Of a DNA stretch of 64,000 nucleotides, positions 1-64,000 are shown piece after piece. The position numbers and the translations under genes are program-made. The stretch lies in NCBI RefSeq assembly GCF_002127325.2, contig NC_035436.2, positions 24,083,112 to 24,147,111 on the forward strand, in the 5' to 3' direction. Source of the stretch: Helianthus annuus (Eukaryota; Streptophyta; Magnoliopsida; Asterales; Asteraceae). The notes under the pieces are model-generated. The model searched no databases, had not been told where the DNA came from, and saw only the letters and a list, made by a program, of their open reading frames with translations. Each line of letters begins with the position of its first letter. Positions within the stretch are counted from its first letter, which is position 1.

Positions 1-1104
1 GATCGTCCAGACCAGAGCTACATAGTGTCAACACGCCATTATCGGGCACCAGAAGTTATATTAGGTATTTACCTTGTTTAGTTTATTGAACTAGTTTAAT
101 TTTCTTGATCATTTGTGGATAATGTATGTTGAAGCCATTCAAATATTCAGCTCAGTTCATTAAAAGGCATTTTGGGTACTAAATGAAAATGGATATAAAC
201 TTGGGTGGTCTATAAAGTAACTTCAGTATATGTGTGGCTTTAAGAAAACAAGATGAATGCTTTAGTGGGCTCCACATGCATATCCCTTCCTATGTTTGTA
301 TGCATAGTAGGCTCACATATTTATTTGCCATCTGACCCGTGTTTCTTACAGGATTGGGATGGAGTTACCCTTGTGATATATGGAGTGTGGGTTGTATCCT
401 TGTAGAGCTATGCTCGGTAAGTTTTGAGCTACATCATCTTTCAATATACGGGTGGCTTAACCTTTTGTCTCTTTATGACACAACAAATAAATGTCGTTTT
501 GACCTTTTTTTTCTTTGCATCAAAAGGAGACAATCATTTTGAGAGTAAGTAAACTTTTGAAGACTTGAAGGCTTATTTTGACTTGTACACTTGTATAACA
601 GGGTGAAGCTTTGTTCCAAACACACGAGAATCTCGAACATCTTGCTATGATGGAAAGGGTCCTTGGCTTTTTACCTCAGCACATGTTGAGGAAAGCAGAG
701 TGAGTATTTTCTTCGTTTATATGGCAGCGTTTTTTCGTAATTCTATATATTAATGTTACCATCTTTTCAGTCGGCATGCAGACAAGTACATTAGAAAAGG
801 TAGGCTGGACTGGCCTGAAGGTGCTACCTCTCGAGAAAGTATCAAAGCCGTTCAAAAACTACCTCGACTTCAGGTTTCAATCCCCAGTGATCATCTCCAT
901 TTACTGTTCTCGTACACTTAACATAATCTTAATGATATTATTTTTCTTTTACAGAACTTAATCATGCAGCATGTAGACCATTCGGCTGGGGACCTAATTC
1001 ATCTCTTACAGGGGCTTTTAAGATACGATCCTTTAGATAGGTTAACAGCAAGAGAAGCTTTAAGACATCCGTTCTTCAGTAGAGACCACTTTAAGCGTTA
1101 CTAG
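1..1104 (+). CDS. LAMMER-type dual-specificity protein kinase (AFC/CLK family), 3' part
   Basis: Partial gene; the 5' end lies outside the window. Exons by GT-AG junctions and reading frame: <1-64, 352-416, 602-699, 771-873, 955-1104, giving the last 159 residues. Visible in order: activation-segment text [13 protein letters not shown], subdomain [20 protein letters not shown], the family signature [11 protein letters not shown], then a C-lobe ending [20 protein letters not shown] and a TAG at 1102-1104. EHLAMMER is the LAMMER motif that defines CLK/AFC kinases; these act in the nucleus and phosphorylate SR splicing factors (family knowledge). All splice phases join cleanly and no lesion is seen, so the gene looks functional. 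Which AFC paralogue it is cannot be told from this part, so no symbol is given. The ATP-binding lobe and the HRD loop are not in the window. Confidence 0.95.
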
Positions 1105-1733
1105 TTGATTATTTGGGATGGACTAGCCTAAATTTTCGGTTAGTATGGTTTGAAGGGGCGAATGCAAAATCAGATCGTTTATTGTGAGTTGTCAAGTCTT
1201 GTACATGTAACATGTTTTAGTGTAGCAGAATATATTATTGACCGCAATGTGCAATGGTGCACTAGTTTACCCAAAATGGCTATTTTTTCTGTTTGTGCTA
1301 CATTTTGTGTTTGGGTATTCCCGAATATTATCTAAATGTCACCCAACAAATACCCGAATATTATCTAAATGTCACCCAACAAACATTGTTAAAGTTAATA
1401 GTCGAAGTCTAGTCTATCTACTATTGACCATGAACTAATGACGACTATCAGTTTTATTGTTACAATCTCTATGCTAGGGCTGTTTGACTAGATGCGTAGA
1501 GTTACCACTCGAAACTGTATAAACCAACTTCCCTCGGCTTGTAATTTCCTTGTATTTGGCTTGCTTAAAATTGGAACCAACTCGTGGCATGATAAGCTGA
1601 CTAGAAATCTACCAATTTACGGAAGGGCATGTACATTAATAAAATCTCATGTGTGTGTTGAAAACGCCATATACATTGAAAAACTCCTGAGAAACACGTA
1701 TACATCAAGAAAGAGAAATCACAGGGTAACTAA
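1105..1733. other. 3' flank of the LAMMER kinase gene with a short tandem duplication
   Basis: The 3' UTR and intergenic sequence after the kinase stop. A 33 bp unit starting at 1320 and again at 1353 (text CCCGAATATTATCTAAATG) is directly repeated once. Otherwise AT-rich sequence with no coding signal that I can support. Confidence 0.6.
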
Positions 1734-2016
1734 GACTAAAGGGTATGGAGAGGATGGGTTTGGAGGGGATGAGCCGCCACGTAGGCGCCACGTAGGAGTG
1801 ACTTGGAGAGGATGGACCTAGGGGAATGGGGGATGAACCCCTTTGTGTATATATATGTATGTATGTATAGGTATATGTGAGAGAAGGAAGGAGGAGAGAG
1901 GACCGGCTACCCCGGCTGTGGGGTGCCGGTTGTGCCGAGCCGAGCCCCAGGGGGGCGGTGTGGGGGACCGGCGCCGGTCCTAGCAGGGCCTTAGCCGGCC
2001 CCCGTACCTTCTAGTC
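1734..2016. mobile_element. MITE, PIF/Harbinger-like, GC-rich interior
   Basis: Terminal inverted repeats pair GACTAAAGGGTATGG at the left with the complement of CCGTACCTTCTAGTC at the right, and a TAA flanks both ends (1731-1733 and 2017-2019). A three-base TAA/TTA duplication is typical of PIF/Harbinger elements. The interior is unusually GC-rich (about 1900-2005) and contains a TATG microsatellite at about 1843-1868. No transposase is encoded. Confidence 0.7.
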
Positions 2017-2210
2017 TAAGAGGCTGAATCATGATAGCAACGTCTGTACTCCTAAGTTTATTGTTGTTACATATCTTTTAAAAAATTATTATGATGGCCT
2101 GCCTATACACGGAGATAGCTTGCAAGGCAGCGAGTGGGGATCATTCGGCTATTAGGGATCTTTTAGTTGGGTTTATTTTATAAGTCATAGCCCCAAGTTA
2201 CATGCTTGTA

Positions 2211-2298
2211 GTATGTCTTCAACGTACATATATCATGTCATCATCTCTCAAGTTGAGAGATGATATGATGACATGATATATGTACGTTGAAGACATAC
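2211..2298. repeat. near-perfect palindrome (hairpin)
   Basis: The left arm starting GTATGTCTTCAACGTACAT is repeated inverted, ending ATGTACGTTGAAGACATAC. The two arms of about 40-45 bases meet with almost no loop and differ only by a five-base indel near the centre. Confidence 0.85.
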
Positions 2299-2299
2299 T

Positions 2300-2429
2300 T
2301 CAAGATTGACGGTACACTCATAATTCTTAGTACAACACGATTGGACTTAGTCAGTCTCAACTGTCTGATGTGAGCAGACCAAGTCCAATCGCGTTGGACT
2401 AAGAATTATGGGTGTACCATCAATCTTGA
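2300..2429. repeat. second hairpin, adjoining the first
   Basis: Arms begin TCAAGATTGACGGTACACTC and end with the complement GGTGTACCATCAATCTTGA. Inside, ATTGGACTTAGT pairs with ACCAAGTCCAAT. The loop is about 20 bases. The outermost arm text then recurs in the tandem array immediately to the right. Confidence 0.75.
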
Positions 2430-2790
2430 ATCACAGTTGTACCATCAATCCCGAATCATAGTTGTACGTTATTAATCCAATATCTGTTAAACGTGACACC
2501 TGTAGTGTACCATCAATCCCGAATCATAGTTGTACATTATTAATCCAATATATGTTAAACATAGACATATGTAGTGTGTTTTCTCATAGCGGTTTACACG
2601 ATACATATGATCTAACCTATTGACTACCCACATGGTTTAACAATATGCTTTCTCAGAGCGGTCTACGCGATACATATGATCTAACCTATTGACTACCCAC
2701 GTGGTTTAACAATATGCTTTCTCAGAGCGGTCTACGCGATACATATCTAACCTATTGACTACCCACGTGGTTTAACAAACGGGTGTTAAT
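2430..2790. repeat. two sets of imperfect tandem repeats
   Basis: First set: two units of about 75 bp containing TACCATCAATCCCGAATCAT and GTTATTAATCCAATAT. Second set: three units of 64-69 bp containing TTTCTCAGAGCGGTCTACGC and TATTGACTACCCACGTGGTT; the third lacks four to five bases. The array runs on from the hairpin at 2300-2429. Confidence 0.8.
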
Positions 2791-2807
2791 ATTCCCACAC
2801 CCCTCCC

Positions 2808-2862
2808 ATCTATCTCTCTCTATATATACATAGATATATATATAGAGAGAGATAGAGTGAAA
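2808..2862. repeat. AT/CT-rich palindrome
   Basis: The run CTATCTCTCTCTATATATA is followed by its near-complement TATATATAGAGAGAGATAG. The text GGGTGT..ATTCCCACACCC before it and GGGTGTGGGAATA after it add an outer pairing. Confidence 0.7.
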
Positions 2863-2945
2863 ACGGGTGTGGGAATAAGATTTAAGGATGTGAGAATAAG
2901 ATAAGCCTTAACAATATTGTAAATGATAAATAAAAGTCATGATAA

Positions 2946-3254
2946 GGGGAATGGGGGTGGTCACTAGTGATAGAATTCTATCACTCACAAGCACCAATCA
3001 AGTTCCGCCATGTTATCAATCATTTTTCCATCACTCACAACCTTTTTTAATGGGGGTGGTCATCACTCACCACCACACCCAACAATTTCCCCCCAACCAA
3101 CAACTACCCTCACAAAATAATATCATCCCGGCGTTGAAAAAATCACGGAAACGTGTTTTCGTTAATGTATCACGCGTTGATGTTTATGGTGGCGGTGGGA
3201 AATAATGCGTTGAACATTGTTTCCGTGATGCTATAACGCACGACCCCCTCCCCA
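2946..3254. mobile_element. MITE-like element, TAA duplication
   Basis: The left end GGGGAATGGGGGTGGTCAC pairs imperfectly with the complement of CGACCCCCTCCCCA at the right, and TAA lies outside both ends (2943-2945, 3255-3257). Size and duplication suit a Harbinger-type MITE. The open frame inside it is not protein-like. Confidence 0.55.
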
Positions 3255-3828
3255 TAACAATTCAAAGTGATGAACAAAAGGATGAAGAGTAAACCACAAA
3301 AATTTGAGTTATCAAAAACTTGTAAATATATATGATGTTATGACTTATGATAAAATAATGAGTTGCATTGCTAAATAAGAAAAGATTGCTTCGATAGACA
3401 GAACTTTAGGATGACTTATTTATGCCATACTTTCTTAAAAATTTCCTTACAATCACAATAAAAAATGATATGTAACACGACGATTCAGAGAAATGCTAAA
3501 AATAAAACGTGTTACTTGTTTTATAAAATGCCGATGTGTATTTCTATGTTAGCAGGGATGATAAAGCATGTCGTTATTAAGGTTGCGAAGAGAGCTTATA
3601 GAGAACTTTCATATTTCAAGAAAACCGATACGAAAAAATGGAAGTTATTTTTTAGGACATCTCTCATATGATATGCCAACCTCTTCTCATCCTTCACGAA
3701 TTGTGGGTTTTCTCTCCTCTCTCATCTCACGCAACCCATGACAACTTCTCGTTTAACCTTCTCTCTAGATTTGGGTCCATCTCATTGACATCCGACATCT
3801 TGAACTTATGTATGACCTTCCTAACAGA

Positions 3829-3958
3829 GTAGGCGGACGCACCCCATGAAAAAAAAAATTATTGTATTTTGTAGTCAAAAATCTTGATCGCACCCCTTGA
3901 AATGTTGGTTAAGACCCAGGTTTGCACCCTCAGTAAATAAATTTTGGGTCCGCCACTA
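3829..3958. mobile_element. short MITE-like element or fragment
   Basis: The left end AGTAGGCGGACGCACCCC and the right end TTGGGTCCGCCACTA are imperfect inverted copies. Related text (AGTGGCGGACCCAAGAATT) recurs at 17101, so this looks like a repeated element family. Confidence 0.45.
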
Positions 3959-6214
3959 TTTTCTAAACAAGTGGTGAGAGGGTAAGAACCGATAATCCTT
4001 GAAAAGTAGTCTCAATTGTTAACATAGAAACCAACCCACCCACCCATACAACTATGCATCATTTTTTATGTTATAAAACATGCCAATACAATTTCTATTT
4101 TTGATAGCTTATAAATAATATTTTAGGTAGTTGTTTGATATGAGCGTTATTGATTGGTTAAGTATGCTTGAATAATTCATGTTCTATCTTACATTCTTGG
4201 TCAATTAAGTTTATTTTTTGGGTACGGAGAAAACACCCTTTAGGCTTTTCGAAAAGAAGACTCGTCACATCGTGTTTTACTTTTATGCAATACATTAAGT
4301 AATAAAAACTTTAGAAATGATATGTATTCATTGATTTGAACCAAAGGTCATTTGTTGTTTATTGAAGGATATAACTATTAATTTATTGGATGCTATTTCG
4401 TTAAAAATATTTGTTTATACATCCAATTCCAAATGAGGCTATAAATTTGTTTTTGGGCTTTTAAATGATTCATACAAATTGTAACCTTCCAAATTTTAGT
4501 TTAAATCGTTCTTTTATCATCAAACTTAAAATATTTAAATGGTTTTCCTTCTTTATTGTAAAAAACTTAAAAAAATTAAATGGTTTTCCTTCTTTGTTTT
4601 AAAAGAATCAATGAGCCGAACACATTTTGAGATATTACGACTATATTCTAAAAGAATCAACGAGCCGAACACATTTTGAGATATTACGACTATAGTTTTA
4701 TATATTATGATCTTTCGTTTGCTATGGAGATTGCACCGAAACTAACTAAATTCACGTCTGCCGCAACACACTAGTTATTATTATAACTTCAATAGTTTTA
4801 TTGTTATAACATGAGTTATTAAGGTGCTACCACACCTTGCCTCCATAATTTTTTATCATAAATAATATTTACTTTGAAATATACATAATGTTTGTCTTCT
4901 TATACATTTGTTTATAGTTGTTCATTTATAACTATATCTTTAAAAGTATTTTTTTATATATTGCATTCGTATACAAGGGAAGAATTTATAAAACATATAC
5001 AAAACATTTGTTTATATTTGTTCATTTTGTCTAATGAAACCATCATTAAATCTTATTCATTAATCATGTGCAAGGTGGATCTTGGCCTCTTTTGTGGGTT
5101 TTCAGGAACCCACCCGATCTAGAAAAAAATGGGAAAAATAGTGGGAAACTTGTATAATTTAAATAAAAATAGTTAGAATTACTGACAATCTATCAACAAA
5201 AACCCACTGAAAAGGGTTCCCGGATCCACCAGTGCTCATGTGAGCAACATTCCGTCAAAAGATTTCTTTTTTGTTTTTTTTGAGCAGTAAACCGGGACTA
5301 TTTGTTGCAAGCAACAAACAAACAAACAGTGGAATCCGACATACAAGTCACACCAAATGAAATTTAAATTACAAGTCGTTTTTACGCCATTGACACCAAG
5401 ATAAACCTACATGTTTCGTTCCGTGAAAAGATTTGCCATTACGTGCCCTACAAGTATCACATGAAATAAGTGCAAAGAAGTGTACGACTAGCATTCTTAA
5501 AATAAAAGTCATCGACAAGTTGATACACAAAAAGTCAAAATGCTATCATATGAACTTGTCAAATGTCAAACAACAAACGTTAAATCAATAAATCTAAGTG
5601 ATAGGAATTGTTGTTTCTCACAAAACATCAAAGGCATCTTACAATCCTCCAAAATAATGATTATTTAATGACTAAATAGATTTTATCATTTATTTCTATT
5701 TATCAGTTTTCAATTATTTTATTCAAAAGTCGGCCTAAAATAGCAATCAACTTTCAACCATGGCCCATTGCCTTGTGACCAATAAGACTAGTTTTCTGCA
5801 ATTTTTTGTTTTTAATCTCAAGATCAAAGAAGTTGGTGACCAACAAGGCAACAACAAGGAAGTTATTAAAGGCATGCCCGAGCTATTCGCATACCCCTTT
5901 GTCTATTCGTACACTCTAAAACGCCCTGCTTTAACTAAAGCGGGGCGCTTTATGTTAATACGTATACTCAATCTAACATATAATTATATTATATAAAGCA
6001 TGACGTCATTACTAATCTTATTATTATATAAAAAAATAAAAATAAAAATATATGCTCTTTACACGTCTATACATACACTTACACACACACGCATGCAATT
6101 CACCATCTTCCAAACCCTAACCCCGTAATCATCCGGTCACCGGCGCCGGCGACGGCAACTACTTTCTCCGACACAATTACAACGCTTCACATCAGTTCGG
6201 ACTTCATCACCGCA
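3959..6214. other. intergenic region and WNK promoter / 5' UTR
   Basis: AT-rich, with no supported gene. It holds two short local duplications: TGGTTTTCCTTCTTT at about 4537 and 4581, and a 49 bp unit starting AAAAGAATCA at 4601 and 4650 with text CCGAACACATTTTGAGATAT. The last 170 bases before the WNK start become CA- and CCGG-rich and free of long A/T runs, as expected of a 5' UTR. No promoter element is assigned. Confidence 0.5.
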
Positions 6215-7517
6215 ATGTCACCGGAATCGTCGTCAGATCACGACGCCGACGATTCCGATGCAGAGTTCGTTGAGATCGATCCTTCTGGTCGTTACGGTCG
6301 GGTTAGAATCTCACATACTTCAAAAGTTCAAATTATACGATTATCTGATTTAATTATTTTGTTTTAATTTGAGTAATTGTTGTTGAATAATGGATGATTG
6401 TAGTACAAGGAAGTGTTAGGGCAGGGGGCTTGCAAAAAGGCGTATCCTTTTGATTATATGTCAAATTGTTTACAATTTAGGGTGTTGATGTGGTTTAGTA
6501 TTCGGGTCGCGCGTAGTCCGGGTCGCTTAATTTGGTAATCGGGTTTTTTTCGGGTCAGGTTAGTTTGGGTTTGGACATGTTTGTTAATTTTTCAAAATTT
6601 TGGTTTACATGCTACATTTTTTATTTGAAAGATTCCAAGCCTCATGCTTTTTGGTACTATATGGAAAGTTGTTGTTAGGGCTGCAAACGAACACGAATAA
6701 GACCTTGTTCGAGTTCGTTTGTTTGTTAAGAAATATATGTGTTCACGAACACTTACCGAACAAGATTTTATGTTCGTGTTCTTGTTAAGAAATGAACTTG
6801 TTTGTGTTTGTTTGTTAATTGATCAACACAAATGAGCACAAACTAAAGTTTATGGACACAAATGGAAACAATTGAACACAAACAAACGCTCATGAACATA
6901 ATATATAATACACTGACACTTATTAAATATTTTGGTTGTCGAAATCTTCAAGTATTTAATAAAATATAAAAACTAAAACTCTAGTGAACTATCGAACACA
7001 TTACCGAACGTTCACGAACATAAATGAACGAACGAGGCCTTTGTTCATGTTCGTTCATGTAACTAAACGAACGAAATTTCTTGTTCGTGTTCGTTTGTTT
7101 AATAAGCGAACGGACACAAACGAACTTCCTGCCGATCGGTTCACAAACTGTTCGCCAGTTGTTTGGTTCGTTTGCAGCCCTAGTTGTTGTGTATTCATGA
7201 ATTCTTGGTAACAGGCCAAAAGTTGATCCGATGTACTTCAGGTTGATTGCGTTTCAGGTTATTTCCGGTTTTTGATGTTTAAAGGTCTAGCTGATACCCG
7301 ACCCTAATAACAATTAGTTTAATCAATTTTTGTGTATTCAAATAACGGGTATGTTCGGGCGGGTTAATCAGGCGCATTTTTACAGAAAATATTGCAAACT
7401 AAGTTGATTTTCATTGACCAGTGCATCCAAATTCATGGTTTAATATCATATTTTTGGGTTAATTGAGGACTTCTAGTGATTTTGTACATTCACAATTGGT
7501 TATTGTTTCAAACTAAA

Positions 7518-7560
<43 letters not shown>

Positions 7561-10500
7561 AAAATAACAGTGGTTTTGTACAAATTGTTGAAATGTGAAC
7601 AATGAAGCTAGCATAGCAATCATACTAAATTTTTGTCTGTGCTTCATGCATGCAAACTGTAGTGTTGCTTTGGCATTTTTGTATGAACATTGATAGTGAT
7701 TACCAAATCCTTGATTACGTATCGCATATTTTAGATATAGAGCGTTTGATGAATTGGAAGGAATCGAAGTTGCTTGGAATCAAATAAAAATTCCTAATTT
7801 CTTGAGGAACCCTGAGGAGTTAGATCTTCTACACTCCGAAGTTCATTTGCTCAAAACGCTTAAGCACAAGAACATTATCAAATTCTACAACTCTTGGGTT
7901 GATACAAAGAACGAGCATATCAACGTAATCACCGAGATTTTCACATCTGGGACACTAAGACAGTATGTTTAGTTTACTCCTAACCGTCCATTTCGTTGCA
8001 AAGAGGGTGTTTGGATATGCGTTTCGTATGTCTTTGAAGATGTAATAATCTTTTTAAGTCATTTGAGTTTTTTGGCAAATTCTGTTTATAAGTGATATTA
8101 AGGGGCTGTTTGGCAACATCTGAATGGTTAAGTGCTGAACCAGTAAGAGGTCTGAACTATTAAGTGCTGAACCAATAAGAAGTCTGAACCATTAAGAGCC
8201 TGTATAATGCTTAATCGTTCAGAGGCAAATGTCTGACCAATTCAGATTAGAGGTCTTAACCATTCAGACTCTGTATAAATCTTAACCATTCAGAGGCAAA
8301 TGTCTGAATCATTCAGATATTTGCTCGTGAAACAAACAGCCTGAACCATTAAGTGTTGAACCAGTAAGAGGTCTGAACCATTAAGAGCCTCATTAAGAGG
8401 TAAACAAACAACCCCTAATACATAAAAAGACTAAAAAGGAAGTTCTCGACGCGTCATGTGAGATGGAAGTTAATTTCTCTCAAATTAGGTTAAAAGAATA
8501 GCTAATTAGGTTATTTTTAGAGTAAAGTACATGGATGGTTCCTGTGGTTGACCAAAATTTTAGATTTATTCCTTAGTTTTTCAAAAGTACAAGAATGCTC
8601 CCTGTGGTTTGCACTTTGTAACGCATTTAGTCCCCAAATTTTGCCAAAAGTACATGGATGGTCCCTGTGGTTTGCACTTTGTGACTCGTTTAGTTCCTAA
8701 CTTGGACCTGCTGAAACCTTTAGATTTGTTAGCTGGGGACTAAATGCGTTACAAAGTGCAAACCACAGGGATCATCCGTGTACTTTTGAAAAGCTAAGGA
8801 CTAACTCCAAAATTTTGGTTAACCACAGGGACCATTCGTGTACTTTACTCTTAATCTTAGTACACCTTTTACTAATCAGTTTTGTTGCAGCTAGTATGAA
8901 ACTGACCACTAAACGACTTAATATCGCAAATCCAAACGCCTCTTAAGCCATTGAGGGATTCATAAATATATACTTAAAAACCATGCCAGTGATTTTCGAT
9001 AGGTACCGAACGAAGCATAAGCATGTAGATTTGCGCGCGTTGAAGAAATGGTCCAAGCAAATTTTGGAGGGATTGGTGTATCTTCATAGTCATGACCCGC
9101 CAATTATTCATCGTGACCTCAAATGTGACAATATTTATGTTAACGGAAGCCAAGGTGAGGTAAAGATCGGTGATCTTGGATTAGCTGCCATTCTTCGTCA
9201 AATTCCTTCTGCTCATAGTGTGATCGGTGAGTCCACGTTTTTTAAAATCTTGCTTTTTTTAATAAAGAGCAAAATTTTATTAAAATGGAAAATGGTGTTT
9301 GCGGGTCAACCCAATGGGGCCCAGCCCACTTTTGATCCTTTATCCAACCTGCATGACTTGCCACCGCTACTAGTGACGTATGGTTGTTTTCTATATCTAG
9401 GAACCCCAGAGTTCATGGCACCAGAGCTATATGAAGAGGATTATAATGAACTTGTAGATATATATGCCTTTGGGATGTGCCTACTTGAATTGGTGACGTT
9501 TGAGTATCCATATATTGAATGTGCAAATGCGGCTCAAATATATAAGAACGTGACATCGGTAAGTGATTTACGCCACCTGTTATTTCCATTCATCCTGTTC
9601 CACATAGATCAAGTTCATCAATTAGTAAGGTATATGTGTTTGTGCTATAGTAATGTTATGACCCCGAGATCTATGGACCTAGTTTTTAAAAGGCTTAGTT
9701 TTGCTATTCAAAAAGGGGTAGCGGCGCAGCTTGTTGCCCGTTTACCAACTATCTCGATGTAAATTATTATATAATCACCAATAAAATTACAAAAAAAATA
9801 TCATTAAAAAAAAAAAAGAAATAGTAGGCTTACTGTCAATAAATTGCAAGTTTGTGAGGATTAACTAAATAAAAGCTTTAATAAATTTTATTTTTCTTTT
9901 TTCTATTTTGTTAGGGTGTCAAACCAGCTTCATTAACAAAAGTAAATGATCCCGAAATCAAATCATTTATTGAAAAATGTATCGCCAATGTTGCGGATAG
10001 ATTAAGTGCTAAGGATTTATTGATGGATCCTTTTCTGCACGAAAAAGACGATGACGAAAATACAAATTTACAATTGAAAGCCAATCTCTATCAAGGTAAT
10101 ATCTCTATCAAGGTAATATCTGTTTTGTTTTTTTTTTCTGTGAATTTTAAATTTTTTGATGAATTTTCTAGATGATGACACTGAGAATCTTGATACTGCT
10201 CGGGATTTCACGGTTCAGGGTCAAATGGGAGACCCAAATACAGTATTCTTGAAATTACGCATGGATGATACAACAGGTCATCTGATTATATCTTTTAGTT
10301 TTGGACTTACAGTCGTCAATTTTAACCTGTTTATTTGAAAATGGGTTGGTTTGGATTATGTTCAAATTGGGTCGAACAAAAGCGGGTTGAAAGTCGCCTA
10401 AAAGTGTTATTCGGATGTTTTTAACCTCCTAAGTCTAGTTAATTAAACAAAATTAAATATTATTTTAATACTTTTCATCCCTAAGGTTTGGCCAGTTTTG

Positions 10501-11886
10501 CAACTTTCGTCCAAGGGTTTGTTTTTCCCAATCTGGATCTAAAAGGTTTGAAATCTTGCCATTTCCATCCGGCTCGTTAACTCCATCCATTTTTCTTCGT
10601 TAAGTCAAGGGTATTTCGGTCTTTTTTTTAAACTTAAAAGGGCAATTCTGTCTTTTTACATTAAGTAAAAAAAGGACGAAAATACCCCTGACTTAATGGA
10701 GAAAAATGGATGGAGTTAACGAGCCAGATGAAAATGGCAAGATTTCAAACCTTTTAGATCCAGATGGGGAAAAACAAACCTTTGGACGAAAGTTGCAAAA
10801 CTGGCCAAACCTCAGGGCCTAAAATGGCATTTTACTCTATATTTTTTATGGTACGAGTATTTAATGAACTAATTAATTGTAAAAAATAGACAATAGTGTT
10901 AGCACGTTAAACCAACGCGTTTGGCCACATCCCGCTCGTTTAACAATTAGATTTTGTTTTGTTGGCCAGGTCATGCTCGAACTATTCATTTCCCATTCGA
11001 TATCAAACACGACACACCCTCTGCAGTTGCTAAAGAAATGGTCCAAGAGCTTGATCTAACCGATCAAGACGTCTCCGCAATTGCCGAAATGATCGAATCA
11101 GAAATTCGGTCATGCTTTCCTGATTGGTCAGTAACAGATCGTGACGTTAACGAAGTTGACTTTGACTCCACCCCATCAACAAACAAATCTGGCAACAACT
11201 CTCCTGGATCTTTATCTCTTGAACATTTCCCTTCGGGTCGAAAATATTGGAATGATGCACCCAGAGGTTCGAGCCATGGTGACCCAAGTGAGCCCATACC
11301 TTCTGATGGTGAGGACCAAGGTTCGAGCCATGATGATGGTGATACTGATGATGTGGATACTATTGTGGAGAAACTTGAGCGTATTATGGCGGAGCAGAAG
11401 AAAGAGGTGGATGAACTTAAGAAACAACATGGATTGATGGTGCATGATGTTTTGATGGAACTTCCTCCCGAAACTCGAAAAGAAGTTATTAGCACCTATA
11501 AAGCCGAGATCTTGAAAGCATGCATCTTGGATATGAACTATACAGATGCTGACCGTTCTTTTGATCCGTAAGTTTTTCGGTATTTCTCTCTGGCATGTTA
11601 CCCTTTTAGCTATCCGTTTATCGGGCCCATTTGATCCGTTTGAGATAAAACGCTACCCAATATGAGTCAATTGACCCAGTCATAAATAAATACTAAATAA
11701 TTTTGAAATGTTCCCAGAAAAGCCGAAGACACACACTTTGTGGCGAACGGTGAAGAGAAACAACCAGCAGCAGGTAACCGTAAGCCTGGAAATGTATTCA
11801 GGCACAAGTTCAAAACCGGGTTTGATTATACAATGCCAAACATGGGCATTGCTATAGTTTTGGGAAATGACGGTGTGAGTTCATGA
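6215..11886 (+). CDS. WNK (with-no-lysine) serine/threonine protein kinase
   Basis: Nine exons join in frame: 6215-6301, 6404-6441, 7735-7962, 9003-9226, 9401-9558, 9915-10095, 10172-10276, 10970-11567, 11718-11886, giving 595 residues. The N-terminus [11 protein letters not shown] leads into a glycine loop GQGACKK in which K40 is the displaced catalytic lysine typical of WNKs. The usual subdomain II lysine is absent (EVAWNQIK, 53-60). HRDLKCDN spans 154-161 with D156, DLG is 175-177, and [13 protein letters not shown] follows. Residues about 328-392 form an OSR1_C-like domain (VFLKLR..FPFDI..LTDQDV). An acidic, Ser-rich stretch and a predicted coiled coil (about 472-495, [20 protein letters not shown]) follow. 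Plant WNKs act in flowering time, circadian and stress signalling (family knowledge). Position 42 is Ala where Val is usual. The paralogue number is not assigned. Confidence 0.95.
6676..7182. mobile_element. hAT-type MITE inside WNK intron 2
   Basis: Terminal inverted repeats TAGGGCTGCAAACGAAC and GTTCGTTTGCAGCCCTA bound a 507 bp element with a perfect eight-base duplication GTTGTTGT on both sides (6668-6675 and 7183-7190). Eight-base duplications are the hAT hallmark. The interior is built from GTTCGTGTTCGTTTG-like subrepeats and has no transposase. Confidence 0.92.
7520..7558. repeat. poly-T tract in WNK intron 2
   Basis: An almost uninterrupted T run of about 39 bases between the MITE and the exon 3 acceptor. 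Confidence 0.9.
8102..8415. mobile_element. MITE, PIF/Harbinger-like, in WNK intron 3
   Basis: Ends GGGGCTGTTTG and the complement of CAAACAACCCC, with TAA on both sides (8099-8101 and 8416-8418). The interior repeats the phrases CTGAACCATTAAG and AACCATTCAGA many times in both orientations. Non-coding. Confidence 0.8.
8518..8852. mobile_element. foldback element in WNK intron 3
   Basis: The left half (TTAGAGTAAAGTACATGGAT, then CCTGTGGTT phrases) is repeated inverted in the right half (ending GTACTTTACTCTTAA). Subrepeats carry CCCTGTGGTTTGCACTTTGT. It shares its text style with the foldback elements at 10455, 16448 and 21474. Confidence 0.8.
10455..10840. mobile_element. foldback element in WNK intron 7
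   Basis: Long inverted arms: GGTTTGGCCAGTTTTGCAAC at the left and its complement at the right, continuing through GGATGGAGTTAACGAGCC on both sides to a central C/T-rich loop. The right end reads GCATTTTACTCTA. The left limit is approximate. Non-coding. Confidence 0.8.
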
Positions 11887-13223
11887 CACTCAACAATATT
11901 TCAAAACAGAAATCGTTGTGTGTTTCGTGGGACGTTTTAGAGAGGTGGAGTGAATACTTGTATATAAGAAGAGTTCAGTATGATTATTTTTTCAACAGTA
12001 ACAGATTTAATTTATGTTTTGAGTTTGGTTGTGAAATTTGAAGGACTTTGTAGACATTGGGTGAAATTTCGAGGGCTTTGTAGACATTAGGTGAAAGTTC
12101 AAGGGCTTTGTAGACTCTTCTCATTCTGATTGTTTGATATATAATATTCAAATATCATATGTGAACTGAAGAAGCATGTATGAAACCGCGTCATTGCAAG
12201 TATACATGCACTAGAACTAGGATTCATGATGTATGCTCGAGCTCAACTTTTGTAGATCGAATAAGCAAATAGTATTTGTTAAAAGTCATGTGGGATTAAG
12301 CAAAGCTCGGTTCAAGGGGTTCGATAAAGTTCAACTAGAACAGGTTCAAGTAATACTCTTTTAAAGTCAACTAACTACACTTGTACATATTCCCATTAAG
12401 GGGTTGAATTCTACTCATTTTGCCTAGATTTGGTCCTAGCTGCACAATGGAATGTTAAGATAGTCAAAGTCAACCAGCAGTCAATTTAGGCACTTGTGCT
12501 ATAGTTGCAAGTTGGTTAAAGTCAGTTAATCTTTGTAACTACTTCTAGAAGTATTAACAAAAAAAAAAAAAAAAAACCATTGAATCGATTTTAATCAAAT
12601 TTTATGTTACAGAAATTGATCTATAGCATGTAATGCAACAATTCTTTACTCACAAGTCGAATCGTATCGAGAAATCAAGCAATCAACGCAAACCAATTAT
12701 GGCTCGTAAACATCTTACCCTAATCTTTTTCTACACTCGTGGCTTCGAGCTAGCCGATTTCTTCTTGATAACATGTATCGAATGTTTTAAACTCGATGTC
12801 ACACAGGGTGAGTTTAACTATTAACATAATTAATAAGTTGAGTTAATTGGAAATAAACTAGTATAATTCTAAGCAATTATTATCACAATATAAAGATTCA
12901 TATATTAAACACTTGTAACTTGTTAACAGATACAAACTTAGACTAACAATAAAACAAATCAACACATAAGATTAAAATGTTTATATTTGGATTAAACAAT
13001 ATTATTATTATTACATCAATTAACCAAAAAACACATCATACAAGCATATATTGCAACACAAACTCCTTAATTAAAAGACAGGAGACAAAGAATTAATCAG
13101 TCTCTTGCTCAAAATATGTAGTACTTAATATAATAACGACAACGAAAACGAAACTAGAATTGTGGGTGGTAATCGGACCAGCAGTGCTTGATTCCCCATC
13201 TCGATAAAATATAACCATTTTGA
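11887..13223. other. 3' flank of the WNK gene, no gene seen
   Basis: AT-rich sequence. Just after the WNK stop a phrase around GGGCTTTGTAGACATT is present in three tandem variants (about 12041-12117). A poly-A tract lies at about 12560. No coding or RNA gene could be supported. Confidence 0.5.
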
Positions 13224-13331
13224 TCATATGATCATCACGTGTATGCACGCTCTCCAAGGTTCGTTGCCACGATCATAGCATTCACCGGTCATCTCATGAA
13301 TATAAAGTTTCATACCTTTGAGTAACCACAT
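13224..13331 (-). other. possible very small ORF, unrecognised
   Basis: Reading leftward, an open frame starts MWLLKGMKLYIHEMTGECYD and stops at the TCA at 13224-13226 (35 residues). The frame stays open upstream to about 13382 without another start. Composition looks protein-like (Trp, Cys and charged residues), but I recognise no family and see no splice partner. It could be a leftover exon or chance. Downstream of it (13380-13620) lie TA/TG microsatellites and a CACACA run. Confidence 0.2.
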
Positions 13332-13703
13332 CTTATGATCTTCAAACAAAGGCGTATGGAATGTAGGCTTATAATGTGAAACTGCTTATGTAATATATGT
13401 GTGTGTATATATAGCAGTATAGTCTATAGAGATATAATGTGAATATACACCATGTGTGTGTGTATATGTATATATGTGTATATAAATTTATATTCCCGCA
13501 TGCAAGTGCAAAAGTGAGCTTTCTATGCACGTTTCAAAGGGGTGGCAGTGAAAGTGAAAGAGGATAAAGAAAAGAAAACACATAACACACACACACAGTG
13601 AGGCGAAGGCATGGTGCCCTAAAGCTGTGACTCTTTTCTTTTCAAGAATAAAAAAATCTAGAGTATCTTGTGGATGTGAGTGTGTGTTTGTTTTTTATAT
13701 TGT

Positions 13704-13905
13704 AAGCTAGTAAAGTTTATATATGTATATATAACCTTGGTATCGATAAATTTTAGGTTTTTGACCGGACTATAATATTATGTTCTTTAGCTAAGTGACG
13801 GATAAGCTAGTAAAGTTTATATATGTATATATAACCTTGGTATCAATAAATTTTAGGTTTTTGACCGGACTATAATATTATATTCTTTAGCTAAGTGACG
13901 GATTC
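13704..13905. repeat. 100 bp tandem duplication
   Basis: The unit starting AAGCTAGTAAAGTTTATATA at 13704 is repeated from 13804 with only a couple of substitutions (for example GGTATCGATAAA against GGTATCAATAAA). Confidence 0.92.
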
Positions 13906-14539
13906 AGAATTTTAACGGGTGGGATATAATTAAAGATTATATTTGTTTGTGGAAAAAAACAAAACTTTTTTGGAGGTATATTAATAAAAGTTAAATTATT
14001 TTAAGGGTTGGAATAAACTAGACAAAATAAACTATAGCATATAATTTGATGAAAAAAAGAACTTTTGTGACCAAAGTTACCACTTGTTTAGTGTACTTGT
14101 CTTTTGTAGGCTTTTAACTTTGAAAAAGTGTGTTAATGTTGTTGATGTTTGTATAGGCAAAGGGATCTTTGGGTAGATCTCTCTAGGGTTAATCATCTTT
14201 GGCCATGTAAGTCAACTAATTACTTTTACACATGGTCTTTCCTATATACTTTTACACTTAAACTATTATACTTTTACATAATGAGAAAAAAGGTTGACAT
14301 GTTAGCTATAAAAATAATTTCATAAAAAAGTAAAAAAAATATATAAAAAAATAGATAAAAGAAGTAAAAAAAAAAACAATCTTTGTCACAGAAAAGATTA
14401 AACGAGTCCTTTATTATCTATTAATTGATATTTGTTGTCTCTATCTAACTATCTTTACGTGCAACGCACTCTACGTAACATGTCTCAAACTTTGTCACTA
14501 TCACCATATTATTCTGTCAAATACTTGAAAATTCCCAAC

Positions 14540-14825
14540 ACAATCACATCAAAATCAGTTTCAAATCTAACTCATGTAACAAGTAGATACCACATGCAAG
14601 TGAAACTATACTTGAGTGTAACTATAGGGTGTATGATATATCATACTCTATTATGAGTTTTATGACTAGTTCAAATCTAAATCATATAACAAGTAGATAT
14701 CACAAGCATGTAACTAGGGTGTATGATATATTATACTCTATTTTACACTAATGCTAAATACCACATGCGTATAACTAGGGTGTATGATATATTATACCCT
14801 ATTTTACACTAATACTATTATGACT
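14540..14825. repeat. imperfect direct repeats around a GTGTATGATATAT phrase
   Basis: Three degenerate units contain AGGGTGTATGATATAT followed by ATACTCTATT or ATACCCTATT, with CACATGC and AACAAGTAGATA phrases between them. No coding potential. Confidence 0.65.
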
Positions 14826-16447
14826 GGTTAAGCGTTAACGGTCTATCGTTCCGGCTTTGTTGTCATTTAATCACGATATTAAAATGTTCTAAAATGTTAA
14901 GAGAGTCTCCACCTTGGTTGTTTTGTATTTTTTACCGTGAAAAAGATGTTATTATACTTCAAAAATCTGATTTAAGCATATTCATATCTACCTTGTTTTT
15001 GAAATGTAAACTTCATTAAAATACGCAGAAACCTCAAACCGTAGTGACCAATAGAAACTAGTTTATACAATTTGCATTGCTAAATTTTGTATTACAAACA
15101 TAAATATCAAAAGTGTATATTATCTTTGACTTGAACTTTGTCAACTTAAAAAGTCTGGCCCAATGGAAACTTTCCACGTAGCATGAAAAGCACAACACAT
15201 AGTCACATATAGGTAAACAGCACGCCTGAGGGCCCAGGGCCTTTTGTGAATTGTGGGCCAAAGATTCGCGTGAAAGACAATATAACGAGGGCCCAAAAAG
15301 GGACAATTCAAGTGGGCCATTTGTGCGTTGACCCGTCAATGTAGTATATCAATCCAAGAGTAGTCACTTTAAAACTTTTTAAAAGCTAAAAGTTTTACTA
15401 ACCACATTCCTTTATCATCATAACTTCTAATCCCTTCTAATCACTAATTTGTATCTTAGCAATGAAATGATTGCGATTGAATGATCGATTCATAATCTTT
15501 CGAGTCATTAACAACTAATTACTTCATATATTACGAGAAGTTATCTCATTAAGTATAGTTCAAAGGGATTTAGTTAGGCTTTTTCTAGAAAGAATATATG
15601 TTAAAGGGCGTACATGGATTCATCCTGTAGACTGTTCTAACGCTCAATTTAGCTATGAATAAGAGAAAACTGTTAATGTATAAGAAACATAGGGTTTTCA
15701 CAATATATTTTTGGAATGACAACCCTTTTCTTTTGTAGGCCTTACGTACTTCTAGAAGACAAAGATGTGTTGGCCTACACCTGTAAGGATTGGAGAGCGT
15801 GTTGATATTGACAAATCGTGAGCAACCATATAGCATTGTGATGCATTATGCAATGCGAGATATGCACATGTGATTATGATGTCCAATTAGATTGCGGCAT
15901 TCGTCACCGTTAATGAATCACTAATAAAAAATATTACAAACGTGATTGCAGTAAGTCAGTAATCAAGACTGGTGTAAATCTAGGTCTGTATATATAAAAT
16001 CCAAATTTTATAGGTTTTATTTGTTTCTACTATCTACATGAAGCGCAAGGTAGGGATTTCATGAAAAAATTAAACGATTTATCTCTTTCTTAGCGTGCTT
16101 CCCATGGTAAAGTCACACTTCTAATGGAGAGAGTGTTTATTTACCCGTTGTGGGTATGAACCTCTAGCTCTACATGACTTTTGTCTATCGACCTTAGTTT
16201 CGTTATAAAAGGGGAAGGCTTGGTGCTTGGAGAGTGTTATCATCCAATTAAGGTAGTGAACTTACATGAAAGCAAGAGTGGGGCCTAGATGATAAACTAT
16301 ATCTCTTTGGGTTTAGTCCTAAACAAGGCTTTCATGTGTTTTGCATCACTAGGCACTCTTAGACTCATAAGGATTGGTCTTTTGGGCTTTTTAAACTGGT
16401 TATGGGTCTGAGAATTCAAGCCTATATGAGTACCTTAATAATTCCCT
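14826..16447. other. intergenic, no gene supported
   Basis: Only short open frames occur (15058-15339 and 15585-15836, both leftward); neither resembles a known family. Low-complexity AT-rich sequence. Confidence 0.5.
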
Positions 16448-16752
16448 TAAGAGTTAAGTACTGTTTTCGTCCCTGTGTTTTGTCAAAAATCACTATTTCA
16501 GTCCAATAGTTTAAAATTTGTGATTTCAGTCCCTATGGTTTCACTTTCATAACCATTTCAGTCCCTATGGTTTCACTTTCGTAACCATTCAGTCCATTAT
16601 TTTGTTAAGTACAGGGACTGAAATGGTTACGTGGTGGACTGAAATGGTTACGAAAGTAAAACCACAGGGACTGAAATCTCAATTTTTAAACTAATGGACT
16701 GAAATAGTGATTTTTGACAAAACACATGGACGAAAACAGTAATTAACTCTTA
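16448..16752. mobile_element. foldback element
   Basis: The left arm TAAGAGTTAAGTACTGTTTT continues through TTTTGTCAAAAATCACTATT; the right arm is the complement, ending AACAGTAATTAACTCTTA. Internal subrepeats read TTTCAGTCCCTATGGTTTCA. Same style as the elements at 8518 and 21474. Confidence 0.85.
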
Positions 16753-17100
16753 CCTTAATCTGATGCTCTTAAGGGATTACTTCCACACATAATGTGGTGT
16801 GGACATATACTAAACTATGTTTTTTCGGAAATGTTGGTAAAGTTGTTTTTCTTTTCTGTATTTTCGATATAAACCACATATGCACTAGCTTTTTTTTAAT
16901 CGTTGTTGTTACATATCTTTTTATTTAATTAAATCTAAAAACAAATGATCAGGGTGTCCAAAGCCCAAGCTTGTTTGAGTTTAATTTCGCGTGTATTGAT
17001 GTGTTGCCTCAGGCTTGCTTACTTGAATCATGCCTTTGATACAAGTGTTGTAACCCATAACATTTTGTTATAAAATACTACAATTTTGACTTGGAGACAA

Positions 17101-17255
17101 GTGGCGGACCCAAGAATTATTTGTTGAGTGTGCGAATGAATAGTTCAAGCATATTTTCAGGGGGTACGGTCAGGTTTTTTGCCTAAAAAATGCACTAATT
17201 TTTTTTAGGGGTGCGCCCGCCCACCCTGGGCTTCACCTAGGCCTGCCCCTGCTTG
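17101..17255. mobile_element. repeat-element fragment
   Basis: Begins AGTGGCGGACCCAAGAATT, related to the element at 3829-3958, and ends in C-rich text CACCTAGGCCTGCCCCTG. Ends are not sharply definable. Confidence 0.4.
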
Positions 17256-17307
17256 GAGGAAATTGTAGTAGAGTAAAGTTCCCGTACAAATAACTTTAAC
17301 GTATTAA

Positions 17308-17862
17308 ACGTACGAATAGCATGAAAAAGGCAAAAAAATGCGGTGACATTTTCGTAATTATTTGCTCGTATGGCAATTATCAAAATTACTCTACAATTGA
17401 TCCTGTAGAGTAATTTTAATCTTGTAGAGTATTTTTGTAAAATGTTCTTGTAGGGTAATTTTGCTCTTGTAGAGTAATTTTGCTATTGTAGAGTAATTTT
17501 ATAAAATGTTATTGTAGAGTAATTTTGATAAAAAAAAACTATAATTCACCAAAAAATCATTCAAAAAACCTAACCCCCCACCCCCAAAAACCTAAAAAAA
17601 ACCAACCCCCCCCCCCTCCCCCAAACTAAATGCTAAAAAGTAAATCATAAAGCTAAACCCCATAACTAAATGTTAAAAAATTTACAAAATTACTCTACAG
17701 GAACACATTTTACAAAATTACTCTATAAGATCATTTTACAAAATTACTCTACAAGATTAAAATTACTATACATGATCATTTGTAGAGTAATTTTGATAAT
17801 TACTAATAATTACGAAAATGCCATCACGTTTTTTCAGCAAAACCTTTAGTTCGTACGTTGTA
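17308..17862. mobile_element. large inverted-repeat element with internal GTAGAGTAATTTT repeats
   Basis: The outer arms AACGTACGAA and TTCGTACGTT, followed by CATTTTCGTAATTA and its complement, frame a 555 bp element. Inside the left half the phrase TGTAGAGTAATTTT recurs about six times at 20-35 bp steps; the right half carries the complement AAAATTACTCTACA about four times. A C-rich loop sits at about 17575-17625. No ORF. Confidence 0.8.
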
Positions 17863-18453
17863 TTTGATATTTTGTCTATTGTAGTATTACATATTTTAAT
17901 ACATTTTGAATTGTAAATCCTTGTTAATAGTTTTGAAAAGTTGGTGTTGCAAGTTAACTTTAGTACAAGGCATTAATGATTGGATGCTAGTTCTATTCAT
18001 TGTGTTCTAGTGACATGTTTCTTTCACCAATTTAATTCGGTTAAGACTGAGGACAAAATCATTTGTGTCAATGACAAAAATTCAGAGATAAAGGTATTGA
18101 AACATAGATCAAAAGTAAGTATTTAATGATTTAATTGAATTTGTGTGAAATACACAAGAACATGACTTTGATACCATCCTAAATGTTCATGGTTTTAGAA
18201 CAGTTAACAAATCTTAAAAATGAAATTTTATCTAAAAGAAGAGAATATTGACAAGAGACGTGATATGTAGTTTTGCGGAAAAAAAATGTCATCGTAGTTG
18301 AGAACTTGATCTGGAAACACCATCTTTTTTTTAATTTTTTTGAATGGCAACGGAAACCTCTTTTATTATCACAATCAAAACAAAAGTAGCAAGATGCTAC
18401 AATGATACAGAACTTGAAACATAAAAACACAAACTCTCCCAAGCCCAAACACT

Positions 18454-18456
<3 letters not shown>

Positions 18457-18489
<33 letters not shown>
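18457..18489. repeat. poly-A tract
   Basis: A run of about 33 A bases. The surrounding 17863-18796 has no gene I can support. Confidence 0.9.
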
Positions 18490-18491
<2 letters not shown>

Positions 18492-18796
18492 AACCTCAGC
18501 CTATATCATGTCTTCAAACTTTCTTCATTTGACCTGGTCCGTATTGAAGCCATTGGTCCTATTCTTTTTCGATTCAAAGGCTTGCTCTTTTATATCTTCC
18601 ACCACCTTAAATGAGCTCACCTCTTTTCCTTCAAATTTCTTTTGGTTCCTTCTATTCTATAGATGCCACATTGTCAATGAGAAAATCGCATGAACAATCT
18701 TCTTCCTTTTGCTCAATAATCCATAATCATCATGGGATAATGAAATGGACGAGAGAATGGAATGACAAAGGAATGAAATGGATCATTACCATTCCT

Positions 18797-19190
18797 GGTC
18801 TTGTTTGGTTACAATGTGGAAATGGAATGAATCTACCTTGTGTTGTTTGATATGCAGAAAAAGACAAAGTAATAAAATCGGTTATGGGTGGTGTGGCGGT
18901 GGGTGGCGGAGGCAGGTGGCGACGATGGTGGTCGGTGGTGGTTTGGAGGTTGGCGGTGCCGAAGGTGGTCGATGGCGGTGGCGGCGGCGGCGGGTGGTAG
19001 TGGTGGTCAACAGTGGCGGTGGTCGGCGATGGCGGGTGGTCAACGGTGGCGGTGGTGGGTGGTGGGCGGTGTTGGTAATGAAAAGTGAGAGACGGAATGG
19101 AATGAAAAAAAACAAAGGGTATGGATGGAATAAATTTGATGGAATGGAATGTCAGTGAACGGTTCCATTACCTTGACCAACCAAACACAT
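18797..19190. mobile_element. MITE-like element with GGTGGC-rich core
   Basis: The ends TTGTTTGGTTACAATG and the complement of TTGACCAACCAAACAC form imperfect inverted repeats. The core (about 18888-19080) is a degenerate GGTGGCGGT repeat whose translations are only low-complexity Gly/Val/Trp or Pro/His/Thr strings, so no gene is called there. Confidence 0.55.
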
Positions 19191-19311
19191 ATTTTTTCAT
19201 TCCCTAGTAATGGTCCATTCTATTTCGCCTCTAATTCCTGCTAAAGCCTACGACTCCCTTGCTTGGAATTACCTTTTGGATGTTATGTCACTTATGCGAG
19301 TAGGGGAAGGT

Positions 19312-19630
19312 TCAAATGAAAACCACTAATTATCGCGAAAACTTGAAAACTAACTAAAAAACCTTAAAAACATACATTTTTTTTGCATATCAATTTTTGC
19401 TATTTTAGGTATATAAAAAAAACTTTTTTCAATTTTTTTTGTAGTGCACATGTGTAATAGTACACATGTGAATTATTACACATGTGCACTACAAAAAAAA
19501 GTTTTTTTTTTTGAAGAAAAGTTTTTTTATATAAAAAAACTAGCGATTTTTAATAAAAAAATTGTATGTTTTTTAGGCTTTTTTAGTTAGTTTTCGAGTT
19601 TTCGCGTTAAAAACGGTTTTCAATTGAACT
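19312..19630. mobile_element. foldback element with palindromic centre
   Basis: The left arm TTCAAATGAAAACCACTAAT, then CGCGAAAACTTGAAAACTAA, is matched by its complement on the right. The centre is the palindrome TGTAGTGCACATGTGTAATA meeting its complement at about 19440-19490. Confidence 0.8.
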
Positions 19631-19703
19631 ATCCCCTATGCAAGTACACCTCTCATTCCATCCGGTCTCCATTGGTAAAAAAAAATCATTTTGTCCCACT
19701 TAG

Positions 19704-20078
19704 ACCATGCGTAGTCGTTGGAGTGAATAATGCTCCACCCTAGGGCGTTTTGCGCCATGTGGCAGCCCAGTCAGCAATGGGGCATTATTGGGCGTTTTTA
19801 CAAAATGGGTGTAGTGGGGATTGGGGTATTATGTTAAATGAGATGTAAAATAATTAAATAAAACAAAAACCCTCAAAAAATCTTATTGAATAACAAAAAG
19901 GGAGATGGAAGGTGATTGGACAAGGAGAAGGGGGCAAGGCGTGTTTCAAAAAACGCCAAGGGGGCTTTTTTCGCGAACAATGCCCAATAACGCCAGGGTG
20001 TAATGGTTTGGGGGCGTTTTTCGGCGTTATTTTTGAAATTAAAAAAAAAAAAAGCCCCACTACGGGGTGTTATTTTAT
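19704..20078. mobile_element. MITE-like element, GGCGTTTT-rich
   Basis: Contains repeated GGGCGTTTTT / GGCGTTATT phrases and ends in CCCCACTACGGGGTGTTATT. The left part carries GCGTAGTCGTTGGAGTGAAT and GCCATGTGGCAGCCCAG, the style of plant Harbinger MITEs. Terminal repeats are weak, so limits are approximate. Confidence 0.45.
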
Positions 20079-20703
20079 GATGATGATGTTGTGATTCTTG
20101 GAAATTGGTCATAAGATAACATTGCAAATGTCCTCCGTGCTCTTAGTTGGTTCTTTCTTATCAAAGGTTGAAGTTAAATTATGCTAATTGTAGAAGGAAT
20201 TTTATTTTCTAACTCGTTGGTTTATTTGGAAGGCTAGAAATCAAGTATTTTTAAAGTCAATGACTTGAAGACGGCTAATATTTGATTCAATCTTACATTT
20301 TTTGTTTCTTTGGATTCTTACTAGAAAAAAAAAAAAAAAAAATCCTAGGACCGAGTGGCTTCAAGTTCAAAACCCAGTACTTTTGATGTAACATTGTGTT
20401 TTTATTTATTTTTATTTTTTTTTATGTTTGGTTAGCAGTTTCTAACCATCATCTTTATATAAATTTCATTTTTGCTGTTAAAAAACATTATAAATGGTTG
20501 TGACTCTTGAAATCTTTTCTAAAGTTAATTGGTAACAATTAATAAAAATATCCAAATACAGTATAAAACTGAATTGCTATATGCCTACATCTCCTATTTC
20601 ACAAACTTTTTCTATATGTAATAAAGAAACCAAAACAAAAAACCTTTTTTGAATATACATGAACAAAAGTATAAACTTGACAAACTTATGTATGGTTTAA
20701 CTT
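20079..20703. other. intergenic, 3' of the small membrane-protein gene
   Basis: AT-rich, with A runs at about 20322-20341 and no supported gene. It may contain the 3' UTR of the leftward gene ending at 20704. Confidence 0.45.
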
Positions 20704-21081
20704 TTAAGCAACCCAACCCATGGCAACCGAACTAAAATATGTAGCACAAGCAACAGCAACAAGACTTCTTTTCTTAACCAAAACCTTCAACAAATGCATT
20801 GCCACATCTCCAGTGATCTTCCTTCCTTCCACCGCCAGCACACGACGACGCTTCCCCGCAATAGCAAGCATCACCAACACCGTGATCCACGTAACAACGG
20901 TGGTTCTAACCATAACAACCGCCACCAAACCCACAGCCAAAACAACCACCATAACCCAAATGACGGACCACATGTGGATTGATAACCACCATGATCCACT
21001 AAGGTTGTTGTCATACCACATGAAGATGAACAATGATAGAAGTATTAAGAACAAACATGATGTTGACTTGATAATGGTCAT
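20704..21081 (-). CDS. small plant transmembrane protein, function unknown
   Basis: Leftward intronless ORF of 125 residues starting MTIIKSTSCLFLILLSLF. An in-frame ATG at 21243 would add 54 Pro/Ser/His-rich residues that look like translated 5' UTR, so the inner start is preferred. Hydrophobic segments lie at about 8-20 and 34-80 (WSVIWVMVVVLAVGLVAVVM and a following one), giving two to three predicted membrane spans. A basic stretch KRRRVLAVEGRKITGDVAMH and a second hydrophobic tail VAVACATYFSSVAMGW follow. The RRVL-VEGRKIT-DVA signature is familiar from short uncharacterised angiosperm membrane proteins (recall, not checked). No biochemical role is known to me. Separate from neighbouring genes. 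Confidence 0.75.
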   Translation of the reverse strand: MTIIKSTSCLFLILLSLFIFMWYDNNLSGSWWLSIHMWSVIWVMVVVLAVGLVAVVMVRTTVVTWITVLVMLAIAGKRRRVLAVEGRKITGDVAMHLLKVLVKKRSLVAVACATYFSSVAMGWVA

Positions 21082-21473
21082 GTTGGGAGAATAATAATAG
21101 GATGGGGGTGGTTTTTGGTGTGGAGATGAAAATATAATGGAAGAATGTTGCCTTTTGGAGGATGAATGATGGGAGAATTGGAATGCATGTGGTATAATGT
21201 TATTTGCACATGGACTGGTTGGCAAAAACAGCACCAACTTCATTTGTTTAAGGATCTTTGGTAGTTCTCTTAATTAAAATATAAAGATATCTTGAAGGCA
21301 AAATGGCAAATAATATATTAAAATTATATTCCTGTTTGGGTATAATTGGGAAATTTTTTAAATGTGTAAATCTGATCAGGTCCTCATTTTATTATATTTA
21401 TATTTGTATGTTAACTTTATATAGATATACTTTTCTTGTATGGTGTTTATTTTCACATGTGAATTTTATTTTG
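21082..21473. other. upstream region of the leftward membrane-protein gene
   Basis: Probable 5' UTR and promoter of the gene on the - strand. AT-rich; no specific element is assigned. Confidence 0.4.
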
Positions 21474-22232
21474 GAGTAAATTTTTGTTTTGCTTCATGTG
21501 GTTTAATCGTTTTAATGGTTTTGTCTTAATTCTTTAAAAATAGTCATTTTGCTTCAATAGTTTACTATGTTTTTCTCATTTTGCTTCATGGCCTTAACTC
21601 AGTTAAATCATACAATTACAGGTAGGGGTATTTCAGGAATTTTATATATAAGTACTTAATTATTTATAATTAATTCATTAATTTTGTCTTTATAAAAAGA
21701 AAAGATTAACACATATCTCCACCCCTTTTTCTCTTTTTTACCTTCTGCTATCACTGCCATCACCACCACCACCTATATACCTCCACCATAGCACACTACA
21801 GCGGAGGCACGGCGGAGCCACCGCTCAGGTGCAACTTCTGGCGCGTGTACCACTTATACCCATAGAACGAGAGAAGGATTCCAACATTGTTATCGTTCAA
21901 GTCAAATAAGTAGTAGTGGCATACTTTTCAAGGGGAGTGCGTGTCTCCAGCGAATCTAGGGTTCCGTCGTGAACCCCTGCGGTGATGGTTTTTCACAGAG
22001 ATGACAGCCATATGAGGTGGCGAATAGGTGTGGTTGAACGAGTTTGGCCGACGATCTAGGGTTCCGATCCCTCTATTGCGGTTGTTAACCACCGCAAACT
22101 ACCACGATCATCCTCTGTCTTTGTTTATTATTGTCACCGAAGAGACAAACCCTGGTGCGAGACCATAGATCCAGTTATTGTGGACAAAATCCGCTTTGTA
22201 ATCCTGGCAGTCCCTACCAACAAGGGTTCAAC

Positions 22233-25224
22233 TGTCACACTCCCAAAATCCACCATGCGGAGTATCACCGCTTGGAGGCGTGACATGACCAGGATCAAGA
22301 CACCAATCATATTGAACAATGTATTTAAGATAGATAAAATCCAACCACACAATACAATTGGCGATCAAAATCTAGATAACCAAGTTCAAATTAAACAGCG
22401 GAAGCATAAAACGTGAAACCAAAACATAAGTCTTATAAGTTCATAAAGTTCAAATATTAAGCACGGGGCATAACAATCCATATCTCACAACGACCTCCTC
22501 CTCGTGTAAGCTCCATAAGCATCTAACGACCTATAAGGCATGTAACAACGAGTCAACAACAAAGTTGAGTGAGTTCACAGTTGGTTGTTTAGTTTTAAGT
22601 TGTTTCCGAAAACATGGTTTGTCTTTTGCTGGCTTACTTGCCGTGGCGGTTACCCCATAGTTGAAAATATGATTAACCAGTTCCTTCTTTATTACCCAAA
22701 CCATATCCATAATCAGTGGGGGCTTCCCCATGTGAACCACTAGATCGTTACCATATCGACTACTAACGAAAGTAAGTTGTGCCCTACGTCAATGTCTATT
22801 ATCATTGACAGTTTGCCATAGTCCATTAGTACACGCCCGTCCGACTGGCACGGTGTGAGGTTTGTTAAACCTAATAGCGCTATTAACTAATGACCCGCTC
22901 GCCATTGGCCTCGGCGATTAAGTCGATATAAAATGAGGGACTTAATGATAGAGTTTTGTCTAGTAAGTTTTAAGGTTGTTGTCCTACCCAAGGAGGACGA
23001 ACGTACGTATTCTACCCAAGGAGAATACGCAGGATTAATATTGGCATCCTACCCATGGAGGATGGCGGTACATATCCTACCCAAGGAGGATATGTAGGTT
23101 CCGTTTTAATTCTTTAATCCCATTCACAACCACCGAGAATCCCATGCCTTAGAAAGTGTGTGAACTCACCTTGGTTTGCTCGGTTAGATTAGTTACTCTA
23201 AAAATCAGGAAATCAAGCACGTCCTAATAAGGTACAGATAATAATCAGTTTCTTGTGCATGCATAACACGCATCCTACGTACGGTTTATCTACTCATTAC
23301 TTCTATCACGTACCACACAATTCTAATGTCAAGGTATTTTGTTAAGTTATATTATTTTACCCTAAAATAATATAACTATCTCACAAAATAAACAAATATC
23401 CACACAAGTGTTCTAGTATAAAATATATATTCTAAATATATTTATCCATTTTACTTGTAAAAATCAACCTCCGATACTTTGTATTTTTGTAACAGAACTC
23501 ATGGCGAAGTTTATTTTGAAAAAACAAAGTTAAAACATATTTGTAAACACTTGTTAGAAGAATAATTTCTAAGTGTTGGAATTTTTAGAAAATTTCGCCA
23601 TAGTTTCCTTTGTAAATGGAGGCGTCCATGCTAATAAGCATATCATTTTCTTTTCCAAAAATCATTCAACAATCAACAACAATTTACCAAGAGCAAACTA
23701 TTCCATTTACAAGCCAACATGAACTTGATATCCCATAAAAACGCGTAGTAACTTGGTGAGGCGTTTAGTGGGTTTAGTTACTCTCCAAAGTGTGTTTACT
23801 TTATTTAAAATCTCATTCTCGGGATTTTTAGATGTTCACAACTTGTGAACATATTTTACAAAAATATTTATTTTCAACATTTTCATGTGTCACTAGTATC
23901 CATATACTTACTTTATTTCCAAATTAGTGTAAGGATCATGATCTTTCAAAACCGTCTTTTAGACTTGGTTTATTTAGGAAAATCATTTACAAGTTTTAGA
24001 TCTACAAGATCACTAGATCACTTTGTTTGTTATTTTACAAGAAATCATTTGTCACCAAGTTCATGTCTAAATATGGAGGTGATTCTTTTATGTAAACCCC
24101 TAATCACCTCCTACTTGTTAAATCATGTTTTTAATTATAAGTTAACAAGTTTCATATAATGATCAACAACATATTTCTAGTAATCAACGAGCAAGCATCA
24201 ACCTACACCAAACAACATTATACTAGCATTATTTCATCATGTTTCATCTATTTTTCATATTATGTAAAGCTTTATGTTCAAGACTTATGTACATGATCTT
24301 TAGTATTCTTGTAAATTTCAACATAATATATCTATTAGCCACAAAAACATGAAGTATCAAGAGTGTAAAGAAGTCTTACAACTAGCTTAAAGCTAGGGAA
24401 GATCACAAGTGAAAATGTAGAGGATAATAGCAAACGAAGGTGGTCCTTCAAGTTCCGTGAGTTCCACACTCCGTAATTCACCTTCGTGCACCTTAGGATG
24501 GCCTTATATTGTATGAGTGAAAAATCGAAAATGGTGAGTGGTGCAAGGGGGTGCTCGGCCGAAGCTATGGAGGAGAGGGAGAAGAAAATGCGGTGGTGAT
24601 TAAGTGAAGGAGGTGATGTGTTTATTTAAACATAAACTCTATTACTCAATGGTCAATGTGTCTACAAAAGTACATGACAAATCTTCACCATATCCAAGAG
24701 AAGATTAGGAAGATATTAGGAAGATTGCAATCCTTGAGTGGGGCCATGCTTGGGGACGGTTCAAGTAAGGGGGGGGGGGTAAGTTGTAAAATGTTGTGGT
24801 AAGTGGTGATTAATTAGGGGTTAAGTGGTAAAAGTTTAGTGTTTAGTATGTACCATGTGTTATATAGTGTGTTTAAGTGTTCGGGAACCAAGACTAGCTC
24901 AGAAAAATAAAAACAATGCTTCTTGCAATATTTTAGTGTTCCGGGAAATGTCCGGTTGTTCGGTTAGATACCGTTCCGTTAAGGTGCTAAGTTATTCCGT
25001 ATAGTGTCATATATATATCTTTTTGTAACACTTTTAATTCCCAACACTTTGGAAAGCATACAGGATCATTTAGTTAATTTTCTGCACAAGACTAGTATGT
25101 TAAAAAGCACATGTAAGTATGACACAGTAATCAGAAAGCAGTTAAGTAATTCAGCACAATCATCAAGCACTTTAATTATCATTAATAAATCGTACGGATA
25201 CATGTAATTATGAGGGTTGTCACA
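22233..25224 (-). repeat. 3' LTR of the Tekay-like element
   Basis: 2992 bp, bounded by TGTCACAC and TTGTCACA on the + strand, matching 29962-32952 along its whole length. It includes the quartet of small hairpins at 22981-23091. Confidence 0.9.
22981..23091. repeat. four short stem-loops with covarying stems in the LTR
   Basis: The four 18-mers are GTCCTACCCAAGGAGGAC, ATTCTACCCAAGGAGAAT, ATCCTACCCATGGAGGAT and ATCCTACCCAAGGAGGAT, starting at 22981, 23009, 23046 and 23074. The stem sequences differ (GTCCT/AGGAC, ATTCT/AGAAT, ATCCT/AGGAT), yet each still pairs. The other LTR has the set at 30710-30820, with the last one damaged. Confidence 0.85.
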
Positions 25225-25281
25225 TTCTCCCCTTGTTAAGAAAATTTCATCCCAAAATTTAGCACGTGGTTACTGAGGAAG

Positions 25282-26500
25282 CTAGTTAAGTTGCGTGGTT
25301 TCCTGGTTTTCCTGGGGTGTCACATCATCCCCCCGTTGGTTGGGAATTTCGTCCCGAAATTCCGCAGTAGCTTCAGCCTCAGTAGTGGTTGCACTTTTCT
25401 TAAACAACTGGAGATACTTGAGTTTCATTTGGTCTTCTCGTTCCCAGTATACTCTGGGCCACGACGGGAGTTCCGACGAACTCGAACAAGGGGTATTCTG
25501 GTACACTTGAGGACCTTAACATCTCGGTCAGTAATCTCTACTGGTTCCTCGACGAATCGCAGCTGGTCATCGATAGTGAGCTCCTTGAGAGGAACTATGA
25601 GGGTCTCATCTGACAGGCACTTCTTCAGATTCGACACATGGAATACGTTGTGAACTCCACTGAGTTCTTCGGGTAGATTCAACTTGTAAGCGACTTTGCC
25701 AATTTTCTCAATAATTTCGAACGGTCCGACATAACACGGATTGAGTTTGCCTCGTTTGCCAAAACGAACTACATCTTTCCAAGGTGAGACTTTAAGTAGC
25801 ACTCGATCCCCAACCTGGAACTCGAGTGGTTTCCTGCGCTTATCAGCATAGCTTTTCTGACGGTCACGAGCTGCCGCCATTCGTTGTCGTATTTGAGCAA
25901 TCCTCTCGGTTGTATCGACTACAAGTTCTGGGCCTGTGATTTGACTGTCGCCAACCTCTGCCCAACAAAGAGGTGATCGGCACTTCCGTCCGTACAATGC
26001 CTCGAATGGAGCGGCCTGGATACTGGTGTGGTAACTGTTGTTATATGAAAACTCCACTAACGGGAGGTGTTTTTCCCAGCCATTGCCAAAGTCGATTACA
26101 CATGCCCGAAGCATATCTTCAAGGGTTTGGATGGTGCATTCAGATTGCCCATCCGTCTGTGGATGATATGCCGTGCTCATATCTAATCGAGAACCAAAGG
26201 ACTTGTGCATAGCTTGCCACAACTCGGATGTAAAACGTGAGTCACGATCAGAAATGATAGAGGTTGGCACTTCGTGCCTTGATACTACTTCCTTTAGGTA
26301 GACGTCTGCTAGAGTGGAAAACTTATCCGTTTCCTTGATAGCCAGGAAATGTGCAGACTTGGTCAGTCGATCCACGATCACCCAAATGGTATCATTTCCG
26401 CGTTGAGATCTAGGCAGACCAGTAACGAAATCCATGGAAATTTGCTCCCATTTCCATTTAGGTATCTCTGGTTGTTGAAGTGGGCCTGATGGTTTCTGTA
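25282..26500 (-). pseudogene. integrase, catalytic core and C-terminal part (pol fragment)
   Basis: Leftward open frame with [20 protein letters not shown] (first Asp of DDE), SDRDSRFTS (second Asp), then [19 protein letters not shown] with the Glu in TLE, the core of a retroviral-type integrase. The C-terminal [11 protein letters not shown] and [19 protein letters not shown] text is the Ty3/gypsy GPF/Y-like module. A frameshift near 25450 separates the last part ([14 protein letters not shown] and following, to 25282), and another near 26490 separates it from the zinc-binding domain. Part of one broken polyprotein; not translatable as a whole. Confidence 0.85.
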
Positions 26501-27283
26501 TTCGACCTTGACCCTAGCACAAGTCAAGCATTTACTGACGTAGGTTGCTATGTTGGCTTTCATACTAGGCCACCAATACGTAGTCTTTAGGTCGTGGTAC
26601 ATCTTATCCGAACCAGGATGTACTGAATAACGAGACTTATGTGCTTCATCCATCACAAGCTCGCATAAGTTTCCACATAGTGGAACCCAGATGCGACCTG
26701 TTACGTAGTAAGCGCCATCTTCCTTTTGTTCTAACTGTTTCCTTGATCCTCGCAGGGACTCAGCCCTGATGTTTTGTGCTTTCAATGCTTCGACCTGAGC
26801 ATCACGAATTTGAGCGGGAAGGTTAGAGTGAATGGTAAGCTGTAACGCACGTACACGTTTAGGTGTAGAATCCTTTCGACTGAGGGCGTCAGCCACAACA
26901 TTGGCCTTACCCGGATGATATTTGATAGCGCATTCATAATCATTCAACAGCTCGACCAATCGGCGTTGTCGCATGTTTAACTCCTTTTGCATGAAGACAT
27001 GCTCGAGACTCCTGTGATCGGTGTAAATGGTGCACTTGGTACCGTACAGGTAATGTCTCCATATCTTAAGTGCGAAAACAACTGCTCCCAATTCCAAGTC
27101 GTGCGTAGTGTAGTTCCTTTCGTGAACCTTAAGTTGGCGTGATGCGTAGGCAATGACCTTGTCACGTTGCATCAACACGCAACCAAGTCCTTGGATGGAA
27201 GCGTCGCAATAAACCACAAAATCATCTGTGCCTTCAGGCAATGAGAGGATAGGCGCGCTACAAAGTCTATCTTTTAAGTGCTA
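26378..27283 (-). pseudogene. RNase H and integrase zinc-binding domain (pol fragment)
   Basis: Leftward frame with RNase H residues in [15 protein letters not shown] (Asp), [20 protein letters not shown] (Glu), YTDHRSLEH (Asp) and [10 protein letters not shown] (Asp), then an integrase HHCC finger ([16 protein letters not shown] and CLTCARV). The link to RT is interrupted by an in-frame TAG (complement at 27281-27283). After about 26500 the frame slips by one base relative to the downstream integrase core. Confidence 0.85.
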
Positions 27284-28078
27284 AAATGCGGACTCCTGTG
27301 CATCACCCCAATGATAGGTGACACCCTTCTGAGTCAATGAAGTGAGAGGTTGCGCAATCTTGGAGAAATCTTTGATGAATCGTCTGTAGTAGCCTGCCAA
27401 ACCCAAGAATTGGCGGATTTCTGTTGGTGTACGGGGTGCAGGCCAGTTCTTGATCGAGTCGACCTTGGATGGATCAACATGAATCCCATCCTTGTTTACC
27501 ACGTGGCCTAGAAAGTGGACTTGGCGAAGCCAGAAGTCACATTTAAAAAATTTAGCATACAACTGCTCTGTTCGAAGAAGTTCCAGAATAAGCCTCAAGT
27601 GTTGCTCGTGTTCTTCCTGACTCTTCGAATAGATCAGGATGTTGTCAATGAAAACTATGACAGACTTATCCAGGTAAGGTTTGCACACTTGGTTCATGAG
27701 ATCCATGAAGACCTCAGGTGCATTCGTCAATCCAAAAGGCATAACCAGAAACTCGTAATGCCCATAACGAGTCCTGAATGCTGTTTTAGAGATATCCTCG
27801 TCTCGGACTCTCAGTTGATGGTAACCTGACCTCTGGTCAATCTTGGAATAGAAACTTGACCCTTGCAACTGGTCGAATAGGTCATCAATACGTGGGAGAG
27901 GATAACGATTCTTCACGGTCACCTTGTTGAGTTCGCGATAGTCAATACACATTCTAAAGGTACCGTCTTTCTTCTTTGCAAATAACACTGGAGCTCCCCT
28001 AGGCGAAGAGCTAGGGCGAATAAAACCCTTGTCCAAGAGCTCTTGTAGTTGCGAGGACAGTTCTTCAAGTGGGTTCGG
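27281..28078 (-). pseudogene. reverse transcriptase domain (pol fragment) with altered active site
   Basis: Leftward frame from [20 protein letters not shown] through [14 protein letters not shown], the [13 protein letters not shown] block with a catalytic Asp, and [15 protein letters not shown]. The FxDD active-site box reads [10 protein letters not shown]: the second Asp is Asn (codon complement at 27641-27643). [20 protein letters not shown] ends the thumb/connection before the TAG at 27281. Homology to the RT N-terminus stops abruptly at about 28078. With the DN change the enzyme is expected to be inactive. Confidence 0.85.
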
Positions 28079-29945
28079 ATGTCGTCAAAGAACATAAGGG
28101 ACATATCTATCGTGTCTGGGGATCCATATCAGCCATATCAAGATCAAGGAAAAGTACCCGGGGTATCAACATATTCATGGCCCAATGCTCACTGAGTAAC
28201 GTTCATAGAGCGTAACTTGTCCAAGCGAGTGTCCGCGGGGAACACGTTTAAGATCGTAGGGTTCAAAGTATAACGTGTATGGGTGGGGAAACATGAGAAA
28301 GGGTAGCCGCGATCGATGAATGAGCGTTTAATAAAGTTGGGTATAGTTAGGATAAAGTATGCCATTGATCGAATATAGCTGTCACGGGATTAAATCAATC
28401 AGAACAAGAATTCAACATAGCAGCATGATTGTCGTACAAATGTGTAGTGTTAAGATTCACTAAGACTTCCATCAAAAGTCGTCGGACTCGCCCACATGCG
28501 ATGGAGGAACAATTCACCTGAATCCATGAACTTAGGTGGGTTTGTGATTCATCAAGTAAGCAACCAAGTTAGGAGGAGTTCCTTGGGTTGTGCGAATGAA
28601 TCCAAAATACGTCTGCGTAGTCGTGAGGTTCCAAAGGAAAGACGCGAAAATGTGTTCAAGAGAGTATGATCGTATCAACAATACATCACCACCCTCAAGG
28701 TTTCAAGGAGTGATCACTAATGATCAGAGATCGAGCCTTCCAAATTCTCTAAGCGAGTGCGTGTTCGTTTCGGTATCTCAACATGGAGTAACGAGAACGA
28801 AATGTCACTGTGGTAAGGGAGTGATGGTTTGATCTAAGCCAATGGTAGGAATTTGGACGTATCATTAATCAATAATCGTGTGTCGGTGCAAGAGCTAGTG
28901 TAAAGATCCTGCATATTTAAGAAAAACTATCATGAAATTATAGTACGTCTCTTGTAGTGTAAGGTGGATCAGGTAACATATAAATTATCGTGTTCGCCGG
29001 TGGGTTGAGTGATCCATATCTCCGTCCCCAAATGTCCTGAAGACTATTTCACCAGTAATGGTATTCATTCGCTGAGTTGGGTATACGAGAGAGCTAATAA
29101 ACCATCCAACAGGGTGATAAGGTAGTCTTGTGATTGGTGAAAAATCGTGGTATGGTTGTTGGCGTTTTGTTAAATCAGTTGCCAATCGAAGAAACAGGGA
29201 ATTAATGAGGTTTATGCAAGAATCGAGCGAAATAGGGGTCCACCAATAACAGAAGAATTTAACCAAGTAATCTGTTGCTTAGAAGCAATTCTAGTAGTGA
29301 GGTGTGGCGGCACGACACAAATAGGGAGGTTTGTTGCATCGTGGTTACGGAAGTACATCACTTGTTCAAAACAGAATTTGGTTGGTAGGGTTGCGAGTTG
29401 CAAAACGACAAACGCGTGTAACCGTGGCTGCTTCGTTTCTGGTAACGACGACCGGTGGAGATGACGAGGTTCATCAACAGGGATGTGCGGGTATAGTTCT
29501 CCTAACCCCGAGTTCGTTTGTGCCAGGTCTGGTCTTCGTGAATGTTGACGTACAAACCGAATGTACGGAGGGTCAAATGGCGACGTCAGGTCGAGATAGC
29601 GTATGAATAGATAGAACGTATATAAGATTGTCGTAGCAGGATGATGAGAAATCAGAAAGGGGTTTGACCACAACTTGTCGAATAATTAAACAATTGTGTG
29701 TCATAAAGGACGCAGTAGGGCTGACAGGCAGCATGCTACTATTCTAAATAAACATACTATAAACAACACATTACACAAAAGTGATCTAGCAAGTAGGCAA
29801 TATAAACTTAAATCACATCACCTAAAGTGTTGAGCCTTGCACGTGGAGCGAAGCGTCGTTGTGGATCGTTGAGCACTGTATAGGTTATAGTCTGGTTTTG
29901 TCAAAAAGCTTTTCCCTTTTTAAAACCAAGTTCGCTATAACCAAT
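28079..29945 (-). other. 5' internal region of the Tekay-like element, no gag seen
   Basis: This lies between the primer site and the RT fragment, where gag and protease belong. Only short open frames occur (for example 28985-29266 and 29212-29673 leftward) and none has a capsid, zinc-knuckle or protease motif. It is either untranslated leader plus decayed sequence or a replacement of gag. Confidence 0.6.
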
Positions 29946-29958
29946 GGCTCTGATACCA
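29946..29958 (-). other. primer binding site (initiator-Met tRNA type)
   Basis: Complement TGGTATCAGAGCC lies three bases inside the 5' LTR, matching the 3' end of plant initiator methionine tRNA. Confidence 0.9.
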
Positions 29959-29961
29959 ATC

Positions 29962-32952
29962 TGTCACACCCCCAAAATCCACCATGCAGAGTATCACCGG
30001 TTGGAGGCGTGAGATGACTAGGATCAAGCCACCAATCATATTGAACAATGTATATAAGATAGATAAAATCCAACCACACAATATAATTGGTGATCAAAAT
30101 CCAGATAACCAAGTTTAAATTAAACAGCGGAAGCATAAAACGTGTAACCAAAACATAAGTCTTATAAGTTCATAAAGTTCAAATATTAAGCACGGGGCAT
30201 AACAGTCCATATCTCACAACGACCTCCTCCTAATGCAAGCTCCATAAGCATCTAACGACCTGTATGGCATGTAACAACGAGTCAACAACAAAGTTGAGTG
30301 AGTTCACAGTTGGTTGTTTAGTTTTAAGTTGTTTCCGAAAACATGGTTTGTCTTTTGCTGGCTTACTTGCCGTCGGGGTTACCCCATAGTTGAAAATATG
30401 ATTAACCAGTTACTTCTTTATTACCCAAACCATATCCATAATCAGTGGGGGCTTCCCCATGTGAACCACTAGACCGTTACCATATCGACTACTAACGAAA
30501 GTAAGTTGTGCCCTACGTCAATGTCTATCATCATTGACAGTTTGCCATAGTCCATTAGTACACGCCCGTCCGACTGGCACAGTGTGAGGTTTGTTAAACC
30601 TAATAGCGCTATTAACTAATGACCCACTCGCCATTGGCCTCGGCGATTAAGTCGATATAAAATGAGGGACTTAATGATAGAGTTTTGTCTAGCAAGTTTT
30701 AAGGTTGTTGTCCTACCCAAGGAGGACGAACGTACGTATTCTACCCAAGGAGAATACGCAGGATTAATATTGGCATCCTACCCATGGAGGATGGCGGTAC
30801 ATATCCTACCCAAGGATGATATGTAGGTTCCGTTTTAATTCTTTAATCCCATTCCCAACCACCGGGAATCCCATGCCTTAGAAAGTGTGTGAACTCACCT
30901 TGGTTTGCTCGGTTAGATTAGTTACTCTAAAAATCAGGAAATCAAGCACGTCCTAATAAGGTACAGATAATAATCAGTTTCTCGTGCATGCATAACACGC
31001 ATCCTATGTACGGTTTATCTACTCATTACTTCTATCACGTACCACACAATTCTAATGTCAAGGTATTTTGTTAAGTTATATTATTTTACCCTAAAATAAT
31101 ATAACTATCTCACAAAATAAACAAATATCCACACAAGTGTTCTAGTATAAAATATATATTCTAAATATATTTATCCATTTTACTTGTAAAAATCAACCTC
31201 CGATACTTTGTATTTTTGTAACAAAACTCATGGCGAAGTTTATTTTGAAAAACAAAGTTAAAACATATTTGTAAACACTTGTTAGAAGAATAATTTCTAA
31301 GTGTTGGAATTTTTAGAAAATTTCGCCGTAGTTTCCTTTGTAAATGGAGGCGTCCATGCTAATAAGCATATCATTTTCTTTTCCAAAAATCATTCAATAA
31401 TCAACAACAATTTACCAAGAGCAAACTATTCCATTTACAAGCCAACATGAACTTGATATCCCATAAAAACGCGTAGTAACTTGGTGAGGCGTTTAGTGGG
31501 TTTAGTTACTCTCCAAAGTGTGTTTACTTTATTTAAAATCTCATTCTCGGGATTTTTAGATGTTGAACATATTTTACAAAAATATTTATTTTCAACATTT
31601 TCATGTGTCACTAGTATCCATATACTTACTTTATTTCCAAATTAGTGTAAGGATCATGATCTTTCAAAACCGTCTTTTAGACTTGGTTTATTTAGGAAAA
31701 TCATTTACAAGTTTTAGATCTACAAGATCACTAGATCACTTTGTTTGTTATTTTACAAGAAATCATTTGTCACCAAGTTCATGTCTAAATATGGAGGTGA
31801 TTCTTTTATGTAAACCCCTAATCACCTCCTACTTGTTAAATCATGTTTTTAATCATAAGTTAACAAGTTTCATATAATGATCAACAACATATTTCTAGTA
31901 ATCAACGAGCAAGCATCAACCTACACCAAATAACATTATACTAGCATTATTTCATCATGTTTCATCTATTTTTCATATTATGTAAAGCTTTATGTTCAAG
32001 ACTTATGTGCATGATCTTTAGTGTTCTTGTAAATTTCAACATAATATATCTATTATCCACTAAAAACATGAAGTATCAAGAGTGTAAAGAAGTCTTACAA
32101 CTAGCTTAAAGCTAGGGAAGATCACAAGTGAAAATGTAGAGGATAATAGCAAACGAAGGTGGTCCTTCAAGTTCCGTGAGTTCCACACTCCGTAATTCAC
32201 CTTCGTGCACCTTAGGATGGCCTTGGATTGTATGAGTGAAAAATCGAAAACGGTGAGTGGTGCAAGGGGTGCTCAGCCGAAGCTATGGAGGAGAGGGAGA
32301 AGAAAATGTGGTGGTGATTAAGTGAAGGAGGTGATGTGTTTATTTAAACATAAACTCTATTACTCAATGGTCAATGTGTCTACAAAAGTACATGACAAAT
32401 CTTGACCATATCCAAGAGAAGATTAGGAAGATATTAGGAAGATTGCAATCCTTGAGTGGGGCCATGCTTGGGGACGGTTCTAGCAAGGGGGGGGGTAAGA
32501 TGTAAAATGTTGTGGTAAGTGGTGATTAATTAGGGGTTAAGTGGTAAAAGTTTAGTGTTTAGTATGTACCATGTGTTATATAGTGTGTTTAAGTGTCCGG
32601 GAACCAAGACTAGCTCAGAAAAATAAAAACAATGCTTCTTGCAATATTTTAGTGTTCCGGGAAATGTCCGGTTGTTCGGTTAGATACCGTTCCGTTAAGG
32701 TGCTAAGTTATTCCGTATAGTGTCCTATATATATATATATATATATCTTTTTGTAACACTTTTAATTCCCAACACTTAGGAAAGCATACAGGATCATTTA
32801 GTCAATTTTTTGCACTAGACTAGTATGTTAAAAAGCACATGTAAGTATGACACAGTAATCAGAAAGCAGTTAAGTAATTCAGCACAGTCATCAACCACTT
32901 TAATTATCATTAATAAATCGTACGGATACATGTAATTATGAGGGTTGTCACA
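29962..32952 (-). repeat. 5' LTR of the Tekay-like element
   Basis: Partner of 22233-25224. The hairpin quartet is at 30710-30820. A TA microsatellite at about 32728-32746 is longer than in the other LTR. Confidence 0.9.
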
Positions 32953-33172
32953 TTGGTTCAACCTTGGTTCGAAACCCTAGATCTAGTTGAACTGGTCTGT
33001 ATCCACCATTATCGCTATTTTTCGAATATGAAACCTCCACATCCATGACTAGAGTTTGATAAAGATTTGGGGGTTATGGTTTCAGAAGAAGATGTAATGG
33101 TGAGGGTTGTTGGCGGTGGTCGGTGGTTGATGTGGGGTGGAGTGGCAGTGGTGGTGGTGGTGGTGCTTGTTG

Positions 33173-33324
33173 CAAGGGCGTAGCTTAAGAGGGGCCGGGA
33201 GGGGTGCCCGACCCCCCGAACTTTTCGCTCATTAGTGTTATATATGTAGTTTTCGTATAGAAATTTTTGGGTATATACGTTTTCGACCCCCCCTCCCCTT
33301 TTTCATGGTCAAGCTTCGCCACTG
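33173..33324 (+). mobile_element. small MITE, copy 1
   Basis: About 150 bp from CAAGGGCGTAGCTTAAGAGG to AAGCTTCGCCACTG, with text AAATTTTTGGGTATATACGT. It lies inside the right interior of the split foldback element. Copy 2 is at 34336-34489 in the opposite orientation. Confidence 0.75.
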
Positions 33325-34335
33325 GCTTGTTGGCGGTGTTGTGTTTGTGGGGATGGGGTTGTTCGTGGTGGCTGGTGATTAGAAGAGAGAGAAGAGAGAT
33401 GAGGGAGTGTATGTATGTGATGTGTTATATATTGTATGCATATATTATAAATTAAAATTAAAATATCTTTATTGGTAAATTATCAAAATATCCTTACTTT
33501 CATATGACAAGTTACTAAAATACCCTTCTATTTAACAGACATTTCTAATGGAGTCACTGTCGGGGAGCAAATTGGAAAAAAAGTAGTAACTACGGGGAGC
33601 AAAATGTCTATTTATAAAGGATTGAGGCAAAACCGTTAAAATAACCAAACCACAGGGAGCAAAACGGAAGTTTACTCTTTATTTTTTTAAAACATGTATC
33701 AGTATGGTATACACTGTTTAAGACATTTATGATGATATGTAAACACATAGTGTTTAAATGAAACGTGTTCGTATATTTCATGGATACAATGGTCGGTGAA
33801 AGTAGCATCCTTCGGAAATCCATGGAAAAATATGGCACAGGGAAATCGCGTTCGTGAATCCTTCAGTAGACTTGAAGGCTTCTTCATGACCCCACCAAGG
33901 TTTTTTTAGCCGGAATTCTATCCCACGATATCCAACAAATTTTGGAGGTTGTTGCGTTGCCTCCCCATAAGGTAAAATGATGCAGTTTCACGTGCGATTC
34001 AAATGGCTCAGTAACAATTGATAATTATATGTCTCAAAAGGAACTAAAAGGTTCAAAAACAAAGTTCTTATAAATTCAATTCAATCGAAACTGACTAAAC
34101 AAAAACCCTAGACATCCTATTTATATGATAGGAGCCATAATTTAAAAGGAAACAAAATAACAAAATAATATTTGATATCCCTGCATCATAAAATGTTGTG
34201 GTCCAACAAAAAAATGTATATAGATAATAAAATATATCAAAGGGCTTGTAGCCTGGTAGCATCAAAGTGTATTAAAGGGGTTGCTCTCATAAGTGGTGTG
34301 TGTTCTAGTCCCGTAGTGAACATTGATATAATATT

Positions 34336-34489
34336 CAGTGGCGAAGTTTGACAATGAAGAGAAGGGGGGGGGGGGTCGAAAACGTATATACCCAAAAATT
34401 TCTATACAAAAACAACATATATAACACTACTGAACAAAAAGTTCGAGGAGTCGGACGCCCTCACTGGCCCCTCTTAAGATGCGCCCCTG
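34336..34489 (-). mobile_element. small MITE, copy 2
   Basis: Reads CAGTGGCGAAGTTTGACAAT to CTTAAGATGCGCCCCTG, the reverse of copy 1, with a G run of about 12 bases. The flanks 33678-34335 and 34490-34895 hold no gene I can support. Confidence 0.75.
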
Positions 34490-34901
34490 ATAATATCTAA
34501 AATTAGGTTTAGTTCGCATGTGAGTTTGCGGTTATAAAAAGAAAAAAAACTGAAATGTTGTGAAATACCCATTGTAGCTTTTAAAACCGATCAAATGTAA
34601 CCGTTTAAACGGCTAATTTGATGATATGCAACATAAGTTTTGAAGTGGATGTGGTGGTTGTTTTGTGTAATATTTATATTTATTAATTATAATAATCTAA
34701 AAGTGTATTCGATCGTCAATGATGGTGGACTGTAACATGTGTTTGGTACTACAAAGCACTTGCTGTGTAGAGCAACAGCTTTATAAGTATGGACAATTTC
34801 GAGCATATAATTATTATTCTTTTTCTAACATTCCAAACCTGTTACACGTGCATAACAAATTCTTGAAAATGATCAAATCCATAACTAAGTTACATAGGGT
34901 T

Positions 34902-35598
34902 TGACGACGGGCCAGCCGGTTGCCCAACTTGACCTGTCTTGGGCTTCTATCATTTAGGCCCAACTATCAAGGCCTAAGGCCAAGGCTTTTCTCTTAAGGG
35001 CCTTACACATATAAAATGAGCGGGAAAAATAGAGAAAGGGATCCAAGGGTGTTGCAAAACATTAAATGTTTGACTGATAAGGGGAAAAGATTGCCGGAAA
35101 CACAATACCATCAAGCTGGCCTCATTAAATGAAGCCATTGATCTTACCGTTGGGGCTCAGGCACGTGTCTGAGTCCCCCAAAGACAACCAGATACCGTTA
35201 GATCGTCTCGATACCATTTTCCAAGGGAGTTAAGCTATCTCCTTTATATAAGAAAGGTGAACATTCGTTCAAAGGGGGAACAAGGTAACTCTCACTTAAT
35301 GCAATATGCTCCCATTTATTCCGACCAACATATATTCTCATTAAATTCCGACACAATAACTAGTTTATTAGTATCCACACCACAGAGAATATTCCGGCGA
35401 TCATACTCGTCGGAATAGGCTTCTCATTTTATATCCGGCAAGTTTACTTACTCTCACGCCGGAGCTTGGTCACGGATCCCCCTCCCGGGGCCCTTCGTGA
35501 CGAGGCTAAAGGTTTTCTTTTTTGTAGAAGACGAAGACTGGGGTATTACAACGTCAGCGAGACCCTTTAGACATCATCAGTGATTTGGGGATTCGACA
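34902..35598 (+). repeat. 5' LTR of the Retand-like element
   Basis: 697 bp, TG...CA, including TATATAAG at about 35245 as a candidate TATA box. Followed directly by the primer site at 35599. Confidence 0.92.
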
Positions 35599-35617
35599 TT
35601 GGCGCCATCCGTGGGAC
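35599..35617 (+). other. primer binding site of the Retand-like element
   Basis: TTGGCGCCATCCGTGGGAC abuts the 5' LTR. It begins TGGCGCC, complementary to a tRNA ending GGCGCCA; the exact tRNA is not assigned. Confidence 0.75.
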
Positions 35618-35688
35618 CTCAGTCCGGCTGATTTTCCCATTAAAAAAACCATCCGTGTTGTAACAACCCATCATCCGAAAAAGGCGGC

Positions 35689-37113
35689 ATGGCAACACCT
35701 CCTAGTTCACGAACCATCCAGACGGTACAAGGTACCAACGATGCGGTCTTAGTGGAAGACATCACCCATGAAGAAGAAAATGAAAATCAGACGGGAATCT
35801 TGGAGAAAGAAAGCACCATCACCCCGGACTTTGTTGCCATGCACAAAGAAGAGCTGAAGAAGCATCTTGAGGACTTAGAGAGACAGGAGAAGCTTGAGAG
35901 CCTCAAGGCCAGGTTGTCCTTCGATACACCACCTAGCAAGGGAGAGACTTGCCCACAGGACAAGAACGATTGCTCTGATCCCCTAGAAACCTTCATGACA
36001 GCCCTAAGGCAAATGACGTCAGAAGAAAGGGAGAACCTCAAAAAAGGAGAAGGGCTGAAGGGAAAAGAAAAAGAGAATCGAGACGACAGCAGTTTGGACC
36101 AGCCTTATTTACCTCGAGACCTTGCTGAGGTCTCAAAGTTTACCAAAAGAATTGTCGAGGCCCCCATGCCCCCGAAGCTCAAGCTACCCCTGAATTTCGA
36201 CAGATACGATAGGACAAGGTACACAGAGGATCACCTATATGCCTTCAAAGGTGCAGGAACTGGGACGATGGCCCATGCATGTCTGGTGCCATATGTTCGT
36301 GCAAACCCTAACGGAAGGAGCCAGGCTTTGGTTTGATAGCCTTCCTCCAGGGGAATAGACAGTTACGAGGAACTGAGCGAGAAGTTCCTGAGAAACTTCA
36401 GTCAGCAAAGGAAGGTGATAAAAAACCCTAACGAGATCATGCACATAAGGCAACGGGACAACGAGCGGATAGACCAATACATGGAGAGATTTGTTAAAGA
36501 AAGCATGAACATCAAGGATGTCCCAGAAGTCATGAAGATCAGCAGCTTCATCAACGGGCTGAAGCATGCACAACTGTGTGAAAAATTGGGTGAGGAATTC
36601 CCACCCACGTTTGACAATCTTATGGATTGAGTCAGAGCCTTCGTTAGGGGAAAAGATACAATTAGCAAGGCCAAGGAGATGGATGTCCCGACCTGAAGAG
36701 CCAACCCCACACCAAAGCCTCCAGAAAAAGGTACACCGTATCCCCGAAAATCAAATTTCGATAAAATGCTGCAAGACAGGGTAAAGCCAACATACTCCCC
36801 ATATAGACCTCGAGGTAGGGGGCAAGCACCTTATTCGGACAGTTTTACTCCCCTTACGAAAACTCCGAGTGAAATACTGGCCACAGAGAGAGTAAAGAAC
36901 TCCTTCCCTAAGCCACCCCCCATAAAGCCAGGGCCGAAGGCCCAACCAAATGAATATTGTGACTTCCACAAAGGCTACAGCCGTAAAACCGATGATTGCA
37001 TGCACCTGAAAAGAGAAATAGAAGTTGCGGTAAAAACAGGTAAACTGGCACACTTAGTCAAGGAGATCAATGAAGGAGGGGGGATCGGAGGGGGAAGGAT
37101 ACAAAAGAGCTAG
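35689..37113 (+). pseudogene. gag polyprotein, broken
   Basis: ATG at 35689 opens a frame rich in Lys/Glu (EEELKKHLEDLERQEKLESL-like helix). KRIVEAPMPPKLKLPLNFDR and DDHLYAFKGAG-like text follow, the entry to a plant Ty3/gypsy capsid domain. The frame is lost at about 36270-36340. The capsid continues in another frame from 36415 (DNERIDQYMERFVKE, FINGLKHAQLCEKLGEEFPP) until a TGA at 36628-36630 where the family has Arg. A third piece (36766-37113) has the zinc-binding-like EYCDFHKGYSRKTDDCMHLK. At least two frameshifts and one nonsense change make it non-functional. Confidence 0.85.
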
Positions 37114-37320
37114 AAAGGGCATATGTGGATATGATTAGAAGGAGAGATGAATACGACCCCACCAGAAGTGTCAAGGTCAGGGTGTTGGCCCCCCGGACCG
37201 TATGAAGGCCCCCATATTAATGCCACACCTAGAGGAGCACGAAGTGCAAAGGCTTACCTCTCAACATCTCGGCTATCATAGTCTGACACAAGGTGGCCAG
37301 GATACATGTGGACGAAGGGA
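37114..37320 (+). pseudogene. gag-protease junction, protease active site
   Basis: The frame runs to VDEGSG (37308-37325), the aspartic-protease active-site loop of this family (Asp at 37311-37313). It is cut immediately afterwards by the solo LTR. The protease continues at 48779. Confidence 0.6.
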
Positions 37321-39297
37321 GTGGGTGTCACACCCCGATATTTCCATGTATTACCGGTGGGCCCGGTGGGGAGTATCGTGACGTAATTGATATCGTCATA
37401 GTCAAACAACACAATTTAATGCACAGCGGAAGCAAAAGATAATTACATTATAAACCGATGAAAAGTAATATTAAGTATTACAAGAACGGTTGTAAAAGAT
37501 CCACAGGTGGACCAAAACTTTAAAAGAAACATTGTTCAACAGACTTTAGGCATCTAGAACCTGCAAGATTCCCTATTAACGCCCTGAGCTCCCAGCCAAT
37601 TACGTACAGTACCTGTCACTTAATCTTTTTGGAAAAATACGTCAGTTTACACTGGTAAATACAATTAACTGACTCATTTTGAAAATGTTTTAGAAAATTG
37701 ATTTGAATGTACAAGGCATAAAATATCTTTCATAACTTGGGACAATTTTATAAAATAATCTTGTATACAGATTTACATGTTCGTTATACATTCAAGGCTC
37801 GATGTTAGAAACTGAGTCAAGATTAACAGACACACCACAAGTATAGGCCCATAAGAGAGTGAGATACTGTTTCCCTTATGCAACTGTCAGGTGTATGCCT
37901 ACACCCCGTGCATAAGATGTGGCCATTTTTATTTTATAATGATGCCAAGGATATCCGGGACATGGTCATTAACCCCTAAAGACCTTTATTTTAAACAAGA
38001 CAGATGAAAACAGGTTACCTCAATAATTTAATCACAATCCGATTAAACATTCAATACCCGATCAAGCGGTATTATAATACCATATCCCAAGCCCGTATAG
38101 GGAAAATAAGTTAAGAGTATTTACCTGAGCTTAAAATGCAATTTATACTCAGCCGTATATCCTAATCAGCAAGCAAAAGTACCTCTACTGGGGCTCTTAA
38201 TCTAGAACGAAGGTTTTATTAACATATTAGATTCCTAACGGGTCTTATTTAAGTCGTAACTTAGACCGGTTAGTTTTAAGGAAAGGGTTACGGTTCAAAA
38301 CGCATGATTAAGCGAAGACCGGAATAGAATGTGATTTAGACCCGACAAGTTTGGAGACTTGTATAATATGGGTAAACTAAACACATTCTAGATTTTGAGG
38401 CAAAAATGATAAGGTTTGACCCGTTTCGGTCAATTTATGCAAACTAGTTACATAAACCGAACCGAATGCGAAATATGCGTAACAGGTAACCATAAGATTC
38501 ATATACATGTTTCCTAAGTTAATATGCCTTAAATATGTCGTGATATCAGTAAGATACCTTCCATTATGCCCAATTTGGATTTAAACTCAAATTATGCCCC
38601 GTAGGGGTATTTTGGTCATTTTAAAGGCTATAAAAGAGATTAAATATAAATCTGAGGTTCAGGTCTGATCTGATTAGTAAAGATACTTAATTTAATAAGT
38701 TATATCAGTAGGGTATTACATATATGTGAAATTTATTGTTTATAACCAAACTATGCACCTAAGGGGCATTTTGGTAATTTCACATAAGGTTTAAAGGTCA
38801 AATATAGAAATCTGAGTTTAAAACTCTTGCTTACTGTTAAAGTATAAAATTTACTAAAAATATCAGTAGGTATTAAGTCTTATATATTTAAAATAGTTTT
38901 AATACATACTATGCGTTTAAAACGCGTAAAAAGGCGGTTTTAAGCGATTTCCGGGTTTTATAAGAAAAGCTAATATTTTTATCATTCCAGAAGACTTAAA
39001 ATATTTTATTTATCATATAAGATCAGTATAAAAAGACTTGGTATCAAAATGATTTGTAAAACTCATTTTATAGGCCAAAGGGCAAAACCCACAATTACCG
39101 AATCAAAGTTAAAACCCTATGTTATGCTCAGCCTAAAAATAAATAAAAATCTTCAAAAATCACAAAATATTATTTTACATCAGTAGGTAAAAAAATTGGT
39201 ATTAAAAATTGGGTTTAGATAGGCTTTATGCTAATTACGCCGTTTAATTAATAAAAAGCTTCTTAATTACGATATTGAGCATAACTCCTAATCTAGA

Positions 39298-39459
39298 CCT
39301 CAAACTGATGTGAAAATTTAAGGACATGTTTATAATTCAGTAATAAAGGTTTCTATTCTTTCACATTTTCAAAAATATCCTCAAACTGATGTGAAAATTT
39401 AAGGACATCTTTATAATTCAGTAATAAAGGTTTCTATTCTTTCACATTTTCAAAAATAT
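39298..39459. repeat. 81 bp tandem duplication within the solo LTR
   Basis: The unit beginning CCTCAAACTGATGTGAAAAT is repeated at 39379 with a single visible substitution (GACATGTTT against GACATCTTT). Confidence 0.93.
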
Positions 39460-40523
39460 CGTTTTAAGGTCAAAAGGGCATAATGGTCAACAATTAGGCA
39501 TATAACGGAAACATGCAATTGAATAGGATAACTAAGGATCTAAGTTTTATAACCTCAGAGGGTTATACTAATCTATAACCTGGTCCAAAAGGAATCCTAA
39601 GGCATATCTAAATTAAGCTAAATCGGGTCAGAACTGAAAGTCAAAGCAAAAGTCTACTTTTGCGACTTTCGGTTCCGAACCAAGCCTATACTCAAAATCG
39701 TCGGGTTGAACATGCTTAAACATGTTCTTATATTAATTACCAAGTTATTTCATTGTTAAAACATGTTCCATAACTTCAGTATTATTAGTTATGAATTTAT
39801 TTGTAAAAACTGACTCGTTTGACTTTTTATTAAGAAGTTTGACCCGACAATTGACTGAGTAAACGTGGTAATTAGGAGGTGCCCTTTTGAGGGTTTAACA
39901 CCTACCTAATTACGGTCATGTAGCCATGTTCGTTGTGAACAATGGCTCAACTGTTTAAAAGTCAAAGCGTTTGTCGAAAACGCTTGACTTTTCGGTTATA
40001 AACGCTAAATAAAACAACTAGTCATGAAAAGGACACTTACAAGGGTCCAATGGACTAATAGAGGTTCTCAAAGGAGTTCTAGATCCTCTTAATTCAGAGA
40101 GCATGAGCAGAAGGCAATGAATTGTGAATGAAAACCAAAACAAGGGGGTATATATAGGATTTTGAGAACCGTTAGGATCGTTTCTCGTAACCCGTGCTTC
40201 AATCTGGATCGTACACGTGTTACCCATTGTTTTGGTAATCTATGGGTGCCCACAACAGCCCCTAGATTGTTAATTGTGAGAATGGAAACCACTTTTCATC
40301 AAAACCAGCAACCATAACCTGTTTTCTGTATTTGTGTACTTCACGCAGCCCGCATAGGGGTCTGTGTGGCCTTACGCGGCCTGCCTAACAGTCCAGACCT
40401 GCTGAAAGTTTGGCAGAAATGCATATTCAGTCCCTGTTCATGTTTAACGCTATATCTGACACATTTAAAGCCCATTAACCTCATTTCAAGGCTCTACTAT
40501 GATGCCTAAACATGGGGAACATG

Positions 40524-42217
40524 TGATGCGTGTCAGTGTGTATATATTTTTGATGTATATTTAAGCCCTTTTTACACTTTTAGCCAAGTTTTAAATTTAT
40601 AAAACACGATATTCACTAACACTAAACACACATATGGGCAAGTGCACCCATCGTGGACGTAGTATAGTGTTGGTAAGATACCGAGGTCGTCCAAGGACAC
40701 AAGAGCTATTAATACCGGTTTATCCTCAACGTCTAATCAAATCAAAAAGGTTAGAAAAATGTTTTAAACTAAGAAAAATAAAAACTAACTAAATGCTGAA
40801 AAATAAAAATAAAATAAAAACAGATAGACAAGATGAATCACTTGGATCCGACACGTGTATTAGTATAACCTTTGATTATTTTCGCACTTTTGCACTTGTT
40901 TAAGAGATTATCTTAGTTATTGTAGTAGGCCCCTCTTTTGAAGGCGACGTTACCCTCAACCCAGTAGTTTGAGTCAGCAAGGATACAATCCTAAAGGGTC
41001 GGATTATTGAAAGATAATGAATTAAGTTATTAATGCAAATTATGGTAGGCCCCGCTTTTGGCGGTGACGTTACCCTCGGCTAAGTAGTCTGAGTCAGCAG
41101 GGATACAGTCCTAAATAGCCGGGTTATAGTATTAATAGTAGTTAACTTATGAGGGGGTCAAAGAGTTTGGATCCCCGCCATCCAATACCTATGGGCATTG
41201 AAGGAGATCCTACTAAATTTGACCCAGGTCCCAAGCAGGACCTCTAAACGCTGAACAAGGGCAAGACCCTTACCAAACCGTTCCCTTAACCCCCGACCAG
41301 GTAGCCAACATACCTCCATATAGACCGTGGAGATATGAATGGTGAAAATCTTTTATTTTATATAGACAGTAAAATATTGCCAAGACACCACGGACAAACG
41401 ATAAGGAAAGATCACCTTCAACATAAGTAACTAGTTATTAAAGTCATTAATACAAAACCAAATAAAAAGTGCAAAAGATTAAAAATAAAAAGTATTATAC
41501 TAAACACTTGTCTTCACCAAGTGATGTAAGAGACTTAGGCAAACATGGCCTTGATTGTCAAGAACTCTTACGATCAATCTTGGATCCCGAGACGACTCAC
41601 ACACTCTACGATGGACAATGGATGATGGTGGTGGATGGTGGTGTTATGGTGGTGATGGGTGGTGGATGAAGTGTGAGAGAGGTGGTGTGCCAAGGGATGA
41701 GAGAGAATGAAACCAAGCTCCTCTATTTATAGGCTGAACAGAACGCTGGACACGGCCCCGTGTCCGCTGGACACGGCCCCGTGCCCGTCTGACATTCTCT
41801 CTCTTCATTAATTGTAATTGCGAATTACAATTAATGCGCCTGCTGTACTTTCAACACGCCCCCGTGCCCGCTGGGCACGGCCCCGTGGTGAGCAATGGAA
41901 GCTTCTACTGGTTTGTCTTTTCTGCTGCTTCCTGGGCACGCCCCCGTGTTCACTGGACACGGGGCGTGTTCAGACTCTGTTCTCTTCTCTTTGTCTTGGG
42001 AGGTGCCGTTGAGGGTCCGGGCAGTTTACTTTTGTTCCTTTTCTTGTATTTATGGTAGAATTAGTGGTCTTTTTGCTTCTTTTGTGATTTTGAGCTCATT
42101 TCATCCTGAAAATACAAAAGGAAGACAAAAACACTCTTTTTCCAACATTAGTACTTAAAAAGGGTTAGTTTTATGCCTTAATTGATGTGTTTTATATGTT
42201 GCATTTTACACACATCA
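40524..42217 (-). repeat. 3' LTR of non-autonomous copy A
   Basis: 1694 bp. It carries three GC palindrome doublets (41751, 41855, 41937) and a 10 bp inverted repeat TAATTGTAATTGCGAATTAC at about 41810. The small open frames within it are not genes. Confidence 0.92.
41751..41968. repeat. three GC palindrome doublets in the LTR
   Basis: Core pairs start at 41751/41772, 41855/41876 and 41937/41958, each exactly 21 bp apart: CACGGCCCCGTG, CACGCCCCCGTG and CACGGGGCGTG variants. The identical set lies at 47329-47546 in the other LTR. Confidence 0.95.
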
Positions 42218-43601
42218 AATACCCCCACACTTGAACTTTTGCTTGTCCTCAAGCAAAACTCTTTTAATGTGGCTTACACTCCCAAATGGAATAGGTAGAA
42301 GAGAAGTTTTTTAACTTGTCCTAGAGTGTCGGGAATCCAAGGTTTGTATAGGTTCTATTTTTATTTTATTTACAATCTTATTCGTCATGGTTTATTTTGA
42401 ACTTTTCATAAGATAAACTACTTATTTGGGCATAGCATGCCTTATTAAAATTCCATTTATATACAAGTTCACATACCTCACGGGAGGTCACTCAATCACT
42501 CGGCCGAAGGTGTATATTTAAGTGAATCGCTCGAGAGCGGCACGGATTTACATTCTCCATATGCTTGCCAAGCGATCAATCCTCCTCCTTTTTAACTTTT
42601 TTCCTTTGTAAATATCAAGAGGTCTTTTGGGGTGAAGGCTTGGGTTTAAAGGTGGGTGGTTGGTTAGTGGTTAGTAAAAAGGGCGAAAATCGTAACAAGT
42701 GTCGGTTTTCGTGAAATACCTTATTTTTGGTGACATTTATTTTTGAAGTATTTCTCCAAACAAGCTTTTTGTAGCTTATGTTTGTTTTTGACTTCATCAT
42801 TTTTTTTTTTTTCACGTAAAGGGTATGTTTATGAAAAACCGAGTTTGTTACTAAAATAAAGGTGAAAAAAAATGAAAAAGGTTTTTGGTGGGTAAAAAAA
42901 AATTTTGTTTTGGGGGTAATGAAATGAAAGGTTTAGGCTTAAAGGGGGTTTTCTAGGGGGATTTTGGGTAGGTAAAAAAAAATGAAAAATAATGGTTTTG
43001 AAAGAAAAATAGTTAGTCCTAATGCCTCCATCATTTACTTACTTGGGTTTAAGTTGGTAAGGACCGGGAATGTATCGTCGTGGCAAGTTCTAGATTTGTA
43101 AAGACCGAGCGGCTATTCACACAAGAAACGAAAAATGAGCATTTAATCTAAATATGTGTATTTTTATGCTCAATAAAGGCTCAAAACTCACTTTTTGTGG
43201 GAATGGGTTTTTTTATGTGACCAAGCATATATAATCGAATTTTAGCTAGACTTGTTATACCGTTTCATAATTTTCTTATGTTAGTTCTTTTTATCACGAC
43301 GCTATCGGTTGTAAGTTTGTAAAAATATAACCCTTTTATAACTTGTTATTCCCAACTTAAACTAAGACAAGTAAATAAAAAAAAAATGAAAAAGTTTTTG
43401 AAAAAATTGGGGTGTTTAGCGGTTCCAATAGAGTTTTGTGTAAGGCTTGTTTTAGGATTTTGCAAAATTCCAAGGTTTTAGCATCCCCCCCACACTTAAA
43501 TTACACATTGTCCTCAATGTGTCCAAAAATAAAGTTTTTGGTTGATTAGAATATGTAAAAGTGTGTTTAAAAACAAAGATTTGTGTTACTGGCACTCTGG
43601 A

Positions 43602-43787
43602 CACGGCCCCGTGTTGACCGGGTACGGCCCCGTGGTCAAGTGCCAGTAACAAAAATTATAGAATTGAAACAGAAGCCTGGACACGGGGGCGTGTCCGCTG
43701 AACACGGCCCGTGTCCAGTTACCTGAACTGGGTGATTTCCTGCAGGGGGCTCAGCACGGGGCCGTGTTGGTTGGGCACGGCCCGTGT
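43602..43787. repeat. three internal GC palindrome doublets (3' cluster)
   Basis: Core starts are 43602/43623, 43682/43703 and 43755/43776. The first doublet is itself enclosed by an inverted repeat GTTACTGGCACT...AGTGCCAGTAAC (about 43583-43650). Confidence 0.93.
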
Positions 43788-44069
43788 GGAGCCTTCTGTT
43801 GTGGAGATTTTTGTCGGTTTGTTCTGTTCTTCTGCATGGTTTCATTTTTTCTCGTTCCCTTTTTCATCCATTACCACCATGAGTCCATAAATCATAAAAA
43901 CCATCATAACATTGCTAATAGAGAGATAATACATAAAAAGTTACATAGATAGTAAGCTTATGGAGTTCTAGCCCTATGTTTTATTTTAATTTTAGCAAAA
44001 TTTCCAAGAATCTACTGATCTTGGTTAGATAAGGCTTTGTAGAGCTCTACCTTTCGGATGCGTTTCTCC

Positions 44070-44513
44070 TCATATGTCGGCAAGCCACTCCTCTACCTCC
44101 CTTGGAAGGAGGAAGGAAGGCTCGTTTGCATTTGTTTGAGGAGTTTCAACTTCCGCCGGGACTTCTTGTGGGATTTCCATAGGAGGTTCCGCGGGGATGT
44201 CTCCCCACCCGGTAGGGTTGTTAATACCGAGTGCTAAGTTCCAGTCTTGTTGTGGAAGGACTGGTTCCATAGGAGGTGCCACCAAAATGTTTAACCTTTG
44301 GTGCAAAAGGTTAATCTCTTGGAAGCTGCTTTCCAATCCCATTGTAAGATCGTTGATACGGTCAATGAGGACCTCCTCTACGGACGTCATTTCGTCGAGA
44401 GCCTCTCTTAGTGCTATCACGTAGTGCACAAGTGTGGCTTCAACGGAGGGCCTCCTTCCCCTTCGGCTGTTTGAGGAATGAACGGATGATGTTTCGCTGT
44501 TTTCACTCGCCAT
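44070..44513 (-). CDS. unknown ORF2 of the non-autonomous element, copy A
   Basis: 147 residues, start MASENSETSSVHSSNSRRGR. A Ser-rich basic N-terminus is followed by a helical, Leu-rich segment (ALREALDEMTSVEEVLIDRI through SFQEINLLHQRLNILV, about 33-80) that looks like a coiled coil. A Pro/Glu-rich tail ends PREVEEWLADI. Copy B (60109-60573) is alignable end to end with conservative changes (for example ALREALDE against ALRESLDE), then extends seven residues. I recognise no domain. Because it lies between ORF1 and the 3' LTR in both copies, it may be a second gag-like or accessory product of the element, but that is inference. Confidence 0.6.
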   Translation of the reverse strand: MASENSETSSVHSSNSRRGRRPSVEATLVHYVIALREALDEMTSVEEVLIDRINDLTMGLESSFQEINLLHQRLNILVAPPMEPVLPQQDWNLALGINNPTGWGDIPAEPPMEIPQEVPAEVETPQTNANEPSFLLPREVEEWLADI

Positions 44514-44563
44514 TCTACGAAAAATAAACCAAAAATAGTTTATAAGACTAAACAGCTTCTGGA

Positions 44564-44596
44564 CACGGCCCCGTGCTCAATGAGCACGGCCCCGTG
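44564..44596. repeat. GC palindrome doublet just upstream of ORF2
   Basis: CACGGCCCCGTG at 44564 and 44585, 21 bp apart, about 50 bases before the ORF2 start on the leftward strand. Copy B has the equivalent at 60025/60046. Confidence 0.95.
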
Positions 44597-44867
44597 TTCA
44601 TCTTTCTGCAGAATTTTTGGAGCAAGGAATTTTGGTCTTCTAAGTTATTTTCTGAGTTTATGCAAGCTTTTTGACAGTAAATAACTCTAAACAATGTTAC
44701 ATAACATGTTTTTACCAAGATTCCATGACCAAAATTCCTTGTTTCCTACCATAAAGATTGAAAATTCAAATTTCTCATGGTGGTTTTTTGAAGAAAGATG
44801 AAGAAGAAGGAAATGTCTAGAAGAGGAAAGGACAAGATGGGTTGTTGGAAACTTCTTTTAGACTTAC

Positions 44868-45812
44868 TTAGGATTGTTTGAGAGAAGATTCCTTCAAATC
44901 CCTGCCCCCAAGTTGGTCCAAATGTGCAGGATTTTTGGCTGCATTTATAGAAAATGACAGCCCGCTGAACACGGCCCCGTGTCCGCTGGACACGGCCCCG
45001 TGTGCAGAGAAAATTCTGACACAGTTTGTCCGTATTCTGACGTCATGATCAGAAGGGAATCTTTTGATGGACACGGGGGCGTGTTGGCCGAGCACGGCCC
45101 CGTGTCGGAAAGCTGATTTATGAAGTTTTGTCTTTAAGGAGCTATTTTTTTTTTTTTTATCGGGTGGCTCCTGACTTGTTGGAACAACCCCAAAATGCCT
45201 AAGATACCTTAATTGTCCTATACTAAGGCGAGAACGCAAGAGGTTGTCGGTGAGGGTAATTCCTATTTTCATTCTAGGTGGACAAGTCCAACCCTTTCCC
45301 GGGCTCTCGTTAAAGAAGGTGTATGCCGAATCGCTCAGGTCTATGTATGCACCGAACGAGGTCGATGGGGAGTCCTTCACGGCACAATCGGCACAGGGAC
45401 GACTATCGTCCACGTCTTGTCTAGGAAGAAAGGTATTTTTGGGAGCAACGAGGTTGTCAGAATGCGGTTCCAACATTTCTTCATGGTCATCATCTTGGGA
45501 TGGATCTAAGAAATCCTTCCTAAGTTCTTTTGACCAATTTAGAAGTAGTTCTTCTAGTTGAAATAGCTCGTCAAGGAGCATATCTCCTAGAATATCCGGT
45601 TGGGCGCATTCGAGGGAGAAATAGTGTTTATTTTTACTTTCGCCCCTCTTAAGGTTACAAGGAATTGGTGGGTCTATATAGTGTGGCCTATAAGTGAGGA
45701 AGAAACATTTTAATTCCTCGTGTTCGCCTCCACATATTTGACACCACAAACCATAAGAGTGCCGAAAGTAAAAAGAATCACTATTACTCATGTTTGTATC
45801 AGAAGTTACCAA
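44868..45812 (-). CDS. unknown ORF1 of the non-autonomous element, zinc-knuckle-like, copy A
   Basis: 314-residue frame starting MVTSDTNMSNSDSFYFRHSY. A CX2CX3HX4C cluster (WCQICGGEHEELKC, C24, C27, H31, C36) resembles the zinc-binding site of Athila-type gag proteins. An acidic Leu-rich stretch LLDELFQLEELLLNWSKELR and SPSTSFGAYIDLSDSAYTFF follow. Copy B (58814-59734) matches closely and without gaps to about residue 218 (VVPTSQEPPD), so the real protein probably ends near there. Past that point the two copies diverge and the frame runs through GC palindromes read as HGAV. The role is unknown; a nucleic-acid-binding gag remnant is the likeliest guess. Confidence 0.6.
   Translation of the reverse strand: MVTSDTNMSNSDSFYFRHSYGLWCQICGGEHEELKCFFLTYRPHYIDPPIPCNLKRGESKNKHYFSLECAQPDILGDMLLDELFQLEELLLNWSKELRKDFLDPSQDDDHEEMLEPHSDNLVAPKNTFLPRQDVDDSRPCADCAVKDSPSTSFGAYIDLSDSAYTFFNESPGKGWTCPPRMKIGITLTDNLLRSRLSIGQLRYLRHFGVVPTSQEPPDKKKKNSSLKTKLHKSAFRHGAVLGQHAPVSIKRFPSDHDVRIRTNCVRIFSAHGAVSSGHGAVFSGLSFSINAAKNPAHLDQLGGRDLKESSLKQS
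44970..45104. repeat. two GC palindrome doublets at the ORF1 3' end
   Basis: Core starts 44970/44991 and 45072/45093. Copy B equivalents are 59627/59648 and 59525/59546. Confidence 0.95.
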
Positions 45813-45856
45813 CCGCCGGGATCAAACGGTTCTGTTTTCAGCAACTGAATCTTGGG

Positions 45857-45971
45857 CACGGGGGCGTGTTGAGTGGACACGGCCCCGTGTTCAGCCTACT
45901 GTCTGATATAAAACAGGATTGCCAGTTCCAATGATTGGGCACGGGGCGTGTTCAGCGGGCACGGCCCCGTG
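45857..45971. repeat. two GC palindrome doublets before ORF1
   Basis: Core starts 45857/45878 and 45940/45960 (the latter has an 11-base first core, so the spacing shrinks to 20 while the linker stays 9). Confidence 0.95.
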
Positions 45972-46077
45972 CTGAGCTCTGCAGAAGCTGAAAAATCTAA
46001 AAAAAAAATTCCTAAAAATTAAAAAAAATAAAAAGATGATTAGGCCGTTGATTCCTAACTTTCTTAAAATCCTTGTG

Positions 46078-46096
46078 TCCCCGGCAACGGCGCCAA
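46078..46096 (-). other. primer binding site of non-autonomous copy A
   Basis: The complement reads TGGCGCCGTTGCCGGGGA a few bases inside the 5' LTR, the Asp-tRNA-type primer site common in Athila-group elements. Confidence 0.8.
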
Positions 46097-46101
46097 AAAC
46101 T

Positions 46102-47795
46102 TGATGCGTGTCAGTGTGTATATATTTTTGATGTATATTTAAGCCCTTTTTACACTTTTAGCCAAGTTTTAAATTTATAAAACACGATATTCACTAACAC
46201 TAAACACACATATGGGCAAGTGCACCCATCGTGGACGTAGTATAGTGTTGGTAAGATACCGAGGTCGTCCAAGGACACAAGAGCTTTTAATACCGGTTTA
46301 TCCTCAACGTCTAATCAAATCAAAAAGGTTAGAAAAATGTTTTAAACTAAGAAAAATAAAAACTAACTAAATGCTGAAAAATAAAAATAAAATAAAAACA
46401 GATAGACAAGATGAATCACTTGGATCCGACACGTGTATTAGTATAACCTTTGATTATTTTCGCACTTTTGCACTTGTTTAAGAGATTATCTTAGTTATTG
46501 TAGTAGGCCCCTCTTTTGAAGGCGACGTTACCCTCAACCCAGTAGTTTGAGTCAGCAAGGATACAATCCTAAAGGGTCGGATTATTGAAAGATAATGAAT
46601 TAAGTTATTAATGCAAATTATGGTAGGCCCCGCTTTTGGCGGTGACGTTACCCTCGGCTAAGTAGTCTGAGTCAGCAGGGATACAGTCCTAAATAGCCGG
46701 GTTATAGTATTAATAGTAGTTAACTTATGAGGGGGTCAAAGAGTTTGGATCCCCGCCATCCAATACCTATGGGCATTGAAGGAGATCCTACTAAATTTGA
46801 CCCAGGTCCCAAGCAGGACCTCTAAACGCTGAACAAGGGCAAGACCCTTACCAAACCGTTCCCTTAACCCCCGACCAGGTAGCCAACATACCTCCATATA
46901 GACCGTGGAGATATGAATGGTGAAAATCTTTTATTTTATATAGACAGTAAAATAATGCCAAGACACCACGGACAAACGATAAGGAAAGATCACCTTCAAC
47001 ATAAGTAACTAGTTATTAAAGTCATTAATACAAAACCAAATAAAAAGTGCAAAAGATTAAAAATAAAAAGTATTATACTAAACACTTGTCTTCACCAAGT
47101 GATGTAAGAGACTTAGGCAAACATGGCCTTGATTGTCAAGAACTCTTACGATCAATCTTGGATCCCGAGACGACTCACACACTCTACGATGGACAATGGA
47201 TGATGGTGGTGGATGGTGGTGTTATGGTGGTGATGGGTGGTGGATGAAGTGTGAGAGAGGTGGTGTGCCAAGGGATGAGAGAGAATGAAACCAAGCTCCT
47301 CTATTTATAGGCTGAACAGAACGCTGGACACGGCCCCGTGTCCGCTGGACACGGCCCCGTGCCCGTCTGACATTCTCTCTCTTCATTAATTGTAATTGCG
47401 AATTACAATTAATGCGCCTGCTGTACTTTCAACACGCCCCCGTGCCCGCTGGGCACGGCCCCGTGGTGAGCAATGGAAGCTTCTACTGGTTTGTCTTTTC
47501 TGCTGCTTCCTGGGCACGCCCCCGTGTTCACTGGACACGGGGCGTGTTCAGACTCTGTTCTCTTCTCTTTGTCTTGGGAGGTGCCGTTGAGGGTCCGGGC
47601 AGTTTACTTTTGTTCCTTTTCTTGTATTTATGGTAGAATTAGTGGTCTTTTTGCTTCTTTTGTGATTTTGAGCTCATTTCATCCTGAAAATACAAAAGGA
47701 AGACAAAAACACTCTTTTTCCAACATTAGTACTTAAAAAGGGTTAGTTTTATGCCTTAATTGATGTGTTTTATATGTTGCATTTTACACACATCA
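46102..47795 (-). repeat. 5' LTR of non-autonomous copy A
   Basis: 1694 bp, same length as its partner and identical apart from two substitutions noticed (CTTTTAATA against CTATTAATA; AAATAATGCC against AAATATTGCC). Confidence 0.92.
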
Positions 47796-48778
47796 ACATG
47801 AAACATGCTCAAAAATGTGCCGGGTGTCGGTACGTTTGGCCGTACGGTCACGTTGTTCGACTAATTACGACGAAACCCGAACGGACGCGAAAAACGAACC
47901 AAATTACGCGACGAATGGAATTTATCAAGCCAAACACTAAAATAAAATATTTTAGTGGTTACGTAAATTTTTGAATGTCCGGATATATTCAGAACGTAAG
48001 ATATGCGCGAAAATGCAAACTTATGCACTTTTTGACGCTTTTAGTCCCTATTGATCAAATAAGTTTATTTTTGCGCACCAAACAACTCTAAGCCTATTTC
48101 TAAGCTATGTAAAGGATATTTAGGGCATGTTTAACTTATGATCATATTCCGGAAGGTTCGATACCATACGAATCGATAGACTTTTGCAGTTTGATGCAAT
48201 TAGTCCCTTTAATGCGCAAACTTGCGCATATCATCGTTTAATAGCATCGAAGCCTTATCTAATCCATATTAGGCATTCATGAGAGTATTATTAAACATCA
48301 CGATGCTTTGGGTTTGCTAAAAGGTCATTCAGATGTATAATTAAACACATTGACACTTTTAACCCCTTAAACTTGCGAAGTTGCTCGTAACTTCACTTAA
48401 AGGCATAAAAACCTTAGATGGCCATTAATTGGCATTCCCGAGAGTATAATCAAATATCATGAAGCTCCCGGTTTGTTAAAAGGTCACTCAGAGGTAAGAA
48501 TTAACATGTTGATGCTTTTAACCCTATATTGCGCAAACTTTCAATTAATTACGCAAACGGATACACTCGATCAACAAGTGGCTCATTTATGAATATAAAT
48601 ACCGTATGAGGTTATTCAGAAACTTCATTTAGGTATGTTGACACTTCCATTCCTTTCATAATCAAAGTTTTCAATTTTTTGAAAAATTAGTCCCTTAAAT
48701 TCAATGTTTGACTTTATTAGGGTTTATTACACATGTCAATACATCATTGGACGTGATTTTACGAGGTGTTACAGTGGG

Positions 48779-50330
48779 GTAAAGGTAATATATGAACATT
48801 GTTTTCTGAGATTCGATAGAGACGTAAGGGACAGATTGAAAGAAGACTCAATTCCCCTAGTTGGTTTCAAAAACAGCGTATCCCACCCTTTGGGAAAGAT
48901 TAGGCTCCCATTCACAGTCGGGGTAGGGGATCGTGTCCGAACCATAACCCTCTCCTTCACCGTGGTCCGAGCACACTCCAAAGACAATGCAATCCTAGGC
49001 AGGTCAAGGATTGGAGATTTACAAGCACAAGCCTCAACCCCTCATGGAGCTTTGGTGTTTCAAACACCCAAGGGCTTGGCCTGAGTGAAGTCCTCCTACG
49101 AAGTAATATCCTCAGTCTCGGAGGGAGAGGTGGCCGAGAAGTCCTAAAAAGAAGGAATCGAAGAATAGGCTCTTTGCGATAGGTTTTCGGAGCAGACAGT
49201 CAGGGTGGGCAGCCATCTCAGCGACAAATGCCAAAGTGCCCTCAAAGAATTTCTCCTCCTCAACATAGACGTCTTCGCGTTCCAACATAGAGACATGACC
49301 GGAATCCCGAGGAGTCTGACTGAACACAGGCTCAACACTTACACCTGGGTACAACCAGTAAAGCAAAAAAGACGAAGCATGGGCCCTAGCAAAAGAAGGG
49401 CTGCATGCGAAGAGACAAGAAAGCTGCTCAGGGCCGGGATAGTAAGAGAGGTAAAATATCCTTCCTGGATCGCCAACCCCGTCATGGTCAAAAATAAAGA
49501 CGGAGGGTGGAGAACGTGCATAGATTTTCAGGATCTAAATAAAAGCATGCCCCATGGACTGCTACCCTCTCCTAGAGATAGACATCCAGGTGGACTCCTT
49601 GTCTCAGTATCCTTTGAAGTGCTTCCTTGATGCGTACAAGAGGTACCACCAGATTTAAATGTCGCTGGAGGATGAAGAGAAAACTGCATTCATCACAGAC
49701 GAGGGAACCTTTTGCTACACCAAAATGCTCTTCGGGCTAAAATATGCAGGAGCCACATACCAGCGGTTCATGAACACCCTCTTTAGAGAACAGCGGGGAC
49801 GAAAGTTGGAAGTGTATGTCGATGACATTGTCATAAAAAGCCTTACTGAAATGGCCATAATAGAAGACATTACTGAAACCATACAAACCATGCAAGATGT
49901 GAACCTGAAGTTAAACCCGGGGAAATGTTGCTTCGGGGTAGAGGAAGGGAAATTCCTGGGGGTAGTAGTCACCAAGGGCGGGATCAAGGCCAACCCAGAG
50001 AAAACCCAGACAGTGGCTGAAATGCGATCTCCCAGGTCCATAAAAGATATTCAATAACTGAACGGGAGGCTGATAGCTCTTAATCGTTTCCTGTCTAAGG
50101 TAGCTAACAGGACTCTTCCCTTCATGAAAGTCCTGAAGGACTGTCTCCAGACAAACAAATTCAAGTGGACCCGAGAAGCTGAGGCAGACTTGCGAGAGAT
50201 GAAGGACTACATCTGCAAGCTCCCAACCTTGGCCACTCCGGTCCCCGGGGAAGATCTACTCTTATACTTATCCGCATCAAAGACAACGATCAGTGCAGTA
50301 ATGATGGTAGAAAGGGAGGAGATACGCTGT
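48779..50330 (+). pseudogene. protease C-terminus, reverse transcriptase and partial RNase H of the Retand-like element
   Basis: Resumes with VIYEHCF (protease) and IPLVGF...HPLGKIRLPFTVGVGD. RT follows from about 49205: RDMTGIPRSLTEHRLN, AGIVREVKYPSWIANPVMVK, GWRTCIDFQDLNK. A frameshift occurs near 49550 and another at about 49630. FCYTKMLFGLKYAGATYQRF and the intact active site VYVDDIVIKS (about 49819) come next. A TAA at 50055-50057 interrupts SIKDIQ/LNGRLIALNRF. RNase H starts (LYLSASKTTISAVMMVEREE) and then stops abruptly at about 50325. RNase H catalytic residues and integrase are missing. Confidence 0.85.
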
Positions 50331-50727
50331 CTTTTCGCTTGTCAAAAGTGAACCAGTCACCATCCGAGATCAACTTGTAAAACATGCAAAACATGCAAAA
50401 CAAAGGGACTGATGGTTCACCGGAAACCGCCACACATGATAATTGAAAATGAACAACCCTCACGAACCCTAGAAGGTGTAGTTGTGAGAAATGAACTCCA
50501 AAATGCCTCAAAAGGTCCACTTTAAAAGCCGACAGAGGGTAACGGACACCACAAGAAGAAAATGACAAAGTGTAGATGACGATTCTATCAGGCGTACACT
50601 CCGCTGACTCATCTGGCCCAGGAAGAATTGAGGAAAAACGCTCCGGTATCTTATAGGCTTCAACAAAGGCCTCAAGATCCTTCGCCATCAAAATAGAACG
50701 AATAGAGGAACGACCGCTACGGCTCAT
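50329..50727 (-). pseudogene. antisense ORF of the Retand-like element, truncated
   Basis: Leftward frame starting MSRSGRSSIRSILMAKDLEA, with FVEAYKIPERFSSILPGPDE, YPLSAFKVDLLRHFGVHFSQ and SDGDWFTFDKRKD. This pattern (YKIP, PLS..., QLHLLG, WFTF.KRKD) is the N-terminal part of the 'putative gypsy type transposon' domain found in the antisense ORF that Tat/Retand elements carry between integrase and the 3' LTR. Only about 133 residues remain; the rest was lost at the deletion that also removed the integrase. Function in the element is not established. Confidence 0.75.
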
Positions 50728-51052
50728 TGCAGGCTTGAATTGCGATCGGAAGATGATAAGTGGAAAGGGGAAAAAGAAAATTGTGAAAAAAAAGTGATGG
50801 AAGTTAGAGGAAAAAGAAGAGGTAACAGGGGTTTTAAAGGAGATAACTGACGTACGGGGTGGGAACGGTCACATCACCACTTTTAAAAAATTAAAAACTG
50901 TTCTGAGCACGTGCATTACGAAGGCTATCCCTAGCCGTTGATTTTTGATGCTTGATAACCCTCGGGAAACGAGGAGGGTGTGTAATCAGTAGCCATGATT
51001 CAGCCCCGGATCATGAGACTCAGAGTCTCAGAACCAGGGACTAGAGATGACT
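50728..51052. other. 3' non-coding region of the Retand-like element
   Basis: Between the antisense ORF start and the 3' LTR. Purine-rich AAAAAGAAGAGGTAACAGGGG text on the + strand; no clear polypurine tract abuts the LTR. Confidence 0.5.
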
Positions 51053-51749
51053 TGACGACGGGCCAGCCGGTTGCCCAACTTGACCCATCTTGGGCTTCTA
51101 TCATTTAGGCCCAATTGTCAAGGCCCAAGGCCAAGGCTTTTCTCTTAAGGGCCTCACACATATAAAATGAGAAGGAAAAATAGAGAAAGGGATCCAAGGG
51201 TGTTGAAGAACATTAAATGTTTGACTGATAAGGGGAAAAGATCGCCGAAAACACAATACCATCAAGCTGGCCTCAATAAATGAAGCCAGTGATCTTACCG
51301 TTGGGGCTCAGACACGTGTCTGAGTCCCCCAAAGGCAACCAGATACCGTTAGATCGCCTCGATACCATTTTCCAAAGGAGATAAGCTATCTCCTTTATAT
51401 AAGGAAGGTGAACATCCGTTCAAAGGGGGAACAAGGTAACTCTCACTTAATGCAATATGCTCCCATTTATTCCGACCAACATATACTCTCATTAAATTCC
51501 GACACAATAACTAGTTTATTAGTATCCACACCACAGAGAATATTCCGGCGATCATACTCGTCGGAATAGGCTTCTCATTTTATCTCTGGCAAGTTTACTT
51601 ACTCTCACGCCGGAGCTTGGTCACGGATCCCGCTCCCGGGGCCCTCCGTGATGAGGCTAACGGTTTTCTTTTTTTGTAGAAGACGAAGACTGGGGTATTA
51701 CAACGTCAGCGAGACCCTTTAGACGTCATAGTGATTTGGGGATTCGACA
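51053..51749 (+). repeat. 3' LTR of the Retand-like element
   Basis: 697 bp, partner of 34902-35598, with about 30 substitutions between the two. Followed by the duplicated GGGTT. Confidence 0.92.
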
Positions 51750-52749
51750 GGGTTATTTAAAAAGCTCCTAAATCTCAATCATGGATCAAGAAAGCTTGTT
51801 TGAAATTTACTCGTTTATAAACGAGCCAAGCTCAAGCTATGGTTAGCTTGCTCGTTGGATCACTAGTTTGCTCTCTAAACTAAGCCCAAATTTATAAACA
51901 AAGCCCAAATTTTAACTATCATAAGGCTTATACGTTAGAAGTGATAACCTAAATAATAGTCCACTATTAATCTTTGCATCTATGCAAGGATTAGTATTAA
52001 TATTAGAGGTTACAAATTAAAATTGTTAGTCTCGTAAAAAAGATTAAAGTAAACCAATCATCTTTAGAGTTATCATTCAATTAGCTTATAATAACATACT
52101 AGTATTCATAATTCCAAATTAACTACAAGAAGCCTAAATTCAAACGGTACTTGATTCAAATTTCAAGCTCAAATGCCATTGTTGATCTCTTAACATCGTC
52201 ATCGATAGGAATTACACTAGAGGTCCCCTGATCAACAACCACAACCGATTTTGCTCCCTTCTCACCACCTCATAAAGCTTCTCGAGCCTCTTCTCTGCCT
52301 CACTCAACATCTTCTTATATGATTGACACATTTCATACAACGAAATCTTTGCCTTGTATGATTGTCTTTCCCTCACCTTCTCCTCTCGTTTATCCACCGC
52401 CACTACAACATCTATAGAATGACTAGAAATGTTGAGTTCGAGCTTGGCTTGTATAAACTTCGAGCCAACTTGTTTATTAAAAAAATTAAATTTGTATTTT
52501 CACACATATTAATATATATATAAAAACAAAAGGTAGTATCTTTCGTGTTTGGACTAGTGATATGCTATAACTATAATTGTACCTTATAATTTGTAATAGT
52601 TTAAATAACCAGCTAGTCAACGAGTCAATTAACAAGCTAGCTTACTTTGACACAAGCTCGACTCGCTTACGAAGGAGAATCGTTTCCATACGAGCTTTCC
52701 TAAACTAGCCCATAACGAGACTTGAGTTACAAGCTTTTTGAATAACCCT
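51750..52749. mobile_element. hAT-like or MITE element that was the Retand insertion target
   Basis: Right end AAGCTTTTTGAATAACCCT is the inverted complement of the left end AGGGTTATT(T)AAAAAGCT. The left end is split: AGGGTT lies at 34896-34901 and the rest resumes at 51750, so the Retand-like element landed in the terminal repeat. Subterminal AGCTTGGCTCG/CGAGCCAAGC-like phrases are repeated. No target duplication of this outer element was recognised. Confidence 0.6.
52212..52433 (-). pseudogene. possible captured host-gene fragment, coiled-coil
   Basis: Leftward frame of about 75 residues, including MAVDKREEKVRERQSYKAKI then MCQSYKKMLSEAEKRLEKLY and ending LLIRGPLV before a TAA. It is open for at least ten codons before the Met. 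Strong amphipathic helix, charged and codon-like, unlike the surrounding TE sequence. It sits between the terminal repeats of the element above, which suggests gene-fragment capture. The source gene is not recognised. Confidence 0.35.
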
Positions 52750-52756
52750 ACTTCTC

Positions 52757-52990
52757 GGGATGACAGTCGAACTCGAAACCGATGGGTAAACCCGAAAGCC
52801 GACACATTTGGGACGGGTTTGGGGTCGATTAATTGGGTTTGGAACTAGTTTTTTTCATTGGTTTGGTACAGGTTTGGGATTTGGTGATGTACCCATTTAT
52901 CCAACCCGATTACCCGATAAAGTGTACACGTTTACCCGATTATATAACACATATAATTTCTTTTACATTTTTAAATATGTATATATATGA
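52757..52990. mobile_element. left part of a hAT-MITE-like element
   Basis: GGGATGACAGTCGAACTCGA and repeated GGGTTTGGG/ACCCGATTACCC text. The complementary end CCAATTACCATCCCT lies at 63712-63726 with matching CCCGTCCCAAACCCG text (63540-63726), so the two could be the ends of one element opened by later insertions. Confidence 0.4.
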
Positions 52991-54584
52991 CACATCCATT
53001 TTTTACATATAGGTATATGAAGAAACAATGGTTAAACAGAAGGTTAGTCCACGGGTTGAGTCTCGTTAGATAGGGTTAATCCCTTCTTTCCTCTGTAGGA
53101 TCGTGCCGTGACCCAAACGAGTCAATCAGAAGAGCTCTAATCCGTTTCAGAGGCAGAAACAGAGAAACGGACTTGTAAAACAACTGAAATCACTTTAAAT
53201 TGCCTTGTTTATTGATTTAACACAGGTTACAATCAAACGGCACGTCGACAGCACTTTGGTACCGGAATCACAGAATCTTACAACTGATTTCGCATGAACA
53301 CCTATATATAGTACTTCTAATTCCGCACGAACTGGTTCCAAACGGAATTAGTTTCATGCGAAACTTAATTCCTTACGGAATTACAAGTCAGCACATTTGA
53401 AGCGGAATTAGGCCTTCATGCGGAATTACATCAAAAACCTATTTCTCGAACTATGTGCCCTGATCTAACAATCTAAGTACCAGACTCGATACAAGACGAA
53501 GTCGACAGACGTATGCACTAACATCCTCGATCGATGGCTGGATTGTCTATAATCTGTCTCCTGCACAGTGAACACACCGTGACTCGCAACAAGGAGAATG
53601 GGGGTGGTGGTTGCTCCTTGTTACCACCCTCCGGCGTGAGAATATGTATTTGCTTTGGAAGCAAGATAAATGTTTAAGTAGTAAGTGAGAGTGAGCAGAT
53701 TAACATTACCTCAAACCTAGTTTGAAGTTGGTATTTATAGCCGAAGAGTGAAGGAGAGAGGTCAATGGGCAGAGGTCAATGGGTCGCTTGATGGGCCTTG
53801 GGCCTGACTGACAACTTGCAGCTTTTCCATAGGCCTAGCAGGAGCGTAGGCTGCAGAAGTGTCAGGCGCATGGTGGAGGTGTCACCACGTGTCCTTCTGT
53901 ATCAGTCGCACGAAGGAACGACCGCCAAGTGGCCTGCTGGGGTTGTGAGTCTGTTCATCAGCTTTATGCAAGTGGACTGGGTAGCCGCGTATTGGGTGGT
54001 CAGCTGACCGCTGTAGTCAGTGTCAAGGCATGTCGCTCATTGGTTGGCCACAAAAGTCAAAGTGACATTTCCACTTGCATTATTATAAAATGTTGCCCTT
54101 GCGTGTGCGCCCTGCGGGCTTGCGCAAGATTGTAACATGTGTTGGGTAAGTCGTACATGTATAGAACAACACATCTACACATTACTCTGCACTTCCTTTG
54201 CCGTCCCCGCGGTGTTGTAGTCTCGGAAGGTTGCATCACCCGATGTCAACCCCGTACGCACCCGCGCGGGTTTGTACATAGCAATGTGCGAAAAGTAGTA
54301 ACACGACAGTTATAGAAGATGTAGATTCAGATGATTGTAACAACTACCATCTTTAGCAACAATCACCGCATTCTGTGTATGCTGCCTAAAACGACCATTT
54401 TCAAACACAAGGTGAGAATCTCATACTTATTCGAGTGGGAAATCAAACCCGGTCCGCGCGCGCCCGCACGGACTGAGGCATGTTCTTTGTCGAGTGGAAA
54501 AGTAAACCGGGTGATAGTCACTTGCGCCTAAACCTGGTGCAAGATCTGGGACCATACCCCTTCAGTATATTATTCCATATCAAT
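52991..54584. other. unassigned repeat-like intergenic region
   Basis: 53040-53590 contains GGAATTA/ATGCGAAAC-type dispersed phrases and looks like a retrotransposon LTR fragment, but no ends could be found. 53591-54584 includes CCCGCGCGGG and GCGCGCGCCCGC text and no supported gene. Short open frames here look like chance. Confidence 0.35.
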
Positions 54585-55389
54585 CAGGGACGGATATAGA
54601 GTGTAACAAGGTGTCACACCCCAACTGATGGCGGAATCATCGGGGCGCGACACTAGGCGAATCAGATTGCTCAAGAGAATCCATAACAACTATCTTGTGA
54701 TAATATCTATTACATTCGTTATCCCATACTAACAAATAATACAATCACATAAGGTATCACATATTTCTTGTCCTCTCGAACAATACTAATCCGACAACCT
54801 AGGTTTTTAGGAGAGTTTCTAGACTTCCTAGCTTGATTTGATGTAGACAGCAACTAATCCTGCAACATACGTTAAAATAATGTCAATACGAAAATATTGG
54901 CGAGTATACAGGTTTGATATGTAATAGTACAATAAATAAAAGCTGCGAATTTCCACATACATAAACGTAATACACGACATATATACTCACAAAACTGATA
55001 CTACCAGCTAAGTCCTCGAGCTTCGATCGCGTTTGCTAAACTAGACCCCGTCGGGTGCAATAGTACTATACTAGTCATGGTGGGACGTCGCGAGTATAAG
55101 TCCTAGCACATATGTAACTAGCATCACGTATAACTATGCACATTGGTCATTCGCAAGTGATAAAATAGTTCAAGCACTTGATGTGGTTTGATTTGATAGC
55201 AACGTATGTTACACCCAAAAGTGCAAAAGCAAAAAGGGTTCAAGTATACTCACTGTGCGTATTTAGCGAGGTCACAGGTTGATTGGATCGGTCGAGAGTG
55301 CGTCTGAGTTAGCCTATACATAGAATGATATCGTAAGCGATGCACGGCGCGCTAAACGCGACGAGTCGAGTAGTCGGCTTTGTGGCAAT

Positions 55390-55680
55390 CCGATCGATCA
55401 TCAATCCGGTCGGATGGCTTAACCGGTCGGTCGAGCATACCTGGTCGGATGAGCTTACTGGGTCGGATGTCCATATCGGCTCGGAAGAGCTATCCGGTCG
55501 GATGAGCACATCTTGGTCGGATGTCTATGTCCGCTCGGATGAGTTATCCGGTCGGATGAGCACATCTGGTCGGATGAGCCATCCGGTCGAATAACCTGAT
55601 CCGGATGGATGTCCTATCCGGTCGGATAATCCTCACTCGGACGGATGACCTATCCGATCGGATGTCAGTAGTTTGTTCCA
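55390..55680. repeat. degenerate GGTCGGATGAGC minisatellite
   Basis: About 14-16 imperfect copies of roughly 17-20 bp, with GGTCGGATGAGC, GCTATCC and GTCCATATC variants. Several adjacent units are partly complementary (CGGATGG/CCATCCG). Confidence 0.8.
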
Positions 55681-56243
55681 ATGTCCTGATCAAACTAATG
55701 GTTTTTGGAAGGATTACAGGTTGTTTCACTGAGGTGGTGTGATAACGTGTTAAACGACTGAGATTTCATCATTTCCGACCCGTTCTAATGGCTGGGAACC
55801 ACCCCGTTCCATCAGATCTGGCCGTTTCTGACGGTTTTCCCATGTTTAACCCAAATCGCACGATTCTTTGACTAGATACATAGATTTTAGAGGAGATTGT
55901 TATAAAAACAGGGAAAATCACCCAGATCTGAGTTGTTTATGGTAAAATGAGATCACACCTTGAAGTTCATAAGAACTCTTGGTGATATCATCCTTGAACA
56001 CCTCAAATCAGTAGATTTCACGGTTATTAGTTGAGTTTTAAAAGATAGAATGGTGTAGAATTGAGTGTAGACCATAGAAGTACAAGTTTCTGTTTCAGAT
56101 CTTACCTGGATCGCGTGAAAATCGAGAGATTCGGGTCCAAGAGTGTGCTGGTCGAGTAGGAGCTGTCACCTCACTGTTTGAGTGATGTGACAGGCTATTT
56201 ATAGGCAAGAGGGAAGGGTAGAGGAGGTTTGGTGTGTTGGGTC

Positions 56244-56340
56244 AGATGGCTCATCCGTCCGGATGGCCCATCCATTCGGATGGCAATCCGTTCGGATAGC
56301 CTATCCGCCCGGATGGCCTATCCGTTCGGATAGCCATTCC
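56244..56340. repeat. 17 bp palindromic tandem array, left LTR copy
   Basis: Units start at 56244, 56261, 56278, 56294, 56311 and 56328. Core GGATGGCCCATCC with a self-complementary CCATCCGTTCGGATGG phase. Confidence 0.88.
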
Positions 56341-56833
56341 GGTTGGGTATTCGGTGCGGAGAAATTCACCGTTTTGAGCGTTGTGACAGTCTTGGGTACG
56401 CGTTTCCTATATTTAGTTATCATTATATATATATATATATATATATTTAATCACAAAGGGACGTACTTACGTATTCATATTCTAAAGTTGCGATACTTAC
56501 CCGGGTTTTTGCTTTGATTACGCAATTACTTGCGACGCTTCACGGTCATTGAGGAGGGTAGAGTAGGCCCTCACTCCATGACATCGTGAACGTTAATGTG
56601 TGATGCGATGTGTGTTGTTAGTAATGAGTTGCACTGCGACACATCACTGCTTATCAAGGAGGGTAGAACTGGTCCTCACTCGACATCTTCGTGGTTGTCA
56701 GCAAGTGCGATGTGATGTGATAGTGATAGAATATGTGATATTATGCAGACATATTGCGATATAGCGATGTATGCGATATAGGTACATTATGATCTGAATC
56801 TTTGGTGCTAGGCGTAACGAGTATAACGAGTAG

Positions 56834-58525
56834 TGATGTGTGTAAAATGCAACATATAAATTACATCAAATAAGGCATAAAACTAACCCTTTTTAAGTAC
56901 TAATGTTGGAAAAAGAGTGTTTTTGTCTTCCTTTTGTATTTTTAGGATTAAATGAGCTCAAATTCACAAAAGAAGCAAAAAGACAGCTAAATCTAACATA
57001 AATACAAGAAAAGGAATATAAGTGGATTGCCCGACCCCTCAACAGCATCCTCCCAAGCAAAATAGAGAAGGCAGAAGACTGAACACGCCCCGTGCTCAGC
57101 CAGCACGAGGCCGTGCCCAAGAAGCAGCAGAAAAGACAAACCTATAGAAGCTTCTACTGCCCATCACGGGGCCGTGTCCAGCGGACACGGGGGCGTGGCG
57201 AAAGTACAGCAGGCGCATTAATTGTAATTGCGAATTACAATTAATGAAGAGAGAGAGTGTCAGACAGGCACGGGGGCGTGTCCAGCGGACACGGGGCCAT
57301 GCCCAGCCTTCTGTTCAGCCTATAGATAGGAGTGCTTGGTTTCATTGCAACTCATCCCTTGGCACACCACCTCTCTCACACTTCATCCACCAACTACCAC
57401 CATCACAACACCATCATCCACCACCATCATCCATTGTCCATCATAGAGTGTGTGAGTCGTCTCGGGATCCAAGATTGATCGTAAGAGTTCTTGACAATCA
57501 AGGCCATGTCTGCCTAAGTCTCTTACATCACTTGGTGAAGACAAGTGTTTAGTTTAATACTTTTTATTTTCAATCTTTTGCACTTTTTATTTGGTTTTGT
57601 ATTAATGACTTTAATAACTAGTTGCTTATGTTGAAGGTGATCTTTCCTTATCGTTTGTCCGTGGTGTCTTGGCATTATTTTACTATCTATATAAAATAAA
57701 AGATTTTCACCATTCATATCTCCACGGTCTATATGGAGGTATGTTGGCTACCTGGTCGGGGGTTAAGGGAATGGTTTGGTAAGGGTCTTGCCCTTGTTCA
57801 GCGTTTAGAGGTCCTGGGAGGGACCTGGGTCAAATTTAGTAGGATCTCCTTCAATGCCCATAGGCATTGGATGGCGGGGATCCAAACTCTTTGACCCCCT
57901 CATAAGTTAACTACTATTAATACTATAACCCGGCTATTTGGGACTGTATCCCTGCTGACTCAGACTACTTAGTCGAGGGTAACGTCACCGCCAAAAGCGG
58001 GGCCTACCATAATTTGCATTAATAACTTAATTCATTATCTTCCAATAATCCAACCCTTTAGGATTGTATCCTTGCTGACTCAAACTACTGGGTTGAGGGT
58101 AACGTCGCCTTCAAAAGAGGGGCCTACTACAATAACTAAGATAATCTCTTAAATAAGTGCAAAAGTGCGAAAATAATCAAAGGTTATACTAATACACGAG
58201 TCGGATCCAAGTGATTCATCTTGTCTATCTGTTTTTATTTTATTTTATTTTCAGCATTTAGTTAGTTTTTATTTTTTAAGTTTAAAAATCTTTTCTAACT
58301 TTTTGATTTGATTAGACGTTGAGGATAAACCGGTACTAAAAGCTCTTGTGTCCTTGGACGACCTCGGTATCTTACCAACACTATACTACGTCCACGATGG
58401 GTGCACTTGCCCATATGTGTGTTTAGTGTTAGTAAATATCGTGTTTAATAAATTTAAAACTTGGCTAAAAGTGTAAAAAGGGCTTAAAATATACATAAAA
58501 AACATATATACACTAACACGCATCA
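56834..58525 (+). repeat. 5' LTR of non-autonomous copy B
   Basis: 1692 bp, collinear with the copy A LTRs read in reverse. Three GC palindrome doublets (starts 57084/57104, 57165/57186, 57269/57290) sit at the equivalent positions. Confidence 0.9.
57084..57301. repeat. three GC palindrome doublets in the copy B LTR
   Basis: CACGCCCCGTG/CACGAGGCCGTG, CACGGGGCCGTG/CACGGGGGCGTG and CACGGGGGCGTG/CACGGGGCCATG; the 9-base linker is kept in all three. Confidence 0.93.
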
Positions 58526-58531
58526 AGTTTT

Positions 58532-58549
58532 TGGCGCCGTTGCCGGGGA
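58532..58549 (+). other. primer binding site of non-autonomous copy B
   Basis: TGGCGCCGTTGCCGGGGA, six bases inside the LTR, identical to that of copy A. Confidence 0.85.
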
Positions 58550-58654
58550 CACAAGGATTTTAAGAAAGTTAGGAATCAACGGCCTAATCATCTTTTTATT
58601 TTTTCTTTTTAATTTTTAGGATTTTCTTAGTTTTTCAGCTTCTGCAGAGCTCAG

Positions 58655-58769
58655 CACGGGCCATGCCCGCTGAACACGCCCCCGTGCTCAATAATTGGAA
58701 CTGGCAATCCTGTTTTAAGTCAGACAGTAAGCTGAACACGGGGCCGTGCCCACTCAACACGCCCCCGTG
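58655..58769. repeat. two GC palindrome doublets before ORF1, copy B
   Basis: Starts 58655/58675 (11-base first core) and 58737/58758. Equivalent to 45960/45940 and 45878/45857 of copy A. Confidence 0.93.
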
Positions 58770-58813
58770 CCCAAGATTCACTTACTGAAAACAGAACCGT
58801 TAGATCCAGGCGG

Positions 58814-59734
58814 TTGGTAATTTCTGACATAAACATGAGTGATAGTAATTCTTTTTACTTTCGGCACTCTTATGGTACGTGGTGTCAATTATGTGGAGGC
58901 GAACATGAAGAAGTAAAATGTTACTTTCTAAATTATAGGCTCCACTACATAGACCCACCGATTCCTTATAACCTTAAGAGGGGCGAAAGTAAAAATAATC
59001 ACTATCTCTCCCTCGAATGCGCCCAGCCAGATATTCTAGGAGAAATGCTCCTTGACGAGTTATTTCAACTAGAAGAGCTAATTCTAAATTGGTCAAAAGA
59101 GCTTAGGAAGGATTTTATTGATCCACCCCAAGACGATGACCATGAAGAAATGTTGGGATTGCATTCCGACAACCTCGTTGCTCCCAAAAATACCTTCATA
59201 CCTAGCGATGACTTGGACGATAGTCGTCCCTGTGCCGATTGTGCCGTGAAGGACTCTCCATCGACTTCGTTCGGTGCATACATAGACCTGAGCGATTCGG
59301 CATACACCTTCTTTAACGAGAGCCCGGGAAAGGGTTGGACTTGTCCACCTAGAATGAAAATAGGAATTACCCTCACCGACAACCTCTTGCGTTCTCGCCT
59401 TAGTCTAGGACAATTAAGGTATCTTAGGCACTTTGGGGTTGTTCCAACCAGTCAAGAGCCACCCGATACTATTAAGTTCCTTAAAAAAAAATTTTTAGAC
59501 AAACTTCATAAAACAGTCTCTCGACACGGGGCCGTGTCCATCCAACACGTCCCCGCGCCCACCAAAAGATTCCCTTCTGATCCTTACGTCAGAATACGGA
59601 CAAACTGTGTCAGAATTCCATCTGCACACGGGGCCGTGCCCACTGAACACGGGGCCGTGTCCAGGATGCTGTCGTTTTCTATAAATGCAGCCAAGAATTC
59701 TGCACATTTAGACCAACTTGGGACAGAGATTTGA
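58814..59734 (+). CDS. unknown ORF1 of the non-autonomous element, copy B
   Basis: 306-residue frame, start MVISDINMSDSNSFYFRHSY. It keeps the CX2CX3HX4C cluster (WCQLCGGEHEEVKC) and the long identical block DSPSTSFGAYIDLSDSAYTF. Compared with copy A the first 218 or so residues align without gaps and most differences are conservative (L/I, E/D, V/I), which suggests past selection on the protein. Beyond VVPTSQEPPD the frames part, and the tail again translates GC palindromes (HGAV). Function unknown; gag-like nucleic-acid binding is a guess from the zinc-knuckle-like cluster. Confidence 0.6.
   Translation: MVISDINMSDSNSFYFRHSYGTWCQLCGGEHEEVKCYFLNYRLHYIDPPIPYNLKRGESKNNHYLSLECAQPDILGEMLLDELFQLEELILNWSKELRKDFIDPPQDDDHEEMLGLHSDNLVAPKNTFIPSDDLDDSRPCADCAVKDSPSTSFGAYIDLSDSAYTFFNESPGKGWTCPPRMKIGITLTDNLLRSRLSLGQLRYLRHFGVVPTSQEPPDTIKFLKKKFLDKLHKTVSRHGAVSIQHVPAPTKRFPSDPYVRIRTNCVRIPSAHGAVPTEHGAVSRMLSFSINAAKNSAHLDQLGTEI
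59525..59659. repeat. two GC palindrome doublets at the ORF1 3' end, copy B
   Basis: Starts 59525/59546 (second core altered to CACGTCCCCGCG) and 59627/59648. Confidence 0.93.
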
Positions 59735-60024
59735 AGGAATCTTCTCTCAACTATCCTAGGTAAGTTTTAAAAGAAGTTTCCAACAACCCATCTTGTCCTT
59801 TCCTCTTTTAACCATTTCCTTCTTCTTTATCTTTCTCCAAGAACCTCCATTAAAGTTTGAATTTTTCAAGCTTTGTGGTAGGGATTGATGAGTTTTGATC
59901 AGGGAATCTTAAATATGTTGTAAAACATTGTTTTAAGTTACTAATATTTAAAAAGACCCCACAAGTTCAGAAAATAACTTAAAACTTCAAGTTTCCCTGC
60001 TCCAAAACTCTGTAGAAAGATGAA

Positions 60025-60057
60025 CACGGGGCCGTGCTCATTGGGCACGGGGCCGTG
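60025..60057. repeat. GC palindrome doublet upstream of ORF2, copy B
   Basis: CACGGGGCCGTG at 60025 and 60046, 21 bp apart. Confidence 0.95.
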
Positions 60058-60108
60058 TCCGGTCTACTGTTTCAGCAAATAAACTATCTTTAGTTTGTTT
60101 TTCGTAGA

Positions 60109-60573
60109 ATGTCGAGTGAAAACAGCGAAACATCTTCCGTGCATTCATCAGACAACCGAAGAGGAAGGAGGCCCTCCATTGAAGCTACACTTGTGCATTA
60201 TGTAATAGCATTAAGGGAGTCCCTCGACGAAATGACGTCAGTAGAGGAGGTCTTAATCGACCGTATTAACGATCTTACGGTGGGACTCGATAGTAGCTTC
60301 CAAGAAATTAACCTCTTGCACCAGAGGTTAAATATTCTTGTGACACCCCCGATGGAACCGGTCCTCCCTCAACAGGATTGGAACCTGGCACTCGGAGTTA
60401 ACAACCCTACCGGGTGGGACGACTTTCAGGCGGAACCTCCCATGGAACACCAACAAGAGATCCCGGTGGAAATCGCAACCCCTCAAACTGACGCTAATGA
60501 GCCCTCTTTTCTCCTTCCAAGGGAGGTGGAGGAGTGGCTCGCCGACATATCAGGAAAACCACACCTGGAATAA
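60109..60573 (+). CDS. unknown ORF2 of the non-autonomous element, copy B
   Basis: 154 residues, start MSSENSETSSVHSSDNRRGR, ending WLADISGKPHLE. The same Ser-rich head, Leu-rich helical middle and acidic Pro-rich tail as copy A (44070-44513), with no indels until the final seven residues. Family unknown. Confidence 0.6.
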   Translation: MSSENSETSSVHSSDNRRGRRPSIEATLVHYVIALRESLDEMTSVEEVLIDRINDLTVGLDSSFQEINLLHQRLNILVTPPMEPVLPQQDWNLALGVNNPTGWDDFQAEPPMEHQQEIPVEIATPQTDANEPSFLLPREVEEWLADISGKPHLE

Positions 60574-60880
60574 GGAGTTCTATAAGGCCATATCTAACCA
60601 AGACTACTAGCTTCTTGGAAATTTTGCTAATTAAAATAATGTGTAGGCTAGAACTCCAGGGTTTACTGCTTCTTTGTTTTCTTATCTAGCTTAATATAAA
60701 TTTAGGACTATGTAAGATCTCTCTATGATTTCAATGAAATGATGGTTTTAAACTTTGGATGATCCATAATAAATAAAACACACTCATGGTGGTAAAGGAT
60801 GAAAAGGGAAACGAGAAACATGACCCCATGCACAAGAACAAGGCAACCCGACATCAATTTCTCCAACACAGAAGGTTCAA

Positions 60881-61044
60881 CACGGGTCGTGTCCAACCAA
60901 CACGGCCCCGTGCTGAACCCCCTGCAGAAAAATGCCCAGTTCAGGTAACTGGACACGGGCCGTGTTCACCAGACACGCCCCCGTGTCCAGGCTTCTGTTT
61001 CTTTTCTTTAATTTTCGTTACTGGCACCTGAACACAGGGCCGTG
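60881..61044. repeat. 3' cluster of GC palindromes, copy B
   Basis: Doublets at 60881/60901 and 60954/60974 (11-base first cores, 9-base linkers). At 61033 there is a single CACAGGGCCGTG where copy A has a doublet; it is still enclosed by TTACTGGCA...TGCCAGTAA. Confidence 0.9.
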
Positions 61045-62229
61045 TCCAGACTGCCAGTAACATAAAATCTTTGCTTTTAACACTATATTACACATCTAAT
61101 CAACCTAAAAATTTATTTTTGGCACACAAAACTCTATTGGAACCGCTGATCACCCCAAATTTTTTTCAAAAATTTCAATTTTTTTTACTTGTCTAAAGTT
61201 TAAGTTGGGAATTCTAAGATTAATAAGGTTATATTTTTACAAATTTACAACCAATAGCGTCGTGATAAAAAGAACCAACATAAGAAAATTATGAAACGGG
61301 CATAACAAGCTTAGTTAAAATTTGATTATATATACTTGTTCACATAGAAAAACCCATTCCCACAAAAAGTGAGTTTTGAGCCTTTATTGAGCATACAAAT
61401 ATACATCTTTAGACTAAATGCTCATTTTTCGTTTCTTGTGTGAATAGCCGCTTGGTTCTTACGACTCTAGAACTTGCCACGACGATTCATTCCCAGTCCT
61501 TACCAACTTAAACCCAAGTAAGTAAATGATGGAGGCATTAGGACTAACCCTTTTTTCTTTCTACACCATTATTTTTCAATTTTTTTTTACCACCTACCCA
61601 AAATCCTCCTAGTTAACCCCTTTGAGCCTAAACCTTTCATTTCTTTACCCTAAAACCTTTTTACCCACCAAAAACTTTTTTATTTTTACCCTTTATTTTA
61701 GTAACAAGCTCGGTTTTCGTGTGACTAAAAAAAATAATAATAATAATCATAATAATAATAATGAAGTTTGAAATAAACAAACAAAGCTCTTAAAACAAAA
61801 GCTTGTTTGAAGAAATACTTCGAAATAAAAAGTCACTAAAACAAAATGTTTTACGAGAACCGACGCTTTTTACGCTTTTCGCCCTTTTCTACTAACCACT
61901 AACCCATTCATCCACCTTTAGCCCAAGCCTTTACCCAAAAAAGTCCTCTTGATATTTACAAAGGTAACAAGTTAAAAAGGAGGAGGATTGATTGCTTGGC
62001 AATCTTATGGTAGGAATAAGTTCCATGCCGCTCTCGAGTGATTCACTAAAAATACACCTTCGGCCGAGTGTGAGTGATTTCTCCCGTGAGGTATGTGAAC
62101 TTGTATATAAATGGAATTTTAAAAAAGGCATGTTATGCCCAATTAAGTAATTTCTCATATGAAACGTTCTAAACAAATCATAACGAGTAGGATTGTAAAT
62201 AGATAAAAATAAAACCCAAAAAGATCTTG
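61045..62229. other. 3' non-coding interior of copy B
   Basis: Collinear with 42340-43560 of copy A (reverse). Contains an ATA/AAT microsatellite (about 61728-61760) and T-rich runs. No gene. Confidence 0.6.
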
Positions 62230-63327
62230 GATTTCATCAGTTTCGATCCGTTCTAACGGCCGGGAACCACCCCGTTCCATCAGATCTGGCCGTTTCTGAT
62301 GGTTTTCCCATGTTTAACCCGAAATCGCACGATTCTTTCACTAGATACACAGATTTTAGGGGAGATTGTTATAAAAACAGGTGGAAATCACCCAGATCTG
62401 AGTTGTTTATGGTAAAATGAGATCACACCTTGAAGTTCATAAGAACTCTTGGTGACATCATCCTTGAACACCTCAAATCAGTAGATTTCACGGTTATTAG
62501 TTGAGTTTTAAAAGATAAAATGGTGTAGAATTGAGTGTAGATCATAGAAGTACAAGTTTCTATTTGAGATCTTACCTGGATCGCGTGAAAATCAAGAGAA
62601 TCGGGTCCAAGAGTGTGCTGGTCGAGTGGGAGCTGTCACATCACTGTTTGAGTGATGTGACAGGCTATTTATAAGCAAGAGAGAAGGGTAGAGGAGGTTT
62701 GGTGTGTTGGGTCGGATGGCCCATCCGTTCGGATGGCCCATCCGTTCGGATGGCCCATCCGTGCGGATGGCCCATCCGTCCGGATGGCCATTCTGGTTGG
62801 GTCTTCGGTGCGAAGAAATTCACCGTTTTGAGCGTTGCGACAGTCTTGGGTACGCGTTTCCTATATTTAGTTATCATTATTATATATACATATATATATA
62901 TATATATAGTTAATCACAAGGGGCCGTACTTACGTATTCATATTACAAAGTTGCGATACATTATCCGGGTTTTTGCTTTGATTACGCGATTACTTGCGAC
63001 GCTTCACGGTCATCGAGGAGGGTAAAGTAGGTCCTCACTCCATGACATCGTGAACGTTAATGTGTGATGCGATGTGTGTTGTTAGTAATGAGTTGCACTG
63101 CGACACATCACGGCTTATCAAGGAGGGTAGAATTGGTCCTCACTCGACATCTTAGTGGTTGTCAGCAAGTGCGATGTGATGTGATAGTGATAGAATATGC
63201 GATATTATGCAGACATATTGCGATATAACGATGTATGCGATATAGGTACATTATGATCTGAATCTCTGGTGCTAGGCGTAACGAGTATAACAAGTAGTAA
63301 CAACGCTCGAACGTGCGGGTTGTTACA
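62230..63327 (-). repeat. right LTR part of the remnant
   Basis: Starts mid-LTR (ATTTCATCAGTTTCGATCC, equivalent to 55765) and is intact to its outer end TTGTTACA. Provides the 32 or so terminal bases missing from the left LTR. Confidence 0.8.
62714..62793. repeat. 17 bp palindromic tandem array, right LTR copy
   Basis: Units start exactly every 17 bp at 62714, 62731, 62748, 62765 and 62782, nearly perfect GGATGGCCCATCCGTTC. More homogeneous than the copy at 56244. Confidence 0.92.
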
Positions 63328-63539
63328 CAAGGGGTAACCCCCGTTGCCGCTTGACGCTCCGACGGTAGTGTAAATTTTGGAGAAAAATGACGTTTTTTCG
63401 ATTTCATTACCCCTTTAGAACTTTTTTCTTGAAACATTGCCCGTATAATGATTTCTAGACCCGCCGCTGGTACACATTGTAGTTATTTAAAATATATCTT
63501 TATAGTGATAATACGAAATGTAATTGATTAGTAGTTACC

Positions 63540-63726
63540 CTATAGATACCTGATGAGTTTTGGTTCGGGTATACATGACCGGTAATATTTTTAACTTAAC
63601 GGGTATACCCAAAACCTGATGGGTATTCACCCGCTAGAATCCAACGGGTTTGGGACAAGCATATCAAACCGGGTTTGGGGTTAGGATTACCTAAACCCGT
63701 CCCAAACCCGACCAATTACCATCCCT
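63540..63726. mobile_element. right part of a hAT-MITE-like element
   Basis: CGGGTATACCC, AACGGGTTTGGGACAAGC and CCCGTCCCAAACCCG phrases ending CCAATTACCATCCCT. See 52757-52990 for the likely left end. Confidence 0.4.
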
Positions 63727-63748
63727 ACCTACTCCAACCTTTGTTATC

Positions 63749-63749
63749 A

Positions 63750-63818
<69 letters not shown>
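63749..63818. repeat. ATT microsatellite
   Basis: About 23 perfect ATT units. The remaining 63819-64000 shows nothing identifiable. Confidence 0.95.
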
Positions 63819-63822
<4 letters not shown>

Positions 63823-64000
63823 TTTCTTTTTCTTTACTATATAACGAGTGTGACGAAGTTTCTTTTTTAGTTTAATTTTGTTAACAAACGCGTCGATACT
63901 CTTTTGAACATATTTTTTAACTTTTCTTTTTCTTTGTTGTAACAAGTGCACTGAAACCAACCGAGTTTCTATCTTTTTTTCGTTTACCTTTTTTACCTTT

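What the first reader, a model, noticed from the sequence alone, without database searches (positions are those of the whole stretch)
40524..62229. GC-rich palindrome doublets with a fixed 9-base linker across a non-autonomous LTR element family
Both copies are dotted with pairs of 11-12 base palindromic cores (CACGGCCCCGTG, CACGGGGCCGTG, CACGCCCCCGTG, CACGGGGCGTG). In every doublet found the linker is exactly 9 bases; with a 12-base first core the starts are exactly 21 apart, two helical turns. I find 14 doublets in copy A (6 in LTRs, 8 internal) and 10 in copy B, plus one half-site. The 11 positions of copy B correspond one-to-one to those of copy A. Linker sequence varies (TCCGCTGGA, TTGACCGGG, CTCAATGAG, TTCAGCGGG) while its length does not. 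Fixed phasing with free linker sequence suggests a binding array for a dimeric or tetrameric protein, or a DNA/RNA structure used in packaging or silencing. The binding role is inference; the spacing is read directly.
Basis: partly seen in the sequence, partly recalled or inferred. Interest (0 to 1): 0.88.

Follow-up and report, generated by a model that had tools for sequence, protein, structure and literature searches.

The report
Paired palindrome promoter motif in retrotransposons
Many copies of a sunflower-type retrotransposon carry the same paired GC-rich palindrome, nearly always with a nine-base gap and, in the long terminal repeat, a fixed distance in front of a TATA box, which looks like a landing site the element uses to switch itself on.

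Summary
The assembly has 58,127 strict doublets with a 9-nt linker, against 125 with 0-8 nt and 1,046 with 10-29 nt. In 20 loci on one chromosome all strict cores lie in one LTR family. It has non-autonomous (copies A, B) and ~12-kb autonomous members with RT, RNase H, integrase and a PF03078 ATHILA ORF. About 20 flank-defined sites share one oriented 43-bp motif; the linker is not free but reads YYCRNYSAA. Between lineages cores changed in 33/423 positions, linkers in 44/173. TATAWW within 80 nt downstream occurs only at +20 to +22 (33 of 33): in 23/23 doublets of the LTR site, but only 10/25 at three internal sites. Of the first 100 listed genome-wide core-to-TATAAA matches, 94 have 19-20 nt. 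I read the doublets as DNA-level promoter motifs, in layout like the palindromic repeated motifs of Sireviruses. An antisense-strand hairpin has weak support. The binding protein is unknown. New variant of a known kind, in another superfamily.

The parts
40524..42217 (-). copy A 3' LTR, three doublets in U3
   Evidence: 99.9% to the other LTR
46102..47795 (-). copy A 5' LTR, three doublets in U3
46078..46095 (-). copy A primer binding site (TGGCGCCGTTGCCGGGGA on the element strand); match to the tRNA-Asp 3' end is recalled
41751..41783 (-). doublet LTR1 (TATA-proximal), 3' LTR
41855..41887 (-). doublet LTR2, 3' LTR
41937..41968 (-). doublet LTR3, 3' LTR (one 11-nt core)
43602..43634 (-). doublet S5, one core degenerate
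43682..43713 (-). doublet S3, TATAAT at +22 in this copy
43755..43786 (-). doublet S4
44564..44596 (-). doublet S8, TATAAA at +20 in this copy, upstream of ORF2 ATG
44970..45002 (-). doublet S6, TATAAA at +21
45072..45104 (-). doublet S16
45857..45889 (-). doublet S7, upstream of ORF1
45940..45971 (-). doublet S12
47329..47361 (-). doublet LTR1, 5' LTR
47433..47465 (-). doublet LTR2, 5' LTR
47515..47546 (-). doublet LTR3, 5' LTR
47300..47309 (-). TATA box TATAAATAGA of the 5' LTR, at +20 from doublet LTR1 (same at 41722-41731 in the 3' LTR)
44940..44949 (-). internal TATA box TATAAATGCA downstream of S6
44058..44513 (-). ORF2 of copy A (element-encoded protein of about 150 aa)
44871..45791 (-). 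ORF1 of copy A (CxxCGGxH motif near the start), stop codon not included
56834..58525 (+). copy B 5' LTR
58532..58549 (+). copy B primer binding site
57084..57115 (+). B doublet at the LTR3 position, second core degenerate
57165..57197 (+). B doublet LTR2
57269..57301 (+). B doublet at the LTR1 position, second core degenerate
58655..58686 (+). B doublet at the S12 position, first core degenerate
58737..58769 (+). B doublet S7
59525..59557 (+). B doublet at the S16 position, second core degenerate
59627..59659 (+). B doublet S6, TATAAA at +21
60025..60057 (+). B doublet S8, no TATAWW downstream
60881..60912 (+). B doublet at the S4 position, first core degenerate
60954..60985 (+). B doublet S3, no TATAWW downstream
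61033..61044 (+). B half-site CACAGGGCCGTG (position of A's S5)
58835..59734 (+). ORF1 of copy B
60109..60573 (+). ORF2 of copy B, 154 aa

Best explanation
The doublets are DNA-level cis-regulatory sites of one Athila-type (Ty3/gypsy) retrotransposon family in a sunflower-type genome. Each is an oriented 43-bp unit, CTGAA-CACGGGGCCGTG-YYCRNYSAA-CACGSSSSCGTG-YCCAG: two near-palindromic boxes, two helical turns apart when both are 12 nt. Inferred: a DNA-binding protein, probably dimeric, host or element-encoded, occupies both boxes on one face of the helix. In U3 it recruits transcription to a TATA box about 20 bp downstream and so drives the genomic RNA; inside some copies it may drive separate mRNAs for the ORFs. 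Shown: the motif, its spacing, its confinement to the family in the sample, core conservation against linker divergence, and the TATA distance in the LTR. Not shown: binding, transcription, and the protein.
For: Gap 9 in 98.0% of 59,298 strict pairs with gap 0-29. About 20 flank-defined sites share the motif and little else. Six LTR pairs between lineages: cores 33/423 changed, linkers 44/173 (p 3e-8, recomputed; one search used a wrong table), core CpG 12/145 against other CpG 81/459 (p 0.005). TATAWW within 80 nt downstream of 150 doublets: 33 matches, all at +20 to +22; the opposite side and strand has 2. By site: LTR1 23/23, S6 5/9, S3 3/11, S8 2/5, the other 16 sites 0/102. Genome-wide 24,639 core-to-TATAAA matches at 5-35 nt (12,279 + 12,360), control 8; 94 of the first 100 listed, all on contig C1, have 19-20 nt. 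No strict core lies in the gag-pol reading frames of L019, L035 or the part of L021 held; those in the ORF3 open frame of L035 and L021 precede the ATG that follows a CTTTCAG splice-acceptor-like sequence, though an earlier in-frame ATG precedes the doublet. Sireviruses have a similar layout (PMC2829016, sections 9 and 19 and passages). A second LTR family in the window has other palindromes, 16-17 bp apart, about 50 bp upstream of its own TATA box (distance read by eye).
Against: No binding or transcript data. Comparing post-insertion with between-lineage changes does not show selection (p 0.76), and post-insertion CpG transitions in cores are like those outside (7/230 against 22/823). All sites point the same way along the element, which a dimer on a palindrome need not require. 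The boxes are not exact palindromes: the symmetric CACGGGCCCGTG is 602 of 209,322, though two other rare variants are as rare in my sample (1 each of 308). The four TATA-linked sites may descend from one ancestral promoter.
Confidence: 0.57

Rival explanations
1. The doublet is one hairpin, core 1 pairing with core 2 over a 3-bp + 3-nt + 3-bp linker. It acts as nucleic-acid structure (antisense RNA, cDNA or cruciform), for example as a source of small RNAs or a structural signal; the 9-nt linker is fixed because it is loop plus closing pairs.
For: Antisense strand folds better than sense at 14 of 19 sites (mean -28.3 against -24.1 kcal/mol, p 0.005). Site-level permutation: pairs allowed on the antisense strand 127.8 of 160 against 117.9 permuted, mean p 0.025, while the two within-core palindromes show no signal. 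Linker-internal Watson-Crick pairs 33 against 27.7 permuted, p 0.024; among 85 unique forms the -2/+2 flank pair is associated as pairing predicts (p 0.0015, relatedness not removed). Two doublets folded as single-stranded DNA, both strands, z -3.9 to -5.5. Palindrome clusters in maize Sirevirus LTRs attract small RNAs (PMC10760457 passages).
Against: Weak p values without correction for the several tests run; Watson-Crick pairs alone p 0.095 and linker pairs p 0.11-0.21 in the 20-site version. The commonest combination (GGGGCC twice) leaves two mismatches. An oriented DNA motif with fixed AA and variable YY gives the same asymmetry. In degenerate cores G-T and A-C mismatches are even, 13 and 11. 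No reason for the TATA distance.
Confidence: 0.22
2. The doublets are a neutral micro-repeat spread within the family by tandem duplication and template switching, kept alike by descent; the fixed linker is the fixed unit length of a 21-bp repeat.
For: 21-bp units do expand and contract: a five-unit array in L019, single units in L028. All sites share orientation. No proof of selection from the within/between comparison. Mobile double-hairpin repeats exist in mitochondria (search listing only).
Against: Cores stay while linkers diverge; in the sample only 7 of 362 strict cores have no partner and only one array exceeds two units; no signal of linkers being exchanged between sites of an element (similarity p 0.07, identity p 0.54); the TATA distance; no doublet in gag-pol frames.
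Confidence: 0.16

Closest known systems
Palindromic repeated motifs (RM) of Sireviruses (Ty1/copia), PMC2829016
   Same: High-copy palindromes, nearly all with a CGG-CCG core, in noncoding parts: clustered in the LTR upstream of a conserved TATA box and again upstream of the env-like gene
   Different: Host element here is Athila-type Ty3/gypsy; boxes come as doublets with a 9-nt linker; also between PBS and the first ORF and before the 3' LTR. What I read gives no fixed pair spacing and calls the RM absent from the classic retrotransposons compared
VANC target arrays of VANDAL transposons (Arabidopsis), PMC5735166 (passages)
   Same: Family-specific short motif at high density in noncoding regions of one transposon family, varying by tandem-repeat gain and loss
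   Different: There a DNA transposon encodes the binding, anti-silencing protein; here no binding protein is known and the motif is a phased palindrome pair
Heat-shock-element or BII-type LTR enhancers (ONSEN, Tnt1); from memory
   Same: Short repeated promoter sites in U3 of plant retrotransposons
   Different: Different sequences, few copies, no internal arrays recalled
Double-hairpin elements of fungal and algal organelles; search listing only
   Same: Two short hairpins in tandem
   Different: Organellar and mobile; here nuclear, at fixed sites of an LTR element

Membership tests
Athila lineage of Ty3/gypsy | RT, RNase H, then integrase (gypsy order) in the autonomous member | tested here: met
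   L019: RVT_1 and RT_RNaseH in one frame, Integrase_H2C2 and rve in the next
Athila lineage of Ty3/gypsy | ATHILA ORF-1 domain (PF03078), found in 16% of Athila elements in PMC6317226 (passage) | tested here: met
   L035 ORF3, E 2e-5, 24.0 bits against cut-off 20.2
Athila lineage of Ty3/gypsy | Placement in the RT tree | not tested
   no tree built
Sirevirus RM arrays | Palindrome with CGG-CCG core | tested here: inconclusive
   194 of 300 cores have it (CACGGGGCCGTG, CACGGGCCGTG, CACGGCCCCGTG, CACGGCGCCGTG); the 5/1 and 1/4 types, 106 of 300, do not
Sirevirus RM arrays | At least eight copies, in the LTR upstream of TATA and upstream of the env-like ORF | tested here: met
Sirevirus RM arrays | Arrays define predicted CpG islands | not tested
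   no CpG-island prediction run
Sirevirus RM arrays | Element belongs to Ty1/copia Sireviruses | tested here: not met
   gypsy domain order and PF03078; so it may work like an RM array but is not one of that set
VANC-type anti-silencing system | Element-encoded protein that binds the motif | not testable with these tools
   ORF2 is conserved but the model shows one long helix, low pTM, no known domain
VANC-type anti-silencing system | Loss of methylation over the motifs | not testable with these tools
   no methylation data; PMC12844716 reports an Athila clade of sunflower with methylation drops in LTRs, not tied to this family

The most novel reading that the evidence does not exclude
An LTR-retrotransposon counterpart of the VANC system: a factor encoded by the family (ORF2, ORF3 or ORF1 product) binds the phased doublets of autonomous and non-autonomous members alike, switches on LTR and internal promoters and keeps the LTRs open against silencing. 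This would account for the low-methylation Athila clade of sunflower.
Probability: 0.13. Interest if true: 0.85.

Novelty: new variant of a known kind. Interest (0 to 1): 0.6.

Why it matters
A 43-bp motif present tens of thousands of times with one fixed geometry is a ready-made handle on how a very abundant plant retrotransposon family is switched on. It links three lines that are usually apart: palindromic LTR motifs of Sireviruses, family-specific anti-silencing arrays, and the unexplained methylation differences among sunflower Athila elements. The spacing rule gives sharp, cheap tests (linker 8, 9, 10, 14).

Tried and rejected
Sense-RNA hairpins for packaging: no G-U excess in degenerate cores, sense folds worse, within-core pairing shows no covariation. 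Protection of core CpGs from deamination after insertion: none seen in 11 LTR pairs; a between/within test was not significant. Exchange of linkers between sites: not supported. Known RNA families: none in the window at gathering scores. Motif strings in papers: two papers, from listing and abstract on unrelated subjects. Viral contigs: one match with CACGGCGCCGTG boxes 9 nt apart; I read 351 bases and did not follow it. ORF2 as a known domain: no Pfam family for copy B at E 10; three divergent copies gave only a coiled-coil hit below its cut-off. Fold search of ORF2 was not run: pTM 0.34, one long helix. Genome counts of the CACGCGGCCGTG control and of the second family's motif did not complete.

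Choices that limit the counts: loci surround the first listed doublets on contig C1, not a random sample and not every listed doublet (2506466, 9108059 and 9109617 were not covered); L019/L020 adjoin, and L022/L023 look like copies of one another. In one search orientation came from matches to copy A or to L019 itself, so L019's own cores match by construction. The 19 site representatives were picked by hand, leaving out the L019 five-unit array and one single-copy site. Between-lineage pairs used 12 of 16 LTRs. Paired-LTR figures depend on how cores are defined: core CpG changes 7/230, 3/228 (10 of the 11 pairs). In one search copy A's U3 is counted three times. The core-linker p came from a wrong table and was recomputed.
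Full report
WHAT WAS CHECKED. A Markov null expects none, and no strict core lies elsewhere in the window. The window lies in a 3.01-Gb assembly. ORF2 relatives that carry names are all Helianthus annuus or H. anomalus, so I take the genome for sunflower or a near relative; this is inference.

GENOME-WIDE SPACING. With 12-mer cores CACGSSSSCGTG there are 209,322 cores against 393 for the reversed pattern. Pairs: gap 9, 58,127; gap 0-8, 125; gap 10-29, 1,046. Of the 50 places listed for the last, 28 share one 10-nt linker type (TTGACCTGGA, CTGACCTGGA and near variants), so 9 is the rule with some inherited exceptions. In 20 fetched loci plus the window, 150 of 153 close neighbours have gap 9, and 7 of 362 strict cores have no partner even with decay allowed.

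THE HOST ELEMENT. All 20 loci carry the LTR of copy A, and all 362 strict cores lie within 300 nt of a match to copy A or to L019. Copy A reads on the minus strand: 5' LTR 46102-47795, PBS 46078-46095, 3' LTR 40524-42217. Copy B reads on the plus strand; no 3' LTR of its own was found. L019/L020, L021 and L035 hold members with pol genes; RT, RNase H and integrase were shown in L019, and ORF3 of L035 passes the PF03078 ATHILA cut-off: the likely autonomous partner. The PBS match to tRNA-Asp is recalled.

THE MOTIF. Doublets fall into 20 clusters by flank similarity. They share an oriented motif, CTGAA-CACGGGGCCGTG-YYCRNYSAA-CACGSSSSCGTG-YCCAG, with a weak CTGTT at +10 and little beyond. Cores fall into a few types: runs of G then C, 4/2 or 5/1, or 11-nt forms; the exact palindrome CACGGGCCCGTG is 602 of 209,322. 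Spacing between neighbouring doublets varies; spacing inside a doublet hardly does.

CONSTRAINT. In an alignment of 25 U3 rows (copy A's three times), core CpG columns have mean pairwise identity 0.94, the 12 other CpG columns 0.74, linkers 0.80-0.85, other columns 0.91. Six pairs of LTRs from different lineages give cores 33/423 changed, linkers 44/173, other CpG 81/459, other sites 530/8875 (p values). Against this, changes between the two LTRs of one insertion are no rarer in cores by one definition, and the within/between comparison is not significant. So cores are kept while linkers change, but selection is not proven.

PROMOTER GEOMETRY. TATA[AT][AT] within 80 nt downstream of 150 doublets occurs 33 times, always at +20 to +22; the opposite side and strand gives 2. 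By site it is in 23/23 doublets of the TATA-proximal LTR site, 5/9 of S6, 3/11 of S3, 2/5 of S8 and 0/102 elsewhere. In the four S6 copies without it the same place reads CTTTAAAT, and these are the four elements with the second ORF2 type. Genome-wide 24,639 cores are followed by TATAAA within 5-35 nt, control 8; of the first 100 listed, 94 have 19-20 nt. The LTR geometry is therefore firm; internal promoters are plausible in some copies only. In copy B, S6 and its TATA box precede a good splice donor (CCTAG|GTAAGT) and an acceptor just before the ORF2 start, read by eye.

ORF2. Of 36 pairwise comparisons 9 had saturated dS; 26 of the other 27 give dN/dS 0.04-0.26 and one, between close copies, 0.61. 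There are two types about 50% identical, although the LTRs of the carriers are 94-98% identical to copy A's. Its model is a long helix with a disordered basic start and a short helix at the acidic end. A role as activator is a guess.

STRUCTURE RIVAL. The doublet can fold into one hairpin with core 1 on core 2. The antisense strand folds better, and site-level permutation gives mean p 0.025 for that pairing and none for the palindromes within cores. With several tests run this is weak, and an oriented DNA motif predicts the same asymmetry.

KNOWN KINDS. PMC2829016 (sections 9 and 19 and passages read) describes palindromic repeated motifs, nearly all with a CGG-CCG core, in Sireviruses, 8-32 copies, upstream of TATA and of the env-like gene. 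The layout here is similar in a Ty3/gypsy element, with the added rule of doublets. PMC10760457 (passages) reports small RNAs over maize Sirevirus palindromes, citing Bousios 2016, which is not held. PMC5735166 (passages) describes VANC motifs. PMC12844716 (sections 2.2 and 2.4 and part 1 of the discussion) reports an Athila clade of sunflower with methylation drops in LTRs and the highest GC content; it names no motif in what I read. PMC6317226 and PMC9784723 were seen in passages only. The listings showed me no report of this motif; only searched its letters, and the library holds open-licence papers only.

VERDICT. Real, very abundant, family-confined in the sample, and best read as a phased promoter motif; the protein is unknown. 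New variant of a known kind.

Noticed in passing
window 56252-56332 and 62722-62786, minus strand: A second LTR family has YATCCGNNCGGATR palindromes (one substitution allowed) spaced 16-17 bp start to start, about 50 bp upstream of its own TATA-type box: the same layout with another sequence and spacing. Looser, irregular copies lie at 55403-55664.
   Followed up: partly
window 55740-63290: Copy B sits between two copies of that second family's LTR and shows no 3' LTR of its own, as if recombination or a deletion fused two elements.
   Followed up: no
window 60109-60573 and 44058-44513: ORF2 of the non-autonomous element is under purifying selection with synonymous divergence far above that of ORF1; named relatives only in Helianthus. 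Eight of its 37 relatives come from ENA records on short contigs (581-1325 nt), perhaps transcripts.
   Followed up: partly
L018, L025, L027, L028 (site S6): The four elements with the second ORF2 type have TTTAAAT where the others have TATAAAT downstream of S6.
   Followed up: no
window 43588-43650 and 61015-61065: Site S5 is nested in a larger inverted repeat (GTTACTGGCACT / AGTGCCAGTAAC); copy B keeps the outer arms with a single core.
   Followed up: no
window 41800-41840 and 47378-47418: A near-palindrome of about 31 bp (CATTAATTGTAATTGCGAATTACAATTAATG) lies between LTR doublets 1 and 2.
   Followed up: no
L019:7401-7495: A run of five 21-bp units downstream of pol shows that the unit can expand.
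   Followed up: no
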